Below the pieces are notes generated by a model, which worked only from the letters and a program-made list of their open reading frames with translations, did not search any database and was not told where the DNA came from. Made by a program: the position numbers and the translations under genes. Below, in pieces: positions 1-64,000 of a stretch of DNA of 64,000 nucleotides; the first letter of the stretch is position 1; each line of letters begins with the position of its first letter. Origin of the DNA: Tetradesmus obliquus (taxonomy: Eukaryota > Chlorophyta > Chlorophyceae > Sphaeropleales > Scenedesmaceae); assembly GCA_030272155.1 (NCBI GenBank), contig CP126207.1, positions 2,914,001 to 2,978,000 of the forward strand, read 5' to 3'.

Positions 1-1702
1 TGCTTGCAGGACGAGTGGTTGTTCTGTTGGGCCCGCTTGTAATAGTAGTGCACCTGATCATCCAATGATAACACCTGAGCAGCAATGCGGCATGCAGCTC
101 TGCTGCGTGCATACTGCTTTCCGACAGAAAGGTGATCTCGAACCGTAGTGGCTCTGCACGCATTGGTCAGAAGGGCAGTGGGCAGTTAGTGACCGCATGG
201 AAATTCGACGCCTTTTATCAAATATAAGATGTTGCAGTATATTTGGTTGAGGGCGTTGCACGGCGTGTGGATGTGACTTTGAATGGGTCAGATGGCGAGC
301 AGTTGCCCGCCACGCAGCATGATCACGGGGCCATTTACCTATGTTCTATCGGCGACGGTGGCGAAGCAGCCAAATATTGCACACTATCAGCAGCTACTAC
401 TGAAGACATACATGTTTATTGTGCAGTACACGCCGTTAAATGCGCCGGGACCAATGCAAGCTGACTGGCCGGAGGATTTTACAGGGCAGCGTGCAGCGTG
501 CAGCATGGCTTCAGCAGAGTCGTCCAGTAGATGCATAACAAGCAACGGCTGATGCATCTGCAAACCACGAACAGCTCACGTGCAGCCTGCTGGCTTCAGG
601 CACTGCAGTGCCACTGGCTGTGCACTGCTGAACAGCGCACGCCCTGCACAAGCTGAGCCCCACATAGAGTTATGCAGCTCTTGCCGAGCGTCAGTGTCCA
701 GGCCACAACTTGTGTTGTTTGGAACTGACACTTCCAGCATCACTGACCAACAGCAGCACTGTGTGGCGATACTGCTATGCGCACTGCAAATAAAAACGGT
801 ACTAAGGCAAATGTAGCACTGGAATTGTTACCTTGTGACATTCGACGGCCACATCGTCTGCACACGCTTGACAGCGTTGCAACATACCTCCTTTCTCTTC
901 TTCATACCTGCCAACCCACGGCATTTCATAACCTGTAGCTGTAACTGTTATGCTGACACAACATTACACTGTTATAACAGCTGAACACAGAGGCGTAGTG
1001 CCTCAAGCTGACTGCTTGACACAGCAGGCGTACACACAGAAGCTGTAACACTTTCCATCCTGAACTCACAACCCACAGCATGCTACGGCTGTAGCAGATC
1101 ACACCACAAAGCTCACAGTTACGTCTATCAGTTAGCGCTGTGTGTGTAGCCTAGCCCTTCACCCCTTCCCAAAAGAGAAGCCTGAGGCACAAGGAAGCCA
1201 TCACAAGCCAACCCTATCGTCCAAACAACCGACAGGCAATGCAAGCAAAGCGCGCCAGCATAGACAATGCTGCAACAAGCACAGAGCCACACCAACCAGG
1301 GACATGCAGATGCAGCACAGCGGTGTTAACAATCCGCACTCACATGAGCCAGTAACCAAGCACCACTCTCAATAGCAGAAACTCAAACAAGCACCCAACA
1401 GTGTTTCAATGCGAGTGTGCTGGCTATAGGCAAGCACCGAGCATGGCATGTGTTACTCAAGGTCACCCTGAGGACGGTCCTGCAACCACAGAGCAGTGCA
1501 CACAATGTTCCAATACAGAAGCACATGCTCACGGCGCTGTGCGTGATACACACACGTAGAGACCGGCAACAGAAACCAGCAGCTGCGCAATTTTGCATGG
1601 TGGATTTTCGCATTAACTGCAGTACGGCTGCCAGCATGCTGCGGCGTTGCATGCCATATAGCTCATATGGTGTGCATGCGCAACCTTCTGCAATGCACTC
1701 TT
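1..1702. other. left flank without a supported gene
   Basis: I see no exon of the neighbouring BTB family and no other recognisable coding region here. The part at about 590-815 is a diverged copy of about 3540-3768, which lies upstream of BTB gene A. Shared runs include the stretch around 'acttgtgttgtttggaact'. This suggests the array unit once extended further left and that only its 5' flank survives. Confidence 0.5.
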
Positions 1703-2400
1703 CTACAGGCGCTTGCCAAACGCACACTTTGGTCCGAGCACCACGCTGAAGCGCCAATTCTGTCCCCCATCGGCGCGCTCATCACCCTCATTCTTAACCG
1801 TCACATTGCCTTTCCTGTCAAACACCACTTCCACCTTCGCACCCTTGCGGTATTCGTAGAAGTCCTGCAGGAGCGTGGCAGCGAACTCAACATATCCTCT
1901 TTCACCAGCCCTGTGGTACCTGACGTCCCCAAACATGCTGCCGACGCCATAGCCCAGCCCCAAGGGCAGCTGCAGGCACGCCCGCGACAGCAGCTCCGCA
2001 CCACTGGCACCATTCGTTGCGGCCAGCACGCGCTGCGAGAGGATTCCCTCAACAGCAGCATCGCCCATCAGCGAGTATGAAGGCCCGTCGGCCGCATTAT
2101 TGCGCAGGAAGCGCAGGCCAGGCTCCAGCAGCTGCTGCAGGTCCAGCTTGAAGCCTACAAAGAGCAGCGCCTCCAGCTGCTGCTGCACCTGCTTCTTCAT
2201 CTGCTGTTTCTGCTGCTCAGTCAGCTGCAGCATGTCAGTGACGTCCTCTCCTTCCAAGCGCTGAAGCCTCAAGTAATCAGCATCGTCGTCTTCGTCTGTG
2301 CTGTCTCCTGATCTGTCATCGCTTTCGCCCAATCTGCCAAAGCAATACGTTTCGTTAAATGCAGCTGCACCGTCACAGCTGCCATTCTGGCGCCAGCAGC

Positions 2401-2434
<34 letters not shown>

Positions 2435-3265
2435 CTGTGCCCGCTGCGGCCGCCGCGCCCGCCGCTGCGCCCGCCACGGCTGCTGCTGCTAGCTGCAATG
2501 TTGTTGTCCGTCTGCCCAGCCAGTTGCACCTGCAGCTTTGGCTCCACGCAGTTGCCGAGCAGTCCTGCAAGCTGGCCCTGCACTGCTTTGCTGCACCCCA
2601 CTGCATCAGCGAACAGCAGCATGTCCAGCAGCTGCGCCAGGCTGTACTGCCCTGAAGTGCAGTCCTCTCCATGATCCAGTGCCCCCAGGTTACTGTAAAT
2701 CACCTCCAGCACTGCTGTGACTGTGGACTGGCTGACTGGGCTGCCGTTGACCAGCAGGCTGCTCAGGTCCCAGGTGTCGCTTGCAGGAGCGTTGCGCAGG
2801 CAGCTGCACACTAGCCGCAGCACCTGCAGCATGACAAGCAACCAAAAAACATTTGTTTGTTTCATTGGCCAGCCTGACATCTGCAAGCAGCAACAGCTGC
2901 GAGCAAAGCATAGCATTTTTGGGCCAGGGTCCCTGGCAGCAGTTATGCAGCGACCATGGCGATGCAGTAGCGCCTACGCGATATGCCAAAGATGCTCCAC
3001 TAACCAGGCCACATGCAAGACAATTTTAGGCCAGCACGGAATTGAATGCACCGCTTGAGGAGTCTCGGACATGCACCTGCCAAGCACCGTCCGCTGCACG
3101 TCTGCTCAGGGGGTACCACAGCATTGCCTAGGCTGCCAAACACCAATAATGCTTGAGACCTACGTCGTAGTGCGCCGGGATTCTTCCTCCATCCGCTGTG
3201 ATGAGGGTGAGGTTGGGCTCACTGCCTGCTGCGAAATCAACGAAACTGCGCTTGCCTATCGACAT
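1703..3265 (-). CDS. BTB/POZ-type protein, array copy A, with one frameshift
   Basis: Two exons: complement(3164..3265), 34 codons beginning MSIGKRSF and ending AHYD, with a GTAGGT donor; and complement(1703..2823), after a CAG acceptor, beginning VLRLVCSCLR. The joined N-terminal half reads as a BTB/POZ fold: LTADGGRIPAH-like strand, DTWDLSSLLVNG, VTAVLEVIYS, and the LLDMLLFADAVGCSKAV helix pair. BTB domains mediate dimerisation and often serve as Cullin-3 adaptors; no substrate can be read from the sequence. A linker rich in Gly-Arg, Ser and Ala precedes a conserved C-terminal module (KLDLQQLL, SQRVLAA, LLQDFYEYRKGAKVEV). Exon 2 is one base short near 2357, which throws the reading frame between the Ala run and the C-terminal module. 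Exon 1 is of the F/G type ('GSEPNLTLITADGG') while exon 2 is of the B/C/D type. It could be a pseudogene or carry a sequencing error. Confidence 0.75.
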
Positions 3266-4370
3266 TTCAGTTAGCAAATGATAGCTGTCACTGCCAAGAT
3301 CTGCAGCCGCAGCTTGGTCGGGCCCTTCGTCGAGCTTCACTTGATAGCAGGACAAGTGCTTGCAGGGTTCTACAGCCAGCGTTGGACCAGATCACAGGAG
3401 TCCTATGATGGGTCAGAGATTGAATTACTGTTCAAACGTGTTCATCAGGAAACCTAACTATTATGGCTTAGCCACCCTGCATAGCTGATGACTTCACAGT
3501 GCAGAACTCTGGCATGCAACAAACAACCTGCAGGAAGCACAACAGCTGCACCGCCCACTGCCCAGTGCAAGCTGAGCCGCACACACAGTTATGCAGCCCT
3601 TGAGCGATCAGACAGAGCTCGCAGCGCATCTGGCGCAGACGCAGCCGTGCTTGGCCACAACTTGTGTTGTTTGGAACTGCCGCTGCCAGCATCACTGACC
3701 AACAGCAGCCCCGTGTGGCAATACGGCTATGCGCAGTGCAACTGAAAGCGGTACTACCGCAAAGCCTGCGTTAGGCTTTGCAGCCCATGCACGCCTTGAG
3801 CTACACATGCGAAGCATTATTACTGCAATCAACAAGGCCTGTGCCAACCCCTACATGCTGCTGCACGGCATGCCAGGCAAAACCAAAAGTTCACACTTCA
3901 AAGAATCTTCGATGATCAAGCCTCTGATACAGCTCCTTGCTGGCATAATGTCAAACTGGCAGGTGCCGTTGATAGGGCGTGCACCCAGAATGAATGTGCT
4001 TAGCCAGAAGAAGAAGAAGAAGAAGAAGAAGAAGCTTTCTTGCACAGCGATGACAGACAGCAGCCGACGGTGCATGCCAATGCAGGCATGTGCTGAGCCA
4101 CGCGCTGGACCACCCGCGCACGCCCACAGCACTAAAGCCAGAACATTGCAGGACGTGGCACAACGAAGCAGCGCACGCTGCACTGCAACAGCTGCCTCAA
4201 CAACAGCATCATCAACCCAAGTGCCTCACACGCATCTGTCTAAACGCTTGCGCATCTCACACTCAGGTTAAACCAGCCTTCTATTAAGAAACAGCGCCAG
4301 CACGCTGCGCTGCAACAGCTGCCTCAACAAAAGCGCTGCCAGCAAGCTACAGCGCCTCATGCACATCCTG
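3266..4370. other. spacer upstream of BTB gene A
   Basis: No coding region is supported. It contains the second copy (about 3540-3768) of the duplicated flank also found at 590-815, and an (AAG)n run at about 4006-4034. Confidence 0.5.
4006..4034 (+). repeat. (AAG)n microsatellite
   Basis: An uninterrupted AAG run of about ten units in the spacer between BTB genes A and B. Confidence 0.9.
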
Positions 4371-5751
4371 CTACAGGCGGATCACTTTTGCGTTTCGCTC
4401 CAACCACAGCGCCTGGGGAGCAACCACAACGCCGAAGGTAGCATGCACCCCAGCGCTCGCACCCACCCCGGCAGGAGTGACCGTCATGCGCCCTCTTCTG
4501 CCAAACTGCACGGCAACCACTGTCCCCTTGCGCAACTGATGGAAGTCCTGCAGCAGCGTGGCATTGAACACCACATCCCCTTCGCACTCAGTCTCCGTGA
4601 ATTTGACGCTTCCAAACACGCTGCCGATGCCAAAGCCGCGCCCCAGCGGCAGCTGCAGGCATGCCCGCGACAGCAGCTCCGCGCCGCTGGCCCCACTCGC
4701 TGCAGCCAGCACGCGCTGCGAGAACACTTCCTCAGCATCATCATTGATTAACTCTCCTGCATGAACTCGCAGGAAACGCAGCGCAGGCTGCAGCAGCTGC
4801 TGCAGGTCCAGCTTGAAGCCTACGAAGAGCAGTTGCTCAAGCTGCGCCGATAGCTGCAGGCACAGGTCGTCCCGCTGCTGCTGAGTCAGCTGCCGGATGT
4901 CGCTGCTGTGCCGCTCGCGCAAGTGGCATAGTATTGACTGGTCTAGGGCTGCAACTGCTGTGCTTTCGTCTGCGCTGTCGCTGCTGACTTCCGGCCACCT
5001 GATGCCGTACGTCTCCTCCAGGTGCAGCTGTACTGTCTGCCCTGCCGCTGCGGAGCCAGCAGACTCTGCCGCGCCTGCTGCTGCACCAGAGCCATTCGCA
5101 GCTGGCGCAAATGTGACCACCAGCTCTGCTGGCACGCAGCTGCCCAGCATTCCTGCAAGCTGGCGCAGCACTGCCCTGCTGCAGCCAACTGCATCAGCAA
5201 ACAGCAGCATGTCCAGCAGCTGTGCTAGGCTGTACTTGCCGGCCAGCTTATAATCCAAAGCTCCTAGGTTGCTGTACAACACCTCAAGCACAGCTGTGAC
5301 TGTTGACTGCCTGACTGGGCTGCCGTTGACCAGCAGGTTGCTCAGGTCCCAGGTGTCGCTTGCAGGAGCGTTGCGCAGGCAGCTGCACACCAGCCGCAGC
5401 ACCTGCACGTTGCAGCAGCAAGGGCAGCCGAGCTTGCTGGGCACTTGAACGCAGTTGACAGTGGCTGACAGACACAAGCAAGAGCTAGCGGTTCTTCTGA
5501 AACAGCACTTCGTTGCAGTGCTGGAAGCACCCAGTGCTGACTGATTGCTGCTCAAGGGCCCCTCAAGCAGCTAAACAGCCCACGGCCCTGAGCGCAAGCA
5601 GGATCGGTAACATACTGAAAATAACGCTCCATGTCTTTATACATACGTCATTGTGCGCCGGGATGCGGCCACCATCAGCAGTGAGGACTGTCAGATTAGG
5701 CTCTGCTGCTGTGCTTGCTGCGAACTCCGCGTAGCTACGCTTCTGAGTCAT
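4371..5751 (-). CDS. BTB/POZ-type protein, array copy B
   Basis: Exon 1 is complement(5647..5751), 35 codons starting MTQKRSYAEF and ending in the first BTB strand (LTADGGRIPAHND), with a GTATGT donor. Exon 2 is complement(4371..5402), opening VLRLVCSCLR after AACGTGCAG. Both exons are phase 0, and the joined product is 378 aa with no break. Residues about 20-130 are BTB-like (DTWDLSNLLVNG, LLDMLLFADAVGCSRAV). A short Ala/Gly linker follows, then a charged segment and the family C-terminal module: LEQLLFVGFKLDLQQLLQPALRF, then VFSQRVLAAASGASGAELLSR, then LLQDFHQLRKGTVV. The C-terminal module does not match a family I can name. The protein is probably soluble, since I see no signal peptide or membrane segment. 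Confidence 0.85.
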
Positions 5752-6800
5752 TAAAGCGTACAAAGGCAGATCTGTGAGATATTTCAAGTACATTATTTAG
5801 TATGATGAACGCTCAGTTGACGTGCATGTGCTGCGGGCTACAATTGGCATGACTGGAGTTGAATCACGGAGGGAGCCAACACGCCGGTGCACGCTCTGAG
5901 CTGTATTGTGATCCTTTATACGAATTCAGAAGTCTTGCACATTCGGGGTCATTGTCGACTACTGACAGCTCTAACAGAATTCAAAACAGCTGTCTGACAG
6001 AGAAAAGTCACCACCAAATTGGCGGCATCAACGCAACATGCCGCCCAAGACGTCAAATGTACCAACTACAGTGGTTTAACAGAACAATACACCAAAAGTT
6101 ACTGCCTTGCTATAGCCCAATGCATCAACAAACAGCAGCATGTCCAGCACCTGCGCCAGGCTGTACTGCCACCGGGACAACGCGATCCATGCAAAGGTTC
6201 AAGCTCAGTGCTGCTCTATATGATTGACAAACATCCACTGCTGTGTGCAGCACCCTAGCAGCATGGTAAGCTTGCGCACTGCGCTGGCCCTTTAAGCATG
6301 CACCGAGCTTCAGTGTTGCGGCACCACATGTTGACAACTCGATGAACAGCACACAGCGCCAACCATTGCATTGCATACGGTGCAGTTGCTGCCGCCTCCT
6401 GTTGATGATTCACGACAGCTTATAAGTGCTCAACGAGCCTGGCATAGGCTTGTAATGGGACAGTGCTTCTGTAGTGTCTGACATACGCATGCGTGATGCA
6501 TGCCAGGGATAAAGCACTGATGCACATTTCAACCCCCTTGCTGGCGAGCTGCTGTCTGTTGGAGGTGTGACAGCCAACAACACATCAACTTGGTAGCCAA
6601 ACTGCTTGGTGACACGCATGACCAACAGCTGAATTCAAGAGACGCAATCAAATGCAGACGTAAGTCCTATGAGGCGCTGAAACGCATGTGCATGCCTGCA
6701 GACCGTATAACGCACGCAGCAGGAGGCGGCAACTCAGCACAAAAGCTGGCTGCGCTGCGACACTCGTCCAAACACACCCCGTGCCAGCACTCTGCGGCCC
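5752..6800. other. spacer between BTB genes B and C
   Basis: Apart from a short BTB exon remnant at about 6118-6170, I see no coding region. It is lower in GC than the genes around it and could hold the promoter of gene B. Confidence 0.45.
6118..6170 (-). pseudogene. BTB exon 2 remnant
   Basis: On the minus strand this short stretch reads like the QYSLAQLLDMLLFADAVG part of the array's BTB domain (here ending LLFVDALG). Nothing homologous continues on either side, so it is a relic of another array copy or of a duplication breakpoint. Confidence 0.6.
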
Positions 6801-8259
6801 TCATGCGCTCCGCTCTACGGGCTTCTCAAACGTGCTGTCCGGCCCAACCACAACGCCAAAGGCCACAGTGACCCCAGCAGCGTCGTCTGCATCCGCATCA
6901 GTGACGTTCAGTGTGCCGTCTACTTCAAACAACACCTCCACATTCGCGCCCTTGCGGTACTCGTAAAAGTCCTGCAGCAGCGTTGCAGTGAAAGCAACAT
7001 CTCCCTCATGCTCAGCCTCAGTATATTCAACTTCCCCAAAAATGCTGCCGATGCCGTAGCCGCGCCCCAGCTGCAGCTGCAGGCACGCCCGTGACAGCAG
7101 CTCTGCAGCGCTGGCGCCATTTGCTGCAGCCAACACGCGCTGAGAAAACACTCCTGCGACAGCTGCATCGTCCAGCAGCACATCGGAGTTTGCGCGCAGA
7201 AAGCGCAGCGCAGGCTGCAGCAGCTGCTGCAGGTCCAGCTTGAAGCCCACCCACAGCACCGCCTCCAGCTGCTGCTGCACCTGCTGCAACAGTTCCTGCT
7301 TCTGCTGTGCAGTCAGCTGCTGTATGTCAGTGCGCTCCTCTCCATGCAAGCGCTGCAGCAGCAACCGTTCTTTGGCTGCACCATCTTCCGCGCTCTCATC
7401 GGCGCTGTCATTGCCGTCTGCGCTGTCGTTGCTGTCTTCAGTGCTGCCAAAGCAGTACGTTTCGTCCAGATGCAGCTGCACTGCCTCAGCTGCTGCCGTT
7501 GCGCCAGCAGCAGCAGCAGCAGCAGCAGTGCTGCGCCCGCTGCGGCCCCCGCGCCCGCCACGGCCACCACGGCCCCCCCGGCCGCCACGGCTGCTGCTGC
7601 TGGGGATGCTGACTGCAGTGTCGGCTGGTGTTAGCGGTACCTGCAGCACTGGCTCCACGCAACTGCCCAGCAGTCCTGCAAGCTGGCCTAGCACTGCTTT
7701 GCTGCAGCCCACTGCATCAGCAAACAGCTGCATGTCCAGCAGCTGTGTCAGGCTGTACTGCCCTGCTGTGCGGTCCATCTCATAGTCCAGAGCTCCCATG
7801 CTGCTGTATATCACCTCCAGAACTGCTGTCACTGTTGACTGGCTGACTGGGCTGCCGTTGACCAGCAGGCTGCTCAGGTCCCAGGTGTCGCTTGCAGGAG
7901 ATTCGCGCAGGCAGCTGCAGACCAGCCGCAGGAACTGCGCGTGCAAGCAGCAAGGGGAGAGGATCTTGTTGAAAAGTTGAAGCAGGTGTATCTGATTCAC
8001 GGTGTTGAGCATGCTGTAATCGTTTCTGCATTGGTTGCACTTGCAGCACTAAAAGCATTCAGTGCTCTGTGTGCTGCTCCGCACTCCCAAAGGCGCGGCA
8101 GCACTCGCATGATCAGCGGAAGCCAATTCAAAGGCTGAACTGCGTGTTAGTTACCTCGTTATGCGCCGGGATGCGGCCACCATCAGCGGTGAGCACCGTG
8201 AGCGTGGGCTCTGCTGCTGCGCCTGCTGCGAACTCCGCGTAGCTACGCTTCTTGCCCAT
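6801..8259 (-). CDS. BTB/POZ-type protein, array copy C
   Basis: Exon 1 is complement(8155..8259), starting MGKKRSYAEFAAG, 35 codons, with a GTAACT donor. Exon 2 is complement(6801..7934), after a CGCGCAG acceptor, starting FLRLVCSCLRESPAS. The joined ORF is unbroken at 412 aa, the longest of the array. The BTB-like half (about residues 20-130) is followed by an Arg/Gly-rich stretch of RGG-type repeats and an Ala run encoded by triplets. Then comes an acidic Asp/Ser segment and the conserved C-terminal module (LEAVLWVGFKLDLQQLLQPA, FSQRVLAAANGASAAELLSR, LLQDFYEYRKGANVEV). The RGG-like linker could bind RNA or be methylated, but that is only a suggestion from composition. Codons and splice sites look intact, so this is one of the best candidates for a working copy. 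Confidence 0.87.
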
Positions 8260-9189
8260 AATGCAAGCTTTGAAACTCTGAATCGCAAGTTCAATACTCC
8301 AGGAGGATGCAAGCTTGGCTGCCTTGCATGAACTGTGCCCCAGACTTGGATTGACCCAAGTTCAGTCAAAAGGAGCCAATGAGCCTGTGCACAGGGCGAT
8401 GCTCTCCAAATTGAGTTCCAAAAGAAACCGAGTATGCACTTCTCCAAGGCGCAGCCTCACGGTGGTGTGCAAACTGTGGTGAGCACTGCTGACAGTCATA
8501 ACAGTCACTGAGTGTTCAAACCAGAACGATCAGCACACCTCATGAACCAAACAAATACATTATTGGATGTCCTTGAAAACACGCAGGACTGAACGAATCA
8601 CTAGGGTTTAAGGAACGTGATGACCGCCGTGTCGACTAACAAGAAAAAGCGCTCAGCAAGTCCAGCGCCAACTCAGCAGTGCTGCATCATGCACCATGCC
8701 ACAATGGTTGCGTGCGCTGGAGCCACCAGGCCAATGCTGCCGTTGGTCCATAACTTGCAGTTGCGCAAGCCCGAGTTTGGCTCAAATGCAGAAGATGTTT
8801 GCGCGGTGTTGTTCATGCTAGACAAAGGGTATGACAATTCCCCACCCCGGCCCCAACCCTTCAGCAAGCATACTGCCTGATGCTATTTGGCCAATCAGAT
8901 TCAGCAATGCTCATGAACAGGTTAGGTTTCAACCAACCAACATGGTGGTGTACCATTGATAAGGAACAGCTGTACAAAACTGCCTTGATGTGCGCGCTGC
9001 ACATGCAGCCGCTTGTCAAACACCGTGGCGACACATGCTGTAATCTTAGAACACAGCTCAGTGCAAATGCAGCTCGAACGCTGCAACAGCGGCAGCTGCA
9101 AGCAGCAGCCCTCTGCACCGAAGCACATATGCAACGCAGAGCTGCGCTCAAGCCTTGCCAGCCCTGCAGGGCGCCCCATGCGCTTCTTG
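8260..9189. other. spacer between BTB genes C and D
   Basis: No supported coding region, RNA gene or repeat family. The open frames here have no family-like composition. Confidence 0.45.
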
Positions 9190-10601
9190 CTACAGGCCGT
9201 TGTCAAAAGTTGCAGCTGGGCCAACCACAATGCCAAAGGCCAAGCCAAGCCCTGCACCTAGGTCATCTGCATCCTCATGACTGACAGTCATGTGGCCTTC
9301 CTCGCCAAACATGACCTCCACCTTTGAACCCTTGCGGTACTCAAAAAAGTCCTGCAGCAGCGTTGCAGTGAACTTGACGCCACTGTCCTCAAAAGGGACC
9401 TCTTGAAACCGCACCTGACCAAACACGCTGCCGATGCCAAACCCGCGCCCCAGCGGCTGCTGCAGGCACGCACGTGACAGCAGCTGCGCGCCAGTGGCGC
9501 CATTCGCTGCCGCAAGCACACGCTGCGAGAAGACTGCGCCAGTAAGCTGGGACAGCATTGTGTCTGCATGCACTCGCAGGAAGCGCAGCGCAGGCTGCAG
9601 CAGCTGCTGCAGGTCAAGCTTGAAGCCTACCCACAGCAGCACCTCCAGCTGCTGTGGCAGCTGCTGGCGCACATGCTGCTGCTGCTGCTGAGTCAGCTGC
9701 AGCACCTCAAGTGCATCCTCCCCGCACCATCGCTTCAGCGAGAACTTCTGGCTGTCACCTGTTGCGCCGCTGACGCTGTACAGGCTGTACGTCTCCCCCA
9801 GATGCAGCTGCACTGTCTCAGCTGCCGCTGCGGCGACAGCAGCGTCAGCAGCGGCTGCAGCCGCAGCCCCACGCCCGCCGCGGCCACCACGGCCCCCACG
9901 GCCGCCACGGCTGCTGCTGCTGCTGCTGGCGGCGCTAGCTGTGACATCACTGTGCGGCTGCAGTGCCAGTAGCACCTGCAGCTTTGGCTCCACGCTGCTG
10001 CCCAGCAGTCCTGCAAGCTGGCCCAGCACTGCCTGGCTGCACCCCACTGCGTCAGCAAACAGCAGCATGTCCAGCAGCTGCGCCAGGCTGTACTGCCCTG
10101 CACTGCGGTCCATTTCATAATCGAGAGCTCCCATGCTGCTGTAGATGACTGACAGCACTGCTGTGACTGTTGACTGTTTGACTGGGCTGCCATTGACCAG
10201 CAGGCTGCTCAGGTCCCATGTCTCATTCACAGGTGCGTTCTGCAGGCAACTGCACACCAGACGCAGCACCTGCATGTCAAGGCAGCAGGGGTAACAGAGC
10301 AGCTAGGTAGTACATCTCAGTTGAAGCCACCTTACAGTTCAAAGCGTATCATAGCCGTTCCTGCAGTGGGTTCGCACTGTCTGCAGCTGCACTGAAAGGT
10401 CTCAGTGCTCTCAGTGACTGAGTGCTGCTCAACAGTCCACAAGGCCTTGCAGGACCAGCTGTATGCTCAGACTAATGCTGCCTTGTGTGTTTTTACCTGG
10501 TCATGAGCCCGGATGCGGCCTCCATCGGCGGTGAGCACCGTAAGAGTGGGCTCTGCTGCGGTGCTTGCTACGAACTCCTCGAAGCTGCGCTTCTTCACCA
10601 T
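9190..10601 (-). CDS. BTB/POZ-type protein, array copy D
   Basis: Exon 1 is complement(10497..10601), starting MVKKRSFEEFVAS, 35 codons, with a GTAAAA donor. Exon 2 is complement(9190..10269), starting VLRLVCSCLQNAPVNETWDL. The joined product is 394 aa without interruption. Its order matches copy C: BTB half, RGG-type Gly/Arg run, Ala run, then the C-terminal module (LEVLLWVGFKLDLQQLLQPA, VFSQRVLAAANGATGAQLLSR, LLQDFFEYRKGSKVEVMF). It groups with B and C by the AAEPTLTVLTADGG form of exon 1. In the first BTB strand, IPAH is replaced by IRAH. Likely intact. Confidence 0.87.
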
Positions 10602-11283
10602 CGCACACGACGATACACAAATGGATGATATAGCCGAGTGTGTAGTTGTTTTAAATAGGCTGCTAGCTGAGGTTAATTGCGAGTGCTGCGTGCGACAGCA
10701 AGCATGACCCAGGCTCCCTACCAAGCCAGGGAGACACCAGCGTCTACAGAGGGAGAGAACGGCTGTGCAAGGTTCAAGCCTGTCACAGATGACATCATAA
10801 TGCCTCACCAAGAACTACACAGAAAGCTTGAAGCTTGCTCTCCCAACACTCAACCCCTACAACCTCGACCCCCAACCCCAAACCCCATGGGGTCAGCCCC
10901 ACTTGGCCAGCCCCAACCGAAATGCTGGGGAGGCAAGAAGGCATTTGATATGCTATGACGTGACGTCAACCATGCTCCTAGCATGAGTGCAATGTTCAGC
11001 GCGTTCAGCTGTGGCTGTGCATCAAAGTGGCAGACACAGCTGTGGATTGTGCAGCTGCAGCCAAGTAATTTGCAAGCACTTGATGGCACACGCATGTACA
11101 CGCACCTCATGGCATTCACTCGGCTCCAGGCAAGAGCACAGCACTGGATCAAGCAAGTCTTACCAAACCGCAGCCTACATCAGTCTGTCAGCTGCTGCCA
11201 AACATGCACCAAGAGGAAACCTCACTTCAGAGCACAGCAGGATACAGGACTGGCGGGCACGTGTGCCGTGGGGCGGCCGCCAT
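10602..11283. other. spacer upstream of BTB gene D
   Basis: I see no gene in this stretch. Short open frames lack conserved composition, and no repeat is obvious. Confidence 0.4.
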
Positions 11284-12000
11284 CTAGCTGCTGTTGAAGC
11301 TGTCGTACGGCCCCAGCGCAATGTCAACCCCACAGCGGACACCGTCACAATACCCAACAGCTCCAGGTACACCCTGGTCCATTTCTTGAAGCTGTACAGC
11401 GCCTCAGCCAGCGCAGCTTCAAAGCAGATGCCGTCTCGCTTATCGCCCGCGGCCGCGGCCGCTTTCGCCGTGCTGTAAACCACATCCAGGAACATGCCGC
11501 GCTGCTGCCAGCAGCCTGTTGGGCGAAGCGCCATTGGCTGCTGCAGCCAGCCACACACCAGCGCGCCAGCATTGCCTGTCGCTGTTGACGCTACTCACAC
11601 ATGCCATCACCCGCTGCGTAAACACAGCATCGTGACTCCCAGACGTCAGGTGGTGCAGTAAGAAAGGCCCGTTGTCGCGCAGGAAGCGCAGGCCAGGCTA
11701 GCCTGGCCAATCGCAGCTGCTGCAGGTCCAGCTTAAAGCCCACCCACAGCAGCGCCTCCAGCTGTGCATACACCTGCTGAAGCAGATGCTGCTTCTGATG
11801 AGCAGCCAACTGCTTCACGGTGATGACGTTTATGCCCCAGGCCAGGCGCCAGCAGCTGCTGCAGGTCCAGCTTCAAGCCCACCCACAGCAGCGCCTCCAG
11901 CTGCGCTGACAGCTGCTGTGTTGCTGCAGCACCACCTGCTTCTGCTGAGGGTCTAGGGTAAGCCCTGGCAGTAGCTTCACCCTGCAGCCATGCTGAAGCC
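11284..12000 (-). pseudogene. degenerate BTB array copy E (C-terminal pieces only)
   Basis: The minus strand carries disordered pieces of the F/G-type C-terminal module: QLEALLWVGFKLDLQQL occurs twice (about 11,720-11,780 and 11,860-11,910), separated by frame breaks. Matches to QRAFLT, WLAAAANGA and a terminal stretch like that of gene F lie further 3'. The BTB half and exon 1 are missing, and no single frame spans it. The doubled core motif shows that the copy was internally duplicated before or after it decayed. Confidence 0.75.
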
Positions 12001-12298
12001 TGAGAACCCAGCACACGCAGCCACATGCCTTATGTGATGGATGGGTGCCACGACACGCATAACCCAAGTTGTCTCCCAAGACAAGGAGACAGCAGCCTGT
12101 GCCAAGTGAAACAAACGGCTGTGCACAGGTATGACAACTTTAAAAACAGTCAGCCCTTTGAACACTTGCTCTAACAACAATAACAGCAAGGGCTGCGTCA
12201 GCACAAAATTCCTGCAACCCCAACCCCAGCCCGGTTGTCATGCGGCATGACACACAGGAAGCAGCCAGCTTGCGCCTGCTGCGTGGAATGGCAGCCCA

Positions 12299-13836
12299 TC
12301 AGCTGCTGCTGTTGAACATGTGGTGAGGTCCCAGCACAATGTCATACTCAAAATAGAGGTCTCCATAGCTGCTTTCCGCATACATGCGCCCGTTTCCTCC
12401 ACACAACCAGACATTCACCCAGGTGCCTTTCTTGAAGCTGAACACATCTTGGGCTAGCGTAGCTTCAAAGCAGATGCTGTCCTGCTTATCACCCTTGCTT
12501 GCTGTGCTATACACCACATCTGAAAACATGCCGTCCTGCAAGCAGAGCCCTACCGGCCGCTGCAGCAAGCCACGCACCAGCGCCGCAGCACAGCCGCTGT
12601 CCGCGCCACTCATGGATGCAAGCACCCGCTGCGTAAACACGGCATTGGGGATCCCATACACCATGGACCTCAGTAAGAAAGGCACGTTCTGCCGCAGGAA
12701 GCCCAGGCCGGGCGCCAGCAGCTGCTGCAGGTCCAGCTTGAAGCCCACCCACAGCAGCGCCTCCAGCTGCGCCGCCGCCTGCTGCAGCAGCCGCTGCTTC
12801 TGCTGAGTGTTCACGTCCAGTCGCGGCAGCAGCACCCACCTGCAGCCGTTTGTCAGCTGGTGAGGCTCGCCTTTTAAGTGGCCCCAGATACCGGTGTACT
12901 CGTCATAATTTTCCACGTCATACACGCCGTCCAGGCGCAGCAGCACCACCAGCAGGTCGCCTTCTGCTGCTGCTGCTGCTGATGATGATGTGGCGCTGCT
13001 GGGATCCCCAGTAGCAGGATCGCTTTCCGCTGGCCAGGTGACCTCCAGCTGCCGGCGCACACAGCCGCTGCGAAGCAGCTCAGCTACTGCTGTCAGCACT
13101 GCCCTGCTGCAGCCCACTGCATCAGCAAACAGCAGCATGTCCAGCAGCTGCGCCAGGCTGTACTGCCCTGCTGCATGTGGCGGCTGGAAGTCAAGAGCTC
13201 CCAAGCTGCTGTATATCACCTCCAGCACTGCTGTTACCGTTGACTGGCTGACTGGGCTGCCGTTGACCAGCAGGCTGCTCAGGTCCCAGGTGTCGCTTGC
13301 AGGAGCGTTGCGCAGGCAGCTGCACACCAGCCGCAGCACCTGCATTGCAACACAAACAAGCACAGCACCCAAATCGATGCAGCACGCCATTGGAACGTTT
13401 TCTTTGCTCAGTATATGCAAGTTGCAACAGATATGGGCCAGGTGCAGCACTTCAGGGCCTGAGGGCAGCATGCTGCAGCTTTCCAGTCACCAGCCTGTGT
13501 ATGCAGGTTGGCCGCAATGCAGAGGCGCCCATGCGATGCCAGGCCATTTCTACATCAGCTCATATGTGTTAAAGGTTAAACGCCATGTGGTGCTTGGCAT
13601 GGGGTCAAGTGTGTCGCTGCAGGCGTGTCGGAACAATGCACCAGCCCAGCCAGGCACCGTCCAATGCTCCGCTGCTCGGACTCCTCCGCAGCACCAATTC
13701 ATCTGGCCAAGCAGCATGATTGCTTTCAACTCACGTCGTAGTGCGCCGGGATTCCTCCTCCATCCGCTGTGATGAGGGTGAGGTTGGGCTCACTGCCTGC
13801 TGCGAACTCAACGAAAGTAGGCTTGCCTGTCGACAT
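12299..13836 (-). CDS. BTB/POZ-type protein, array copy F
   Basis: Exon 1 is complement(13735..13836), starting MSTGKPTFVEFAAG, 34 codons, with a GTGAGT donor. Exon 2 is complement(12299..13339), starting VLRLVCSCLRNAPAS. The joined product is 380 aa with no break. The BTB part is nearly the same as in the other copies. The middle differs: no RGG run, and instead a segment with LLVVLLRLDGVYDVENYDEY. The C-terminal module is the second subtype (VFTQRVLASMSGADSGCAAALV, GMFSDVVYSTASKGDKQDS, DVFSFKKGTWVNVWL). A usually conserved Arg in the first strand is Gly here (DGGGIPAH). It forms a subfamily with copy G. Confidence 0.85.
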
Positions 13837-14763
13837 TTTGGGCGTCGTCGCTGGGAAACAGATCTAACTCAACGCTTGTAAAGCCGCTGGCACGGGTAAT
13901 GGTTGCTGTGGCAGCCAGTGGTCCAGCTGTTCCTCCAAGACCGTATGACAGTAGTGCAGGTCTGACAGGATCAGCATCCGGTGATCGAAACCAAGGAATT
14001 GGCTGAGGTACAGCCCAAATGGTCCATACCCATCTCTGGTGACACCAAGGGGATACGAGCACTGAAAATTATGACATGAGTCATGACAGATTGTGAAAAA
14101 CGTGTATCAACGTCAGCATTACATCTACCACTCCTGTTTCACTTGGCATCATCTTCTCTGGCGCTAAAGCATCGCAAATATGCGCAGCACGCTGGTAGGT
14201 TGGCAAGCATGCACAGCCCAAGTAAGCAGTCGTGGTACAGTCACTGAGCGAGTCATGGTCAACGTGGTTCACCCCATGAGGTTGACCATGACATTACGTA
14301 CTCACATAAGTCCCGCGCCAAGCCCTACAGGCCGCATGCATGGTTTGACAAGGCCAATGCACCCATCAGTACATAAACAGCGTGGAGCAAGGCCGTAATG
14401 ACCGCATGCAAATTTGCATGCAGCAGCTGGTGCCAGCAGCTGGCCTGCCCTGCAGTGCAGCATAGTGTATATGAACGGAGTTGGACATGCTCAGAGTCCT
14501 GACGGACCGCAGTGGATGTGTAACTGCACATTGCAAGCACTGCTGATCCAGATGACCTGTTGTTGTAAGTCTCCTGACGCTGCTCGAAGGCTTCAGCCCA
14601 GCTGCACACCTTCAACGCTCGCAAGCATGCTGGTAGCCTCTGTCTGGTTGAGCTGCATCAGCAAACTAATAAACATACCATCTAAGTTGGTGCCAGGACC
14701 ACATGTGACTATCCTCTCCTATAAATCACAAACTGGCCACGTCAAGCACAACAAGCCCGATGA
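13837..14763. other. spacer between BTB genes F and G
   Basis: No gene supported. There is a small inverted motif around 14,256-14,291 (ggtcaac ... gttgacc). Confidence 0.4.
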
Positions 14764-16350
14764 TCATCTGCTGCCAAACAAGTGCGGCGGCCCCAGCACA
14801 GCATCGACGCCAAAGTGGAGGTCAGTTCGAAAGGCATTGCAGCCAGCCACACTCATTACGCCGCCTCTGCCAGACAGCCTCACGTGCACCCTCGTGCCCT
14901 TCTTGAGGCTGTACACGTCCCGCGTCAGGGTGCCGAGGAAGCGGATGCTGTCGTGCTCATCACCCTGCTTTGCCACCTTGTACACCACATCCGTGAACAT
15001 AACTTCTTCGCAGCATGCGCAGGTTGCCTCCACCGGCTGCGGCAGCCAGCTGGTCTGTGCCTGCACTGGCGCCTTCAGCCGAAGCAAGCCCACCGGGTGC
15101 AGCAGCAGGCCGCGCCCCAGCGCAGCAGCGGCGCTGCTGTCAGCGCAGCCCGCAGCAGCCAGCACCCGCTGCGAGAACAGCGCCCCAGTGCCGCCACGCA
15201 GCGAGGCCCCCAGCAGGTGCGGCGCGTTGTCGCGCGCAAAGCGCAGCGCGGGCGCCAGCAGCTGCGGCAGATCCAGCTTGAAGCCTACATATAACAAGGC
15301 CTCGAGCTGCGCTGCGAGCTGCTCGTCTAGCTGCTGCCTCTGCTGGTGATCCATGTAAAGCTTTCCCTGCTGCAGCGCAACCCTTCGACCTTCCTGCAGC
15401 TTGAGAAGCGTCCCGGAATACCCGTATTCGGCCCTGTCATACTCGTCAAGGCCATACACCCCATCCAGCTGCAGCAGCAGCACCAGCAGGTCGCCTTTGG
15501 CCCTTGCTGCTGCTCCTGCTGCCTCTTCGATTGCGGCTTCTGACATTTCCATGCGAGCTTCTACATCTGAAAAGTTGATGTGAAACGGCAGCGTCACCTC
15601 CAGCTGCCGTCGCACACAGCCGCTGCGAAGCAGCTCAGCTACTGCTGTCAGCACTGCCCTGCTGAAACCCACTGCGTCTGCAAACAGCAGCATGTCCAGC
15701 AGCTGCGCCAGGCTGTACTGCCCTGCGGGTTGGCGGCTTGAAACCTAGGGCTCCTAGGTGGCTGTACAAGGCTGACAGTACCGCTGTGACTGTTGACTGG
15801 CTGACTGGGCTGCCGTTGACCAGCAGGCTGCTCAGGTCCCAGGCGTCACTTGCAGGAGCGTTGCGCAGGCAGCTGCACACCAGACGCAGCACCTGCATTG
15901 CAACATGGAACAAATCGTCACATTGCGAAAAGGCTGCCGCTTTGCTTTGCTCTGCATGTGCAAGTGGCAACAGCTGCACGCCAAGTGCAGCACACCCAGT
16001 CACCAGACTGTCTGCGCAGGAGCAGCTGCAAGCACTGACGCCCGTGTACTTCTTCTGGCAATTCAGAGTCACAGTGTAAGCCTTGAACGTTACACGCAGT
16101 ACGTTGCTCGGCACGGGATCAAGTGTATCCCCTGAGAGGGTGTCGGAAAAGCACCAGCCAGGCACTGCCCAAAAGCAGCTCTGATCCAAGCGCCTTCGAG
16201 GCGCTGGCAAACGTAACTAACCAATTATTTTATGTGCGTGCTACCTACGTCGTAGTGCGCCGGAATCCGTCCTCCATCCGCTGTGATGAGGGTGAGGTTG
16301 GGCTCACTGCCAGCTGCGAACTCAACGAAACTGCGCTTGCCTGTCGACAT
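14764..16350 (-). CDS. BTB/POZ-type protein, array copy G, with one frameshift
   Basis: Exon 1 is complement(16249..16350), MSTGKRSFVEFAAG, 34 codons, with a GTAGGT donor. Exon 2 is complement(14764..15892). The frame is broken by one extra base near 15,730, between the GALGFKPP segment and QYSLAQLLDM. On both sides of it the family reads through cleanly. The C-terminal part resembles copy F (LLVLLLQLDGVYGLDEYD, LFSQRVLAAAGCADSSAAAA, VMFTDVVYKVAKQGDEHDS, DVYSLKKGTRVHVRL) but carries an extra Cys-containing insert (PVEATCACCEEV). If the extra base is real the gene is dead after about 95 residues. Otherwise the product would be about 409 aa. Confidence 0.75.
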
Positions 16351-17021
16351 TCCAGCCGTTGTCGGTTGCAAAATGACTTGAAACAATGTTTCATAAGCCG
16401 TTGGCATGGGCAAGGGTTGCCGTGGCGAGCCAGTGTTGATGCTGTTCCTTCACACACACTGACACACCAGTGACAGCAGTGCTGAGCAGGACAAGGGTTT
16501 TCTTATGCCGACAGTCCGCAGTGAGCTCGATTGTTCTGTTAACGCACCCGACGTAATTTCAAAGGTTAACCACTCTCGCATCTCTGTGTGGTTGATCACT
16601 CGGAGACACCTCACAGCTGCACAACTCTGCATAATTCGTCAACCTATGAACCTGCTGTACAGTTCATCAATAATTTCGACTACTAAGGTTTCGCTTCTAT
16701 CGGTTCGAGCATTGTTGAGCAAGCTGTAGCTGCATCAGCAACAGTAACAGCACTGCAGCTGCCCACAGCAACGCAGCACAGGAGCTTTGCTACAGCAGTT
16801 CAGAGGCTTTTCACGCTGCTAGGCTATTCTTATTTCTCAGTAAATTGTTTACAAGCAACGGTAGCCTGGCAGCTCCCGTGGAGTCCAGGCAGCACAAGAC
16901 AGTGCAGCGCTGCATGCAGCGTTCCCACTGTCCCTAACATCCTTGCATCAGCCACACAAAACAGCAGCAGAAGCAGAAGCAGACGCTGCACGTTTAAACC
17001 GGTCAAACCTGGTCAACGGTC
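16351..17021. promoter_or_regulatory. divergent intergenic region between BTB gene G and the NIPA-like gene
   Basis: The two genes are transcribed away from each other from this 0.67 kb AT-richer spacer, so it should hold both promoters. Just before the NIPA-like ATG is a run of GGTCAA-type motifs (about 17,000-17,022). I cannot identify a TATA box with confidence. Confidence 0.4.
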
Positions 17022-17716
17022 ATGGCGCCTCCGCCGCTGCTGGGGCTGGGCCTGGCGCTGGCTGCAGCAGCGGGCAACAACATTGGCAAGGGCCTGCAGA
17101 AGGCAGCCACGCGCCAGCTGCCGCAGCTTAACTTGGGGCGCAGCGAGGTGGGTAGTGGCTATTCGAAAGTATAACTATAGGTTTGCAGGACCTCGAATCA
17201 TGTTATGTACAAAAGAGGAATCGCCTACACCACTAGCAGCGCGGTGCGCTGCCAGGGGCCAGCTGCCGCAGCTCAACCTAGGGCGCAGTGAGGTGCGCAC
17301 TGGATGGTGCTGTTTAGTATTATGCAACCGCTTCAGTTACATGTTCCAGCTGTTGTCCATTGTGCACCAAGGCGCGCCCTGCATTGCAACAGTATGCCTG
17401 CAGTGTGCGCTGTGTGTCGCACTGAAAGCAAGCGGCAGCTCAACAGCTGCTCCTGTAAGCAGCGGCAGCACAGCAGCTGCGCTATTGCAAGCAGGCTGCA
17501 GCCCAGCAGCTGTGTGCCTGCAATCAGGCCACACTGCAGCAGCTGCTTGCCTGCAAGCAGGCTGCAGCCCAGGCACTGGTTTCCTGCAAGCAGCTTGCAG
17601 CTGTCCTGCAAGCAGGCGGCCGCCCAGCTGCTGGTTTCCTGCAAGCAAGCTGCGACGCAGCCAGCACTGTGCCCTTCCCAGCCAGCAGCTGTCCCCACTG
17701 CTCAACTGAGCTGCCC

Positions 17717-17765
<49 letters not shown>

Positions 17766-18295
17766 CCGCGTGCTGCTGCTGCTGCCCTCAGGTGGTGCGT
17801 GCCTACCTGGGCAGCCCCAGCTGGCTGCTGGGCCTGGCGCTTGATGTTGGTGGGGGAGGCGCCATGCTGGGTGAGTGGCTTTGCTTGTGTATATGCAAAT
17901 GCAGCAGCAGCAGCAGCAGCAGGTGTTGGTGGAATGGCTGGTGTTGGTGGAATGGCTGCTGGGGCTGACGCTGGACGTTGGTGGGGGAGGAGCCATGCTG
18001 GGTGAGTGGCTTTGCTTTACTACATGCAAATGCAGCAGCAGCAGCAGCGGCGGCGGCGGCGGCGGCAGCTTGTTTGGCTGGTGTTGGTGGAATGGCTGCT
18101 CATCAACTTTGGCTTTGCGCAACGAAAACAAAATCAGCAGCCTGATGCAGCAGCAATAGCAGCCTGTATGAATGTTCAGGCTGCTGCGCTGATCCTTGAT
18201 TGGTTTTATTGCGTACAGCAGCAGCAACAGCAGCAGCAGCAGCCCCACATGGATGCTGGGCCTAGCGCTGTGTTGGTGGTGGAGCCTACTTGACC

Positions 18296-18348
<53 letters not shown>

Positions 18349-18949
18349 AGGCGCGCTGGCTGCCGCCCCTGTGAGCCTGGTGCAGCCTGTGGCTGCCTTT
18401 GGGCTGGTGCTGCTGGCGGCATTCAGCCACTTTGTGCTGCAGGTGGGTCACTTCTGCAGTTGCAATTCAGTATTACAGGATTTCAGGATTTAAATCTTTG
18501 TCCCGGCTGCCTTTGGCCTGGTGCTGCTGGCAGCCTTCAGCCACTTTGTGCTGCAGGTGGGCCGCCCTGCTGCCCCTGCTGTTGATGGTGATGATGATGC
18601 CTAGCAGTAGTGGTGTCGACATGCAGTGCTAAAGGCAACTGCGCAATTGGAACTGTGTATGGTGGGGGATGCTGTTGAAGCCTACACAGCTGCAGCTGCC
18701 GCGCTGGCGGCGCTGTTGCTGCCCTGTTGCCTGAAACAGTTGCATCACATCTGATCTCTTTGATGTGCTTGCCGCTGCTGCTGCTGCGGCTGCCGTCGCC
18801 GCTGCCGCTGCTGCTGCTGCTGCAGGAGCGGCTGGGCCCCAGCCAGTGGAGGGGCGCAGCTGCCACCGTTTGCCGGCCTGCAACCTGCCTGCTGGGGGAC
18901 CCATTACTGTGCATGTGCTTCCCCTGCTAGGCTTACATTGTTGCCGCTG

Positions 18950-18992
<43 letters not shown>

Positions 18993-19396
18993 AGGAGCGG
19001 CTGGGCCCCAGCCAGTGGAGGGGCGCAGCTGCCACCGTTTGCCGGCCTGCAACCTGCCTGCTGTGAGACCCGTCACTGTGCATGTGCTTCCCCTGCTAGG
19101 CTTACATTGTTGCCGCTGCTCCTGCTGCTGCTGCTGCTGCTGCAGGAGCGCCTGGGCCCCAGCCAGTGGAGGGGCGCAGCGCTGGCCACTGCCGGCCTGC
19201 AGCCTGCCTGCTGGGGAACCCATCACTGTACATGTGCTGCCCCTGCTAGGTTTACATTGCTGCTGCTGCTGCCGCTGCTGCAGGAGCGGCTGGGCCCCAA
19301 CCAGTGGAGGGGCGCAGCTGCCACCGTTTGGCGGCCTGCAGCCTGCCTGCTGGGGGACCCATCACTGTGCATGTGCTTCCCCTGCTAGGCTTACAT

Positions 19397-19430
<34 letters not shown>

Positions 19431-21334
19431 ACAGGAGCGCTTGGGCCCCAGCCAGTGGAGGGGCGCAGCTGCCACCGTTTGCCGGCCGGCAACCTGCCTG
19501 CTGTGAGACCGATCACCTGTACATGTGCTTCCCCTGCTAGGCTTACATTGTTGCTGCTGCTGCTGCTGCAGGAGCGGCTGGGTCCCAGCCAGTGGAGGGG
19601 CGCAGCGCTGGCCACTGCCGGCATCGTCGGCATGGGCGTCAGCAGCAGCAGCAGCAGCAGCAGCGAGGCGCACACTGCTGCTGCTGCTGCAGAGCCCCCT
19701 ACAGCAGCAGCAGCAGCGGCAGCAGCAGGTGTGCCGTCTCCTGGCAGGGCCTTATGCTGCTTCCTGCTGCTGCTGGCGCTGCTGGCAGCTGAGGTGACCT
19801 GGCGGCAGCGGCGGGAGGCAGCAGCAGCGCGCCGGAGGAGAGGGGGCGGGGGTGCGGGCGTGGTGGGATCAGCGGAGCCTGCTGCCGCTGCTGACGCTGC
19901 TGCGTGCGGGCTGGAAGCTGGCTGCTGCTTTGGGTTTAGCGCGGCAGCTGCGCGCACAGGTGGGGCAATGCGCTGTCAGCAGGTCATGGGGGGGGGGGGG
20001 GACTAGGGTAGGCGTGGGGCAATGGCTAGGGTGGCAACCCTAAACCCTAGCAGTGCGCTACTGTAGGGAAGGGTGGTTGGCACATGCGGGCATATGCCTG
20101 GCGCGCATGCGTCCGCACAAACATGTGCGGGAGCGTAGGGCTTAAGGGGCATGTTTATCTCTTTGTGTGTGTGTGTGTGTGCGGGCTGGAGGCTGGCTGC
20201 TGCTGTGGGTTTAGCGCGGCAGCTGCGCGCACAGGTGGGGGTGGCTGGCTGCTGCTGTCGCACGCTGGTAGCAGATGAGGTCAGCACTCGAAGGAGTGAG
20301 GGTCCACCTGGGAAAGGAGTGAGGATCTGTTGGGGCAGCGGGTGTGGAGCTGTGGTGCGTCAGAGAGGGGCGGTTGGTGCATGCGTGCGCATCAAAACAT
20401 GCAGGAGGGCTGGAAGCTGGCTGCTGCTTCCGCTTCAGTGCGGGGGCTGTGCGCGCAGGTGGGGGCGCTGCGCTTCTGCGGTCCATAGGGCCCCAGTGCA
20501 GTGCTGCGCTCAACAATTCAGAGCTCAAGTGCTGCTGCTGCTGCTGCTGTTTGAATTTGCAGGCTTTGCGCTGTCAGCCACCCTAGGACGGCTGGCTGCT
20601 CCTGTGGGCGTGGCGTACAGCCTGGGCCTGAGCAGTGCGGGGTTTGTGTTTGACAAAGCCGTCGCTGCTGCTGCCGCTGCTGCTGCTGCTGCCGCAGGTT
20701 TTGCGCTGTCAGTGACCCTAGGCCGGCTGGCTGCTGCTTTGGGCGTGGCGTGCAGCCTGGGCCTGAGCAGTGCGGGCTTCCAATGACACAGCCGCTGCTG
20801 CTGCTGCTGCCGCCGATGCAGGTTTTGCGCTTTCCGTGACCCTAGGCCGGCTGGCTGCCCCACTTGGTGTGGCGTGCAGCCTGGGCCTGAGCAGTGCGGG
20901 GTTTGTGCTGCAGCGCTGCACCTCCATTTCTGACAGAAACCTGCTGCTGCTGCTGCTGCTGGGTTTGCAGGCTTTGCCCTGTCAGTGTCGCTGGGCCGGC
21001 TGTGTGCCCCGCTGGGCGTGGCTTGCAGCCTGGGCCTGAGCAGTGCGGGCGTGCCTCTCCTCCTGGCTTACAAGAATACTGCTGCTGCTGCCCCCGATGC
21101 AGGTTTTGCGCTGTCGGTGACCCTAGGCCGGCTGGCTGCTCCGGTGGGCGTGGCGTGCAGCCTGGGCCTGAGCAGTGCGGGGTTTGTGTTTGACAAAGCT
21201 GTTGCTGGTGCTGCTGCTGCTGCTGCCGCAGGCTTTGCTATTTCCATGTCACTAGGCCGACTGGCTGCTCCTTTGGGCGTGGCGTGCAGCCTGGGCCTGA
21301 GCAGTGCTGCGCTCAACAACTCAGAGCTCAAGTG

Positions 21335-21372
<38 letters not shown>

Positions 21373-22973
21373 GCAGGCTTTGCCCTGTCAGTGTCCCTAG
21401 GCCGGCTGGCTGCTCCACTTGGCGTGGCGTGCAGTCTGGGCCTGAGCAGCGCCGGGTTTGTGCTGCAGACGCGCGGCTTCAAGCATGGTAGTGCGCTGGT
21501 GGTGTGCACGACAGCAGCGGCAGCCAGTATCGTGGCAGGTGGGTTCCGTATAAAGATGGTGTCTGTCAGGCGTGGGGGCCACAGCAGCAGCAGCAGCATC
21601 GTGGCAGGTGCGTTTGATAATATTTTGTTATACTTGAATCCTTATTGCTGTGTGTCGCGCAGCAGCAGCAGCAGCAGCAGCTAGCAATGCGGCAGGTGGG
21701 GAGAGTGCAAGAAATGGGGTGATGGGTGCAGCAGTGCCTGCTTTGTGCTGCGGCTTCAAGCACGGCGGCGCGCTGGTGGTGTGCACCACTGCAGCAGCAG
21801 CCAGCATTGTGGCAGGTAGGCGGGTTTTAGCGCGTTTTGATGTTTTGGGCTGGCGGCTGCAGACGCGTGGCTTCAAGCACGGCAGCAAGCTAGTGGTGTG
21901 CACGACAGCAGCAGCAGCCAGCATCGTGGCAGGTGGGCGGGTTTCAGAGAGTTATTTTTAGTTTGGGCTGGCGGCTGCAGTTGTGTGGTTGGCTGGATTC
22001 AAGCACGGCAGCGCCCTGGTGGTGTGCACCACTACGGCAGCAGCCAGCATTGTGGCAGGTGGGCGGGTTTTAGGTGTTTGTATGTCTTAGGTTGGCGGCT
22101 GCAGCAGTGTGGTTGGCTGGAATCAAGCACGGCAGCGCGCTGGTGGTGTGCACCACTGCGGCAGCAGCCAGCATTGCGGCAGGTGGGCAGGTTTTAGGGT
22201 GTTTTTGAGTCTTGGCCTGGCGGCCTGAGCAGTGCGGGCTTTGTGCTGCAGACGTGCGGCTTCAAGCACGGCAGCGCGCTGGTGGTGTGCACAACAGCAG
22301 CGGCAGCCAGCATCGTGGCAGGTGGGTTGCGATTGACTAGGATATCTGTCAGCTGTGTGGGTGCCACAGCAGCAGCAGCCAGCATTGCGGCAGGTGGGCA
22401 CATTGCAGAAAATCGGCGTTGGCCGCAGCAGCGAGGGCGGGGGGTGCTTTGTGCTGCAGACGCGCGGCTTCAAGCATGGCAGCGCGCTAGTGGTGTGCAC
22501 GACAGCAGCAGCAGCCAGCATCGCGGCAGGTGGGCGGGCTTTAGGGTGTTTTGGAGTCTTGGCCTGGCGGCTGCAGCAGTGCGGGGTTTGTGCTGCAGAC
22601 GGCTTCAAGCACGGCAGCGCCCTGGTGCTGTGCACGACAGCAGCAGCAGCCAGCATCGCCGCAGGTGCGTTCTGTATAAACATGGTGTCTGTCAGGCGTG
22701 GTGGCCACAGCAGCAGCAGCAGCAGCAGCAGCAGCTGTGTGGCAGGTGGGCAGATTGCAGAAAATGGGTTGTTTGGTGCAGCAGCGGGGTGGCTTTTTAT
22801 GTTTGGGCTGGCGGCTGCAGCAGTGTGGTTGGCTGGATAAAGGCACGGCAGCGCGCTGGTGGTGTGCACCACTGCGGCAGCAGCCATCATCGTGGCAGGT
22901 GGGCAGGTTTTGAGTGCTTGTTGTAGGTGAATGCCTGCTGCTGTGCACTCAAGCTTCTAGTGCTGGCCGCTCA

Positions 22974-23005
<32 letters not shown>

Positions 23006-23332
23006 TGTGCTGGTGGGCCTGCTAGCACTGAGTGAGCCGCTGCCAGCCTCGCGCCACGCCAAGCTGCTGCTGCTGCTAACCGCCCACTGCTGCTGCTTCT
23101 GCTTCTGCTGCTGCTGCTGCTGCTGCCGGGTGTGCTGGTGGGTCTGCTGGCACTCTCAGAGCCGCTGCCAGCCTCGCGCCACGCCAAGCTGCTGCTGCTG
23201 CTGCTGCTGCTGCTGGCTGCTCACTGTTGCTGCTGCTGCTGCTGCTGCCAGGTGTGCTGGTTGGTTTACTAGCACTTTCAGAGCCGCTGCCTGCCTCGCG
23301 CCAAGCTGCTGCTGCTGCTGCTCACTTCCCAC

Positions 23333-23369
<37 letters not shown>

Positions 23370-23786
23370 TGTGCTGGTGGGCCTGCTGGCACTCTCAGAG
23401 CCGCTGCCAGCCTCGCGCCACGCCAAGCTGCTGCTGCTGGGCAGCTGGGCGGCTGTCTTCTGGGGTGTCAGCAGCATGGCGGGCAGCGAAGGTAACAGCG
23501 TCAGTAACGCTGTTATTTTGGCGTCACTGCACACAGACGGCAAGCACGGGTCAAATGGATCGAGCGGTGTGCTGGGTGGTGTCAGCAGCCGCGTGCAGGC
23601 CGTTTTGCGGGAGCTGCTGCTGCTGCTGCCGCGGGGTCTGCGGCGGCGGCTGCTGCCGCAGCAGCTGCGGCAGTGGCTGGGACGCGGCGGCAGCAGCAGC
23701 AGCAGCAGTGGCGCGGTAGGGGTGTGGTGGGCGTTGCTGGGAGGGGGCAGCAAGACTGGCGGCAGCAGCAGCATTGATGGGCAGGT

Positions 23787-23824
<38 letters not shown>

Positions 23825-23934
23825 GGCTTGTTGCTGCTGCCGCTGCTGCTGCTGCTGCCAGCCTGCCGCTGAGCAGCAGCGTGCCTGACTTTGCTGCTGT
23901 GCTGGCGCCAGTAGGGGGTGCCCGCAGGAGCTAG
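17022..23934 (+). CDS. NIPA/DUF803-like membrane protein, six exons
   Basis: Exons 17022..17147, 17792..17870, 18351..18442, 19572..19959, 21377..21538 and 23369..23934 join with compatible phases to 1413 bases, or 470 aa plus stop. Residues 1-42 hold the family start (GLGLALAAAAGNNIGKGLQKAA). Then comes YLGSPSWLLGLALDVGG, APVSLVQPVAAFGLVLLAAF, and the ERLGPSQWRGAALATAG signature. A poly-Ser/Ala loop and a membrane segment (ALCCFLLLLALLAAE) follow, then FGFSAAAARTGFAL, LGLSSAGFVLQTRGFKHGSA, and GVLVGLLALSEPLP leading to the last helix. This is the alternating helix pattern of NIPA-type proteins in the EamA/DMT superfamily, several of which move Mg2+. The substrate here is inferred only. The C-terminal tail (about residues 325-470) is Gly/Ser/Gln-rich and probably cytosolic. 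Introns end in CTG runs and are packed with partial copies of the adjoining exons, listed separately. Confidence 0.82.
17251..17292 (+). repeat. exon-edge echo, NIPA-like exon 1 (donor side)
   Basis: A near copy of the last roughly 40 bases of exon 1 (…CAGCTGCCGCAGCT…CGCAG[C/T]GAG), followed by GTGCGC in place of GTGGGT. It lacks the start codon and lies in intron 1. Confidence 0.85.
17948..18291 (+). repeat. exon-edge echoes, NIPA-like exon 2 (donor side)
   Basis: 17,948-18,001 repeats the end of exon 2 (LALDVGGGGAML-type coding) down to its GTGAGT donor. Weaker pieces lie at about 18,078-18,100 and 18,246-18,291. All lie downstream of the genuine exon, between GCAGCAG/CTG runs. Confidence 0.8.
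18505..18556 (+). repeat. exon-edge echo, NIPA-like exon 3 (donor side)
   Basis: Copies the end of exon 3 (coding for AFGLVLLAAFSHFVLQ) through CTGCAG and a GTGGGC donor, in intron 3. Confidence 0.9.
18826..19571 (+). repeat. five exon-edge echoes, NIPA-like exon 4 (acceptor side)
   Basis: Copies begin right after AG at 18,826, 18,995, 19,146, 19,284 and 19,435; the genuine exon begins at 19,572. Each repeats the ERLGPSQWRGA coding, then diverges into a shared non-coding tail ending in a CTG run just before the next copy. The period is 137-169 bp. One copy (19,146) extends to ALATAG; the others break after GAA. Confidence 0.93.
20181..20458 (+). repeat. two exon-edge echoes, NIPA-like exon 4 (donor side)
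   Basis: 20,181-20,234 and 20,406-20,458 repeat the last roughly 50 bases of exon 4 (GLEAGCCFGFSAAAART coding) and its GTGGGG donor. They lie downstream of the genuine exon end at 19,959. Confidence 0.9.
20563..21376 (+). repeat. six exon-edge echoes, NIPA-like exon 5 (acceptor side)
   Basis: Copies start after an AG at 20,563, 20,698, 20,822, 20,971, 21,103 and 21,232; the genuine exon starts at 21,377. Each repeats coding for FALSVTLGRLAAPLGVA and LGLSSAG, then stops before the RGFKHG part. Divergence between copies shows they are old enough not to be an assembly stutter. Confidence 0.93.
21539..22898 (+). repeat. about eleven exon-edge echoes, NIPA-like exon 5 (donor side)
   Basis: Copies of the exon 5 end (GFKHGSALVVCTTAAAASIVAG coding) finish at a GCAG|GT donor at about 21,607, 21,815, 21,932, 22,058, 22,182, 22,321, 22,393, 22,529, 22,664, 22,745 and 22,898. 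Lengths vary from about 25 to 80 bases. Between them are shared spacers such as the GGGCTGGCGGCTGCAG type. Confidence 0.9.
23005..23368 (+). repeat. three exon-edge echoes, NIPA-like exon 6 (acceptor side)
   Basis: Starts at 23,005, 23,130 (acceptor CGG instead of CAG) and 23,252 repeat VLVGLLALSEPLPAS and part of RHAKLLLL. They then run into CTG triplets. The full exon starts at 23,369. Confidence 0.92.
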
Positions 23935-24370
23935 TGCAGCACACGCAGGATCAACCCAATGATCGCTGCTGCAGTTTGCATTCACATCACATGATAGGTT
24001 GCAGCTGGGTGGTGTGTGTTGCTGCCGGCTTATGGCATGCTGGCTTGACACTACTTGTGTCAGTAACAACCTTGCTGGTCAGCGGCTGCTGGCACGCTCC
24101 GGCCAGCACTGGCTCATCATCATGTTACCCATCAAGCCATAGCATCAACGCCAGCCAGCACACAGCCAGGACTGGCTGTGGCTGCGGCTGTGTTGGGCGC
24201 ATCATCAGCCACACCGGCTGCATTGGTTTGTGGCGCGGCGCTAGTGCAGTAGTGCGCTTGGATGTTCTGATGGTTCCTGCCGAAAGGTTGTTGCATTCAT
24301 GCTACTGCGGCTCAGCTGCGCGTGGTGTCATGGCTTCCTGCAGCGTGTAACAGGACAAGTTTGTACGGCG

Positions 24371-24434
<64 letters not shown>
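24371..24434 (+). repeat. (ATC)n microsatellite inside a duplicated block
   Basis: About 21 uninterrupted ATC units. The bases that follow, ending 'gttacccatcaagccatag', also occur at about 24,122-24,142. The preceding 'gtttgtacggcg' recurs at about 24,467, so the run sits in a locally duplicated segment. Confidence 0.9.
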
Positions 24435-25023
24435 GTTACCCATCAAGCCATAGCATTTAGTTTTAGTTTGTACGGCGTGTGGTGTTGGTTTCAGATGCAC
24501 AGCACGTAGCTTGTGTGACGGGCCTGGTGCAGTCATCAGTGATAGTATCAGACAGCTGGTAACAGTGTCAATGCCGTTGAAACTTTGGGAGCATCTGGCC
24601 GCTGTGGCAGCGGGGTTCGCTTACATGCGACATGACACCTTGACGCATGGTACATGCACAACTGCGCACCTGCAAGCAATGCTGGACATGTGTTGTACAA
24701 GTTACACACGTGTGCACACCACTTTGCCTTGCTCATAGGCTGCTTCAGAAAACCACCATTCAAAACGCCATGTTGCTTGTGCACACTTCCACCGGCCAAT
24801 GGATATGCCATAGCTTGAACCTAGCGCCAGGCAAGGCTGGGACAGAGAGACCACTGCTAGGCACAAACATGTACTATACGTACAAGTATGCACTTGCAAT
24901 GTGTGACCGTACAGCGATCGCAGGCGCCCATCACCACGCGGGCCTCAGAGCATATGACATATGACACAAATGACGCGATCATCGCGCAGCATAAAGCTGG
25001 TCAACGGCAGTCAAACCGAGAGT

Positions 25024-25180
25024 AACACTGGCAGCCTCTGCGTGGGGCGCAGCCCAGCAGCAACTCAACAATGGCCCGGGGGCCGGCCGGCCTGGGAAAA
25101 AGACCCTTTTCAATGCAGCCAACACTGGCAGTCACCGCATGAAACGCAGCCCAGCAGCAACCCAACAATGGCCCGGCCTG
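25024..25180 (+). repeat. two-copy tandem repeat, about 97 bp period
   Basis: 'aacactggcag' followed by a GCGCAGCCCAGCAGCAAC-type block and CAACAATGGCCCGG is found at about 25,024-25,080 and again at about 25,120-25,175. Confidence 0.75.
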
Positions 25181-25939
25181 AGAGAAAGTCCGACACAGTT
25201 TGTCCTTGCAAGCAACACTGGCATTGCTCGCAAGCCATGCAGCTTGCGCCATATGCATGCAGCAGGGGCAGCTGCCAAATCTGGCCAGCAGCATGTGGCC
25301 ACGCAACCGCACCATCAGCCCGTGCTGGACCCACACACATGCCAGCACAACAGCCGAGCCATGCTCAAACAGCCATTCAGAGACACCCAACACAACTACA
25401 GCTGCGCAGCAGCAGCAGGCCGTCGCAGGTGAGGCTGCCGCGGCGGCATTTGCCTGCCAACCGTCACGCCAGCTCAGCTTCAAAAGAGCACAGGCACAGC
25501 AGGCAGAGACAGTAATAAGACAATCCATGGCGCCACAGCAGCCAACACATATACTGGGGTCAACTGAGGCTACCGCAGAAGCTGTTGCGGTGGTCAAACA
25601 TCCCACGACGATTAGTAATAATAAGAAGCCCAGCAGGTTTGACCAGGGCGGCTGCGGGCTGACCTGGCAGCGCAGAGCAGCAGCAAAGCCGGTCAACATT
25701 TGACCAGGTCAGCGTTTGACCAGGGTATATACCTCCGCCTCACTAACTGCCCCCCAACAGCAAGCGCGTCAAGCGGCACTCGAAACATCGGCATGCATCC
25801 GCTGAATGCAGACCCACAGAGTGCAGGCAAACGGGTTGCGGGGAAGAGTTCCAGTGCAGTCGGGTGCGCCAGAGTCGGTTCAAACCGTGTAGGTTCAAAC
25901 CGGGTGGAATCAGCCCGCAGCAACCCACACGCGCAGCTG

Positions 25940-26385
25940 CACTGCATGGCTGCAAATAACTCAGTGAGGGCCGCCAACATATAATAGGGGCTGCCACAAG
26001 AAGTGACGCCCAGCATACTAACAAGGTGTAGTTGCACACCGCAACCCAGCAACACGTTCAGGCGGCTCAGCAAGCCGTGAAAGCATAGCCGCAAACAACG
26101 CAGCCAGGCCCGCCAACGTATAATAAGGGCTGCCACAAGGAGTGACGCCCAGCGCATACCAACAAGGTGTAGCAGCACACCGCAACCCAGCAACACGTTT
26201 CGACGGTTCAGCAAACTATGCAAGCATGGCCGCAACCAACGCAGCCAGGGCCGCCACCATATAATAAGGGCTGTCGTGGGTGACGCCCAGGGCATACCAA
26301 CAAGGTGTAGCACACCGCAACATAGCCACACGTTCGGACGGCTCAACACACTTCGCTCAACAAAATAGTAGCGACCAACACAGCA
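25940..26385 (+). repeat. tandem repeat of about 140 bp, three copies plus part of a fourth
   Basis: Units start with CCGCCA(A/C)C(A/G)TATAATA at 25,971, 26,110 and 26,251, giving periods of 139 and 141. Each contains GTGACGCCCAGC, ACAAGGTGTAG and CACACCGCAAC. The unit tail (CATGGC-GCAA-AAC) also occurs just before the first unit. Confidence 0.88.
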
Positions 26386-26540
26386 CGAAAAGGCCTGCAA
26401 CACACGTTTTAGAGAGCTCGGCAGCCAACAGCTCAGCATGCAATCGAATAGTAGCGCCCACAACACTCAGATCCACATGGATATTAGCCACACTTAGCAG
26501 CGCACTACTCAGGGCTGGTGCAGCACAGCCAGTGGCAGCC

Positions 26541-26587
26541 GGTTTAGGGGTTTTAGGGTTCAGGGTTTCAACCCCTATCCCTAAACC
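26541..26587. repeat. telomere-motif hairpin 1
   Basis: GGTTTAGGGG and further TTTAGGG-like repeats on one side face CCCTAAACC on the other, with a short loop. Confidence 0.75.
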
Positions 26588-26855
26588 GCCCCTCCAGGAG
26601 CGCACACAGACACACGCCATGCCCTGCAGCACTGCTGCTCCCTCCGCCTGCCTCTGTGGACGTGTGCTGCGCGCACAACAGTTGGGGCGCACAATAGTAG
26701 AGGATGTATCAACTCGCGATAGCACTGATACGCCTTCACATGGTGCCGTAACAACAGGGGCCGACATGTGTGCCCACCCCTCTCGCTGACTGTCGACAGT
26801 AGTACGGCTGCTGTTGCTGTTCTGGAAAGCAGCGCTGCTCTGGAGGCTGTGTGGT

Positions 26856-26899
26856 GTTTAGGGTTTAGGGTTTAGTGTAAAACCGTAACCCTAAACCCT
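26856..26899. repeat. telomere-motif hairpin 2
   Basis: Three TTTAGGG-type units are followed after a few bases by CCCTAAACCC, so the strand can fold on itself. Confidence 0.8.
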
Positions 26900-27400
26900 T
26901 GCCTGCAATAATATGCTGCGCCCCCGGCACGCATCACTCTCACCCGCTGCCGGTCTGTGTGTTGTTGTGGAAAACAAAGTTTTGCGGCAGTGGAGCCTAA
27001 AGGAAAGAAAGGGCTGCCACGCCACCCCACCCAACCTTAAAAAGACACACTCAAGCACTGGCAGCAGCACAGCACACATGCTGCGTATGTGCAGCTTTCA
27101 GAACGCGAAACAAGCGGCAGCAGCCGTGCAATCAAATCAAATGCAGTAATAGAGAGTGCCAAAAGTAAGTCTGCAGCAAACAAACAAACACAATGCCGCC
27201 TGCACAACAGCAGGCCCTGGCGGGAGGCCGGGGGCGCCTCCCTGTCACTCCTCACAAAATAACATGTTACTAACATTTTAGTAACTACTAGCTGGGCAGC
27301 AGCACATCGCTGCATCAGCAATGGGCAGTGCTGGTAGTACAAGTGCCGCCAATTCAAAACATAACAACATAGTAGCAGGGCCAGGAGCAGTGCACACTCG

Positions 27401-27452
27401 CATTGCATTGCATTGCATTGCATCGTTTTGCACTGCATTGCATTGCAACGCT
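27401..27452 (+). repeat. (CATTG)n pentanucleotide run
   Basis: Five perfect CATTG units, then imperfect CATTG/CTTTG units. Confidence 0.85.
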
Positions 27453-29101
27453 TTGCACTGCATGCGGCCAGCAGCAGCCCGCCGCCGGCAGCACATGCTG
27501 CAGTGCTGTACAACTAAATCTTGCAGGGGAGGTTTAAGGCAGAGCAAAGCCCTGATGACAGCCCAGGTTTCATTGCCGCTAGTTAATAGTACCCACTCCT
27601 AAAAACACGCCTGGCCTCACGTCAAACCTCAATGCAGACAAGGCAGAGACAATCCATGGAGGCAGCAGCAGCAGGTCGGGACTCGCTGCTTCAGACCTAA
27701 AACACACCTAAGACGTGCACGGTCTACTTACCACAGTCAAGCTGAACCCTGCCGCATGCATAAAAATGCCATACGCCAAACAATCCAATCCTAGCATCCC
27801 AGCGCTAATGCTGTTTGGCAAGCCAGCCGTGTGCTACGAGCCACTGCCCCACAATCCAATCCTAGGCCAGCGCAATTGCTCGTCTGCAAAGCAAGCAAGC
27901 CATGTGTGCTAGCAGCCACTGCCCCCAACAATGCAACACTACTCAGGCGGCAAGAGGCAAGTGCAGTGCAGCAGCAGCGATGACCAGCAAGTGCGTGCAA
28001 AAGCAGCATGGCTCCAAGCCAGTGCACTACCAGCCCCATTGCAATGGCGTGCTCAGGCAGCAGGCATGCACTCACTGCATTGCTCAGGCAAGTGGCATGC
28101 ACAGTGCAGCTACAGCAAGCAGTGGCAATCAACACATGCTTGCAACCAGCACGGAACAGCACCACGCTGCTGCTGCTGCTGCTGCTGCTGCTGTGAGTGT
28201 GCATTATTCCCCGCTACACATTTCCCCGACTGCCACACACACACGGGACATGCAGTGCTGCAGGCATGCTGCGCTGCACCGCCTGCAGGCATTGCACTGG
28301 CAGGTGCTGCACACATGCAGCCCCTTCCCTCACGCACTCGGCGTGCAGCCCCAGCAGCATGCAGCATGACACAGCAGCGCAGCCGGCGCAGCAGCAGCAG
28401 CAAGGCTCGAAGGCCCCTGGGTGCAGCCACGTCACTGGTGCGCCCAGCAGGCTGCTTGGTTCCGACACAGTTGCTGCCAGCGGCTGCAGCAGGGCTCCCC
28501 ACAAGGCCTCAAAATCAAAAGCAGCAGCAGCAGCAGCAGCAACAGCAGCGCCCCTCGCCCAACCCACAGGCTTGACGTGCCATCCCCGCACACCTGCTCA
28601 GCCATCAAGCCGTGCCATGTTATAACAGTGTTAGTAACATACGCATATGACATCAAATGCAGGACGCTTGTCTGACAGGCGCTGCGGCTGCCGCAGTTGG
28701 CTAAAAACAGCCAGTCTGCCAGCATGCATGAAAAGCCACAAGCAGAGGCAGCCGGCAGCCTTGCGCGTCAGACAAGCAAAGTAACAAGCAAAAGCAACAG
28801 GTGGTGGCGACACAGCTGCGCAGCAACGCCAAACATGTGCCTTGGGTGCTACACAGCCCCGCCATAGACTATTCTTTCTTTCAGTATTTCTAGCAATATT
28901 TCTGGCCGGCAAACAGACAGTAAGCAGCAGGAGCTGCCTGCATGCCGAACCCCAAATGTGTAAGGACTCACGCAGCCAAAACAACCGCAGCTGGCCTAAA
29001 CAACCGCAGCTGGCCGAAACGACGCTCAAGCTCAGCATCTTCTGCTGGTGGGGCGGGCACTGGCACAGCGCAAAACAGCTCAAGCTCAGCAGCTGGCCTA
29101 A

Positions 29102-29165
29102 ACACAGCTCAAGCTCAGCAGCTGGCCTAAACACAGCTCAAGCTCAGCAGCTGGCCTAAACAAAG
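29102..29165 (+). repeat. 29 bp tandem repeat
   Basis: The unit with CAGCTCAAGCTCAGCAG and CTGGCCTAAACA repeats at a 29-base period. A diverged earlier copy lies at about 29,073. Confidence 0.85.
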
Positions 29166-29271
29166 CATGCAGCTGATAATGCTGATAAGGCTTGCCGTGA
29201 CCCGGCGCCAGGTGGCCAGGCGCGCGCAAAATGTGTGGCTCACATCGGCAAGGCCAAAGGCAGCAGCAGTG

Positions 29272-29300
29272 TGTATGTGTGTGTGTGTGTGTGTGTGTAT
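29272..29300 (+). repeat. (GT)n microsatellite
   Basis: About fourteen GT units with one A interruption near the end. Confidence 0.9.
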
Positions 29301-29408
29301 GTGCGATGCTCAGAGCACAGTGACTCAGCAAGTCCTGCCAAACTGTAGTAAATGAAGCAACAACGAACCCAACAGTAGTAGTATAGTAAGCAACCGCCGG
29401 CCCAGGAT

Positions 29409-29577
29409 GGTGCAGTGAGGTGGATGTGCATTGCCTGTCGCTCTCTCTGCAGCAGCCCTGGGAAAAGGTTAGGGTTAAGGGTTTTGGGCCCCTAGACCCC
29501 TATACCCTAAACCCTAAATGGTGCAGTGAGGTGGATGTGCATTGCCTGTCGCTCTCTCTGCAGCAGCCCCGGGAAAA
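29409..29577. repeat. 58 bp direct repeat flanking a telomere-motif hairpin
   Basis: The block 29,409-29,466 (GGTGCAGTGAGGTGGATGTG … GGGAAAA) recurs at 29,519-29,577 with about one change. Between them, 29,467-29,518 is an inverted pair of TTAGGG and CCCTAAA motifs. Confidence 0.88.
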
Positions 29578-29609
29578 CTACTAGCCCATGACACTCGCTG
29601 CGCCGCCGC

Positions 29610-29650
29610 AGGGTTCAGGGTTTACGGTTTGGTTTGAACCCTAAACCCTA
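29610..29650. repeat. telomere-motif hairpin 3
   Basis: GGGTTCAGGGTTTACGG faces CCCTAAACCCTA across a short spacer. Confidence 0.7.
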
Positions 29651-30152
29651 CAGCCCGCGCCCCCTCCTACTATCAGCACGCCGCAGCACACCAGCTGCAG
29701 TGACTGCAGGTCGGCCGCGCGCGCCTGCAGCAGCAGCCGGTGATTCAAACAGCACGGCTCCGACCCATGATGTATTGTGACAACATTGTGCATGCACGGT
29801 AGTAAAAGCAACCCGAGCAGCACCCTAACTGGCCTTCAGATGGCCTGCAAACCCCCTGCCAGCTGCTGCTGCCGCAGCAACACAATGGAATCAAGGGGAT
29901 TTGATCCTCCAATGCTCCAGCGCTATGTACTAGACAGCAGGGCATGCGTGGCCGCAACAACACTTGATCGGAAAGCACACACACAAATGAACCGCATTCC
30001 ACACACACTCCTGCCGTAGCCAGCTTCGCGCCACCTGACTGACCCCTGCCCCGCCTGACAGACTTCCCTCAGTACCGTCACATCATATCATATGTCATAA
30101 CCTGATCATGATCATACTCAATCTAACTAGTAGTAAATAGCGCATCAATGCA

Positions 30153-30330
30153 GGGCCCGTGCAGTGCGCAGTGAACAGCAGTCCCTGCACACGCCTGCCT
30201 GCCTGCATGCCCCCTCACAACACACACATCATCTCATCATCAACATAATAGTGCAGAGCAGCGCAGCAGCCGGCAGTGCGCAGTGAACAGCAGCGCTTGC
30301 ACACGCCTGCCCGCCTGCCTGCCTGCATGC
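30153..30330 (+). repeat. duplicated 60 bp block
   Basis: GTGCGCAGTGAACAGCAG, CACACGCCTGCC and the CCTGCATGC run occur at about 30,155-30,212 and 30,275-30,332. Confidence 0.75.
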
Positions 30331-31173
30331 ACCCATCGCCACGCACACACAGCATAGCCGCAGAGTGCCACAGCATGTAAACACTTGCTTTTTGCACCCG
30401 TCAGAAGAGCGCGGCACGGCACTGTTTGGCACGCAGCTTGCGGCAACATACACCTGATACAGGGTGCGGAAACCGAGCGACAGCACCTGTGATAATAACA
30501 TGTTAGTGACATGACAAACTAACAGCAAAGGCATCACCCACGCACTGTTGGAAACACGAATCGACAGCCTGCTGCTGCAGCAGACAGCAGCAGCGCTTCA
30601 CGCCAAACGTAAGCAAGCAAGCAAGCAGCATATCTGATATCCTCCAGCCAGCAGCAGCCAAGGCTATGCCTAATACAGTGGGGCGGGCAGCGGCCAGCGG
30701 TGCAGCGCTGCCGCCAGTACGCAGCCCGCATTTCGAAATCCACATCTTTACTTCAAATTCCTGACCACATTGTCAGCATACATGCCGGCAACAAGCGACC
30801 ATGCCGGCGCAGCGTAGCCTCCCAATACAATGCATGCGCTGCGCGGCGCGGCACATCACACCTGCTGAGCATTGCCGCCGCAGGGTTCAGGGTTTAGGCC
30901 CCGCAGGCGACAAGCCGGCTCGCCCCTCCGCCCCCGCCCCTCTCTCTAAACGGCCTCAGCTGCTGCTGCTGCTGCTGCTGCAGCACCAACAAAGCAAGCC
31001 AAACAAAGCAAGCCACACAGAGCCAAGCGCGTGACAGGTCTCGCTCACACACGCGGCTTTGAAGAGGGCCCCTGTGAACGAGGTTAAGAAGGCTTTCGTG
31101 ATAGCTTGACAGATGCGATAAGTGCCGGCTGCCATTCAAAGCCATTTCCGATGTAAGGTACACACACATGATA

Positions 31174-31216
31174 GGGGTTTAGGGGTTTAAAGCCTTAACC
31201 CTAAACCCTAAACCCT
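31174..31216. repeat. telomere-motif hairpin 4
   Basis: GGGGTTTAGGGGTTTAAAG is followed directly by CCTTAACCCTAAACCCTAAA. Confidence 0.8.
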
Positions 31217-31623
31217 CGCAACATAACAGTAACGCCCTCGCACCATGCTTGCTGGTAGTATGGTGCGATGGCGACAGGTCAGCCCCCACACGCGTAAGCA
31301 CTTACGTAATAAAACACACCGTGGCGCTGCCAAAACCGCATTGCATACACGCAGCGCCCAATGTGGCGCAAGCTGCGAGTGTCACTGCCGTTGCAGCTGC
31401 CGGGAAAGCACCTCAAAACGCAATGCAAGGCGCTGGGATGCTCACACGCATGCATGCACACCTGCTGCTGCTGCCGCTGCAGTGGCATACCGCGGCAGCC
31501 AGCACACATGCGCGATTGTAACCAAATGGGAGCAGCTGCGAGCGGCAGCCAGCAAACAAGCAGCACCAGGAGCAGCACGGTGGGTAGGCAGCCTGAGCGG
31601 TCCCACCGCACAACCCGAATGTG

Positions 31624-31660
<37 letters not shown>

Positions 31661-31791
31661 GTGCACCCTGCCGCAACACGGCGCCATGCGGCCATATCTA
31701 ATATATGTTTGCGTGGTGTGATGTACATCGTGTGTGCTCCCCGCCATATCAAAAACACGCCCCCGCAAAGCAAAACTCAAATTTCACGCAC

Positions 31792-31828
<37 letters not shown>

Positions 31829-34208
31829 CAATCTGGTGTGGTGTAGTAATGCACACCGGCAGTGACAGGAACGCGCCTGATTGCTTGCTGCTCGGGGCTG
31901 CACAGCAGTTCCCTTTCAGTCGCAGCAGCAGATGCATGTTGTGGATTTGAGAATGCGCGCAGCAGGAGACACATACCCCAGAAATATATACTGAAGCCAC
32001 ACACTCGTAAGGCCTGGCTGAACCAGGCTGCAGCTGGAATGTGATACAACAGCAAGCATGGCCGCTTCAGCAATCGTGGCGGGCAAAAGACATGCAAAGA
32101 ACGGAGGGACACGCACATCAACAGCAGCACAAGTGTACGGCTGCTGCATGTCGCAGCACCCTAGATAACAGCAGCATGAGGACAGTCTCTACCCTGCAGG
32201 GTTCTGGCACTACTGCCACCTGCCTCAGTAGCTGCTGCTGCTGCTGCTGCCTCAGACGTACAAAACATGTGTGCGCATGTGCATATCAGTTGGCAGGGGA
32301 AGAAAAAAAGCTCCCCCATTCTGTCGTCAACCGCTGCTGCTGCTGCTGTTATCAGCTGGGCAAGCTCAGGCCAGGATCCACACAAAAGGGCAAAGGGGGA
32401 AAACACACGCCTCGCAGCTGCCAAAGGCATGAGGCTGCTGCTGCTGCTGCTGCTGCTGCCATCAGCTGGGCAAGCTCAGGGAAGGTCCAGCCAGGGAGAA
32501 AACAAAAACACGCCTCGCAGATGCCACGAGACAAGGCAGCCACCAACCCAAGTGCCGCAATGTGTGCACGCATGGCAAAGCAACACACACAGGCACATGG
32601 CGGCAGCGCCTGTGGCCGCATCATGCCTGTGTGGGGTTTAGGGTTTAGGGTGACGTGCTCGGCAGCAGGGCCCAGGCAAATCGAGCTGGGCCTGCAACCG
32701 TCGCTCAAGCGCACACGCAGTGCACAGTTCCTGTCATGTTCCGTGCATACCACAGCAAGCACAGCCTGCGCCGCATGGCATGTTCATGTGCATGCATGCT
32801 GAGCGCAAGGTGCAAGCCCATGCAGCCCAGCACAGCACAGCAAAAACACAAGAGAGCACAGCAAGCACTCGAGTCTGTGGGTTTCAGGAGACAGCAGCAG
32901 CGCCGCCGCAACTCAACAGCAGCAGGCGCCGCCGCTGCCAATACAAGCCGCCCCGTCAGGTGTAGCATACGCGATGTGGTAGCCCCATGCGCGCAGCAGA
33001 CGGCGATGGTATCTGCACATTCGTGCACGTGCGTGCATGCTGTATACCGCTATGCTGCTGCTGCACTTGATGGGTGATGTGATGCGGCGTCCATGTGCAC
33101 TCTACAGCTAGACCACCCACATGTGCAGTGCAGCAGCAGACAACAAAGTGTAGTAGCAGACAACAAACTGCCCACGAAGGCTACGCAAAGGCCCCGCTAC
33201 ACAACCCCCTGGCGGTTCATAATACTAACATGTGTTATAACAAGTGACAGTTGTGTTATAACACACGCTTTCCCTCGTCCTCCCGCAAGCATACACATCA
33301 TGCACTGCTGGCGTGCCAGATTGCTGATCTGATTCATAAACCCTAACTCCTCCATGCAGTGTGCAGCAGCCACTGCCTGACATCCGCACCATTGCAACTG
33401 CTGTGATCCAGCCAAGCTCTGCATGACAACATAACACAACAAAGTAACAAGTGACAACTGACAGAGTCGACGGCCAGGTGAATCGAGCGCTGCAGCAGGC
33501 CTGCAGCTTCCCGCCGCTCGCATTTCAAAATCCAAATCTACATTTTGACTTTTGAATTCTCAACATCGTTGTCATCATTGCCGCCGTCATCATGATCATG
33601 ACATGTCACCTATCATAACACCACCATCGCAGCATACCGTGCAGTGCTGTGTATGCCTCATGCCAGCTGCCGCAGCCATCACTGCTTCAATCAATCGGCT
33701 GCAGCTGCCCCCATGAGCACCACACTAAAGGCACTAGCAGCACGTTCTGACCATCTCCAAAGCGTATCAAAAGCACGTTCATGCTCGCTGTACTCAGTCG
33801 CTGCTGCAGCAGCATGCGTGGCCGCTGCTGCAGCCAGCCACCATATCACACACAGCTGCACAGCAACTGCTGCAAGCATTGAAACCTAGGCCCGTGCATC
33901 TGCCCGCTGTGAGCAGCAGTGCAAGCTCTGCAAGCCACCGAGGCGAAAAGCACAGCCAGCTGCTGCTGCTGCTGCGGGTGCTGCATGCCAGTCAGGCGAA
34001 CACCTGGCATGATCCATAGCACCCACCACCACCACCACCGCCAGCAGCAGCAGCAGCAGCAGTTCAGGCAGACAACACCAACAGAAGAATAACTGCAACC
34101 AACACAACATCAGCAGCAGCAGCAGCAGGCTGCGCCCCTGCTAAAGAGGCTGCTGCTGCTGCTGCTGGGCTGGCTGCGTGTTGTGAGGCCTCTTTGACAC
34201 CCCCCAAA

Positions 34209-34539
34209 ACCCTGAGGAGGCCGGGGTGGCACTCCTCGCATCCCAGCAGCACGCTAGGGTTTAAAGGCCATGCCATGGCCCATAAACCCTAAGCCTACTG
34301 CTGCCCAGCCCAGCTGTAGAAGGGCCCACTGCCTGAGGAGGCCAGGGAGGCACTCCTCGCATCCCAGCAGCGCTCTAGGGTTTAGAAGTAGCCACGGCCC
34401 CAAAGCCCTAAACCCTACTGCTGCCCAGCCCAGCTGTAGAGGGGCCCACTGCCTGAAGAGGCCAGGGAGGCAACATGTAGAGCCGCGCAGCGCTTTTAGG
34501 GTTCGGCATAGGGTAGGGTTTTAGGTGTCTCGTAAAAAC
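34209..34539 (-). repeat. echoes of the GYF-gene C-terminus downstream of its stop
   Basis: On the minus strand, 34,415-34,473 and 34,295-34,366 repeat the coding for the last roughly 20 residues (…GPFYSWAGQQ type) with the TAG stop. 34,209-34,246 repeats an inner piece without the stop. They are separated by TTTAGGG-like motifs and lie beyond the genuine stop at 34,540-34,542. Confidence 0.88.
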
Positions 34540-34622
34540 CTACTGCTGCCCAGCCCAGCTGTAGAAGGGCCCACTGCCTGAGGAGGCCAGGGAGGCACTC
34601 CTGGCCTGGTCCATCATCATCA

Positions 34623-34660
<38 letters not shown>

Positions 34661-34961
34661 AGCATGAGCATGCCTGCTGTCACTGCAGTGCTGCCAGCAG
34701 CACTGAAGGAGCTCATAGCACCATAGCCCGCACCACCCACCTGCTGCTGCTGCTGCTGCATGTACTGCTGCTGCATGTACTGATGTTGGTTGTACTGCTG
34801 GCCGGCGCCCGGCAGTACAAGGGGCGAGGACACATCTGGGATCTGGGCCCCAGGGTTTTGCAGCACCATGTAAACCCCAGGCCCGGCGGCTGACAGCTCA
34901 GCAGAGGCAGCAGCAGCAGCAGCATTGGCCAGGAAGGGCGAGCCAGAGCCGGCAGCAGCAA

Positions 34962-34992
<31 letters not shown>

Positions 34993-35782
34993 CCAGGCGT
35001 GCTGCAGCACCTGCATGCTGCTGCTGCTGCCGCCCATGTAGCCGTACGCTGCTGCTGCTGCTGCTGCTGCTGCTGATCCTGTGTCAGAGACCAGGGAAGG
35101 GCTAGCAGCCCCGCTGCTGGCTGCTTGGTGTGCGAGCGAGTTGGCGTTGCTGCTGCTGCTGAGGCTGCTGCTGTGTCCTGCATTGCCGCTGCTGCTGCCG
35201 TAGCCGTCCCAGCCGCCGGCAGCAGCAGCAGCAGCAGCAGCAGGCACCAGCATGGCACCGGAGGCCATACCCATCATGCGCTGCTGCTGCTGCTGCTGCA
35301 TTGCCAGCTGCTGCTGCTGCTGCTGCATCATGGCAGCCGCTGCGCTGCTGCTGTGCTGCCCTCCATATGCCCCAGACCCTACAGGACTATACATGACCCC
35401 ACCCCCAGGCATCATCATCAGCTGCTGCTGCTGCTGCTGCATGTATGCCGCACCCTGCTGCTGCTGCATCATCGGCAGCAGCATCTGGCCCTGCATACCT
35501 GCTGCTGCTGCTGCTGCTGTTGCTGAGTATGCTGCACCAGGCTGCACACCAAACTGCCTCATCCCCCAAGAGCCGTCGCCCTGCGCTGCTGCTGCTGCTG
35601 CTGCTGAGGGGGCAGGCGGTGCTTGCAGGATGCTGGCACCCCCAGCACCGCCGGCGGCTGCTGCTGCCTGGTGGGCTGCGGCGGCGGCTGGTGGGCCGAG
35701 CTGATCAACAGCCACCAGGGGTGGTGGGCTGCCGGCACCGGCCCACACCAGCGGCTGCCACTCGGGCTGCAGGCACAACAGA

Positions 35783-35813
<31 letters not shown>

Positions 35814-36195
35814 GCAGCAGCAATAGTGTAAGGCAGGCGTTCGACAGCCCTGGCTTGAGCAGCAGCAGTGGGCAGTGATGCCCGGCAATGCTGCAAGCAC
35901 AACACTTGATCAACGGTTTCCATGATGACGATGATGATGACAATGAATAATTACATGCAAACTGCAATCCCACTGTCAACAACAAGGGTGGCAGCTGTCA
36001 CAACAGCCACTGCCACCCCGCAACCCTACAGCAGCTGCACCTAAACCCTGATGCAATTTGTTCGAAACCCTGAACCCTCAGCCCTGCACCCACCGCTGCG
36101 CCCGCGAATGCGCCCCTGCTGACCACGTCCTGCCACTTGACCGTGTTGTAGACCCAGCCGTTGGCAACGTTGTCAAGCAGCGCACCCAGCGGCCT

Positions 36196-36237
<42 letters not shown>

Positions 36238-36292
36238 CATTCAGTGAGCACAGCCGTTGGCAATGTTGTCCAGCAGCGCACCCAGAGGCCTG

Positions 36293-36323
<31 letters not shown>

Positions 36324-36408
36324 GGGGTGGTGTTGTCAGACACAGGGTAAGCAAGCAGGCCCAGTTGTTGGCCACATTGTCTAGCAGCGCACCCAGCGGC
36401 CTGCAGCA

Positions 36409-36441
<33 letters not shown>

Positions 36442-36495
36442 CGTTCAGTGAGCACAGCCGTTGGCAATGTTGTCCAGCAGCGCACCAAGAGGCCT

Positions 36496-36552
<57 letters not shown>

Positions 36553-39500
36553 CCAGCAGCAGCGGGGTGAGTTGCCAGATGCAGGGGCAGGCATGCAGCA
36601 CAGCAACACCACAGAGCTGCAGGCATGTGCAGCAGGGCCAGCTGCTGTTGACAGAGAGTTTGCATATAGCATGTAAGCATGAAAGTATCCTGAGCACACT
36701 GCGTGGCTGATACCCAGCAACGCACATCACAGGGGAGGCCTCCAACCCCACAGATCCCCCGCCCACACTAAACCCCAAACCCAGCAAGGCCGCTAAGCCC
36801 TAAGCCTTTATAACCATCACCTTAACCCCAGTTACCTGAACCACTGCGCCACGTCTCCGCTGATCATGCAGGCCGGCAGCTGTGGGTCGTACGCCACCAC
36901 CAGCGTGTTGCTGCCACCAGCAGACCCTAATCTGCCGCTACACCTAAAACCCTAAACCACAGCCAGATACCACCCTGAACCCTGCCTACCTGAACCACTG
37001 CAGCACGTCGCCGCTGATCATGCAGGCCGGCAGTTCGGGGTCGTAGGCAACAACCAGCGTGTTGCGTGGCAGCCGCCCGCACAGGTGCGCGTGCATCACC
37101 TTGCCACCACTGAAGGGGCCCCTGCAAAAATAAACAGGAAGAAGTGCAAACAGAACGTGTTATCAGTCAGTACGCGCGCATGACCTTGCCGCTGCTAAGC
37201 CAAAAGAAGCAGAACATAACAAGCTAGTGTTTGTCACGGCAGCAGCAGCAGCAACGGTGGCAGCCGCCCGCACAGGTGTGCGTGCATCACCTTGCCGCCG
37301 CTGAAGGGGCCCCTGCAAAGCAGCAACAAAACACAATAATAGATACAAAGGTCAGTAAGACACACGAAGGTTCTGAGTTGGTTCATTCTGTCAGGGGTGG
37401 CAGCCGGTGCGCGTGCATCACCTTGCCGCCGCTGAAGGGGCCCCTGCGGCAGCAAAAAAAGAACAACAAACAAAAGAGTAAGGCTTTAAGGTGGTGCATC
37501 CAGTCGACACTGCACAGGAGGATCCATCAAGCCACAGCCAAAGCAGCACTGCCGCTGCCGCCATTGCCCACCTGCACCAGCCCAGGTGGTTGATGTACAG
37601 CCACAGCGGCTGCTTGGCCCGAATGCCCACGCTGAACATTAAGCCACATTAAACCCTCAACAACAAGCTTGCTAAACCCTGCCAGCCCACCTGCACCAGC
37701 CCAGGTGGTTGATGTACAGCCACAGCGGCTGCTTCGCCCCTATGACCACGCGCCCACCGGCACTGCTAAACCCTCGGCAACAGGACTGCTAAACCCTCGG
37801 CAACAAATCTGCTCAACCCTTGACAACAAGCCTGCTAAACCCTGCCAGCGCACCTGCACCAGCCCAGGTGGTTGATGTACAGCCACAGCGGCTGCTTGGC
37901 CCCTATAGCCACGCGCCCACTGGCACTGCCCACTCCACACAGCCGCTGCAGCGCAGCACGCAGCCGCGCCGCTGCTGCTGCTGCCACCACCCGGCCCTCC
38001 GCAGCACTGCTGCTGCTGCTGCCGCCGCCGCACGCGTCCGCGCCGGCGGCCTCGGGGTCTAAACCCAGCTTGCAGAGGTCGCCCGCTAAACCCTCGGCGG
38101 CGGCTGCGTCAGAGCCTAAACCCTGGCTGGGGGTGAGTGGGTTCCAGTGGGCGGGGCTTGCGCCTGCTGCTGCCAGTGACTGCATGGCTTCCTCTGTCAA
38201 AGGGCAGAAGCGCTGGCCTGCGTGCACTGAGCCGATCAGCTGCCCCAGGGGGCGGTAGAAGGCCAGCTCCTGCAGGGTTTAAGGAGGCAGCAGCAGGAGC
38301 AGGGTTTAGCAATGGCATCGGTGCATGGTGTCCTCAGCGCGGGGGCCATAGCGCGGCCGGCTTGCACTGAGCTGATCAGGGCAGGGTTGTGTCAAAGACC
38401 AGCACCATCTGCCTGTCTGTAACAAGAACATGCTCTCACTGCTTCGTTCGTGTTTAAACAGCATTCATGTTTGAAAGAACTTTGGGGTTTTAGTCGCACC
38501 TGGCGCGCCACGTATGGCAGGTTTTTGTCGATGCCCAGCACCATCTGTGCCGCGCTGAGCGTGCCGCGCCGGCAGAACTCCAGCATCTTGTCAGCAGTGT
38601 AGCTGCCCTTGATCTTGCCCTGCGGCGTGAAAAGAAGTAACATGTTATTATCATGTTAATGTGACCGACAGACAGGAAGGCAGCATGTTGGTTGGGCAGT
38701 CATTCAAGCTCTCAGGCAGGCAGGCAGGCAGGCAGGCAGGCTGGCACAACTGCAGCACCTTCTCCGCGGAGTTGCTGCGCTTGATCTTGCTCCAAAGCAC
38801 CTAAAACCCTGCCTCGGCCCTACAGCAAGTGAAAACCCTCAGCGCTGAACCCTCACCTGCAGGTTGACCACCATCCACACCGGCTGCTCAAAGTCAACCT
38901 CAGCCGCTGCCCTGAACAACCATCCCAGCTACAACCAACCGCCCTGACCAAAGCACCTGAAACCTAAAACCCTCATCCCTACAGCAAGCCAAAACCCTAG
39001 CCACACATACCATAACATATTCACCTGCAGGTTGACCACCATCCACACTGGCTGCTCGAAGTCTGCCTCAGCTTCCGCCCTGAACAGCCGCCCCAGGCTG
39101 CCCACGCTCACACCCAACTCACGAGCCAGCAGCGGCACCTCACTGCTGCTGCTGCTGCTGCTGCCAGCCTCCGCTGCTGCTGCTGCTGCCAGCTTGCCGG
39201 CGCCCTGCTTGGCTGCTGCTGCTGCTGCTGGTGAGGTGGGGGTAGGGGAGGCCAGGCCTGGCCTGCTGCTGCTGGGGCTGGCCAAACTGCTTGAGACGCC
39301 AGGCGAGCCGCCACACACGCTGCTGCGGCGGCGCTGCTGCTGCTGCTGCTGCTCGGATGCAGCTGACGCCGCGTCGGTGTAGGGTTCGAGGTTTAGGCTC
39401 TCCAGGTTGCTAAACCCCGGGGAGGCCATGCCTGGCAGGCGGGGGTTAGGGTCGCAGAGGGCGTGGGGGCCCACAGTGAAGTGGGGCGCGAGTGCTGCTG

Positions 39501-39705
39501 GTAGGGACTGCAGCTCAACTGCCAATCCCTGCTGCTGCTGCTGCTGCTGCTGCTGCTCGGTTGCCGCGATTGTGGTGTTGTTGTCGCTGCTGCTGCTGCT
39601 GCTGCTGGTGGCTGCGTGTTGCTGCTCAGCTGGCTGGAGAAGCGCGGGTGATGCTGCTGCTGCTGTTGCTGTTGCTGGGGTGCCCTGCTGCTGGCTGCTT
39701 GTCAT
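34540..39705 (-). CDS. protein with two GYF-like modules and a Gln/Ala-rich tail, six exons
   Basis: Exons (minus): up to about 39,705..39,025, then 38,619..38,500, 38,269..37,854, 37,121..36,990, 36,193..36,094 and 35,766..34,540; phases agree throughout. Two repeats of a GYF-like pattern can be read. One is QPVWMVVNLQGKIKGSY…KMLEFCRRGTLSAAQMVLGI with a following YRPLGQLI; the other is QPLWLYINHLGW…GPFSGGKVMHAH…GRLPRNTLVVAYD with FRPLGALLDNVANG. GYF domains bind proline-rich ligands in splicing and translational-repression factors; the canonical GYF tripeptide itself is replaced. The last exon is about 400 residues rich in Gln, Ala, Met and Ser and probably disordered. The ATG at 39,705 (MTSSQQQG) is the first methionine codon in the open frame. 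The frame stays open to about 39,774, so the true start may be in a missed upstream exon. The function is unknown to me. Confidence 0.7.
36250..36493 (-). repeat. three exon-edge echoes, GYF-gene exon 5 (acceptor side)
   Basis: Minus-strand copies beginning after CTGCAG at 36,493, 36,400 and 36,289 repeat the PLGALLDN(V/I)ANG coding and then diverge. The full exon begins at 36,193. All are flanked by CAG runs on the plus strand (CTG in the sense direction). Confidence 0.93.
36836..36910 (-). repeat. exon-edge echo, GYF-gene exon 4 (donor side)
   Basis: Repeats the coding for NTLVVAYDP-LPACMISGDV-QWF and ends at TTCAG|GTAACT, downstream in the sense direction of the genuine exon 4 (37,121-36,990). 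Confidence 0.93.
37258..37443 (-). repeat. two exon-edge echoes, GYF-gene exon 4 (acceptor side)
   Basis: Starting after GCAG at 37,443 and 37,322 (minus), both repeat GPFSGGKVMHAH coding. One continues to LCGRLP; the other loses it sooner. The full exon starts at 37,121. Confidence 0.93.
37572..37746 (-). repeat. two exon-edge echoes, GYF-gene exon 3 (donor side)
   Basis: Minus copies of the QPLWLYINHLGWC coding end at GTGCAG|GTGGG at 37,691 and 37,572. The genuine exon ends at 37,854 with GTGCGC. Confidence 0.93.
38330..38412 (-). repeat. degenerate echo near the GYF-gene exon 2/3 intron
   Basis: On the minus strand the piece resembles the end of exon 2 (QMVL..D..LP) fused to an early piece of exon 3 (LI.SV.AG..). 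It carries a stop and so is not coding. Confidence 0.55.
38716..38740 (+). repeat. (CAGG)n run
   Basis: A short perfect CAGG tetranucleotide run in an intron of the GYF-like gene. Confidence 0.85.
38744..38796 (-). repeat. exon-edge echo, GYF-gene exon 2 (acceptor side)
   Basis: Coding for SKIKRSNSAEKVLQLC on the minus strand is a diverged copy of the exon 2 start (GKIKGSYTADKMLEFC). Confidence 0.75.
38857..38916 (-). repeat. exon-edge echo, GYF-gene exon 1 (donor side)
   Basis: Repeats FEQPVWMVVNLQ coding, ending CTGCAG|GTGAGG. The genuine exon ends at 39,025 with GTGAAT. Confidence 0.93.
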
Positions 39706-39966
39706 ACCTTGCAGGAAGGACACAGCTGCTGAACACAATTGCTGCTGCTGCTGCTGCTGCTGCCGCACGTGTCCTGGGGTTTGGTGGTCCCAGGGTTGAG
39801 GTGTGGCTGCGGGCAGGGTTTACCCTAACAAGCTGCGGGCAGGGTTCAGGTGTTGTTTGGACAGGGAACCCCCAAGCTGCCCGCGAGTTGTGCGCGCTGG
39901 CGCGCTGCCTTTTTGCCGAGTGCGCTAGCTAGCGCCTCATAAGCCGCCTGAGGCCAGGTTACTAAC

Positions 39967-40320
39967 CTAGTAGGACATGCCTGGCGCCCTGCTGTGCGGC
40001 GCTGCTGCTGGCGCGCCCATGCGCTGCTGCTGCTGGTGTGATGTCTCAGCTGCTGTGAAGTCCTGCCGTTCCTGCAAGCGCGTTGCACAGCAGCGGCATG
40101 GGGCGGGGCAGGGGGGCTGCAAGGTCAACGCAAAGTCAAACACAGCTGCGCGGCTTCCCCTGCAGATGCATTGGCTGCAGTGTGCTGCGGTGATGGCAAG
40201 GCCCATTGCTGCTAGCGTATTGGCAGACTGAATAGCACACAAGCAACGGGATGGTGGGTGTCCAGGTGTCGTGCCTGCTGCTGCTGTCGATGCTGGCGAC
40301 ATGATATGCTGCGAGGTCAC
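39967..40320 (-). CDS. possible upstream exon or small hypothetical ORF
   Basis: An open minus-strand frame of about 117 codons just upstream of the GYF-like gene, ending at 39,967 in TAG. It has several Cys pairs (HCSQCIC, PAPCRCC) that could suggest a metal site, but spacing is irregular. A GTTAGT follows the stop. I cannot join it in frame to the GYF-like exons, so it is either an unrelated ORF, a 5' UTR part, or chance. Confidence 0.25.
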   Translation of the reverse strand: MTSQHIMSPASTAAAGTTPGHPPSRCLCAIQSANTLAAMGLAITAAHCSQCICRGSRAAVFDFALTLQPPCPAPCRCCATRLQERQDFTAAETSHQQQQRMGAPAAAPHSRAPGMSY

Positions 40321-41621
40321 ACGTCGCTGGACGCGTGCAGCTGCTTTCTAGTGTTTTAAACGGTAGATATCTTGGGAGCGCTCGGACACGCTGGACGCGC
40401 CATCCCAGCTATTCTACCCATTCCAATGCCGTGTGCAAAGTTGAGGGATCCCCGGTAATGAAGCCATGTATACTTTGATAAAGCTAGCACATGCAGATTG
40501 TCAGCAGGGAGAACAGGCACAGCTTTCGACGGGTGGGGCCGGTCTGCTTACGCACAAACTCAAAGTTGGAGGGCTGGCAAACACATACGGCCTCGAGAAG
40601 CCTTCTAAAGATTTGCCACAGCTTACAAAGCAATATCGAGCATTTTAGTCGGCCTGATCTGTGCCGGCCGGCAAACTCCCAGAGTCAAAACTCACGGTTG
40701 CCCTCTAAAGCCCTTTGCGTGCGCTGAAAAAGCCTCTGAACTACTCAAACTTCGTTTATGGCAGCTGATGTCGTAGTAGATGTTACACCAGGACTGGCCG
40801 CAGCACCTATTTTAGAAGGTTTTGTTCATGAATTGCAGTGTTCAAGAACCTATCATCAAGGTAATTGATCAGTGGTTATGCAAGTAGGACCGTCTCACTT
40901 GCCTACGCCCTCTCACTGGACATGAACTTGGCGAGGTCCCACGTAACACCTGTACTGCAGGGCAGCAGTCTGCCTCAGGACCCGCCCGCTTAGGCTTGTA
41001 TTTCCCTGTTTAACTTTTGATTAGCATAACGTAACGTTAAGAACCTTGCAAATGCGCAGGGATGCTTCGTAAACTTGCTTGCTTTTGTACAGTGTTGATA
41101 CTTGACATACAATAAAACCAAACAGTTTTAAACATTAGTATAATACTATCTCAGAAGTTCCAGGCAAACGCAAGCCATCACAAAGGAGAAGGTTTGTGCA
41201 CGTCCATCCGTCGTAAGGATGATACCATGCGAAAGCGTCACAGCTTCGACACGAATGGCTTATTAAACTCTAGCAAGCAATGTTTACGACTAGCAGCAAC
41301 ATTTCGTTGAAGGCTGAGATTATCATCAAAGCTCTTGGCAGTGTTTCACGGCTCTTACATTTTGTCGATCTTATTTACATAAAACCAAAACTTGAACAGA
41401 GCATTTGGCAAGCGTGCACGCCGCCGCGATACACATGTAACCCCCGTGACACCACGTGCCCTGCCGGTGAAACAGTAGTTCTCTCAATGGCAAGCGCTCC
41501 AGCCATAGACGGTCAAAGAACTAGTTGTTATTCTCGTCAAGTGTGATAGTTGGGTTCATCCACATTTCTACCAGGATCAAATTTTGGTGCCCGTGACTCG
41601 TGACATGACCAGGCAGTGCAG

Positions 41622-41910
41622 TGAGTGCAGTGCAGTGCAGCGCTGCCACCAGCAGCTGTGGGCTGCCGTGTTCGTTGCTCTGAGTCGGTACTGGCGGGAT
41701 GCGAGCAATCATGTAGCAGCTGCACGGTGCTTGCTTCAGCGGCTGCCAGCCAGCCACTGGGTGGCCCACTGGCCCACTGGGCTGAGCAGCGGCTGCCAGG
41801 CAGACTGTGTACTACTGTGTCTGCTGGAGCCTGGCAGCAGCCGCTGGCGCTGCGCATCATGGGCAGCCACGGCATGACAGCGGAGGAGGCTGGGCTGATG
41901 TTCGCGTAGT
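41622..41910 (+). pseudogene. possible orphan 3' exons
   Basis: After a GCAG, one frame reads CHQQLWAAVFVALSRYWRDA and continues for about 50 codons with protein-like composition. After a second GCAG another frame reads PLALRIMGSHGMTAEEAG and ends at a TAG near 41,910. I do not recognise the protein and see no 5' part, so this may be a gene relic or chance. Confidence 0.25.
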
Positions 41911-41964
41911 CAGGATCAGTGGCTGGTTGCCGTAGCGCAGCATGCCGTGCCAGCTGGCTGCAGC

Positions 41965-42115
41965 CTGACTGAGTGCGCTAGCGTTACTGGCCAACTTGGC
42001 ATGTTCCATTATCCACTATCTACTGGATTTTAAATCATGTGGTTACCCAATGAGCCTGTCATTGATGGCTCAATATTGGCTCGAAAACCAGCTGTAGTGG
42101 GAGATTTAATACACA
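41965..42115 (+). repeat. interspersed repeat R1, copy 1
   Basis: Shares ACTGGCCAA, ACCCAATGAGCCTGTCATTG and ATTGGCTCGAA with 54,300-54,425. The element is unidentified. Confidence 0.75.
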
Positions 42116-43165
42116 TGTAATTAAGACACACAGTTACAGTCGTTTCGTTGAACACAACCCGCATAGCCAACTTCAAGCACAGAGTCACGCAGTGGTGACT
42201 TGTAAGCAGCTGTCAGAGCCGGGAACCTGATTCTTTGTGGGTCCCATGCCGCACTCACAGATCTACAAACACTGTCAATGCCTTCAGTCCACAACACAGT
42301 GAGACTGCTGCCTCAGAGAGATGGATGTTGGATGCTCTAGCTATGCACATACAGCAGTTGCATGGCACAGGCTGAACATTAGACTTTACGTGTGGCACAC
42401 ACTACTTTCCCCCTCCACAAGGGAAGCCTGTGACCATGCAACAAGCAAAACCACGCAGGCTGCCAGAAAAAAACTCAGTACCTCTCACAAACCTGAGGAA
42501 ACTGACAGCAAGCCAGGGTGCGCTGACAAAAGAAACCAAGCAGTCACAGACATGCAGAGCTCAGGGTACCAGCCTGAACACGCACGCGATAGCAGATGAC
42601 ACACAGCATCTGATCTGGTCATAAGAACAATGTAACACCGCGCACCATAACTACCCAGCCATACACGGAAGCACAAGGCGCTGCCCTTGTACAGTTGGAG
42701 CAACTGTCGAGACAATAAAGCCACCGAGAGAATAGGCCATCCTAGGGTAGGCCAGCCAAGGGCCAACAAACCCATGTAAAACACCATAAACCAGGGGTGG
42801 GAGAGGCCAACAAAGGCAAACAAACCCATAACAAGGGGTCTTCCAGGGGGTGGCGACTGTGAACTGCTACAACTTAATAACAGACTAACAGAGCTGACGG
42901 CATCACAAAAGCCAGAGAAACACACCACCAAAGAGGCTGTGTGCACGAGCAGCCTATGAAGGGGACACAACCAATGCCCGACAGCCTTTCACACAGTGAC
43001 ACAAATTGACATGCTACACAGCTGTTAACATGGAATTTGCAGAGTTTCATCATGTGGTTACCAGCTGTAGAAGGACGGGTTTCATACATCTCCAGGATCC
43101 CGCAGGATGCTGGTAATGGCACAGCTGCGCACCTCCCCCGAACGTTTATCCAGCGGCGGCTGATC

Positions 43166-43215
43166 ACAGAGAGTTTGCATATAGCATGCAAGCATGTAGA
43201 CATCCTGAGCACTTG
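43166..43215 (+). repeat. interspersed repeat R3, copy 2
   Basis: The stretch with AGAGAGTTTGCATATAGCAT and TCCTGAGCAC also occurs at about 36,651-36,696, upstream of the GYF-gene exon 5 echoes. Confidence 0.75.
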
Positions 43216-43815
43216 CGATCAAAATGTGCGTCAAAATCATCGACTTGGCAGGACTGGAAAAGACAAAACGATTCACGAGAAGCCTGAGCAAACACCCTGC
43301 GCGTCAGCCAGCACAAGTCATCAAGCAACATGAAACGTATCACCTGAATGGCGCCATTCCGCCGGTAGCATGCGGCTCAGCTGTTGCTCCAGGTGCTCCA
43401 GGTCAGACCGCTGAGATATGCTGGACCAGAAGACCCCGCACATGCCATGACAGGTCATCACCTGGTGCTCCGAGTGGTGTGTGTTTTCGTCGTGTAACAC
43501 ACACAGCGTGACAGGCTACCAGTGCGCTACACTGCCTGCAACATCTGGCGCACACAACCCCTTGTGAGGTTGATGGCCAAGGCCACCGTTTGTGACAAAC
43601 TGTGAGTTACACTACGGGAACACAGCCCGTTCTTAAAGCGTCAAAGCATCGAGTCAAGGCACCTTGCACGGGGTTTGCTGCCAGCAGTAGTCGGACTACG
43701 CCACTCGACTTGCGGGCTGTGGCTTGCGCCGACCAAGGCAGCACAGCACAGAGCACCCACGTCAGCCCTGGACACCAGCATGCCATGCGCAGCAGCCTCG
43801 ATGTAAGCACATAAT

Positions 43816-43816
<1 letters not shown>

Positions 43817-43856
<40 letters not shown>

Positions 43857-43857
43857 T
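43817..43857 (+). repeat. (GCA)n microsatellite
   Basis: A CAG/GCA triplet run of about 13 units outside any recognised gene. Confidence 0.85.
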
Positions 43858-44594
43858 GTATCGCAGCTTCAAGCATGGCTCTGTCCAGCCTATGCATAGG
43901 CTCCCCGCCAGCTGTGACTGCCGGTGGATAGTGAGACACCAGGTCTGTTGCCGGCGTCTGCGCCAGGGGCACAGCGACGCACTCACTTGATGCCATGCTG
44001 CCGGACAGCCGTGCCTACATGAACAGCCCACTCGGAGTGCCAGGAGACTTGGGTGGGGTTCTTCTGGTCCAGTATTGCTTGAAGGAGACAGAGACACCTG
44101 AAGGTCTGCTGCCGGCGTCTGCGCCAGCCTGGTTGTCACTGGGCGTCTGCGCCAGCCTGGTTGTCACTGGGCGTCTGCGCCAGCCTGGTTGTCACTAGGC
44201 GGCGGGGGGCACAGCGACGCTGCTGGTTGAGGCAGCATGCTGACACAGCATGCATTGCACACCTGCTATGGCTGGATGGCTCAGCCCTAGCTGTGACTGT
44301 TGGTAGGTACAGAGACACCCGAAGGTCTGCTGCTGTGCTGCCGGCGTCTGCACCGGGGGCACAGCGACGCTGCTGGTTGAGGCAGCATTTTTCTGTTGGG
44401 TTCTGCCAGTGCACAGCTGTATTTAAACAGAAAAGTAATATGACTGGTTGCAAGCTACTTGACGTTCAGTTCAAATGTCCCTACTGGTTTGAGTCTGAAA
44501 TAGTCTAACAGGCGCTGCTCTGCCAGTGCACAGCTGAACTCATGGACAACGCAGAACTCTTGTACAACGCAGAACTCTTGTACAACGCAGAACT

Positions 44595-44892
44595 CATGTA
44601 CACCCTGGTCAAGCTTTGCTTGAAGGCGCGCAGCTGTGCATTACCAGCGTCCTGCGGGACCCTGGCTTTGTCAAAGTTCGTCCGTACACTCTCTGTCGAC
44701 AGCAGCGCCACAAATGCGTGCCAATGCCGAGCCTTGCTGCATGACAGCGCTGCCAGCAGGCGGCGGGCGGGCTGACGAGCGCCTCGCACCATGCTGCGCA
44801 CAGCGGCGGGGGTCTTCTGGCTCAGCATTGCTTGAAGGTGCGCAGCTGTGCATGAGCAGCGTCCTTCGGGATCCTGGCTTTGTCTAGGAATC
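44595..44892 (+). repeat. interspersed repeat R2, two direct copies
   Basis: About 44,605-44,690 and 44,826-44,890 share GCTTGAAGG, GCGCAGCTGTGCAT, AGCGTCCT and CCTGGCTTTGTC. Inverted copies lie at about 43,085-43,145 and 54,536-54,620. Confidence 0.8.
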
Positions 44893-46534
44893 GTCATTTT
44901 ACATGCTGCGCACAGCGGCGGCAGCTGCACCTGCAGCAGTGGCACTCAGTGCCAGGCGTGCAGGAAATTGCTGATGCTTGCGGAACACACTCCAGACCCT
45001 GGGGTCAGGCCTTACTATGCGGGCTGCAGTGTTGCTGCTGCTGCTGCTGCTGCTGACTGTACCTGCAACAGCAGCGTCACGTTGCTTGTACCGCAGCTCA
45101 GCACCTCATGGTGGCAGCTGGTCCAATCATTCCAGCCTCACGTGATCTAGCGGTGAGCGGCACACGACATTGCTGCTGTGGCCAACAGCGTGCAGCACTT
45201 CAACTCAGCCAGACACGCTGAGGCCGAAACTTTGCTGACTCCTCACCGCAGAACACGCATGCTGTGCCTGCACGCGCCTGCATGACAGCGCTGCGTCAGC
45301 AGTGCGCTCGCTGCGGCTTGTCGCATGTGCGAGCGCAGCCGGTGCAGCTAACCTCATCATGATGATTCAACACTTGAGACGTGTATAACAGCATGCGCCA
45401 GCAGTGTGGTCGCTGCAGCCCGTCACATACGCCAGCGCAACCGGTGTTGCCAGCCGCTGCTGGTTATGGGCAGTGCTGCACTGGGCTGCTGCGGCTGCCG
45501 CAGCCAAATGGCTTGGGGTGATGCCCAGCCATTTGGGGTGATGCCCAGCCTGGCGGCCAGCGGCTGGCTTCTCACTCCGGCTCGCACCAACGTGGCAGCC
45601 ACGGTTTGAGTGTTTACACAAAGGGAACACAGCCGGTGTAGTCACTGCTGCGGTAGCAATTACTGTTGCAACCATCATATGTGTGTGCCAAGCTGGTCGC
45701 TGTGTCAGCTGGCCCAAATGCGGCAATATCAGACAACATCAGTCGTCCTTTGAGAGCACATGCATCCAATGCTGCGGTGCGTGGCGCCTGGCCCGTGCAC
45801 AGCCCGGCAAACCGCAGCAGCATCGCAGCGCAGTTGTCACATGGTCACTTGCCATGCTGCAGCTTGCCAGCAGCCTTCACAGTAGTACAGCATTCCAGTA
45901 GCTGTACTACAGATGGGGCGTGCCCCACACATTGGCAGTCACTGGCAGACGGCCTGCCAGCGCAGCCGCTGTTGGGGCAGCCACTGCTGCAATCCGCGCA
46001 GCCGCTCAGCAGTCCACCATGGTGGAAAGGCTGCCGGGCAGCCCTGGGCTGCTGCGGCTGCTGCGCTCTGCGCAGCGCAGCGTGGCACCTCAAGCTGGCA
46101 GGCAAACTGCTTGGGGTGATGCCATGCCTTCTGACAGAGCCACAGTCAAGAAAAAAAGCCACAGTCATGATCCTGGAGCCCACTGGTTCAGGCAGCAGTG
46201 ACAGAACCCATGGCTTGAAACACGCAGTGATGCCCCTGACAGCCGCAGCACTGCGGCAGCCGCGCCTCACCCGCAGCACTGCGGCACTGCAGCAGCAGCC
46301 GTACACTCAGCCTGACGGCTAGCCCTGCTGGCTCTGCGATGTGTGGCAGCGTTTTGGTACCAGGGCGGAGCGTGGAAGTGTGGCGGTGTGGAGCACCACA
46401 GCAGCACCAGCAGCAGGCTTCAAAAGCAGCCCGTCACAACCCACAGCCAACCCTTGACACGCATCTACAGCGCTCCAAGCATTGGCAATGCACCTGCCCG
46501 CCCAAGCCTGTGCCTGCCAGCCTGCCAGGCCGCC

Positions 46535-46536
<2 letters not shown>

Positions 46537-46610
<74 letters not shown>
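46537..46610 (+). repeat. (CCTGTG)n hexanucleotide repeat
   Basis: About twelve perfect units. It makes long spurious frames (PV, QA or TG dipeptides) on both strands. Confidence 0.92.
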
Positions 46611-46612
<2 letters not shown>

Positions 46613-47487
46613 CCTGCACCCGCCCAAGCCTGAGCCTGCCAGCCTGCCAGCCTGGCTGGGTGGCAGCAGCTGCGGCTGGCCCCAGTGCACTGGGGCCGCC
46701 CCAGGTGGTCGGCCAGGCATGGACTGCCGGCTGCCAGCGCAGCAGCAGCAGCAGCAGCACGGCGCAGCCAGTAGGCACACCCGGCTGGCGTTGGGTCTGG
46801 CGCGCAGTGCGGAGCGCAGTGTCAGCTGCTGCCAATCTGCAGAGCCTGCCAGCACTTCCTGCCAGGCTGAAGTGATGGCAAGGCACTTGCCATCAAGTTG
46901 CAACTTGATGCAATTGCAATTGCTTGAAGCGAGGCACCATCTTTTCCCTGTTAGCTGTTGGCAGAAACCGGCAGTGATGCCAACTACAATACAACAGAGA
47001 TGTGCAGTGCCAGTTTCACCAGCACAATCTGCCAAGCCTGCCAGCACTTCCTGCCAGGCTGGCCAGCCCTGGAGCGATATGCCCCGACTGTATTTTTCTG
47101 TCAGATGTTGGCACTCGGCCAAGCCAGCGGCAAATTTTAAGCTACGAATTAAATTGGGAGCTGTGCAGGGCTATTGTTATCAGCAGCACTGCAGAAGCTT
47201 GCCACACTTGCCCCATCATGGCATGTTCTTTGGGCTGGGTTTTAAGCCAGCTGCAGTGGGACCCTAGCAGCACATTGCCGCTTAGGAATCCGAGGCAGGC
47301 GACTGCAGCACATTGCGTGTGTTGACGTGAACTATCAACGACCTGCGTGTGATCAAAGGCTGCCCCGCAGAGTTGCCCAACCACCTGACCATGGTACTGC
47401 TCTGCTCCTGCCTTCTGCTTGCCGGCTATTCGAACGTGTCAATGAGTCGATAATCGCTGATATGCGTTTGAAAACTACGTGTTGCAG

Positions 47488-48104
47488 GGGAACCCCTATC
47501 TGCTGGTGTACAACGCGGCCCTGACCGCAGGCTGGTGAGCGAGCCGCAGCGATCACCACTGCGGAAGCCGCTTGATTCGTTTCTTTGGTTTGCTGTTATG
47601 CTTAGAAGTGTGTGCACGCAGCTGCTGGTGACGCAGGCGCAGCAGGCACAGTAGGCCTGGCTCAACCGTCACTAGCAGGCCAAGCAGCAGCTTGCCGCAA
47701 AGCATGTCTGTGCCAGCTGTTGATTTTATCTCACTCAGTATTAATGTCCAGGTAACTTTAGTGTAGCTGTCGGCAGATGGTCATCAGCCATGCCACAACC
47801 AGACAGCAGCAGCATGCACAGCAGCAGTGGGACACGTTGCGCTGCTGATGATGCAGCGATCGCAGCGTGGCGACAGCCGCTTGCATGATCAACGTCCCTG
47901 GTCAGTAACCTCCACTATAGAGGCATCTGTTTACTGTTTTCAGCACAGCCATCAGAGTGTTGTACCATGCGGCATGCCGCCCTAACTGCAATAGCATGTT
48001 GCCTTGCACTCGACAGCATGCAGCTCTCCTGGCACCCTCTCCCTCTCTTCCTCCCTCTCTCTCTTATTGTCTCTCTCTCTGCTTTTTCTTTCTCCGTCCA
48101 TCAA

Positions 48105-48138
<34 letters not shown>

Positions 48139-49201
48139 CCCTGCCCTGCTGCCTTGCAGGGGCTATGTGCTGTTCTCCCTCTTAGCCCTCTCTGCCTCTC
48201 TCTGCGCCACTTCCATCAGCCGCTGCTGCTGCTGCGCCTGCTGCTGCGCCTGCTGCTGCTGCTGCCCGCAGGGGCTATGTGCTGTTCCTGACTTACAAGA
48301 CGGTGCTGTCATTTCTGTGTTACTCATCAGCTGCTGCTGTGCTGCTGCACCTGCTGCTGCTGCTGCTGCCGTGCAGGGGCTATGTGCTGTTCCTGACCTA
48401 CAAGACGGTGCTGCAGGAGGGCGGCTGGACGCAGGAGGTGTTCGAGGTGGGGCTCTGAAAATGATGATTTTTTGCTTGTCTGGCTTGTCTGGAAGCAAGA
48501 TTTCTTGGGATAGGGGCGTGGGTTCAGGGCACCCAGGCAGTGCTGCTGCAGCATGGCTGGAGCACAGCTGGACGCAGCAGGTGTTGGTTGTGAGGCTTGC
48601 CTGGCAGCAAGGGCTTTTTGGTTTTGGGAGCCAGTAGTTCAGGGCACCCAGGCAGTGCTGCAGCAGCATGGCTGGGGCACAGCTGGACGCAGCAGGTGTT
48701 CTATGCGAGGCCTGCAGCAGGGGCAGCAAGGGCCTTCGTTTGTGGTTGAGGGTTTCCGGACTGTGGTGCGGCAGCATGGCTGGAGCGCGGCTGTACGCAG
48801 CAGGTGCTCAGTGTGAGGCCAGGGAAGCAGCAGCAAAGGCATGAGCTTGCAACAGCTCAGCAGCAGCAGCAGCAGCAGCAGCGTGAGTACTAATCCTGCT
48901 GCCGCTGCTGCTGCTGCCACGTTACAGGCTGTGGATATTCCCCTCAAGATCAGCCAGAGCGCTGCGCTGCTGGAGGTGGTGCTGCTGCTCACGATGCTGC
49001 TGCTGCTGCTGCCTTCACTGCTGCTGCTGCTGCTGCTGCCGCTGCTGCCATGCAACAGGCTGTGGACATTCCCCTCAAGATCAGCCAGAGCGCTGCGCTG
49101 CTGGAGGTGGTGCTGCTGCTCACGATGCTGCTGCTGCTGCTGCCTTCACTGCTGCTGCTGCTGCTGCTGCCTTCACTGCTGCTGCTGCTGCTGCTGCCTT
49201 C

Positions 49202-49235
<34 letters not shown>

Positions 49236-50257
49236 TGGCACAGGCTGTGGACATTCCGCTGAAGATCAGCCAAAGTGCTGCACTGCTGGAGGTGGTGCTG
49301 CTACTCATATTGCTGCTGCTGCCGGTGCTGCTGCCGGTGCTGCTGCCGGTGCTGCTGCTGCTGCTGCTGCTGCTGCCGCCGCCATGTCACAGGCTGTGGA
49401 CATTCCCCTCAAGATCAGCCAGAGCGCCGCGCTGCTGGAGGTGGTGCTGCTACTCACGATGCTGCTGCTGCCTTTTCTGCCTTTTCTGCTGCTGCTGCTG
49501 CTGCCGCTGCTGCCATGCAACAGGCTGTGGACATTCCCCTCAAGATCAGCCAGAGCGCCGCTCTACAGATAGCGCTGCTGCCTTCACTGCTGCTGCTGCT
49601 GCCGCTGCTGCTGCTGCCACGTCACAGGCTGTGGACATTCCCCTCAAGATCAGCCAGAGCGCCGCGCTACTGGAGGTGGTGCTGCTACTCATATTGCTGC
49701 TGCTGCTGCTGCCGGTGCTGCTGCTGCCATGCCACAGGCTTTGGACATTCCCCTCAAGATCAGCCAGAGTGCCGCGCTGCTGGAGGTGGTGCTGCTACTC
49801 ACGATGCTGCTGCTGCCTTCACTGCCGCCGCTGCTGCTGCTGCCGCCATGCAAACAGGCTGTGGACATTCCCCTCAAGATCAGCCAGAGCGCCGCGCTAC
49901 TGTAGACAGTGCTGCTACTCACGATGCTGCTGCTGCTGCCGCTGCTGCTGCTGCCATGCAACAGGCTGTGGACATCCCGCTGAAGATCAGCCAGAGCGCT
50001 GCGCTGCTGGAGGTGGTGCACTCCGCAATTGGGCTGGTCAAGTCGCCCGTGGCCATCACAGGTGCGGGGGGTGGTTTTGAACGGGTGTTGAGCAGGTGTT
50101 GAACGGGTGTTGAGCAGGTGTTGGCGGTGGCGGCGCTGGTGCAGGTTGTGGTGGGCCATGGACTGTAGGGCAACTGGTGCACGTGGCTGGGCAAGTCGCC
50201 TGGGGCCATCACAAGGTGCGGCGTGGGCGGTGCTGACGTGCGGTTGGGGGAGGCTGG

Positions 50258-50290
<33 letters not shown>

Positions 50291-52261
50291 GGCATGCACC
50301 GTCTCCGTAGCGTAGCTGCTGCTGGGCTGGTGCAGTCGCCCGTGACGGTCACAGGTGTGGGGTGGTGGATCAGGCGGTCAACGGGCATTGGAATGCTTGT
50401 TGAATGGGTGTTGGCCAACTTGGCTCTGCTTGCCACCTTTGGCTCTGCTTTTTGCTCACCCATGTGTATTGCGCTGCGCTGCATTGCTGCTGCTTGGTGC
50501 TTGGTGCTGTGTCTGGCTCTGCAGCCATGCAGGTGGCTAGTCGGATTTGGTGCCTGTGGGGCATTGTGGTACCATGCGCAGCCACAGTCATCCCGCAAGG
50601 CCTGCTCACTGCGGGGCAGCAGGCGGCCCTGGGCCTGCCTGGCCGGGCCAAAACCCCAGAAAAAACACGATCTAAAGCCCTAGAAAAACATGTTCTGAAT
50701 CCTGAAACCTGAGTTTTGTGCTGTTTCCGTGCATTCCCTGACCGCAGCCATGCAGGTGGCCAGCCGCATTTGGTGCCTGTGGGGCATCGTGGTGCCTTGT
50801 GCGGCAACCGTTATCCCCCAGGGCCAGAAAACCCAAAACATGTCCCCAAACCCTATACAAAAATGCCATAAATCCCTGAGTTGTGTTCGCTGTGTGTGCT
50901 GTTTCTGGCCTGCAGCCATGCAGGTGGCCAGCCGCATTTGGTGCCTGTGGGGCATCGTGGTGCCCTGCGCCGCCACAGTCATCCCTCAAGGCCTGCTCAC
51001 TGCGGGGCAGCAGGCGGCCCTGGGCCTGCCTGGCTGGGCCAACATCAACTTCATCACACTCATGACGGCCTGGGCCTGCAGCGAGGTCATCCGTTATGGT
51101 TTTTTTGCGCTCAAGGAGGCTTTTGGCACACCCCCTTACTTCGCCACGTGGCTCAGGTGCGACGTGATGCTGCGCTTTGTCAACCCTGTAGGGCTGAACA
51201 GCTGGCCCTGGGCCGTTTGAGGGTTTCATTCTGGGGTTTGGGGTTTTGGGTGGTGATTGCTTGGGCCTGCAGCGAGGTGATCCGCTATGGCTTCTTCGGA
51301 GGCGTTTGGAACAACCGCTTACTTCGCCACCTGGCTCAGGTGGGTGACTGCTGTTCAGGGCTTTGTGTGTTCAGGGTTTCATTTTTCAGGGTTGACGGGA
51401 ATTGAGGCTTGATTGCCTGGCTGGGCCAACATCAACTTCATCATGCTCATGACGGCCTGGGCCTGCAGCGAGGTTATCCGCTATGGGTTTTTTGCGCTCA
51501 AAGAGGCCTTTGGAACACCCCCTTACTTCGCAACCATGCTCAGGTAGGAGGATGTGTGCAGGGGTTTGGGTCTGGGGCTGATTGGTTTGAAGCTCCCCAC
51601 TAGAAACATGTGCGCGGCTCTTCAGCGAGGTTCGCTACAGCTTCTTTGCGCTCAAGGAGGCGTTCGGAACACCCCCTTACTTCGCCACATGGCTCAGGTG
51701 CGCAGCTATACACTGGTGTGCATGAAATCGTGTAGAACCTGATAGCTGGGCCCGAGCGAATCAGGGGTTTTGGTTTGGGGTTTAGTGTCTTGGGTGGTTA
51801 CGGCCTAAGCCTGCAGTGAGGTCATCCGTCATGGATTTTTCACGCTCAAGGAGGCCTTTGGAACGCCGCCCTACTTCGCCACATGGCTCAGGTGGGTGAT
51901 TGCGGCTCAGGGGTTTGGGTGTTCGGGTTTTTAGGGTTGAGGGGATTTGAGGCTTGGTTGCCGTCCTGGGCCAACATCAACTTCATTACATGGATGACAG
52001 CGTGGGCCTGCAGCGAGGTCATCCGATAGTTGTTTTGCGCTCAAGGAGGCGTTCCGGACCCCACCCTACTTTGCCGCCTGGCTCAGGCGTGATGCTGATA
52101 CCTGTTATGAATGAACGCCTGCAGTTTTTTATAGCTAACCCTGAGCCATATAGGGTTTCTTTGGTCAGCAGCAACATACGCACTGTTGCTGCTGCTTCTG
52201 CAGGTACACCGCGTTCATGGTGCTGTACCCCCTTGGTGTGAGCAGCGAGCTGACCAGTACC

Positions 52262-52311
<50 letters not shown>

Positions 52312-53119
52312 CGCATATTCTCCTTTATCTCAGGTACACCGCGTTCATGGTGCTGTACCCTCTTGGCGTGAGCAGCGAGCTGACCACTACCCCTGCTGCT
52401 GCTGCTGCTGCTGGTGTCGCATATTCTCCTTCGCTGCAGGTTCACTGCGTTCATGATGCTGTACCCTATTGGCGTGAGCAGCAAACTAACCACTGCTGCT
52501 GCTATGTACGGTTTGTTTTTGATCTCAGGTACACTGCGTTCATGGTGCTGTACCCTCTTGGTGTGAGCAGTGAGCTGACCATGGCGTGGCGAGCCCTGCC
52601 CGACATCAAGGCGCGGGGGCTGTTTAGCTCCACACTGCCCAACAGCTGGAACTGGGGCTTCGACTACCACCTGGTGTGCGTGCTGGTCATGGCCACATAC
52701 ATCCCAGGTGGGGTGCAGCTGTTTAGGGTTCAGGTCTTTCAATACACATACATCCGCTGCACAACCCTATACCCTGGGGCTTTGACTACTACACGGTGTG
52801 CCTGCTGGTCATGGCCACATACATCCAGGTGCGCAAACATACGTTCTTTGTTGCTCAAGTGGAGGGCGGGGCCGAAGTCCTTATGATTTGATGATGGTTT
52901 GATGATAGTCCCAGGTGTGTTGTTGCTGCTGCTGCGGCTGTGTTGAATTGGCGTGAGGCTTCTTCAGCACCTCTCATTTGTGCTGTCCAGAACTGGGGCT
53001 TCGACTACATGGTGTGCCTGCTGGTCATGGCCACATACATCCCAGGTGGGGTGCAGCTGTTTAGGGTTCATTGCTGTCACAAGTTTGCCGCAGCTGTACA
53101 ATTGCCGCATGCTGACACC

Positions 53120-53152
<33 letters not shown>

Positions 53153-53243
53153 AGGCCTGCCGCAGCTGTACGGCTACATGCTGACTCAGCGCAAGAAGGT
53201 GCTGGGGGGCGGCGCCGCCAAGCCCAAGGCAAAGGCAGCTTAA
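47488..53243 (+). CDS. PAS2: PASTICCINO2/PHS1-type 3-hydroxyacyl-CoA dehydratase (first exon not resolved)
   Basis: Exons 47488..47534, 48377..48446, 49965..50061, 50916..51156, 52529..52707 and 53155..53243 join in phase to 240 codons plus stop, close to the family's usual length. The order of signatures is that of PTPLA/HACD proteins: YLLVYNAALTAGWGYVLF, PLKISQSAALLEVVHSAIG, VASRIWCLWGI, WACSEVIRYGFFALKE, and TWLRYTAFMVLYPLGVSSEL. Then come the PNSWNWGFDYH helix and IPGLPQLYGYMLTQRKKVL, with a Lys/Ala tail that could act in ER retrieval. The Tyr and Glu seven residues apart in YPLGVSSE match the catalytic pair known in yeast Phs1. The enzyme dehydrates 3-hydroxyacyl-CoA in very-long-chain fatty acid elongation in the ER membrane. 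The start codon is unresolved; an ATG at 47,391 directly followed by GT would fit a first exon ending in the initiator codon. Confidence 0.88.
48160..48376 (+). repeat. two exon-edge echoes, PAS2 exon 2 (acceptor side)
   Basis: Copies start after GCAG at 48,160 and 48,272 and code GYVLF and GYVLFLTYKTVL before breaking off. The full exon starts at 48,377. Confidence 0.93.
48535..48811 (+). repeat. three degenerate echoes of the PAS2 exon 2 end
   Basis: At about 48,535-48,583, 48,652-48,699 and 48,768-48,811 the stretch GTGCTGCAG … GGCTGGA … ACGCAGCAGGTGTT recurs in diverged form after the genuine exon end at 48,446. Confidence 0.75.
48928..49964 (+). repeat. eight exon-edge echoes, PAS2 exon 3 (acceptor side)
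   Basis: Starts after ACAG at 48,928, 49,059, 49,244, 49,393, 49,524, 49,628, 49,738 and 49,858; the genuine exon starts at 49,965. Almost all code AVDIPLKISQSAALLEVV (one reads ALDIP and two are cut short after SAAL), then run into CTG/CTC triplets. None reaches the HSAIGLVKSP part. The period is 104-185 bp. Confidence 0.95.
50176..50354 (+). repeat. two exon-edge echoes, PAS2 exon 3 (donor side)
   Basis: Copies of the GGGCTGGTCAAGTCGCC…CCATCACAG end finish at 50,215 and 50,354, followed by GTGCGG and GTGTGG. They lie after the genuine donor at 50,061. Confidence 0.88.
50525..50915 (+). repeat. two exon-edge echoes, PAS2 exon 4 (acceptor side)
   Basis: Starts at 50,525 and 50,748 repeat MQVASRIWCLWGIVVPC and more (the first as far as AALGLPG), then diverge. 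The full exon starts at 50,916. Confidence 0.93.
51245..52086 (+). repeat. five exon-edge echoes, PAS2 exon 4 (donor side)
   Basis: Copies ending in CTCAG before a donor at about 51,339, 51,543, 51,697, 51,891 and 52,086 repeat the WACSEVIRYGFFALKEAFGT and PYFATWL coding with small indels. One has an in-frame stop and one a GC instead of a GT donor. The genuine exon ends at 51,156. Confidence 0.92.
52204..52528 (+). repeat. three exon-edge echoes, PAS2 exon 5 (acceptor side)
   Basis: Starts at 52,204, 52,334 and 52,440 code YTAFMVLYPLGVSSELT (the third YT as FT, with MLYPIG). They then enter CTG runs or diverge. The full exon starts at 52,529. Even the catalytic Tyr/Glu pair is repeated in these non-exonic copies. 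Confidence 0.95.
52761..53045 (+). repeat. two exon-edge echoes, PAS2 exon 5 (donor side)
   Basis: 52,761-52,828 and 52,990-53,045 repeat WGFDY…VCLLVMATYI and end at a CAG|GT donor, downstream of the genuine end at 52,707. Confidence 0.93.
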
Positions 53244-53288
53244 GGCAGCAGCAGCAGCAGCAGCAGCTGCGCGTCATGGCTATGGCTG

Positions 53289-53713
53289 GGCGGCAGCGCT
53301 GGCAAGCCCAAGGCAAAGGCGGCTTGAGGCAAGGCAGCGCAAGGCAGCAGAGGGGCCTGCGTGGCATGGGGGTTGGCTGGGTAGGAGGCAGCTTGCTGAC
53401 TCAGCGCGGGATGTAATTTGACAGTTTTAAGGATGGTGCTTGGCGGCGGCGCTCTAAGCCCAAGGCAAAGGCAGCCTGAATCAGCAGCAGCAGCAACTGC
53501 GCGTCATGGCTGTGGCTCGGCGGGAAGCTGCCAAGCCCAAGGCAAAGGCGGCTTGAGGCAGGGCAGCGCAGGGCAGCAGAGGGGGCAGCAGCAGCAGCAG
53601 CAGCAGCAGCAGCTGCGTGACTTGGGGTTGGCTGGGTAGGAGGCAGCTTGCTGGCGCAGCGCTGGCTATTGCTGGGCGGCGGTGGCGCCAAGCTCAAGGC
53701 GAAGGCAGCTTGA
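53289..53713 (+). repeat. four echoes of the PAS2 C-terminal codons after the stop
   Basis: Pieces ending in a TGA at 53,326, 53,479, 53,556 and 53,713 repeat the GGGAAKPKAKAA coding. Two also keep the LTQR-like or LAQR-like piece before it. The genuine stop is TAA at 53,241-53,243. Confidence 0.88.
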
Positions 53714-55364
53714 GGCAAGGCAGCAGAGGGGGATGCTGCTGCAGCAGCAGCAGCAGCTGGGTGTCATGACTATGGCTGGGAAGCAGCTTGCTGGCGCAGC
53801 GCGGGATGGTGCTACGCCTGGCAGGGCACAAGCACGAGCAGCGTGTGCAGCAGCAGAGGCGGCTGTAGCAGCAGCAGGAGGACACAGCAGCAACAGCACT
53901 GGCTGCATTGGGTGGGTGAGCATGCTGCTGCAGCAGATGAAGCTAGCATGGAAGGCGGCAGCGCTGAACTGCCCGTGTCAGCAGCAGCTTGCAGGAGCTA
54001 GCAGCAGCAGCATGTGGAGGGGGCTGGGCCCAGGGACTGGCGCACTGCCAATGGCAGCTGCAGCTTGCAGGAGCCAGCAGCAGCAGCAGCAGCAGCATGC
54101 GGAGGGGGCTGGGCCGAGGGACTGGCGCACTGCCAGTGGCAGCTGCAGCTTGCAGGAGCTAGCAGCAGCAGCAGCAGCAGCATGCGGAGGGGGCTAGGCG
54201 CAGCAGCTGCAGCAGTGCCAGCCCCGCAACCAGCTGCAGGCATGCGTGGGTGTTGGGTAGGGCAGGGTGCGGAAGGCGAGCAGGAGGGTCCCGGGTGTAG
54301 TGGCTTAGTGAATGCGCTAGAGTCACTGGCCAAATCCAGTGGATGGCTAATGCAGAGGTTGCCCAATGAGCCTGTCATTGGCTCGAATACGGGCTGTGTT
54401 CCTGTCGTGTAACACACAAAATGTGATTGCGGCCTGCTGTGTGTGCAGTCAGCTGACTGCAGCAGCAGGGGTGCTTGCCAGAGTGCAAGTTTCAGGTGTG
54501 CAAACGTCACCTGCTGGGGTTGTAGGTGTAAAATGACGAATTCTAGACAAAGCCAGGATGCCAAAGCACGCTGGTCATGCACAGCTGCGCACCTTCAAGC
54601 AAGGTGTTCCTGCAGGTGGTTGAGGGGTTAGGTTGAATGGCTGTGGCTGGCTCAAGTGTGGGCAGTGCCCTCGATGTGTACCACTCACTCAATACAATAC
54701 ACTTTCGGGACTGAACCCAGAACTCACTCACACACGCCGTGCAACTGAGTACGTCTCTGTTCCTGGGGCCCTAGTTTACACGCTGCCGTTTACATCCTAG
54801 ACACGGCGCCGTATCACACTGAGCACGACATGAATGGTTACACGTGTCGGAACAGGGTGTAGTACAGCTGATGGCTTTATGCACTAGCGCGCACAAGCGT
54901 GGCAGGGTTAAGGCGGCCGGTGCATCGCAGCCACCACTTGCAATTGCTGTAAAAGGACAAATTCATACGGCTGCAGGATCCCAAAAGACCGCGGTAGATG
55001 CACAGATGGACAGTCTAGCTAAATGCATAGCTGTGCACCTTCATGCAGTGCTGGTTGGTGTTGAACAAGCGTTAAACAACCAACACACAAACAGTGCGCG
55101 TTGGTGCGCTGTGCTGATCGTGGGCCAGGGGCCCCTGCCACCAGGGTGCAATGTAATGTCTTTCCTGCAACTCATACTACCAGGGTGCCGAGTGGGCTAG
55201 CGCTAGCTGAGCATACAGGCCGCCTTTGCTACTGCATGGACACGGCAGGTTGCAGTCACGCTCAACAGCTGCTGTTGATGGTGCAGTGCTGCTACTGCTG
55301 CTGCTACTGCTAGGCCCATGCCGTCGTCCCTGCAGGGCTGCTGCTGTGTCTCACATAATCGTTC
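53714..55364. other. interval between the PAS2-like gene and the transposon cluster
   Basis: No gene supported. It holds a three-copy tandem repeat (about 53,990-54,200), repeat R1 copy 2 (54,300-54,425) and an inverted R2 copy (54,536-54,620). Confidence 0.5.
53990..54200 (+). repeat. tandem repeat of about 75-85 bp, three copies
   Basis: The unit AGGAGCTAGCAGCAGCAG … GGAGGGGGCTGGGC … GACTGGCGCACTGCCA … GGCAGCTGCAGCTTGC occurs three times with small changes in the AGC run. Confidence 0.85.
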
Positions 55365-56031
55365 ACATTCACTGACAGCTTTTCATATGATCTTGGCTTG
55401 CATGAGGGTGATGTCATCTCCCACACATTGTACCTGTTTTTCATTGATGACCTGTTGCGTGAGGGGCATGCAAAACACCCCGGCATAACGCTACTGGGTC
55501 CATCTGACGAAGCTGCTGGCCAGGTCGTGGCTGCCATGCAGGCAGATGATTTTGTTGCTGTGTGTGGCTCTCTGTCTGAAGTTCAAGCAGTTGCTGCAAC
55601 CGTGTATGAGTACAGTTGCAAGTGGCGCTTTAAGCTCAACAGTTCCAAGTCTGCTGTCATGCACATCTTGCCAGGTCGTCAGCGCAGCCAGCGTAGTCAG
55701 CTGGTTGATTCTGGCATTGTGTGGAATGGCGCTCCTGTGCCAGTCGTTTCAGAATATTGCTACCTTGGTTTGTGGTTCAACGACGCATGCAATTGGAGTA
55801 CGCATTTTGACAAAATGCTTGCCAAAGTGCTACGTGTGAAAGCTGGGCTTATGCCCATATGGAAGAGCTGTCATATCAGTGTTGAAGTGAAGCGTATTGT
55901 ACTGTTGACCTACATTCGTCCAGTTGTGGAGTACGGCAGTGAAGTGTGGTTCCCGTCAACAGCTAGGCAGCTGCAGCAGATTGATCAGGTGCAGTCAGAC
56001 ATAATCAAGTGTGCAATGCGGTGTGGCAAGG
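55365..56031 (+). pseudogene. non-LTR (LINE-type) reverse transcriptase fragment
   Basis: The open frame (55,398-56,036) covers the second half of a LINE-type RT: GLHEGDVISHTLYLFFIDDL (the region usually reading like a GxxQGDPLSP block), QADDFVAV as the catalytic Asp pair, and KWRFKLNSSKSAVM. The thumb-like YLGLWFNDACNWSTHFDKML stretch follows. The palm's first Asp motif and the endonuclease are absent, and the upstream frame is closed by a TAA near 55,354. The 3' side is cut at 56,032 by an LTR that begins TGTAACGG and supplies the apparent stop. It is a dead fragment; I cannot name the LINE clade. Confidence 0.85.
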
Positions 56032-56496
56032 TGTAACGGCACAGTATAGAATATGCTGTAGGGTCTCTGTGAGAGCCGTGCCGTGCTAGCCTTGGTCAGA
56101 CGGTTATGACCTAGGCCCGGTTGGCCAAGGACTTGGTTGGTCCAAGTCCTTGGAGCGTCCGACTAAGGATGTCGGGGACGGATCAACGTTAATCAGTAAC
56201 GAGCCGTCAAGGACTAGGAGTCCTTAGCCAGGAGAACTACATATGCCGAGTGCTGAATACCATCCCCTCCTACATTGCAGGGCATATGTAGTTCTCCTGG
56301 CTAAGGACTCCTAGTCCTTGACGGCTCGTTACTGATTAACGTTGATCCGTCCCCGACATCCTTAGTCGGAGACTCCAAGGACTTGGACCAACCAAGTCCT
56401 TGGCCAACCGGGCCTAGGTCATAACCGTCTGACCAAGGCTAGCACGGCACGGCTCTCACAGAGACCCTACAGCATATTCTATACTGTGCCGTTACA
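56032..56496 (-). repeat. palindromic 3' LTR of the chromovirus
   Basis: 465 bp beginning TGTAACGG and ending CCGTTACA, with inverted arms 56,032-56,247 and 56,281-56,496 (216 bases each, two mismatches near the TCCGAC stretch) around a 33-base loop. On the minus strand it is immediately preceded by a purine tract (AAGGGGGGAGGTA), as expected of a 3' LTR after its polypurine tract. Confidence 0.82.
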
Positions 56497-56512
56497 TACC
56501 TCCCCCCTTAGG
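56497..56512 (-). other. polypurine tract
   Basis: On the minus strand the purine-rich AAGGGGGGAGG abuts the LTR start TGTAACGG. In Ty3/gypsy elements this primes plus-strand DNA synthesis. Confidence 0.75.
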
Positions 56513-56866
56513 TAGATTGACTGCCCTCAGTCAACACCAGAGGATGTAACGCATATGTATTAATAAACATATATGGCCAAAACTAGTTTTGTAGCAGTAC
56601 TGCTACAGCTCAAAGCTGCACAGTAGGGGTTGTCACCAGAATCACTCCTCAAACTACAACCAAGTTGCAGGGAGTTCAGCGTAGCACCCTTGAGGATAGA
56701 TTACACAACAGGCCTCGCTCCCCCAGTTGCAGTACAGCACCGAGATGCATGATTCCAGTTAAGAGTGTGAGCAGTATGCTCAGTGACACCAGTCACTACA
56801 CTCATTGGGTTTTTAGTGTGTGTTTAATGCCTCTTTGGGCAGCGCGCGCATAAAACATAAACCAAA

Positions 56867-58609
56867 TCACACACCAGCCGCGAAACGTACACGCTTTGAT
56901 GAGCGTACAGGCTGCAGACCACCATCTGCAGTACGTTTCTGTTTATTTGTGCCGGCTCCTGCTCGAATACGAGCAAAGTAGTCATCAATCTTGTCCTGGC
57001 AATTAGAACAATTGCGATCAGGCTCCCATGTGTTGTTGCTCTCATCATAACCCTTCCATTTGATGAGGTACTGCCTTTGCAGAACAGGCGTCCTAGCTCT
57101 GTTCCTTTTTCTCCTCACACGTACATCCCTGTGAGCCAAAACTGACTCAACCTCGTACTCTAGCTCATCTTCAATAAGCTCAGGTACAGGCGGGGGTTGC
57201 ACTCGACCACCTTGCTGATAAGCCTTCAGCAGTGACACGTGAAACACGGGGTGGATCTTGAGGTTAGCAGGCAGCGTTAGCTTGTAGGCTACTTCATTTA
57301 CACACTGAAGCACCTTAAACGGGCCAATCCATTTTGGCAACAGCTTGTGAGTTCCAGCTGTTTTCACTTTGATGTTCTTTGTGCTTAAAAAAACTTCATC
57401 ACCAACTGCAAACTGCAGCTCCCTTCTATGCATATCAGCATACGCTTTCTGCCGCTGCTGCGCTGCTTGCGAACACAGCTTTGCGCGTGCAACAGAAGTC
57501 TGAATACGTTCAGCTAGCGATGTTGCTGAATCACAGGTAGCATTGGCGTGGGCAGCGCCCTCCTCCCCCCTTGGAACAACAAGATCCAAAGGCAGGCAGG
57601 GGCGTTTGCCATAAACCAGCTCAAAAGGCACAGAGCTGATGGATTCCTGATAAGAATTGTTGATGGAAAATTGCACCATCGGCAGCAGAGAGTCCCAATC
57701 CGTTTGAGTGGGGTCAATGTAGTGCCGCAGCATATCTTCCAACACACGATTTACACGTTCAGTGTTACCATCACTCTGTGGGTGGAATGCAGTGCTCATG
57801 CCATGCTGAACACGCATCTGTGCCACAAAGGCCTTCCAGAATTTGCTTGTGAAGCGAATATCTCGATCTGTGACAATGGAGCGGGGCACACCGTGATTAG
57901 CCACAACCTGAGCAACAAAGATGTCAGCCAGTTGCCCAGCACTCACATCATCAGCACACGGCGCCAAGCGCACCATTTTGGACATCCTGTCAACAAAGAC
58001 AACAATGGTTGTGTAACCTGCAGCTGTCCTTGGGAGAGACACAATCAGATCCATGCTGACAGACTCCCAAGTGTCACCAGGGACGGGCAGAGGGCGCAGC
58101 ATACCAGCAGGTTTCCGGTTACTGCTCTTGTTGCGCTGACAGGAGTCACACTCCTTGACATAGCGTGCAACATCACGTGCCATGCCTGCCCAGTAGAAGT
58201 AACGCTGTACGTTGTTAAGTGTGCGCCTGGTCCCTACATGACCAGCATATGGCGCATCGTGGCACTCATGTAGTACCATTTGCCGCAGCTCATCATTAGC
58301 TGGCAGCACTAGCGTCCTGCCTCTGTAAAAGAGACCATCCTTTTCTGTCCAATTGTTTGCACTACATGCAAAAGCAGTATCAGCGGCATATGCTGCACGC
58401 AGCTCCGTCACAAAGGCAGAGTTCTGCAGCACTGCGGCCTGAACAGAGGACGTTGTCATTACACCAACATATGACACTAACCCAGGGTCGGAATCAACAA
58501 CAGGGTGGCGACTCAGCGCATCAGCCACAACGTTTTGCTCTCCAGGCTTATAATTCCACTGCAGCCTAGGCTGGTCACAGGCCTGTGACCTTGAAGCGCT
58601 TCTAGCCAC
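56867..58609 (-). pseudogene. Ty3/gypsy integrase with chromodomain (end of pol)
   Basis: 580 codons open in one frame. Residues about 15-40 are the tail of RNase H (NYKPGEQNVVADALSRHP). An HHCC zinc module follows (HECHDAPYAGHVG … CDSCQRNK). The catalytic core has its three acidic residues in SMDLIVSLP, VTDRDIRFTS and NTERVNRVLEDM. The C-terminal part carries a chromodomain (YEVESVLAHRDV … YLIKWKGYDESNNTWEP), which marks the chromovirus lineage; chromodomains guide insertion toward particular chromatin. The frame itself is unbroken, but the pol upstream is interrupted, so the element cannot make a full polyprotein. Confidence 0.93.
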
Positions 58610-59207
58610 CCAGCAGCCCGCATGGACTGCATGGTGTTGGTGTCAAAGAAGGTATTGGGCTTGTGGTCTGTAAAGACACTTACATCTCTGCCCTCAATGT
58701 AACAACGCCACTTTTTAACGCAGTACACTACAGCGAGCATCTCGAGCTCTGTGGGCGAATAGTTACACTCTGCTGGTGTTAGTTTGCGTGACTCGAACGC
58801 AATCGGGTGTCCTTTTTGCATTAAAACACCAGATACACCTAAGTATGATGCGTCACACACCATTGCAAACGGTTCCTGGCTGTGCCAATCTGGTAGCGTC
58901 AACACATGTGCTGTTGTCAGCAGCTCCTTGACCTTGTCAAAAGCCTCTTGACAAGCTGTTGACCAACGAAAAGCGATATTACTTTTAAGCAGGTCAGTCA
59001 TAGGATGAACAACCTGTGCATACCGCTTGATGAACTTCCTAAAGTAGTTCGTCATGCCGAGGAACGAACGTAGGTGTGACACGTCTGCAGGTGCAGGGAA
59101 GTCTTTGACTGCCTTCACTTTGGCGGGGTCAACACGAACTGCCTCTTCGCTGACAATATGCCCTAGGAATAACACTTCTTTTTGATAAAAAGAGCACTTC
59201 CAGTGAG
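58513..59207 (-). pseudogene. Ty3/gypsy RT thumb and RNase H part of pol
   Basis: Continues RT after the 738 bp insertion (KCSFYQKEVLFLGHIVS, LRSFLGMTNYFRKFI), followed by RNase H (AMVCDASYLGVSGVL, ELEMLAVVYCVKKW, VFTDHKPN). Near 58,570-58,590 an extra roughly 11 bases make the perfect 18-base palindrome GGTCACAGGCCTGTGACC and shift the frame away from integrase. Confidence 0.9.
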
Positions 59208-59954
59208 GTTTTGGGAGTTGCTTGCTGATTTTGTGGCAACAGAGGCAGCGCCCGCTACTTGGCGGGTTGCGGTGCCTGGCAATCACCCGTTTCTGTGCTC
59301 TGATCCAGCGCAGCTGCGCATTGTACTGGCGCCCCGCTCTGGTTGACCTTCCTGCCTCTGCATGTTGTGCTGTCAGCAGTTGTCGATTTTCCAGTTTCTG
59401 TCAAGGGCATGTTACATGCATGTGGTGGGTGTCGCAGCGCTGGTTTCTCAGCTTTTTCCTCCGTGCTGCATGTTTTTGTCCTTGTCAGCAGTGAGGATTG
59501 CAGAAGCAGCAGAGCCCTAGTTTGCCTTAGTTTGCCTTAGTTTGCTTTGATTTGCCTGTCAGTCGTGCACCGCGTCAGTTATGCATGCTCCTGCTTGCTG
59601 CAGTCTGGTGAGTACAGCAGTGCCTTGATGCAATCATGCCAGACATTTATGGTGAGCAGCACCTTTGTGCACCCCGCTTACCGTTTGGACCATGCTTGTC
59701 CTTCCCTGTGCGCTTTTTGCCTGGTGCGTGGAGCACATGCTGCTTTTCGTGCTGCATTTCGCACTTGCTGCCCTGCATGTACATGTTCGTTTATGGGGAG
59801 GTAGGGGCTGCGAGACGCCTCTGGAGTTTTCTTTGGTGGCGTCTTGTGGCTTGCTATCGAGTTCATACGATATGTGAGCTGAAAGTAGGGCGAGTGACTC
59901 ACTCTCGGGTGATAGCTTGCCTTCTCCTGTAACAAGCCTCTCCTCTCCAGTGAG
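59199..59954. mobile_element. 738 bp insertion with 9 bp target-site duplication inside RT
   Basis: TCCAGTGAG occurs at 59,199-59,207 and again at 59,946-59,954. Removing 59,208-59,945 and one copy restores the RT frame across the site. The ends carry weak inverted similarity (GGGAGTTGCTTG at one end against GGAGAGGCTTG read from the other). I see no transposase. A 9 bp duplication is typical of Mutator-like elements, so a non-autonomous DNA transposon is a good guess. Confidence 0.78.
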
Positions 59955-60804
59955 CAGCTGTCAGGTTGTGTTGCTTGAGAATGTCCAGCACTATTCTCAA
60001 GTGTTTCTCGTGTTCTGCTTCGCTTTTGCTGTAGACGATGATGTCATCCAGGTACACCATCACGAACTTGTACAGGTGTTTTGAAAAGAGCTTATTCATC
60101 AGGCTCTGGAACGCTGAAGGGGCGTTCACCAGGCCGAAACTGAGTGTTAGGTATTCATAGTGACCAAAGGGCGTCCTAAACGCCGCTTTTGGCACATCAC
60201 TATCAAGCACTTTTGCTTGATGATAGGCTTGACGAAGATCGACCAAGCTGAACACCTTTGCACCTGTCAAGTGGTCTAGCATCTCATCTATGCGAGGCAG
60301 GGGAAAAGCAATCCGCCTTGTCAAGCGATTGATCGCTCGATAGTCTATACACATACGCAGTTCTGTTGAACGTGGCTGTTTCACAAACAGCATCGGAGCA
60401 CCAAACGGTGACAGTGAAGGCTGTATGTAACCTAGCTCAAGCAATTGCCGTGTTTGCTTTTCCATCTCTTCCATTTCAGCTGGAGAATAGCGGAACATAG
60501 GCCGTAAGATAGGCGACGCACCTGGCTCGAGTGGAATCACTTCATAATCGATTTGTAGCTTGGAGCCTCCATGTGGTGGGTGGTCCGTGAACACAGTAGG
60601 ATACTCAGCCTGTAGTTGGGCCACACGAGCATCCTGCGGTGCAGAGATTGAAGCTGCACAAACAGCAGTGTCACCACTGTCAGCAGGCACAGGTGCCTGC
60701 TTCACCACCATCAGACAGTACCAGAACTCTTGCTTACTGATTCTCTTAGCCTGGGCATAAGACAGTACAGTAGGCTGAGCAGGGGAAGGCTGCTTGGGAG
60801 GCAA
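59955..60804 (-). pseudogene. Ty3/gypsy reverse transcriptase, N-terminal part of pol
   Basis: The frame reads a classical gypsy RT: YEVIPLEPGASPI, the ELGYIQPSLSPFGAPMLFV block, MCIDYRAINRLT, FSLVDLRQAYHQ, PFGHYEYLTLSFGLVNAPSA, and catalytic VMVYLDDIIVYS. It ends in the 738 bp insertion after KQHNLTAAHW. All the palm motifs are intact. No initiation codon is expected, since pol is usually a polyprotein with the upstream protease. Confidence 0.92.
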
Positions 60805-60872
60805 ATCCTGAATAAAATGATTGGCGTTTTACCCTTGCCTGCCCCTGTGCATGTAGCAGATGCAAAATCAGC

Positions 60873-61160
60873 TGAGCCGTTTCATGCGTTTAAGCCATGC
60901 ATCACCTAAAATAACATCAAAAGCTGCTGGCATATCAATGACAGCAAAGTTTAACTGTGAAGCCAAACCCTGCATGCGCAAAGTAGCAGTGCACTGCTGC
61001 GCAGTCTGTGCAGCAGCGCCTGCAATGCCAACAACAGACAGTGTAGTTTTACTATCCCGAGTGTAACACCAGTGCGTGCGCAGAAAGCAGCAGATATGTA
61101 GTTGTGCTGTTCTGCTCCACTGTCAAACAACACACGTGCCGTGGCACCAGCAACTGAACC
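60873..61160 (-). pseudogene. Ty3/gypsy aspartic protease, frameshifted
   Basis: The minus strand reads ARVLFDSGAEQHNYISA, a retropepsin active site with D-S-G. After a one-base shift near 61,060 it reads LNFAVIDMPAAFDVILGDAW, the typical second half. A stop follows at about 60,873. Gag and the 5' LTR are not found beyond it; the sequence to the right is occupied by an opposite-strand ORF. Confidence 0.85.
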
Positions 61161-61196
61161 AGTGCAGCTGCCCCTGCTGGTTTCCCGCAGACTGCC

Positions 61197-62098
61197 ATGT
61201 TCACACCTGCTGCCAGCCGGCCTGAGCATGCAAACAGCTTTGCAGCGCTAGCTGAAGTGCGTGATGCAGAACTGTCAGCAGATGCAAGCATGCTGTCAGA
61301 GCCCAGCCCTGACAGCTGGCATGACTTAGAGGAGCGCTACCATGCGCTGATTGCTGATCTCACTCCTGAGTGGCGTGATGCAATCTTCGGCCCTGGCCGA
61401 AGCTCTTATGACCCCTACGCGGGCGAGGAGGATTCCATCAGTGAACAGAGCAACTTGGTTGCTGCTGAGAGTGCACAGAGTAACACGGTTACTGCTGTTG
61501 GCGCAGCAAGTGCACAGAGTAACAAGGTTACTGCTGCTGTTGCCCAGCAAATGAACCCCTTTGCAGCAGATGATGAGCTGCAAATCAGCCCAGCAATTTT
61601 TGCTGAGCTGCAAGATGAACTTGTCACACCATGCACTGTTGATGCATGTGCTTCAGAAGATGGCAGCAATGTGTTGCTGCCAGACTACTGCTGTGCAGGC
61701 AGTAAGTCCTTCTTTGATAGAAAATTTGAACAAGGTGATTTCCTGTGGTTGCATACTCCAAGACAGCAACGTGAGCTGTTTCTGACCAGGTACAGGCTGC
61801 ATAAGCTGCAGTGCCCTGCGCTTGGCGCTTGCATTTTGCTTCCAGCCAAGTACAGTTCACCGGTGTTGCGCAGCATGACATTGCTCAGGCGTCATGCACG
61901 CAACACACCGTTGTTTATTGATAATAAATCAGGGCCAAGTGTGACTTTGTGGTGTATGTTGATAAGCCACATGTAGTGCCAGCACAGCAGGATGGAGCAC
62001 CGTTCTGTGCCACTGCTGCTGCTGAGGTTCCAGTTAGTAATGAGGACAATGTTCGTCCTGTGACAACACATGTTATGCCGTCTCAGCCACCACTGTAA
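61197..62098 (+). CDS. unidentified ORF, probably transposon-derived, with a late frameshift
   Basis: The frame 61,197-61,976 begins MFTPAASRPEHANSFAALAE and is acidic, with the repeated motif AQSNxVTA (three times in about residues 97-122). The C-terminal part (GDFLWLHTPRQQRELFLTRY, GACILLPAKY, TPLFIDNKSG) resembles, from memory, ORFs that accompany algal retroelements; I cannot name the domain. The last frame ends at 61,976, but a shift to another frame would continue to a TAA at about 62,098. It is antisense to the neighbouring pol and overlaps the start of the protease. It may be the remains of another element inserted tail to tail. Confidence 0.4.
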
Positions 62099-62123
62099 CG
62101 ACTGAGGAACGTAGGGAAGCGTA

Positions 62124-62159
62124 AAGGGTTTAGGGTTTAGGGAAAAAACCTAAACCCTT
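62124..62159. repeat. telomere-motif hairpin 5
   Basis: AAGGGTTTAGGGTTTAGGG is followed after five bases by CCTAAACCCTT. Confidence 0.85.
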
Positions 62160-62583
62160 GCTGAGACGGCCCAGCATGCATGTGTACCAGTAACCCATCA
62201 AGCCTAGTGAATGCTGATACGCATGCATTGATGCCTGCACCAGTTGCAGCACACAACCCAGTAAAGCCTAGGCCATCTCATGGTTGTCAGGCAGAGACAC
62301 AGACTCACACGTTGGCCTGCCTGCTGCGCATGCCCCTGCCAAGGCCATCCTCAGCCTGTGACGCCTTGCGTGCCTGTCCTTTGGATGTGTCTGTGCGGTT
62401 CCTGTACTGCTTGGGCTCCTCGTGCGCCCCTCATAAGTGTCGTCAGATGCAAGGGTGCAGTCTGTGTCCTGGTGTGTTGAGTCACTGGTGTCTGCAGAGT
62501 CATCATCGCTGTCTGCTGCTGCCTGCTGCTGGCGCGTGCTCTTGGCTTTGCGAGCTGCTGTTGCGCGTGGTTTGGCTGCTGCC

Positions 62584-64000
62584 TTAGGTTTGGGTGCTGC
62601 TGCTGCACGTGCTGTGGCTGCTGCGCCACCAGTAGGGGTGCGAGCAGAACTGCAGCTGGGTGCTGCGACCTTTCAGGAGGAGCTCCAGCAGTACCTGGTG
62701 GTCTGAACGCTCAGTGGTCTCCTGCGATGGCAGCATTTGCAAGGGTGCTTTCATTGGTTGCAGCGATGCCTGCTGCTGGCCAGCAACCATGGTAACACTT
62801 GAAGTCACTGTGCACATGTCAAGCAACTTGTAGGCAGAGCTGTGGTGATACTTGCTGCTCAAACGGCCCAAGCGGCGACACATGTGCAACAATGTATGCT
62901 GGCCCCTGAAAGTGGTGGCTTTTGTGCTCACACACACCTGCACCACAGGGTTGCTTGGGTCTGCACCACTGACGCTCCGCCTGATGCGACAGCTTTCTTC
63001 GCGGCAGTCTGCAGCTCAAAGTAGTCCGGGTAGTCCTTGTCATCAAGCGTCTTCAACAGCAAAGGAACGCAGCAGGAAGACAGATTGAAGGGGTTGCTTG
63101 TCTGCAGCTGTACTGCACACTGCATTCACACATGTGTCATGCCACAATCGCATGTCACTGCATGTGGCAAAGTCAGCATACAGGCTGGCAAAGGGCGACT
63201 CACTGGCCCCAACGTGTTGCTGACTGAGTGCGCGTACAGCAGAGTCCAGCATGCAGAATGCACATCATGCACATGCCAAGAGTGAACAACATGACTCACC
63301 TTGGCCCACTCTGGCAGTGGAGTGCCAGCCTTGTAGTGGTTGTGCAGAAGCTTGGCACGGCCCTCAGTCCTCCACTGCCTGGACTCCGCCCACTGCTGCT
63401 AGAGGGGTGGGCGACCCAAGCCCGCTTCGTCGTTGTCACTAGTACTGCGTCAAGTAAGGACCGCTGTTTGGGGTGTGGACTAAGGAAGGGCACCCAAGGG
63501 TACACACGCAACCTAACACTGACAGACATGCATGTGTCAGTGGCACATATTTACACACCCTGCAATGAAAGACCCACACACAGCTGCTTGCCCAGCTAGT
63601 GGTGGCCTGCAGCTGCAGCTTCCTCAGCAGCAGCGCTGCTCACGCTATCGCTGCCTGCACCCAGCGCCTGCACAGACTGCATGCGTGCCCAAATAGCTGT
63701 GGCATGCAGCCGCGACTCAAATGTTGGGGACAGCCAGCCAAGGTGGTTTTCATCGATCACAAGCCCGCCCGCATCCCAACCCCTGATTCCGGCGTGCCGG
63801 AGAGCCCAGAAGGCGTGGAAGGTAAAGCACCTCCTTGCAGGCCGCTGGCCCCCCAGGAAAACCAGGGGCTGCTTGTGCAGTTGGCCAAAAGTCAGCTCAG
63901 TTGCCTGCAGGTCGCCCAACCCCAGCCGCTGCTGCTTCCTCGAGGACGGGTGGGTCCACTGCTCATGGTCCTGCTTGAATCTGCCAGCAAACTCCTGATA
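62584..64000 (-). CDS. exons of an unidentified gene, partial
   Basis: Three or four minus-strand pieces look like exons. One is the window edge to about 63,647 (FAGRFKQDHEQWTHPSSRK … LVIDENHLGWLSPTFESRLHA, with a GTGAGC donor). The second is 63,404-63,300 (QQWAESRQWRTEGRAKLL … AGTPLPEWAK, acceptor CTCTAG, donor GTGAGT). The third is about 63,107-62,940 (NPFNLSSCCVPLLLKTLDD, DYPDYFELQTAAKKA, donor GTGTGT). The fourth is a stretch with LGRLSSKYHHSSAYKLLDM and SQETTERSDHQVLLELLLK. Composition and splice sites are gene-like, but I cannot recognise the family. It may itself be transposon-related, given its neighbours. Confidence 0.35.

Follow-up and report, generated by a model that had tools for sequence, protein, structure and literature searches.

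Why do the introns of three genes in Tetradesmus obliquus carry truncated copies of the edges of neighboring exons, and how could such copies be tolerated? The genes lie in the window, a 64,000-nucleotide stretch of contig C17 in a host genome of 17 contigs and 104.7 Mb. The observation itself is confirmed as real: the NIPA-, GYF-, and PAS2-like genes contain, as the first-pass annotation had reported, truncated exon-edge copies, here called echoes, of which we count 69 anchored and 5 unanchored. The interpretation offered with it was partly supported. The reading that we favor, at a probability of roughly 0.6, is recurrent tandem duplication of exon-edge segments followed by exchange among exon, echoes, and alleles.

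Exon-edge copies in three genes

Gene models were built on GT-AG borders and a single open frame, and the first exons of the PAS2-like and GYF-like models are partial. The NIPA-like gene (17022..23934, plus strand; OEZ85_013727 of T. obliquus) has six exons (17022-17147, 17792-17870, 18351-18442, 19572-19959, 21377-21538, and 23369-23934) in a 470-aa frame, and its protein scores above cutoff for the Pfam family Mg_trans_NIPA (PF05653). The GYF-like gene (34540..39175, minus strand) also has six (39175-39025, with an arbitrary 5' end, 38619-38500, 38269-37854, 37121-36990, 36193-36094, and 35766-34540). An independent annotation, OEZ85_013728 "GYF domain-containing protein," is 98% identical to its product and has the same five joins; a Pfam scan of a 310-aa part of the protein found no family at 1e-3. 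The PAS2/HACD-like (PTPLA) gene (47363..53243, plus strand) has seven exons (47363-47393, partial, 47488-47534, 48377-48446, 49965-50061, 50916-51156, 52529-52707, and 53155-53243), and the PAS2 protein P0001 matches PF04387 at 7e-55.

Each exon, with 40-bp flanks, was compared by BLAST with the region of its own gene, extended by 1.5 kb at either end. From the 97 rows returned, we removed 15 matches to the CTG/CAG tract of NIPA exon 6 and 8 matches within exons (low-complexity Q/A/S), leaving 74 copies across the three genes. An upstream copy was considered anchored if it ran from exon base 1, and a downstream copy if it ended no more than 3 nt short of the last exon base. By this rule, 69 of the 74 were anchored (33 upstream and 36 downstream of their exon). 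The unanchored copies were those upstream of GYF exon 2 at 38790 (beginning at base 2) and GYF exon 3 at 38379, and those downstream of GYF exon 2 at 38411, NIPA exon 2 at 18239, and GYF exon 6 at 34239. The figure of 69 is a lower bound, because a clear copy of the head of GYF exon 5, at 36400, went unreported by BLAST. A reversed-sequence control returned no rows, and an opposite-strand control returned 15, probably CTG/CAG matches.

BLAST placed echoes along all three genes. In the NIPA-like gene (plus strand), donor echoes of exons 1 (17248-17303), 2 (17953-18041), and 3 (18505-18561) together span 17248..18561. Exon 4 has five acceptor echoes (18807..19469) and two donor echoes (20176..20474), exon 5 has six acceptor echoes (20530..21307) and ten donor echoes (21581..22903), and exon 6 has three acceptor echoes (22974..23320). 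In the GYF-like gene (minus strand), there are one donor echo of exon 1 (38853..38928), two donor echoes of exon 3 (37566..37766), two acceptor echoes (37257..37447) and one donor echo (36820..36911) of exon 4, two acceptor echoes of exon 5 (36251..36533), to which the copy at 36400 adds a third, and two stop-codon echoes of exon 6 in the 3' flank (34291..34472). The PAS2-like gene (plus strand) has two acceptor echoes (48118..48308) and two weak donor echoes (48556..48809) of exon 3; eight acceptor echoes of exon 4, with CTG tracts between them (48896..49905), and two donor echoes (50185..50368); two acceptor (50504..50825) and five donor echoes (51259..52097) of exon 5; three acceptor (52201..52492) and two donor echoes (52774..53070) of exon 6; and four stop-codon echoes of exon 7 in the 3' flank (53285..53773).

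A single exon edge has up to ten copies. Their exon part has a median length of 55 nt upstream and 59.5 nt downstream, and median identity to the exon is 89%. The claimed polarity, upstream copies without the donor and downstream copies without the acceptor, was borne out, as 0 of 74 copies had the opposite end and 0 of 69 echoes covered both ends of their exon. Retention of the splice dinucleotides was also upheld by alignment: the acceptor AG is preserved in 32 of 33 upstream echoes and the donor GT in 27 of 30 downstream splice echoes, the remaining three comprising one GC and two with the GT shifted by one base. The claim that echoes occur at almost every splice site was too strong, since 21 of 32 splice edges bear them. 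Specificity to splice sites did not hold either: six of the 69, in the GYF- and PAS2-like genes, repeat the last codons and the stop beyond the stop codon. Two of the three stop codons are thus echoed, and splice sites are therefore not required.

Of 92 local duplicate pairs within the three genes, most were exon-echo (59) or echo-echo (29); one was exon-exon, and three involved neither exon nor echo. Breakpoints recur within arrays: exon bases 1-35 are found in 4 of 5 echoes of NIPA exon 4, bases 1-55 in 6 of 8 of PAS2 exon 4, and bases 1-71 in 3 of 3 of NIPA exon 6. Such sharing is what tandem amplification gives. CTG tracts lie next to 16 of the 33 acceptor echoes, against an intronic background of 13-23%, but next to only 2 of 36 downstream echoes, which is suggestive of CTG-mediated breakpoints for upstream echoes only. 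Breakpoints thus differ in their sequence class, a point against the favored reading. An origin as retrocopies or processed pseudogenes, which would be free of intron sequence, fails because alignments of 30 of the 33 upstream copies run at least 6 nt over the acceptor into the intron. Mutually exclusive tandem exon duplication fails as well, for want of a single complete exon copy among the anchored echoes.

Codon-periodic variation and haplotype residues

In the echo alignments, variable columns at codon positions 1, 2, and 3 numbered 59, 35, and 150 (of 497, 495, and 499), and shared variable columns numbered 3, 1, and 35; the flanks of four arrays had no 3-periodicity. Shared variation in a subset of echoes was 65 synonymous to 7 nonsynonymous, and singletons, the terminal mutations of the echoes, were 61 to 66. 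Eleven indels cause frameshifts, and some echoes contain stop codons (for example, that at 51966). The PAS2 exon-5 acceptor echoes have 13 synonymous variable sites and 1 nonsynonymous one; ten of the 13 are private to one echo and three are altered in both to different bases. Periodicity was strongest in acceptor echoes (16, 7, and 62 variable columns of 193, 193, and 195) and weakest in stop-codon echoes (7, 5, and 11 of 43 each, a small sample). This weak stop-edge signal may mean that some other cause constrains the splice-edge echoes.

The observed ratio of position 3 to positions 1-2 was 3.17 (bootstrap, 2.4-4.26). Neutral budding simulated at matched variability gave 1.0-1.73 in 60 runs, and the highest value over all five settings was 2.12. 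The matched simulation modeled neutral budding only and was fitted for echo number, length, and variability; a generic six-echo-array simulation covered neutral budding, echo-to-echo copying, and patchy exon-to-echo conversion and never came down to the observed variability. With the observed ratio beyond the simulated range, simple duplication and neutral decay afterward leave the codon-periodic variation unexplained. Clock-like serial outward budding predicts that identity falls with distance from the exon. No such fall was seen in the eight arrays with at least three copies (rho of distance and identity, -0.2 to 1.0), and three of them ran nominally the opposite way (upstream arrays of NIPA exon 4, PAS2 exon 4, and PAS2 exon 6, the last with n = 3).

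The host strain has been described as diploid and phased, its haplotypes being divergent (Biondi et al. 2024, as cited in PMC12636532). Five residues in the conserved part of the GYF-like protein differ between haplotypes, and at four of them (two of two in anchored echoes) the local copy has the other haplotype's residue. The anchored matches are 37766 (G), the nearer donor echo of exon 3, which reads SAGGR like the other haplotype's exon, and 36911 (A), the donor echo of exon 4, which reads DVAQWF as in the other haplotype versus DVLQWF in the exon here. The others are the unanchored copy at 38379 (Y) and the copy at 36400 (A). At 38790 (A/T) the copy agrees with this haplotype, counter to allelic exchange. 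Two of the four matches sit in a weak or BLAST-unreported copy. The matches could also reflect ancestral retention. New here are these matches at four of five sites and the codon-periodic variation among copies beyond a simulated neutral-copy model.

It is also important to consider the gene products. At the protein level, no echo-derived repeat was present in the PAS2 (P0001) or GYF (annotation P0119) product, and the 255-aa P0001, encoded by a 963-bp transcript-like contig, matches the echo-free product of the 5.9-kb PAS2-like gene at 100% across 240 aa. Judging from these sequences, echoes seem to be left out of mature messages. Being at the protein level, this evidence is blind to the choice among synonymous copies of an edge. 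In the annotated NIPA protein from a second assembly (P0113), two exon-5 echoes are translated; this inclusion is probably wrong and may be a gene-finder error. Its exon-5 copy that follows the "LCAPLG...AYKNT" copy differs from that of the window. In a metagenome ORF from a relative (P0070) the exon-5 tail occurs twice, as is probably the case in P0081. When 118 proteins were screened by blastp for exon peptides occurring more than once, P0113 alone was flagged; the screen overlooked the repeat in P0070, which is plain by eye, and so is unusable as a count.

Origin and persistence of the echoes

We propose that segments straddling a coding-exon edge, be it an acceptor, a donor, or a stop codon, would be tandemly duplicated again and again in some genes. 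Each event would keep one complete exon and leave the intron or 3' flank with a truncated copy. Tandem duplication appears to be the source of the copies, and the earlier argument that edge-spanning duplication yields both the polarity and one complete exon per set is sound, the copies being direct and local. Splicing would use the last acceptor and the first donor; the message would then be unaltered and the copy tolerated, and exon definition may be the reason for this tolerance. Rather than simply decaying, arrays would undergo exon-echo exchange by unequal exchange or gene conversion, possibly drawing in diverged alleles from the other haplotype, and echoes would thereby come to carry synonymous and allelic variants of the edge. 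A broader view, which we hold tentatively and rate somewhat below even odds, is that each intron serves as a living archive of the exon edges beside it, with truncated copies outside the message that exchange with exon and alleles, keep a coding signature in untranslated DNA, and hold variants able to feed back into the exon.

Two other explanations deserve weight. Echoes might themselves be selected, either through use of in-register AG|GT junctions that rebuild the same protein or through conversion of their mutations into the exon (a conversion load). Periodicity peaks in acceptor echoes and is lowest at stop codons, where use in the message is unlikely, although few stop-edge columns were sampled. 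By eye, in-register AG|GT can be seen at exons 4 and 5 of PAS2 and at GYF exon 4; it is absent from the NIPA arrays, which are periodic nonetheless, and in-register reuse was rejected as a general account because it was seen, by eye, at some edges only. The protein-level evidence for PAS2 and GYF is compatible with such use, and P0113 carries two echoes as protein, but the PAS2 transcript-like contig is without a repeat and P0113 is perhaps in error. We consider selection of the echoes unlikely, though deserving of attention. Slightly less probable still is neutral minisatellite growth, in which tandem duplications arise everywhere, coding ones are purged, and edge-spanning ones survive as decaying junk. 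Geometry by itself would then yield the polarity. Echoing extends to stop-codon edges, CTG tracts and tandem repeats of other kinds are abundant, and terminal mutations that look closer to neutral, together with the frameshifts and stops in some echoes, fit decay. Against it stand the mostly synonymous, codon-periodic shared variation beyond the simulated range, the scarcity of duplicate pairs with neither exon nor echo, and a local-duplicate coverage of 0-25% per 2 kb away from the three genes and from the BTB-like cluster, in regions that may contain genes.

Tandem exon duplication is a common process, and echoes could in principle be whole-exon duplicates of which one half has since been lost. 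Random loss would put both polarities on both sides of an exon, and neither that pattern nor a complete-exon echo was seen, making this origin very improbable. An assembly artefact, for which the repetitiveness of the arrays would speak, we regard as close to negligible: echo copies also occur in the second assembly, where P0113 lies on a contig of 3,049,343 bp against 3,054,181 bp for C17, the exon-5 tail is repeated in the relative's ORF, the copies vary in sequence, and the title of the published assembly for the strain calls it telomere-to-telomere and gapless (as cited in PMC12636532).

Extent, significance, and known systems

The suggestion of a general process must be narrowed, as echoes are not universal: none was clear in six BTB-like introns of the same window, and gene L008 on C8 had no local duplicate. 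Among chaperonin loci, 4 of 11 (on C4, C12, C15, and C16) have partial profile matches overlapping by at least 20 positions, which is indirect support from beyond this contig. No PAS2 relatives were found in viral contigs.

Echoes could account for part of the long introns of this species, whose mean is 462 bp versus 230-302 bp in four other algae (PMC5966456, Table 1). They also seem to mislead gene finders (OEZ85_013727). The arrays would form a natural stress test of splice-site choice, with up to ten similar acceptors or donors competing per edge and PAS2 and GYF products free of echo repeats. If exon-echo exchange is true, introns act as a store of allelic exon variants, and conservation with a codon period ceases to prove translation.

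Introner elements resemble echoes in being systematic DNA copying tied to introns and splice sites, but each is a dispersed family creating new introns, whereas echoes copy their own neighboring exon. For the one query tested (PAS2 exon 4, 261 bp; 40 of 115 candidates scored), off-locus matches came only through its CTG-rich part (query 75-151), and an introner-type dispersed family was rejected for that query. AGGT tandem-duplication intron gain likewise duplicates exon sequence beside splice signals, but there the new intron sits between the copies, whereas echoes fill an existing intron with copies of its own edges.

The first-pass annotation knew of no description of such a feature. No systematic description of exon-edge copies was found in the literature searched, so that much stands, but there are single-locus precedents in human CBS, 844ins68 and a 31-bp VNTR (PMC2630376). 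As PMC2630376 describes it, 844ins68 is, like the echoes, a junction-spanning duplication, in which the distal site is strongly favored, the upstream copy is spliced out, and the message is normal. Direct local copies of this type, with a splice site and adjoining exon, number 33 upstream (AG in 32) and 30 downstream (GT in 27) here. It differs in that a population carries just one such copy, at a single edge of a single gene, whereas echoes reach ten per edge at the affected splice edges of three genes, plus stop codons. The VNTR (c.1444_1467+7; 16-21 copies, polymorphic) is, going by its coordinates, a tandem array whose unit straddles the donor with 24 exonic and 7 intronic nt. It too resembles the echoes in lying over a donor site, but its unit is short, uniform, and confined to a single gene, whereas the echoes are longer, divergent, truncated, and codon-periodic.

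Echo inventory and polarity

The three echo-bearing genes, NIPA-like (17022..23934, +), GYF-like (34540..39175, -) and PAS2-like (47363..53243, +), lie on C17 (window C17:2914001-2978000) of a genome of 17 contigs and 104.66 Mb. They were modeled as a single open frame with introns bounded by GT and AG, and partial first exons were added. A search of every exon against the region of its gene, extended by 1.5 kb on either side, gave 97 rows; removal of 15 CTG-tract matches (NIPA exon 6) and 8 matches within exons left 74 copies. Sixty-nine of these were anchored: 33 upstream copies began at the exon's first base and 36 downstream copies ended no more than 3 nt from the exon's final base, a stop codon being the anchor in 6 of the latter. 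Because anchoring was the selection criterion for the 69, the fair test of polarity is the full set of 74. The first-pass annotation had claimed that upstream copies keep the acceptor and downstream copies the donor, never the reverse, and this held: 0/74 had the wrong polarity and 5/74 were unanchored.

No anchored echo was a whole-exon copy (0/69), and AG was intact in 32 of 33 acceptor echoes and GT in 27 of 30 donor echoes. Echoes accompanied 21/32 splice edges and 2/3 stop codons, and their alignments covered 46% (NIPA), 41% (PAS2) and 24% (GYF) of intronic sequence. Control searches returned 0 rows on reversed sequence and 15 on the opposite strand. Local duplicate pairs in the three genes (n = 92) were mainly exon-echo (59) or echo-echo (29), with 3 involving neither and 1 exon-exon.

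Several 3' splice sites between 17022 and 54000 close a CTG tract, with (CTG)nCAG directly preceding the exon, and such triplet tracts seem, from the sequence, to replace the pyrimidine tract. Telomere-like motifs (AAACCCT/TTTAGGG-like) occur near echoes in introns and 3' flanks (34200-34560, 37640-37850, 50640-52140). They are a possible trace of break repair, and were not enriched at downstream truncation points (6/36).

Coding signature and diverged alleles

Differences between echo and exon comprised 311 synonymous and 110 nonsynonymous changes, with shared changes counted per echo; random change would give a synonymous share of 27-31%. In arrays of at least two echoes, with each site counted once, the synonymous:nonsynonymous count was 65:7 for changes shared by a subset of echoes, 61:66 for singletons and 16:6 where the exon differed from all its echoes. 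Divergence between echoes at codon positions 1/2/3 was 6.2/4.1/21.5%; variable columns numbered 59/35/150 and shared variable columns 3/1/35. No 3-periodicity appeared in the sequence flanking the four arrays tested. When neutral copies were simulated budding off a constrained exon, with echo numbers and variability as observed, the ratio of variation at codon position 3 to that at positions 1-2 lay at 1.0-1.73 over 60 runs, with 2.12 the maximum across five settings, versus 3.17 observed. This signature suggests that much of the divergence arose while the sequences were still functional exon. The two acceptor echoes of PAS2 exon 5 look like a mosaic: their variable sites are 13 synonymous and 1 nonsynonymous, 10 of the 13 being private to one echo and 3 changed in both to different bases.

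The NIPA-like and GYF-like models match T. obliquus proteins OEZ85_013727 (P0113) and OEZ85_013728 (P0119) of another assembly, from which we infer that the host is T. obliquus and that the contig of that assembly represents a different haplotype or strain. Going by the title of Biondi et al. (2024), strain UTEX 3031 reportedly has a phased diploid genome assembly that is gapless and shows divergent haplotypes. Five residues in the conserved GYF part distinguish P0119 from this haplotype, leaving aside one difference further upstream, one in a Q/M-rich stretch, and repeat lengths. At both sites under anchored donor echoes, the echo carries the P0119 residue (2/2; DVAQWF, exon here DVLQWF; SAGGR, exon here SASGR). 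A weak unanchored copy at 38379 (Y) and a copy at 36400 that the search did not report (A) also agree with P0119, and a weak copy at 38790 (A) agrees with this haplotype, so that copies match the other haplotype at 4/5 sites.

Together, the allele matches and the coding signature favor the view that echoes exchanged sequence with diverged alleles or arose from them, as judged from sequence comparison. At the first site, ancestral retention is possible because P0120 and P0122 also carry A (P0121 has T). Conversion load or ancestral retention may also account for the overall pattern.

Products, annotation and relatives

A PAS2 splice that always takes the last acceptor and the first donor gives a product identical to the matched protein P0001 over 240 aa. 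The contig encoding P0001 (255 aa) was most likely assembled from spliced RNA, since it measures 963 bp against a gene span of 5.9 kb. P0119 has five joins identical to the GYF model and skips part of the last exon. Neither product contains an echo-derived repeat at the protein level, where use of a same-residue echo is invisible. P0113 includes two exon-5 echoes and lacks parts of exons 4 and 6, most likely through gene-finder error; false internal repeats may thus sit in gene models of this species. Among the 112 PAS2 matches listed, none was named T. obliquus, although a relative's protein was present; the T. obliquus gene may be mis-annotated owing to echoes.

In P0070, from a relative (93% identical over the matched third), the open frame passes the exon-5 donor into a second exon-5 tail copy with its own residues, ALGQPP, and P0081 (83%) probably has such a copy in another frame. 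By eye, no echo was found in frames of more distant relatives that seem to run through introns of PAS2 (P0082, P0085, P0097, P0109, P0110) or GYF (P0123). Echoes may be a trait of the near relatives of T. obliquus, as far as these few proteins indicate. Another edge copy possibly lies outside the window (S. ...).

Other loci and known parallels

Echo formation is neither splice-specific nor universal. The last codons and stop of PAS2 and GYF are copied into the 3' flank. Six genes at 1-16500 (-), which we take to be BTB-like, have exon 1 and exon 2 matches; the exon-2-head peptide gave one strong match per gene and nothing else below E 0.05 (exon peptides only were searched), and a match of only 8 residues (E 0.48) preceded exon 2 in one gene. 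This cluster also holds a lone 70-bp exon-2 fragment (6101-6170) and a degenerate stretch (11677-11918) in which a mid-exon segment is present twice. A 3-kb sequence on contig C8 (L008), which by eye seems to contain a multi-exon transporter gene, had no local duplicates. Partial profile matches overlapped by at least 20 positions at 4 of 11 chaperonin loci on other chromosomes (C4, C12, C15, C16), only a hint of echo-like copies. Elsewhere in the window are polyprotein fragments in separate frames (56867-60804, -), presumably Ty3/gypsy-like, and a long inverted repeat (56032-56496), 94% identical to its own reverse complement over 467 bp.

Human CBS provides parallels at either kind of edge: 844ins68 at an acceptor and an array, the 31-bp VNTR, at a donor (PMC2630376). 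In 844ins68, the distal site is preferred in splicing, as also seems to be the case here from the PAS2 and GYF products. New relative to CBS are the scale of the copying, its occurrence at stop codons and the coding signature.
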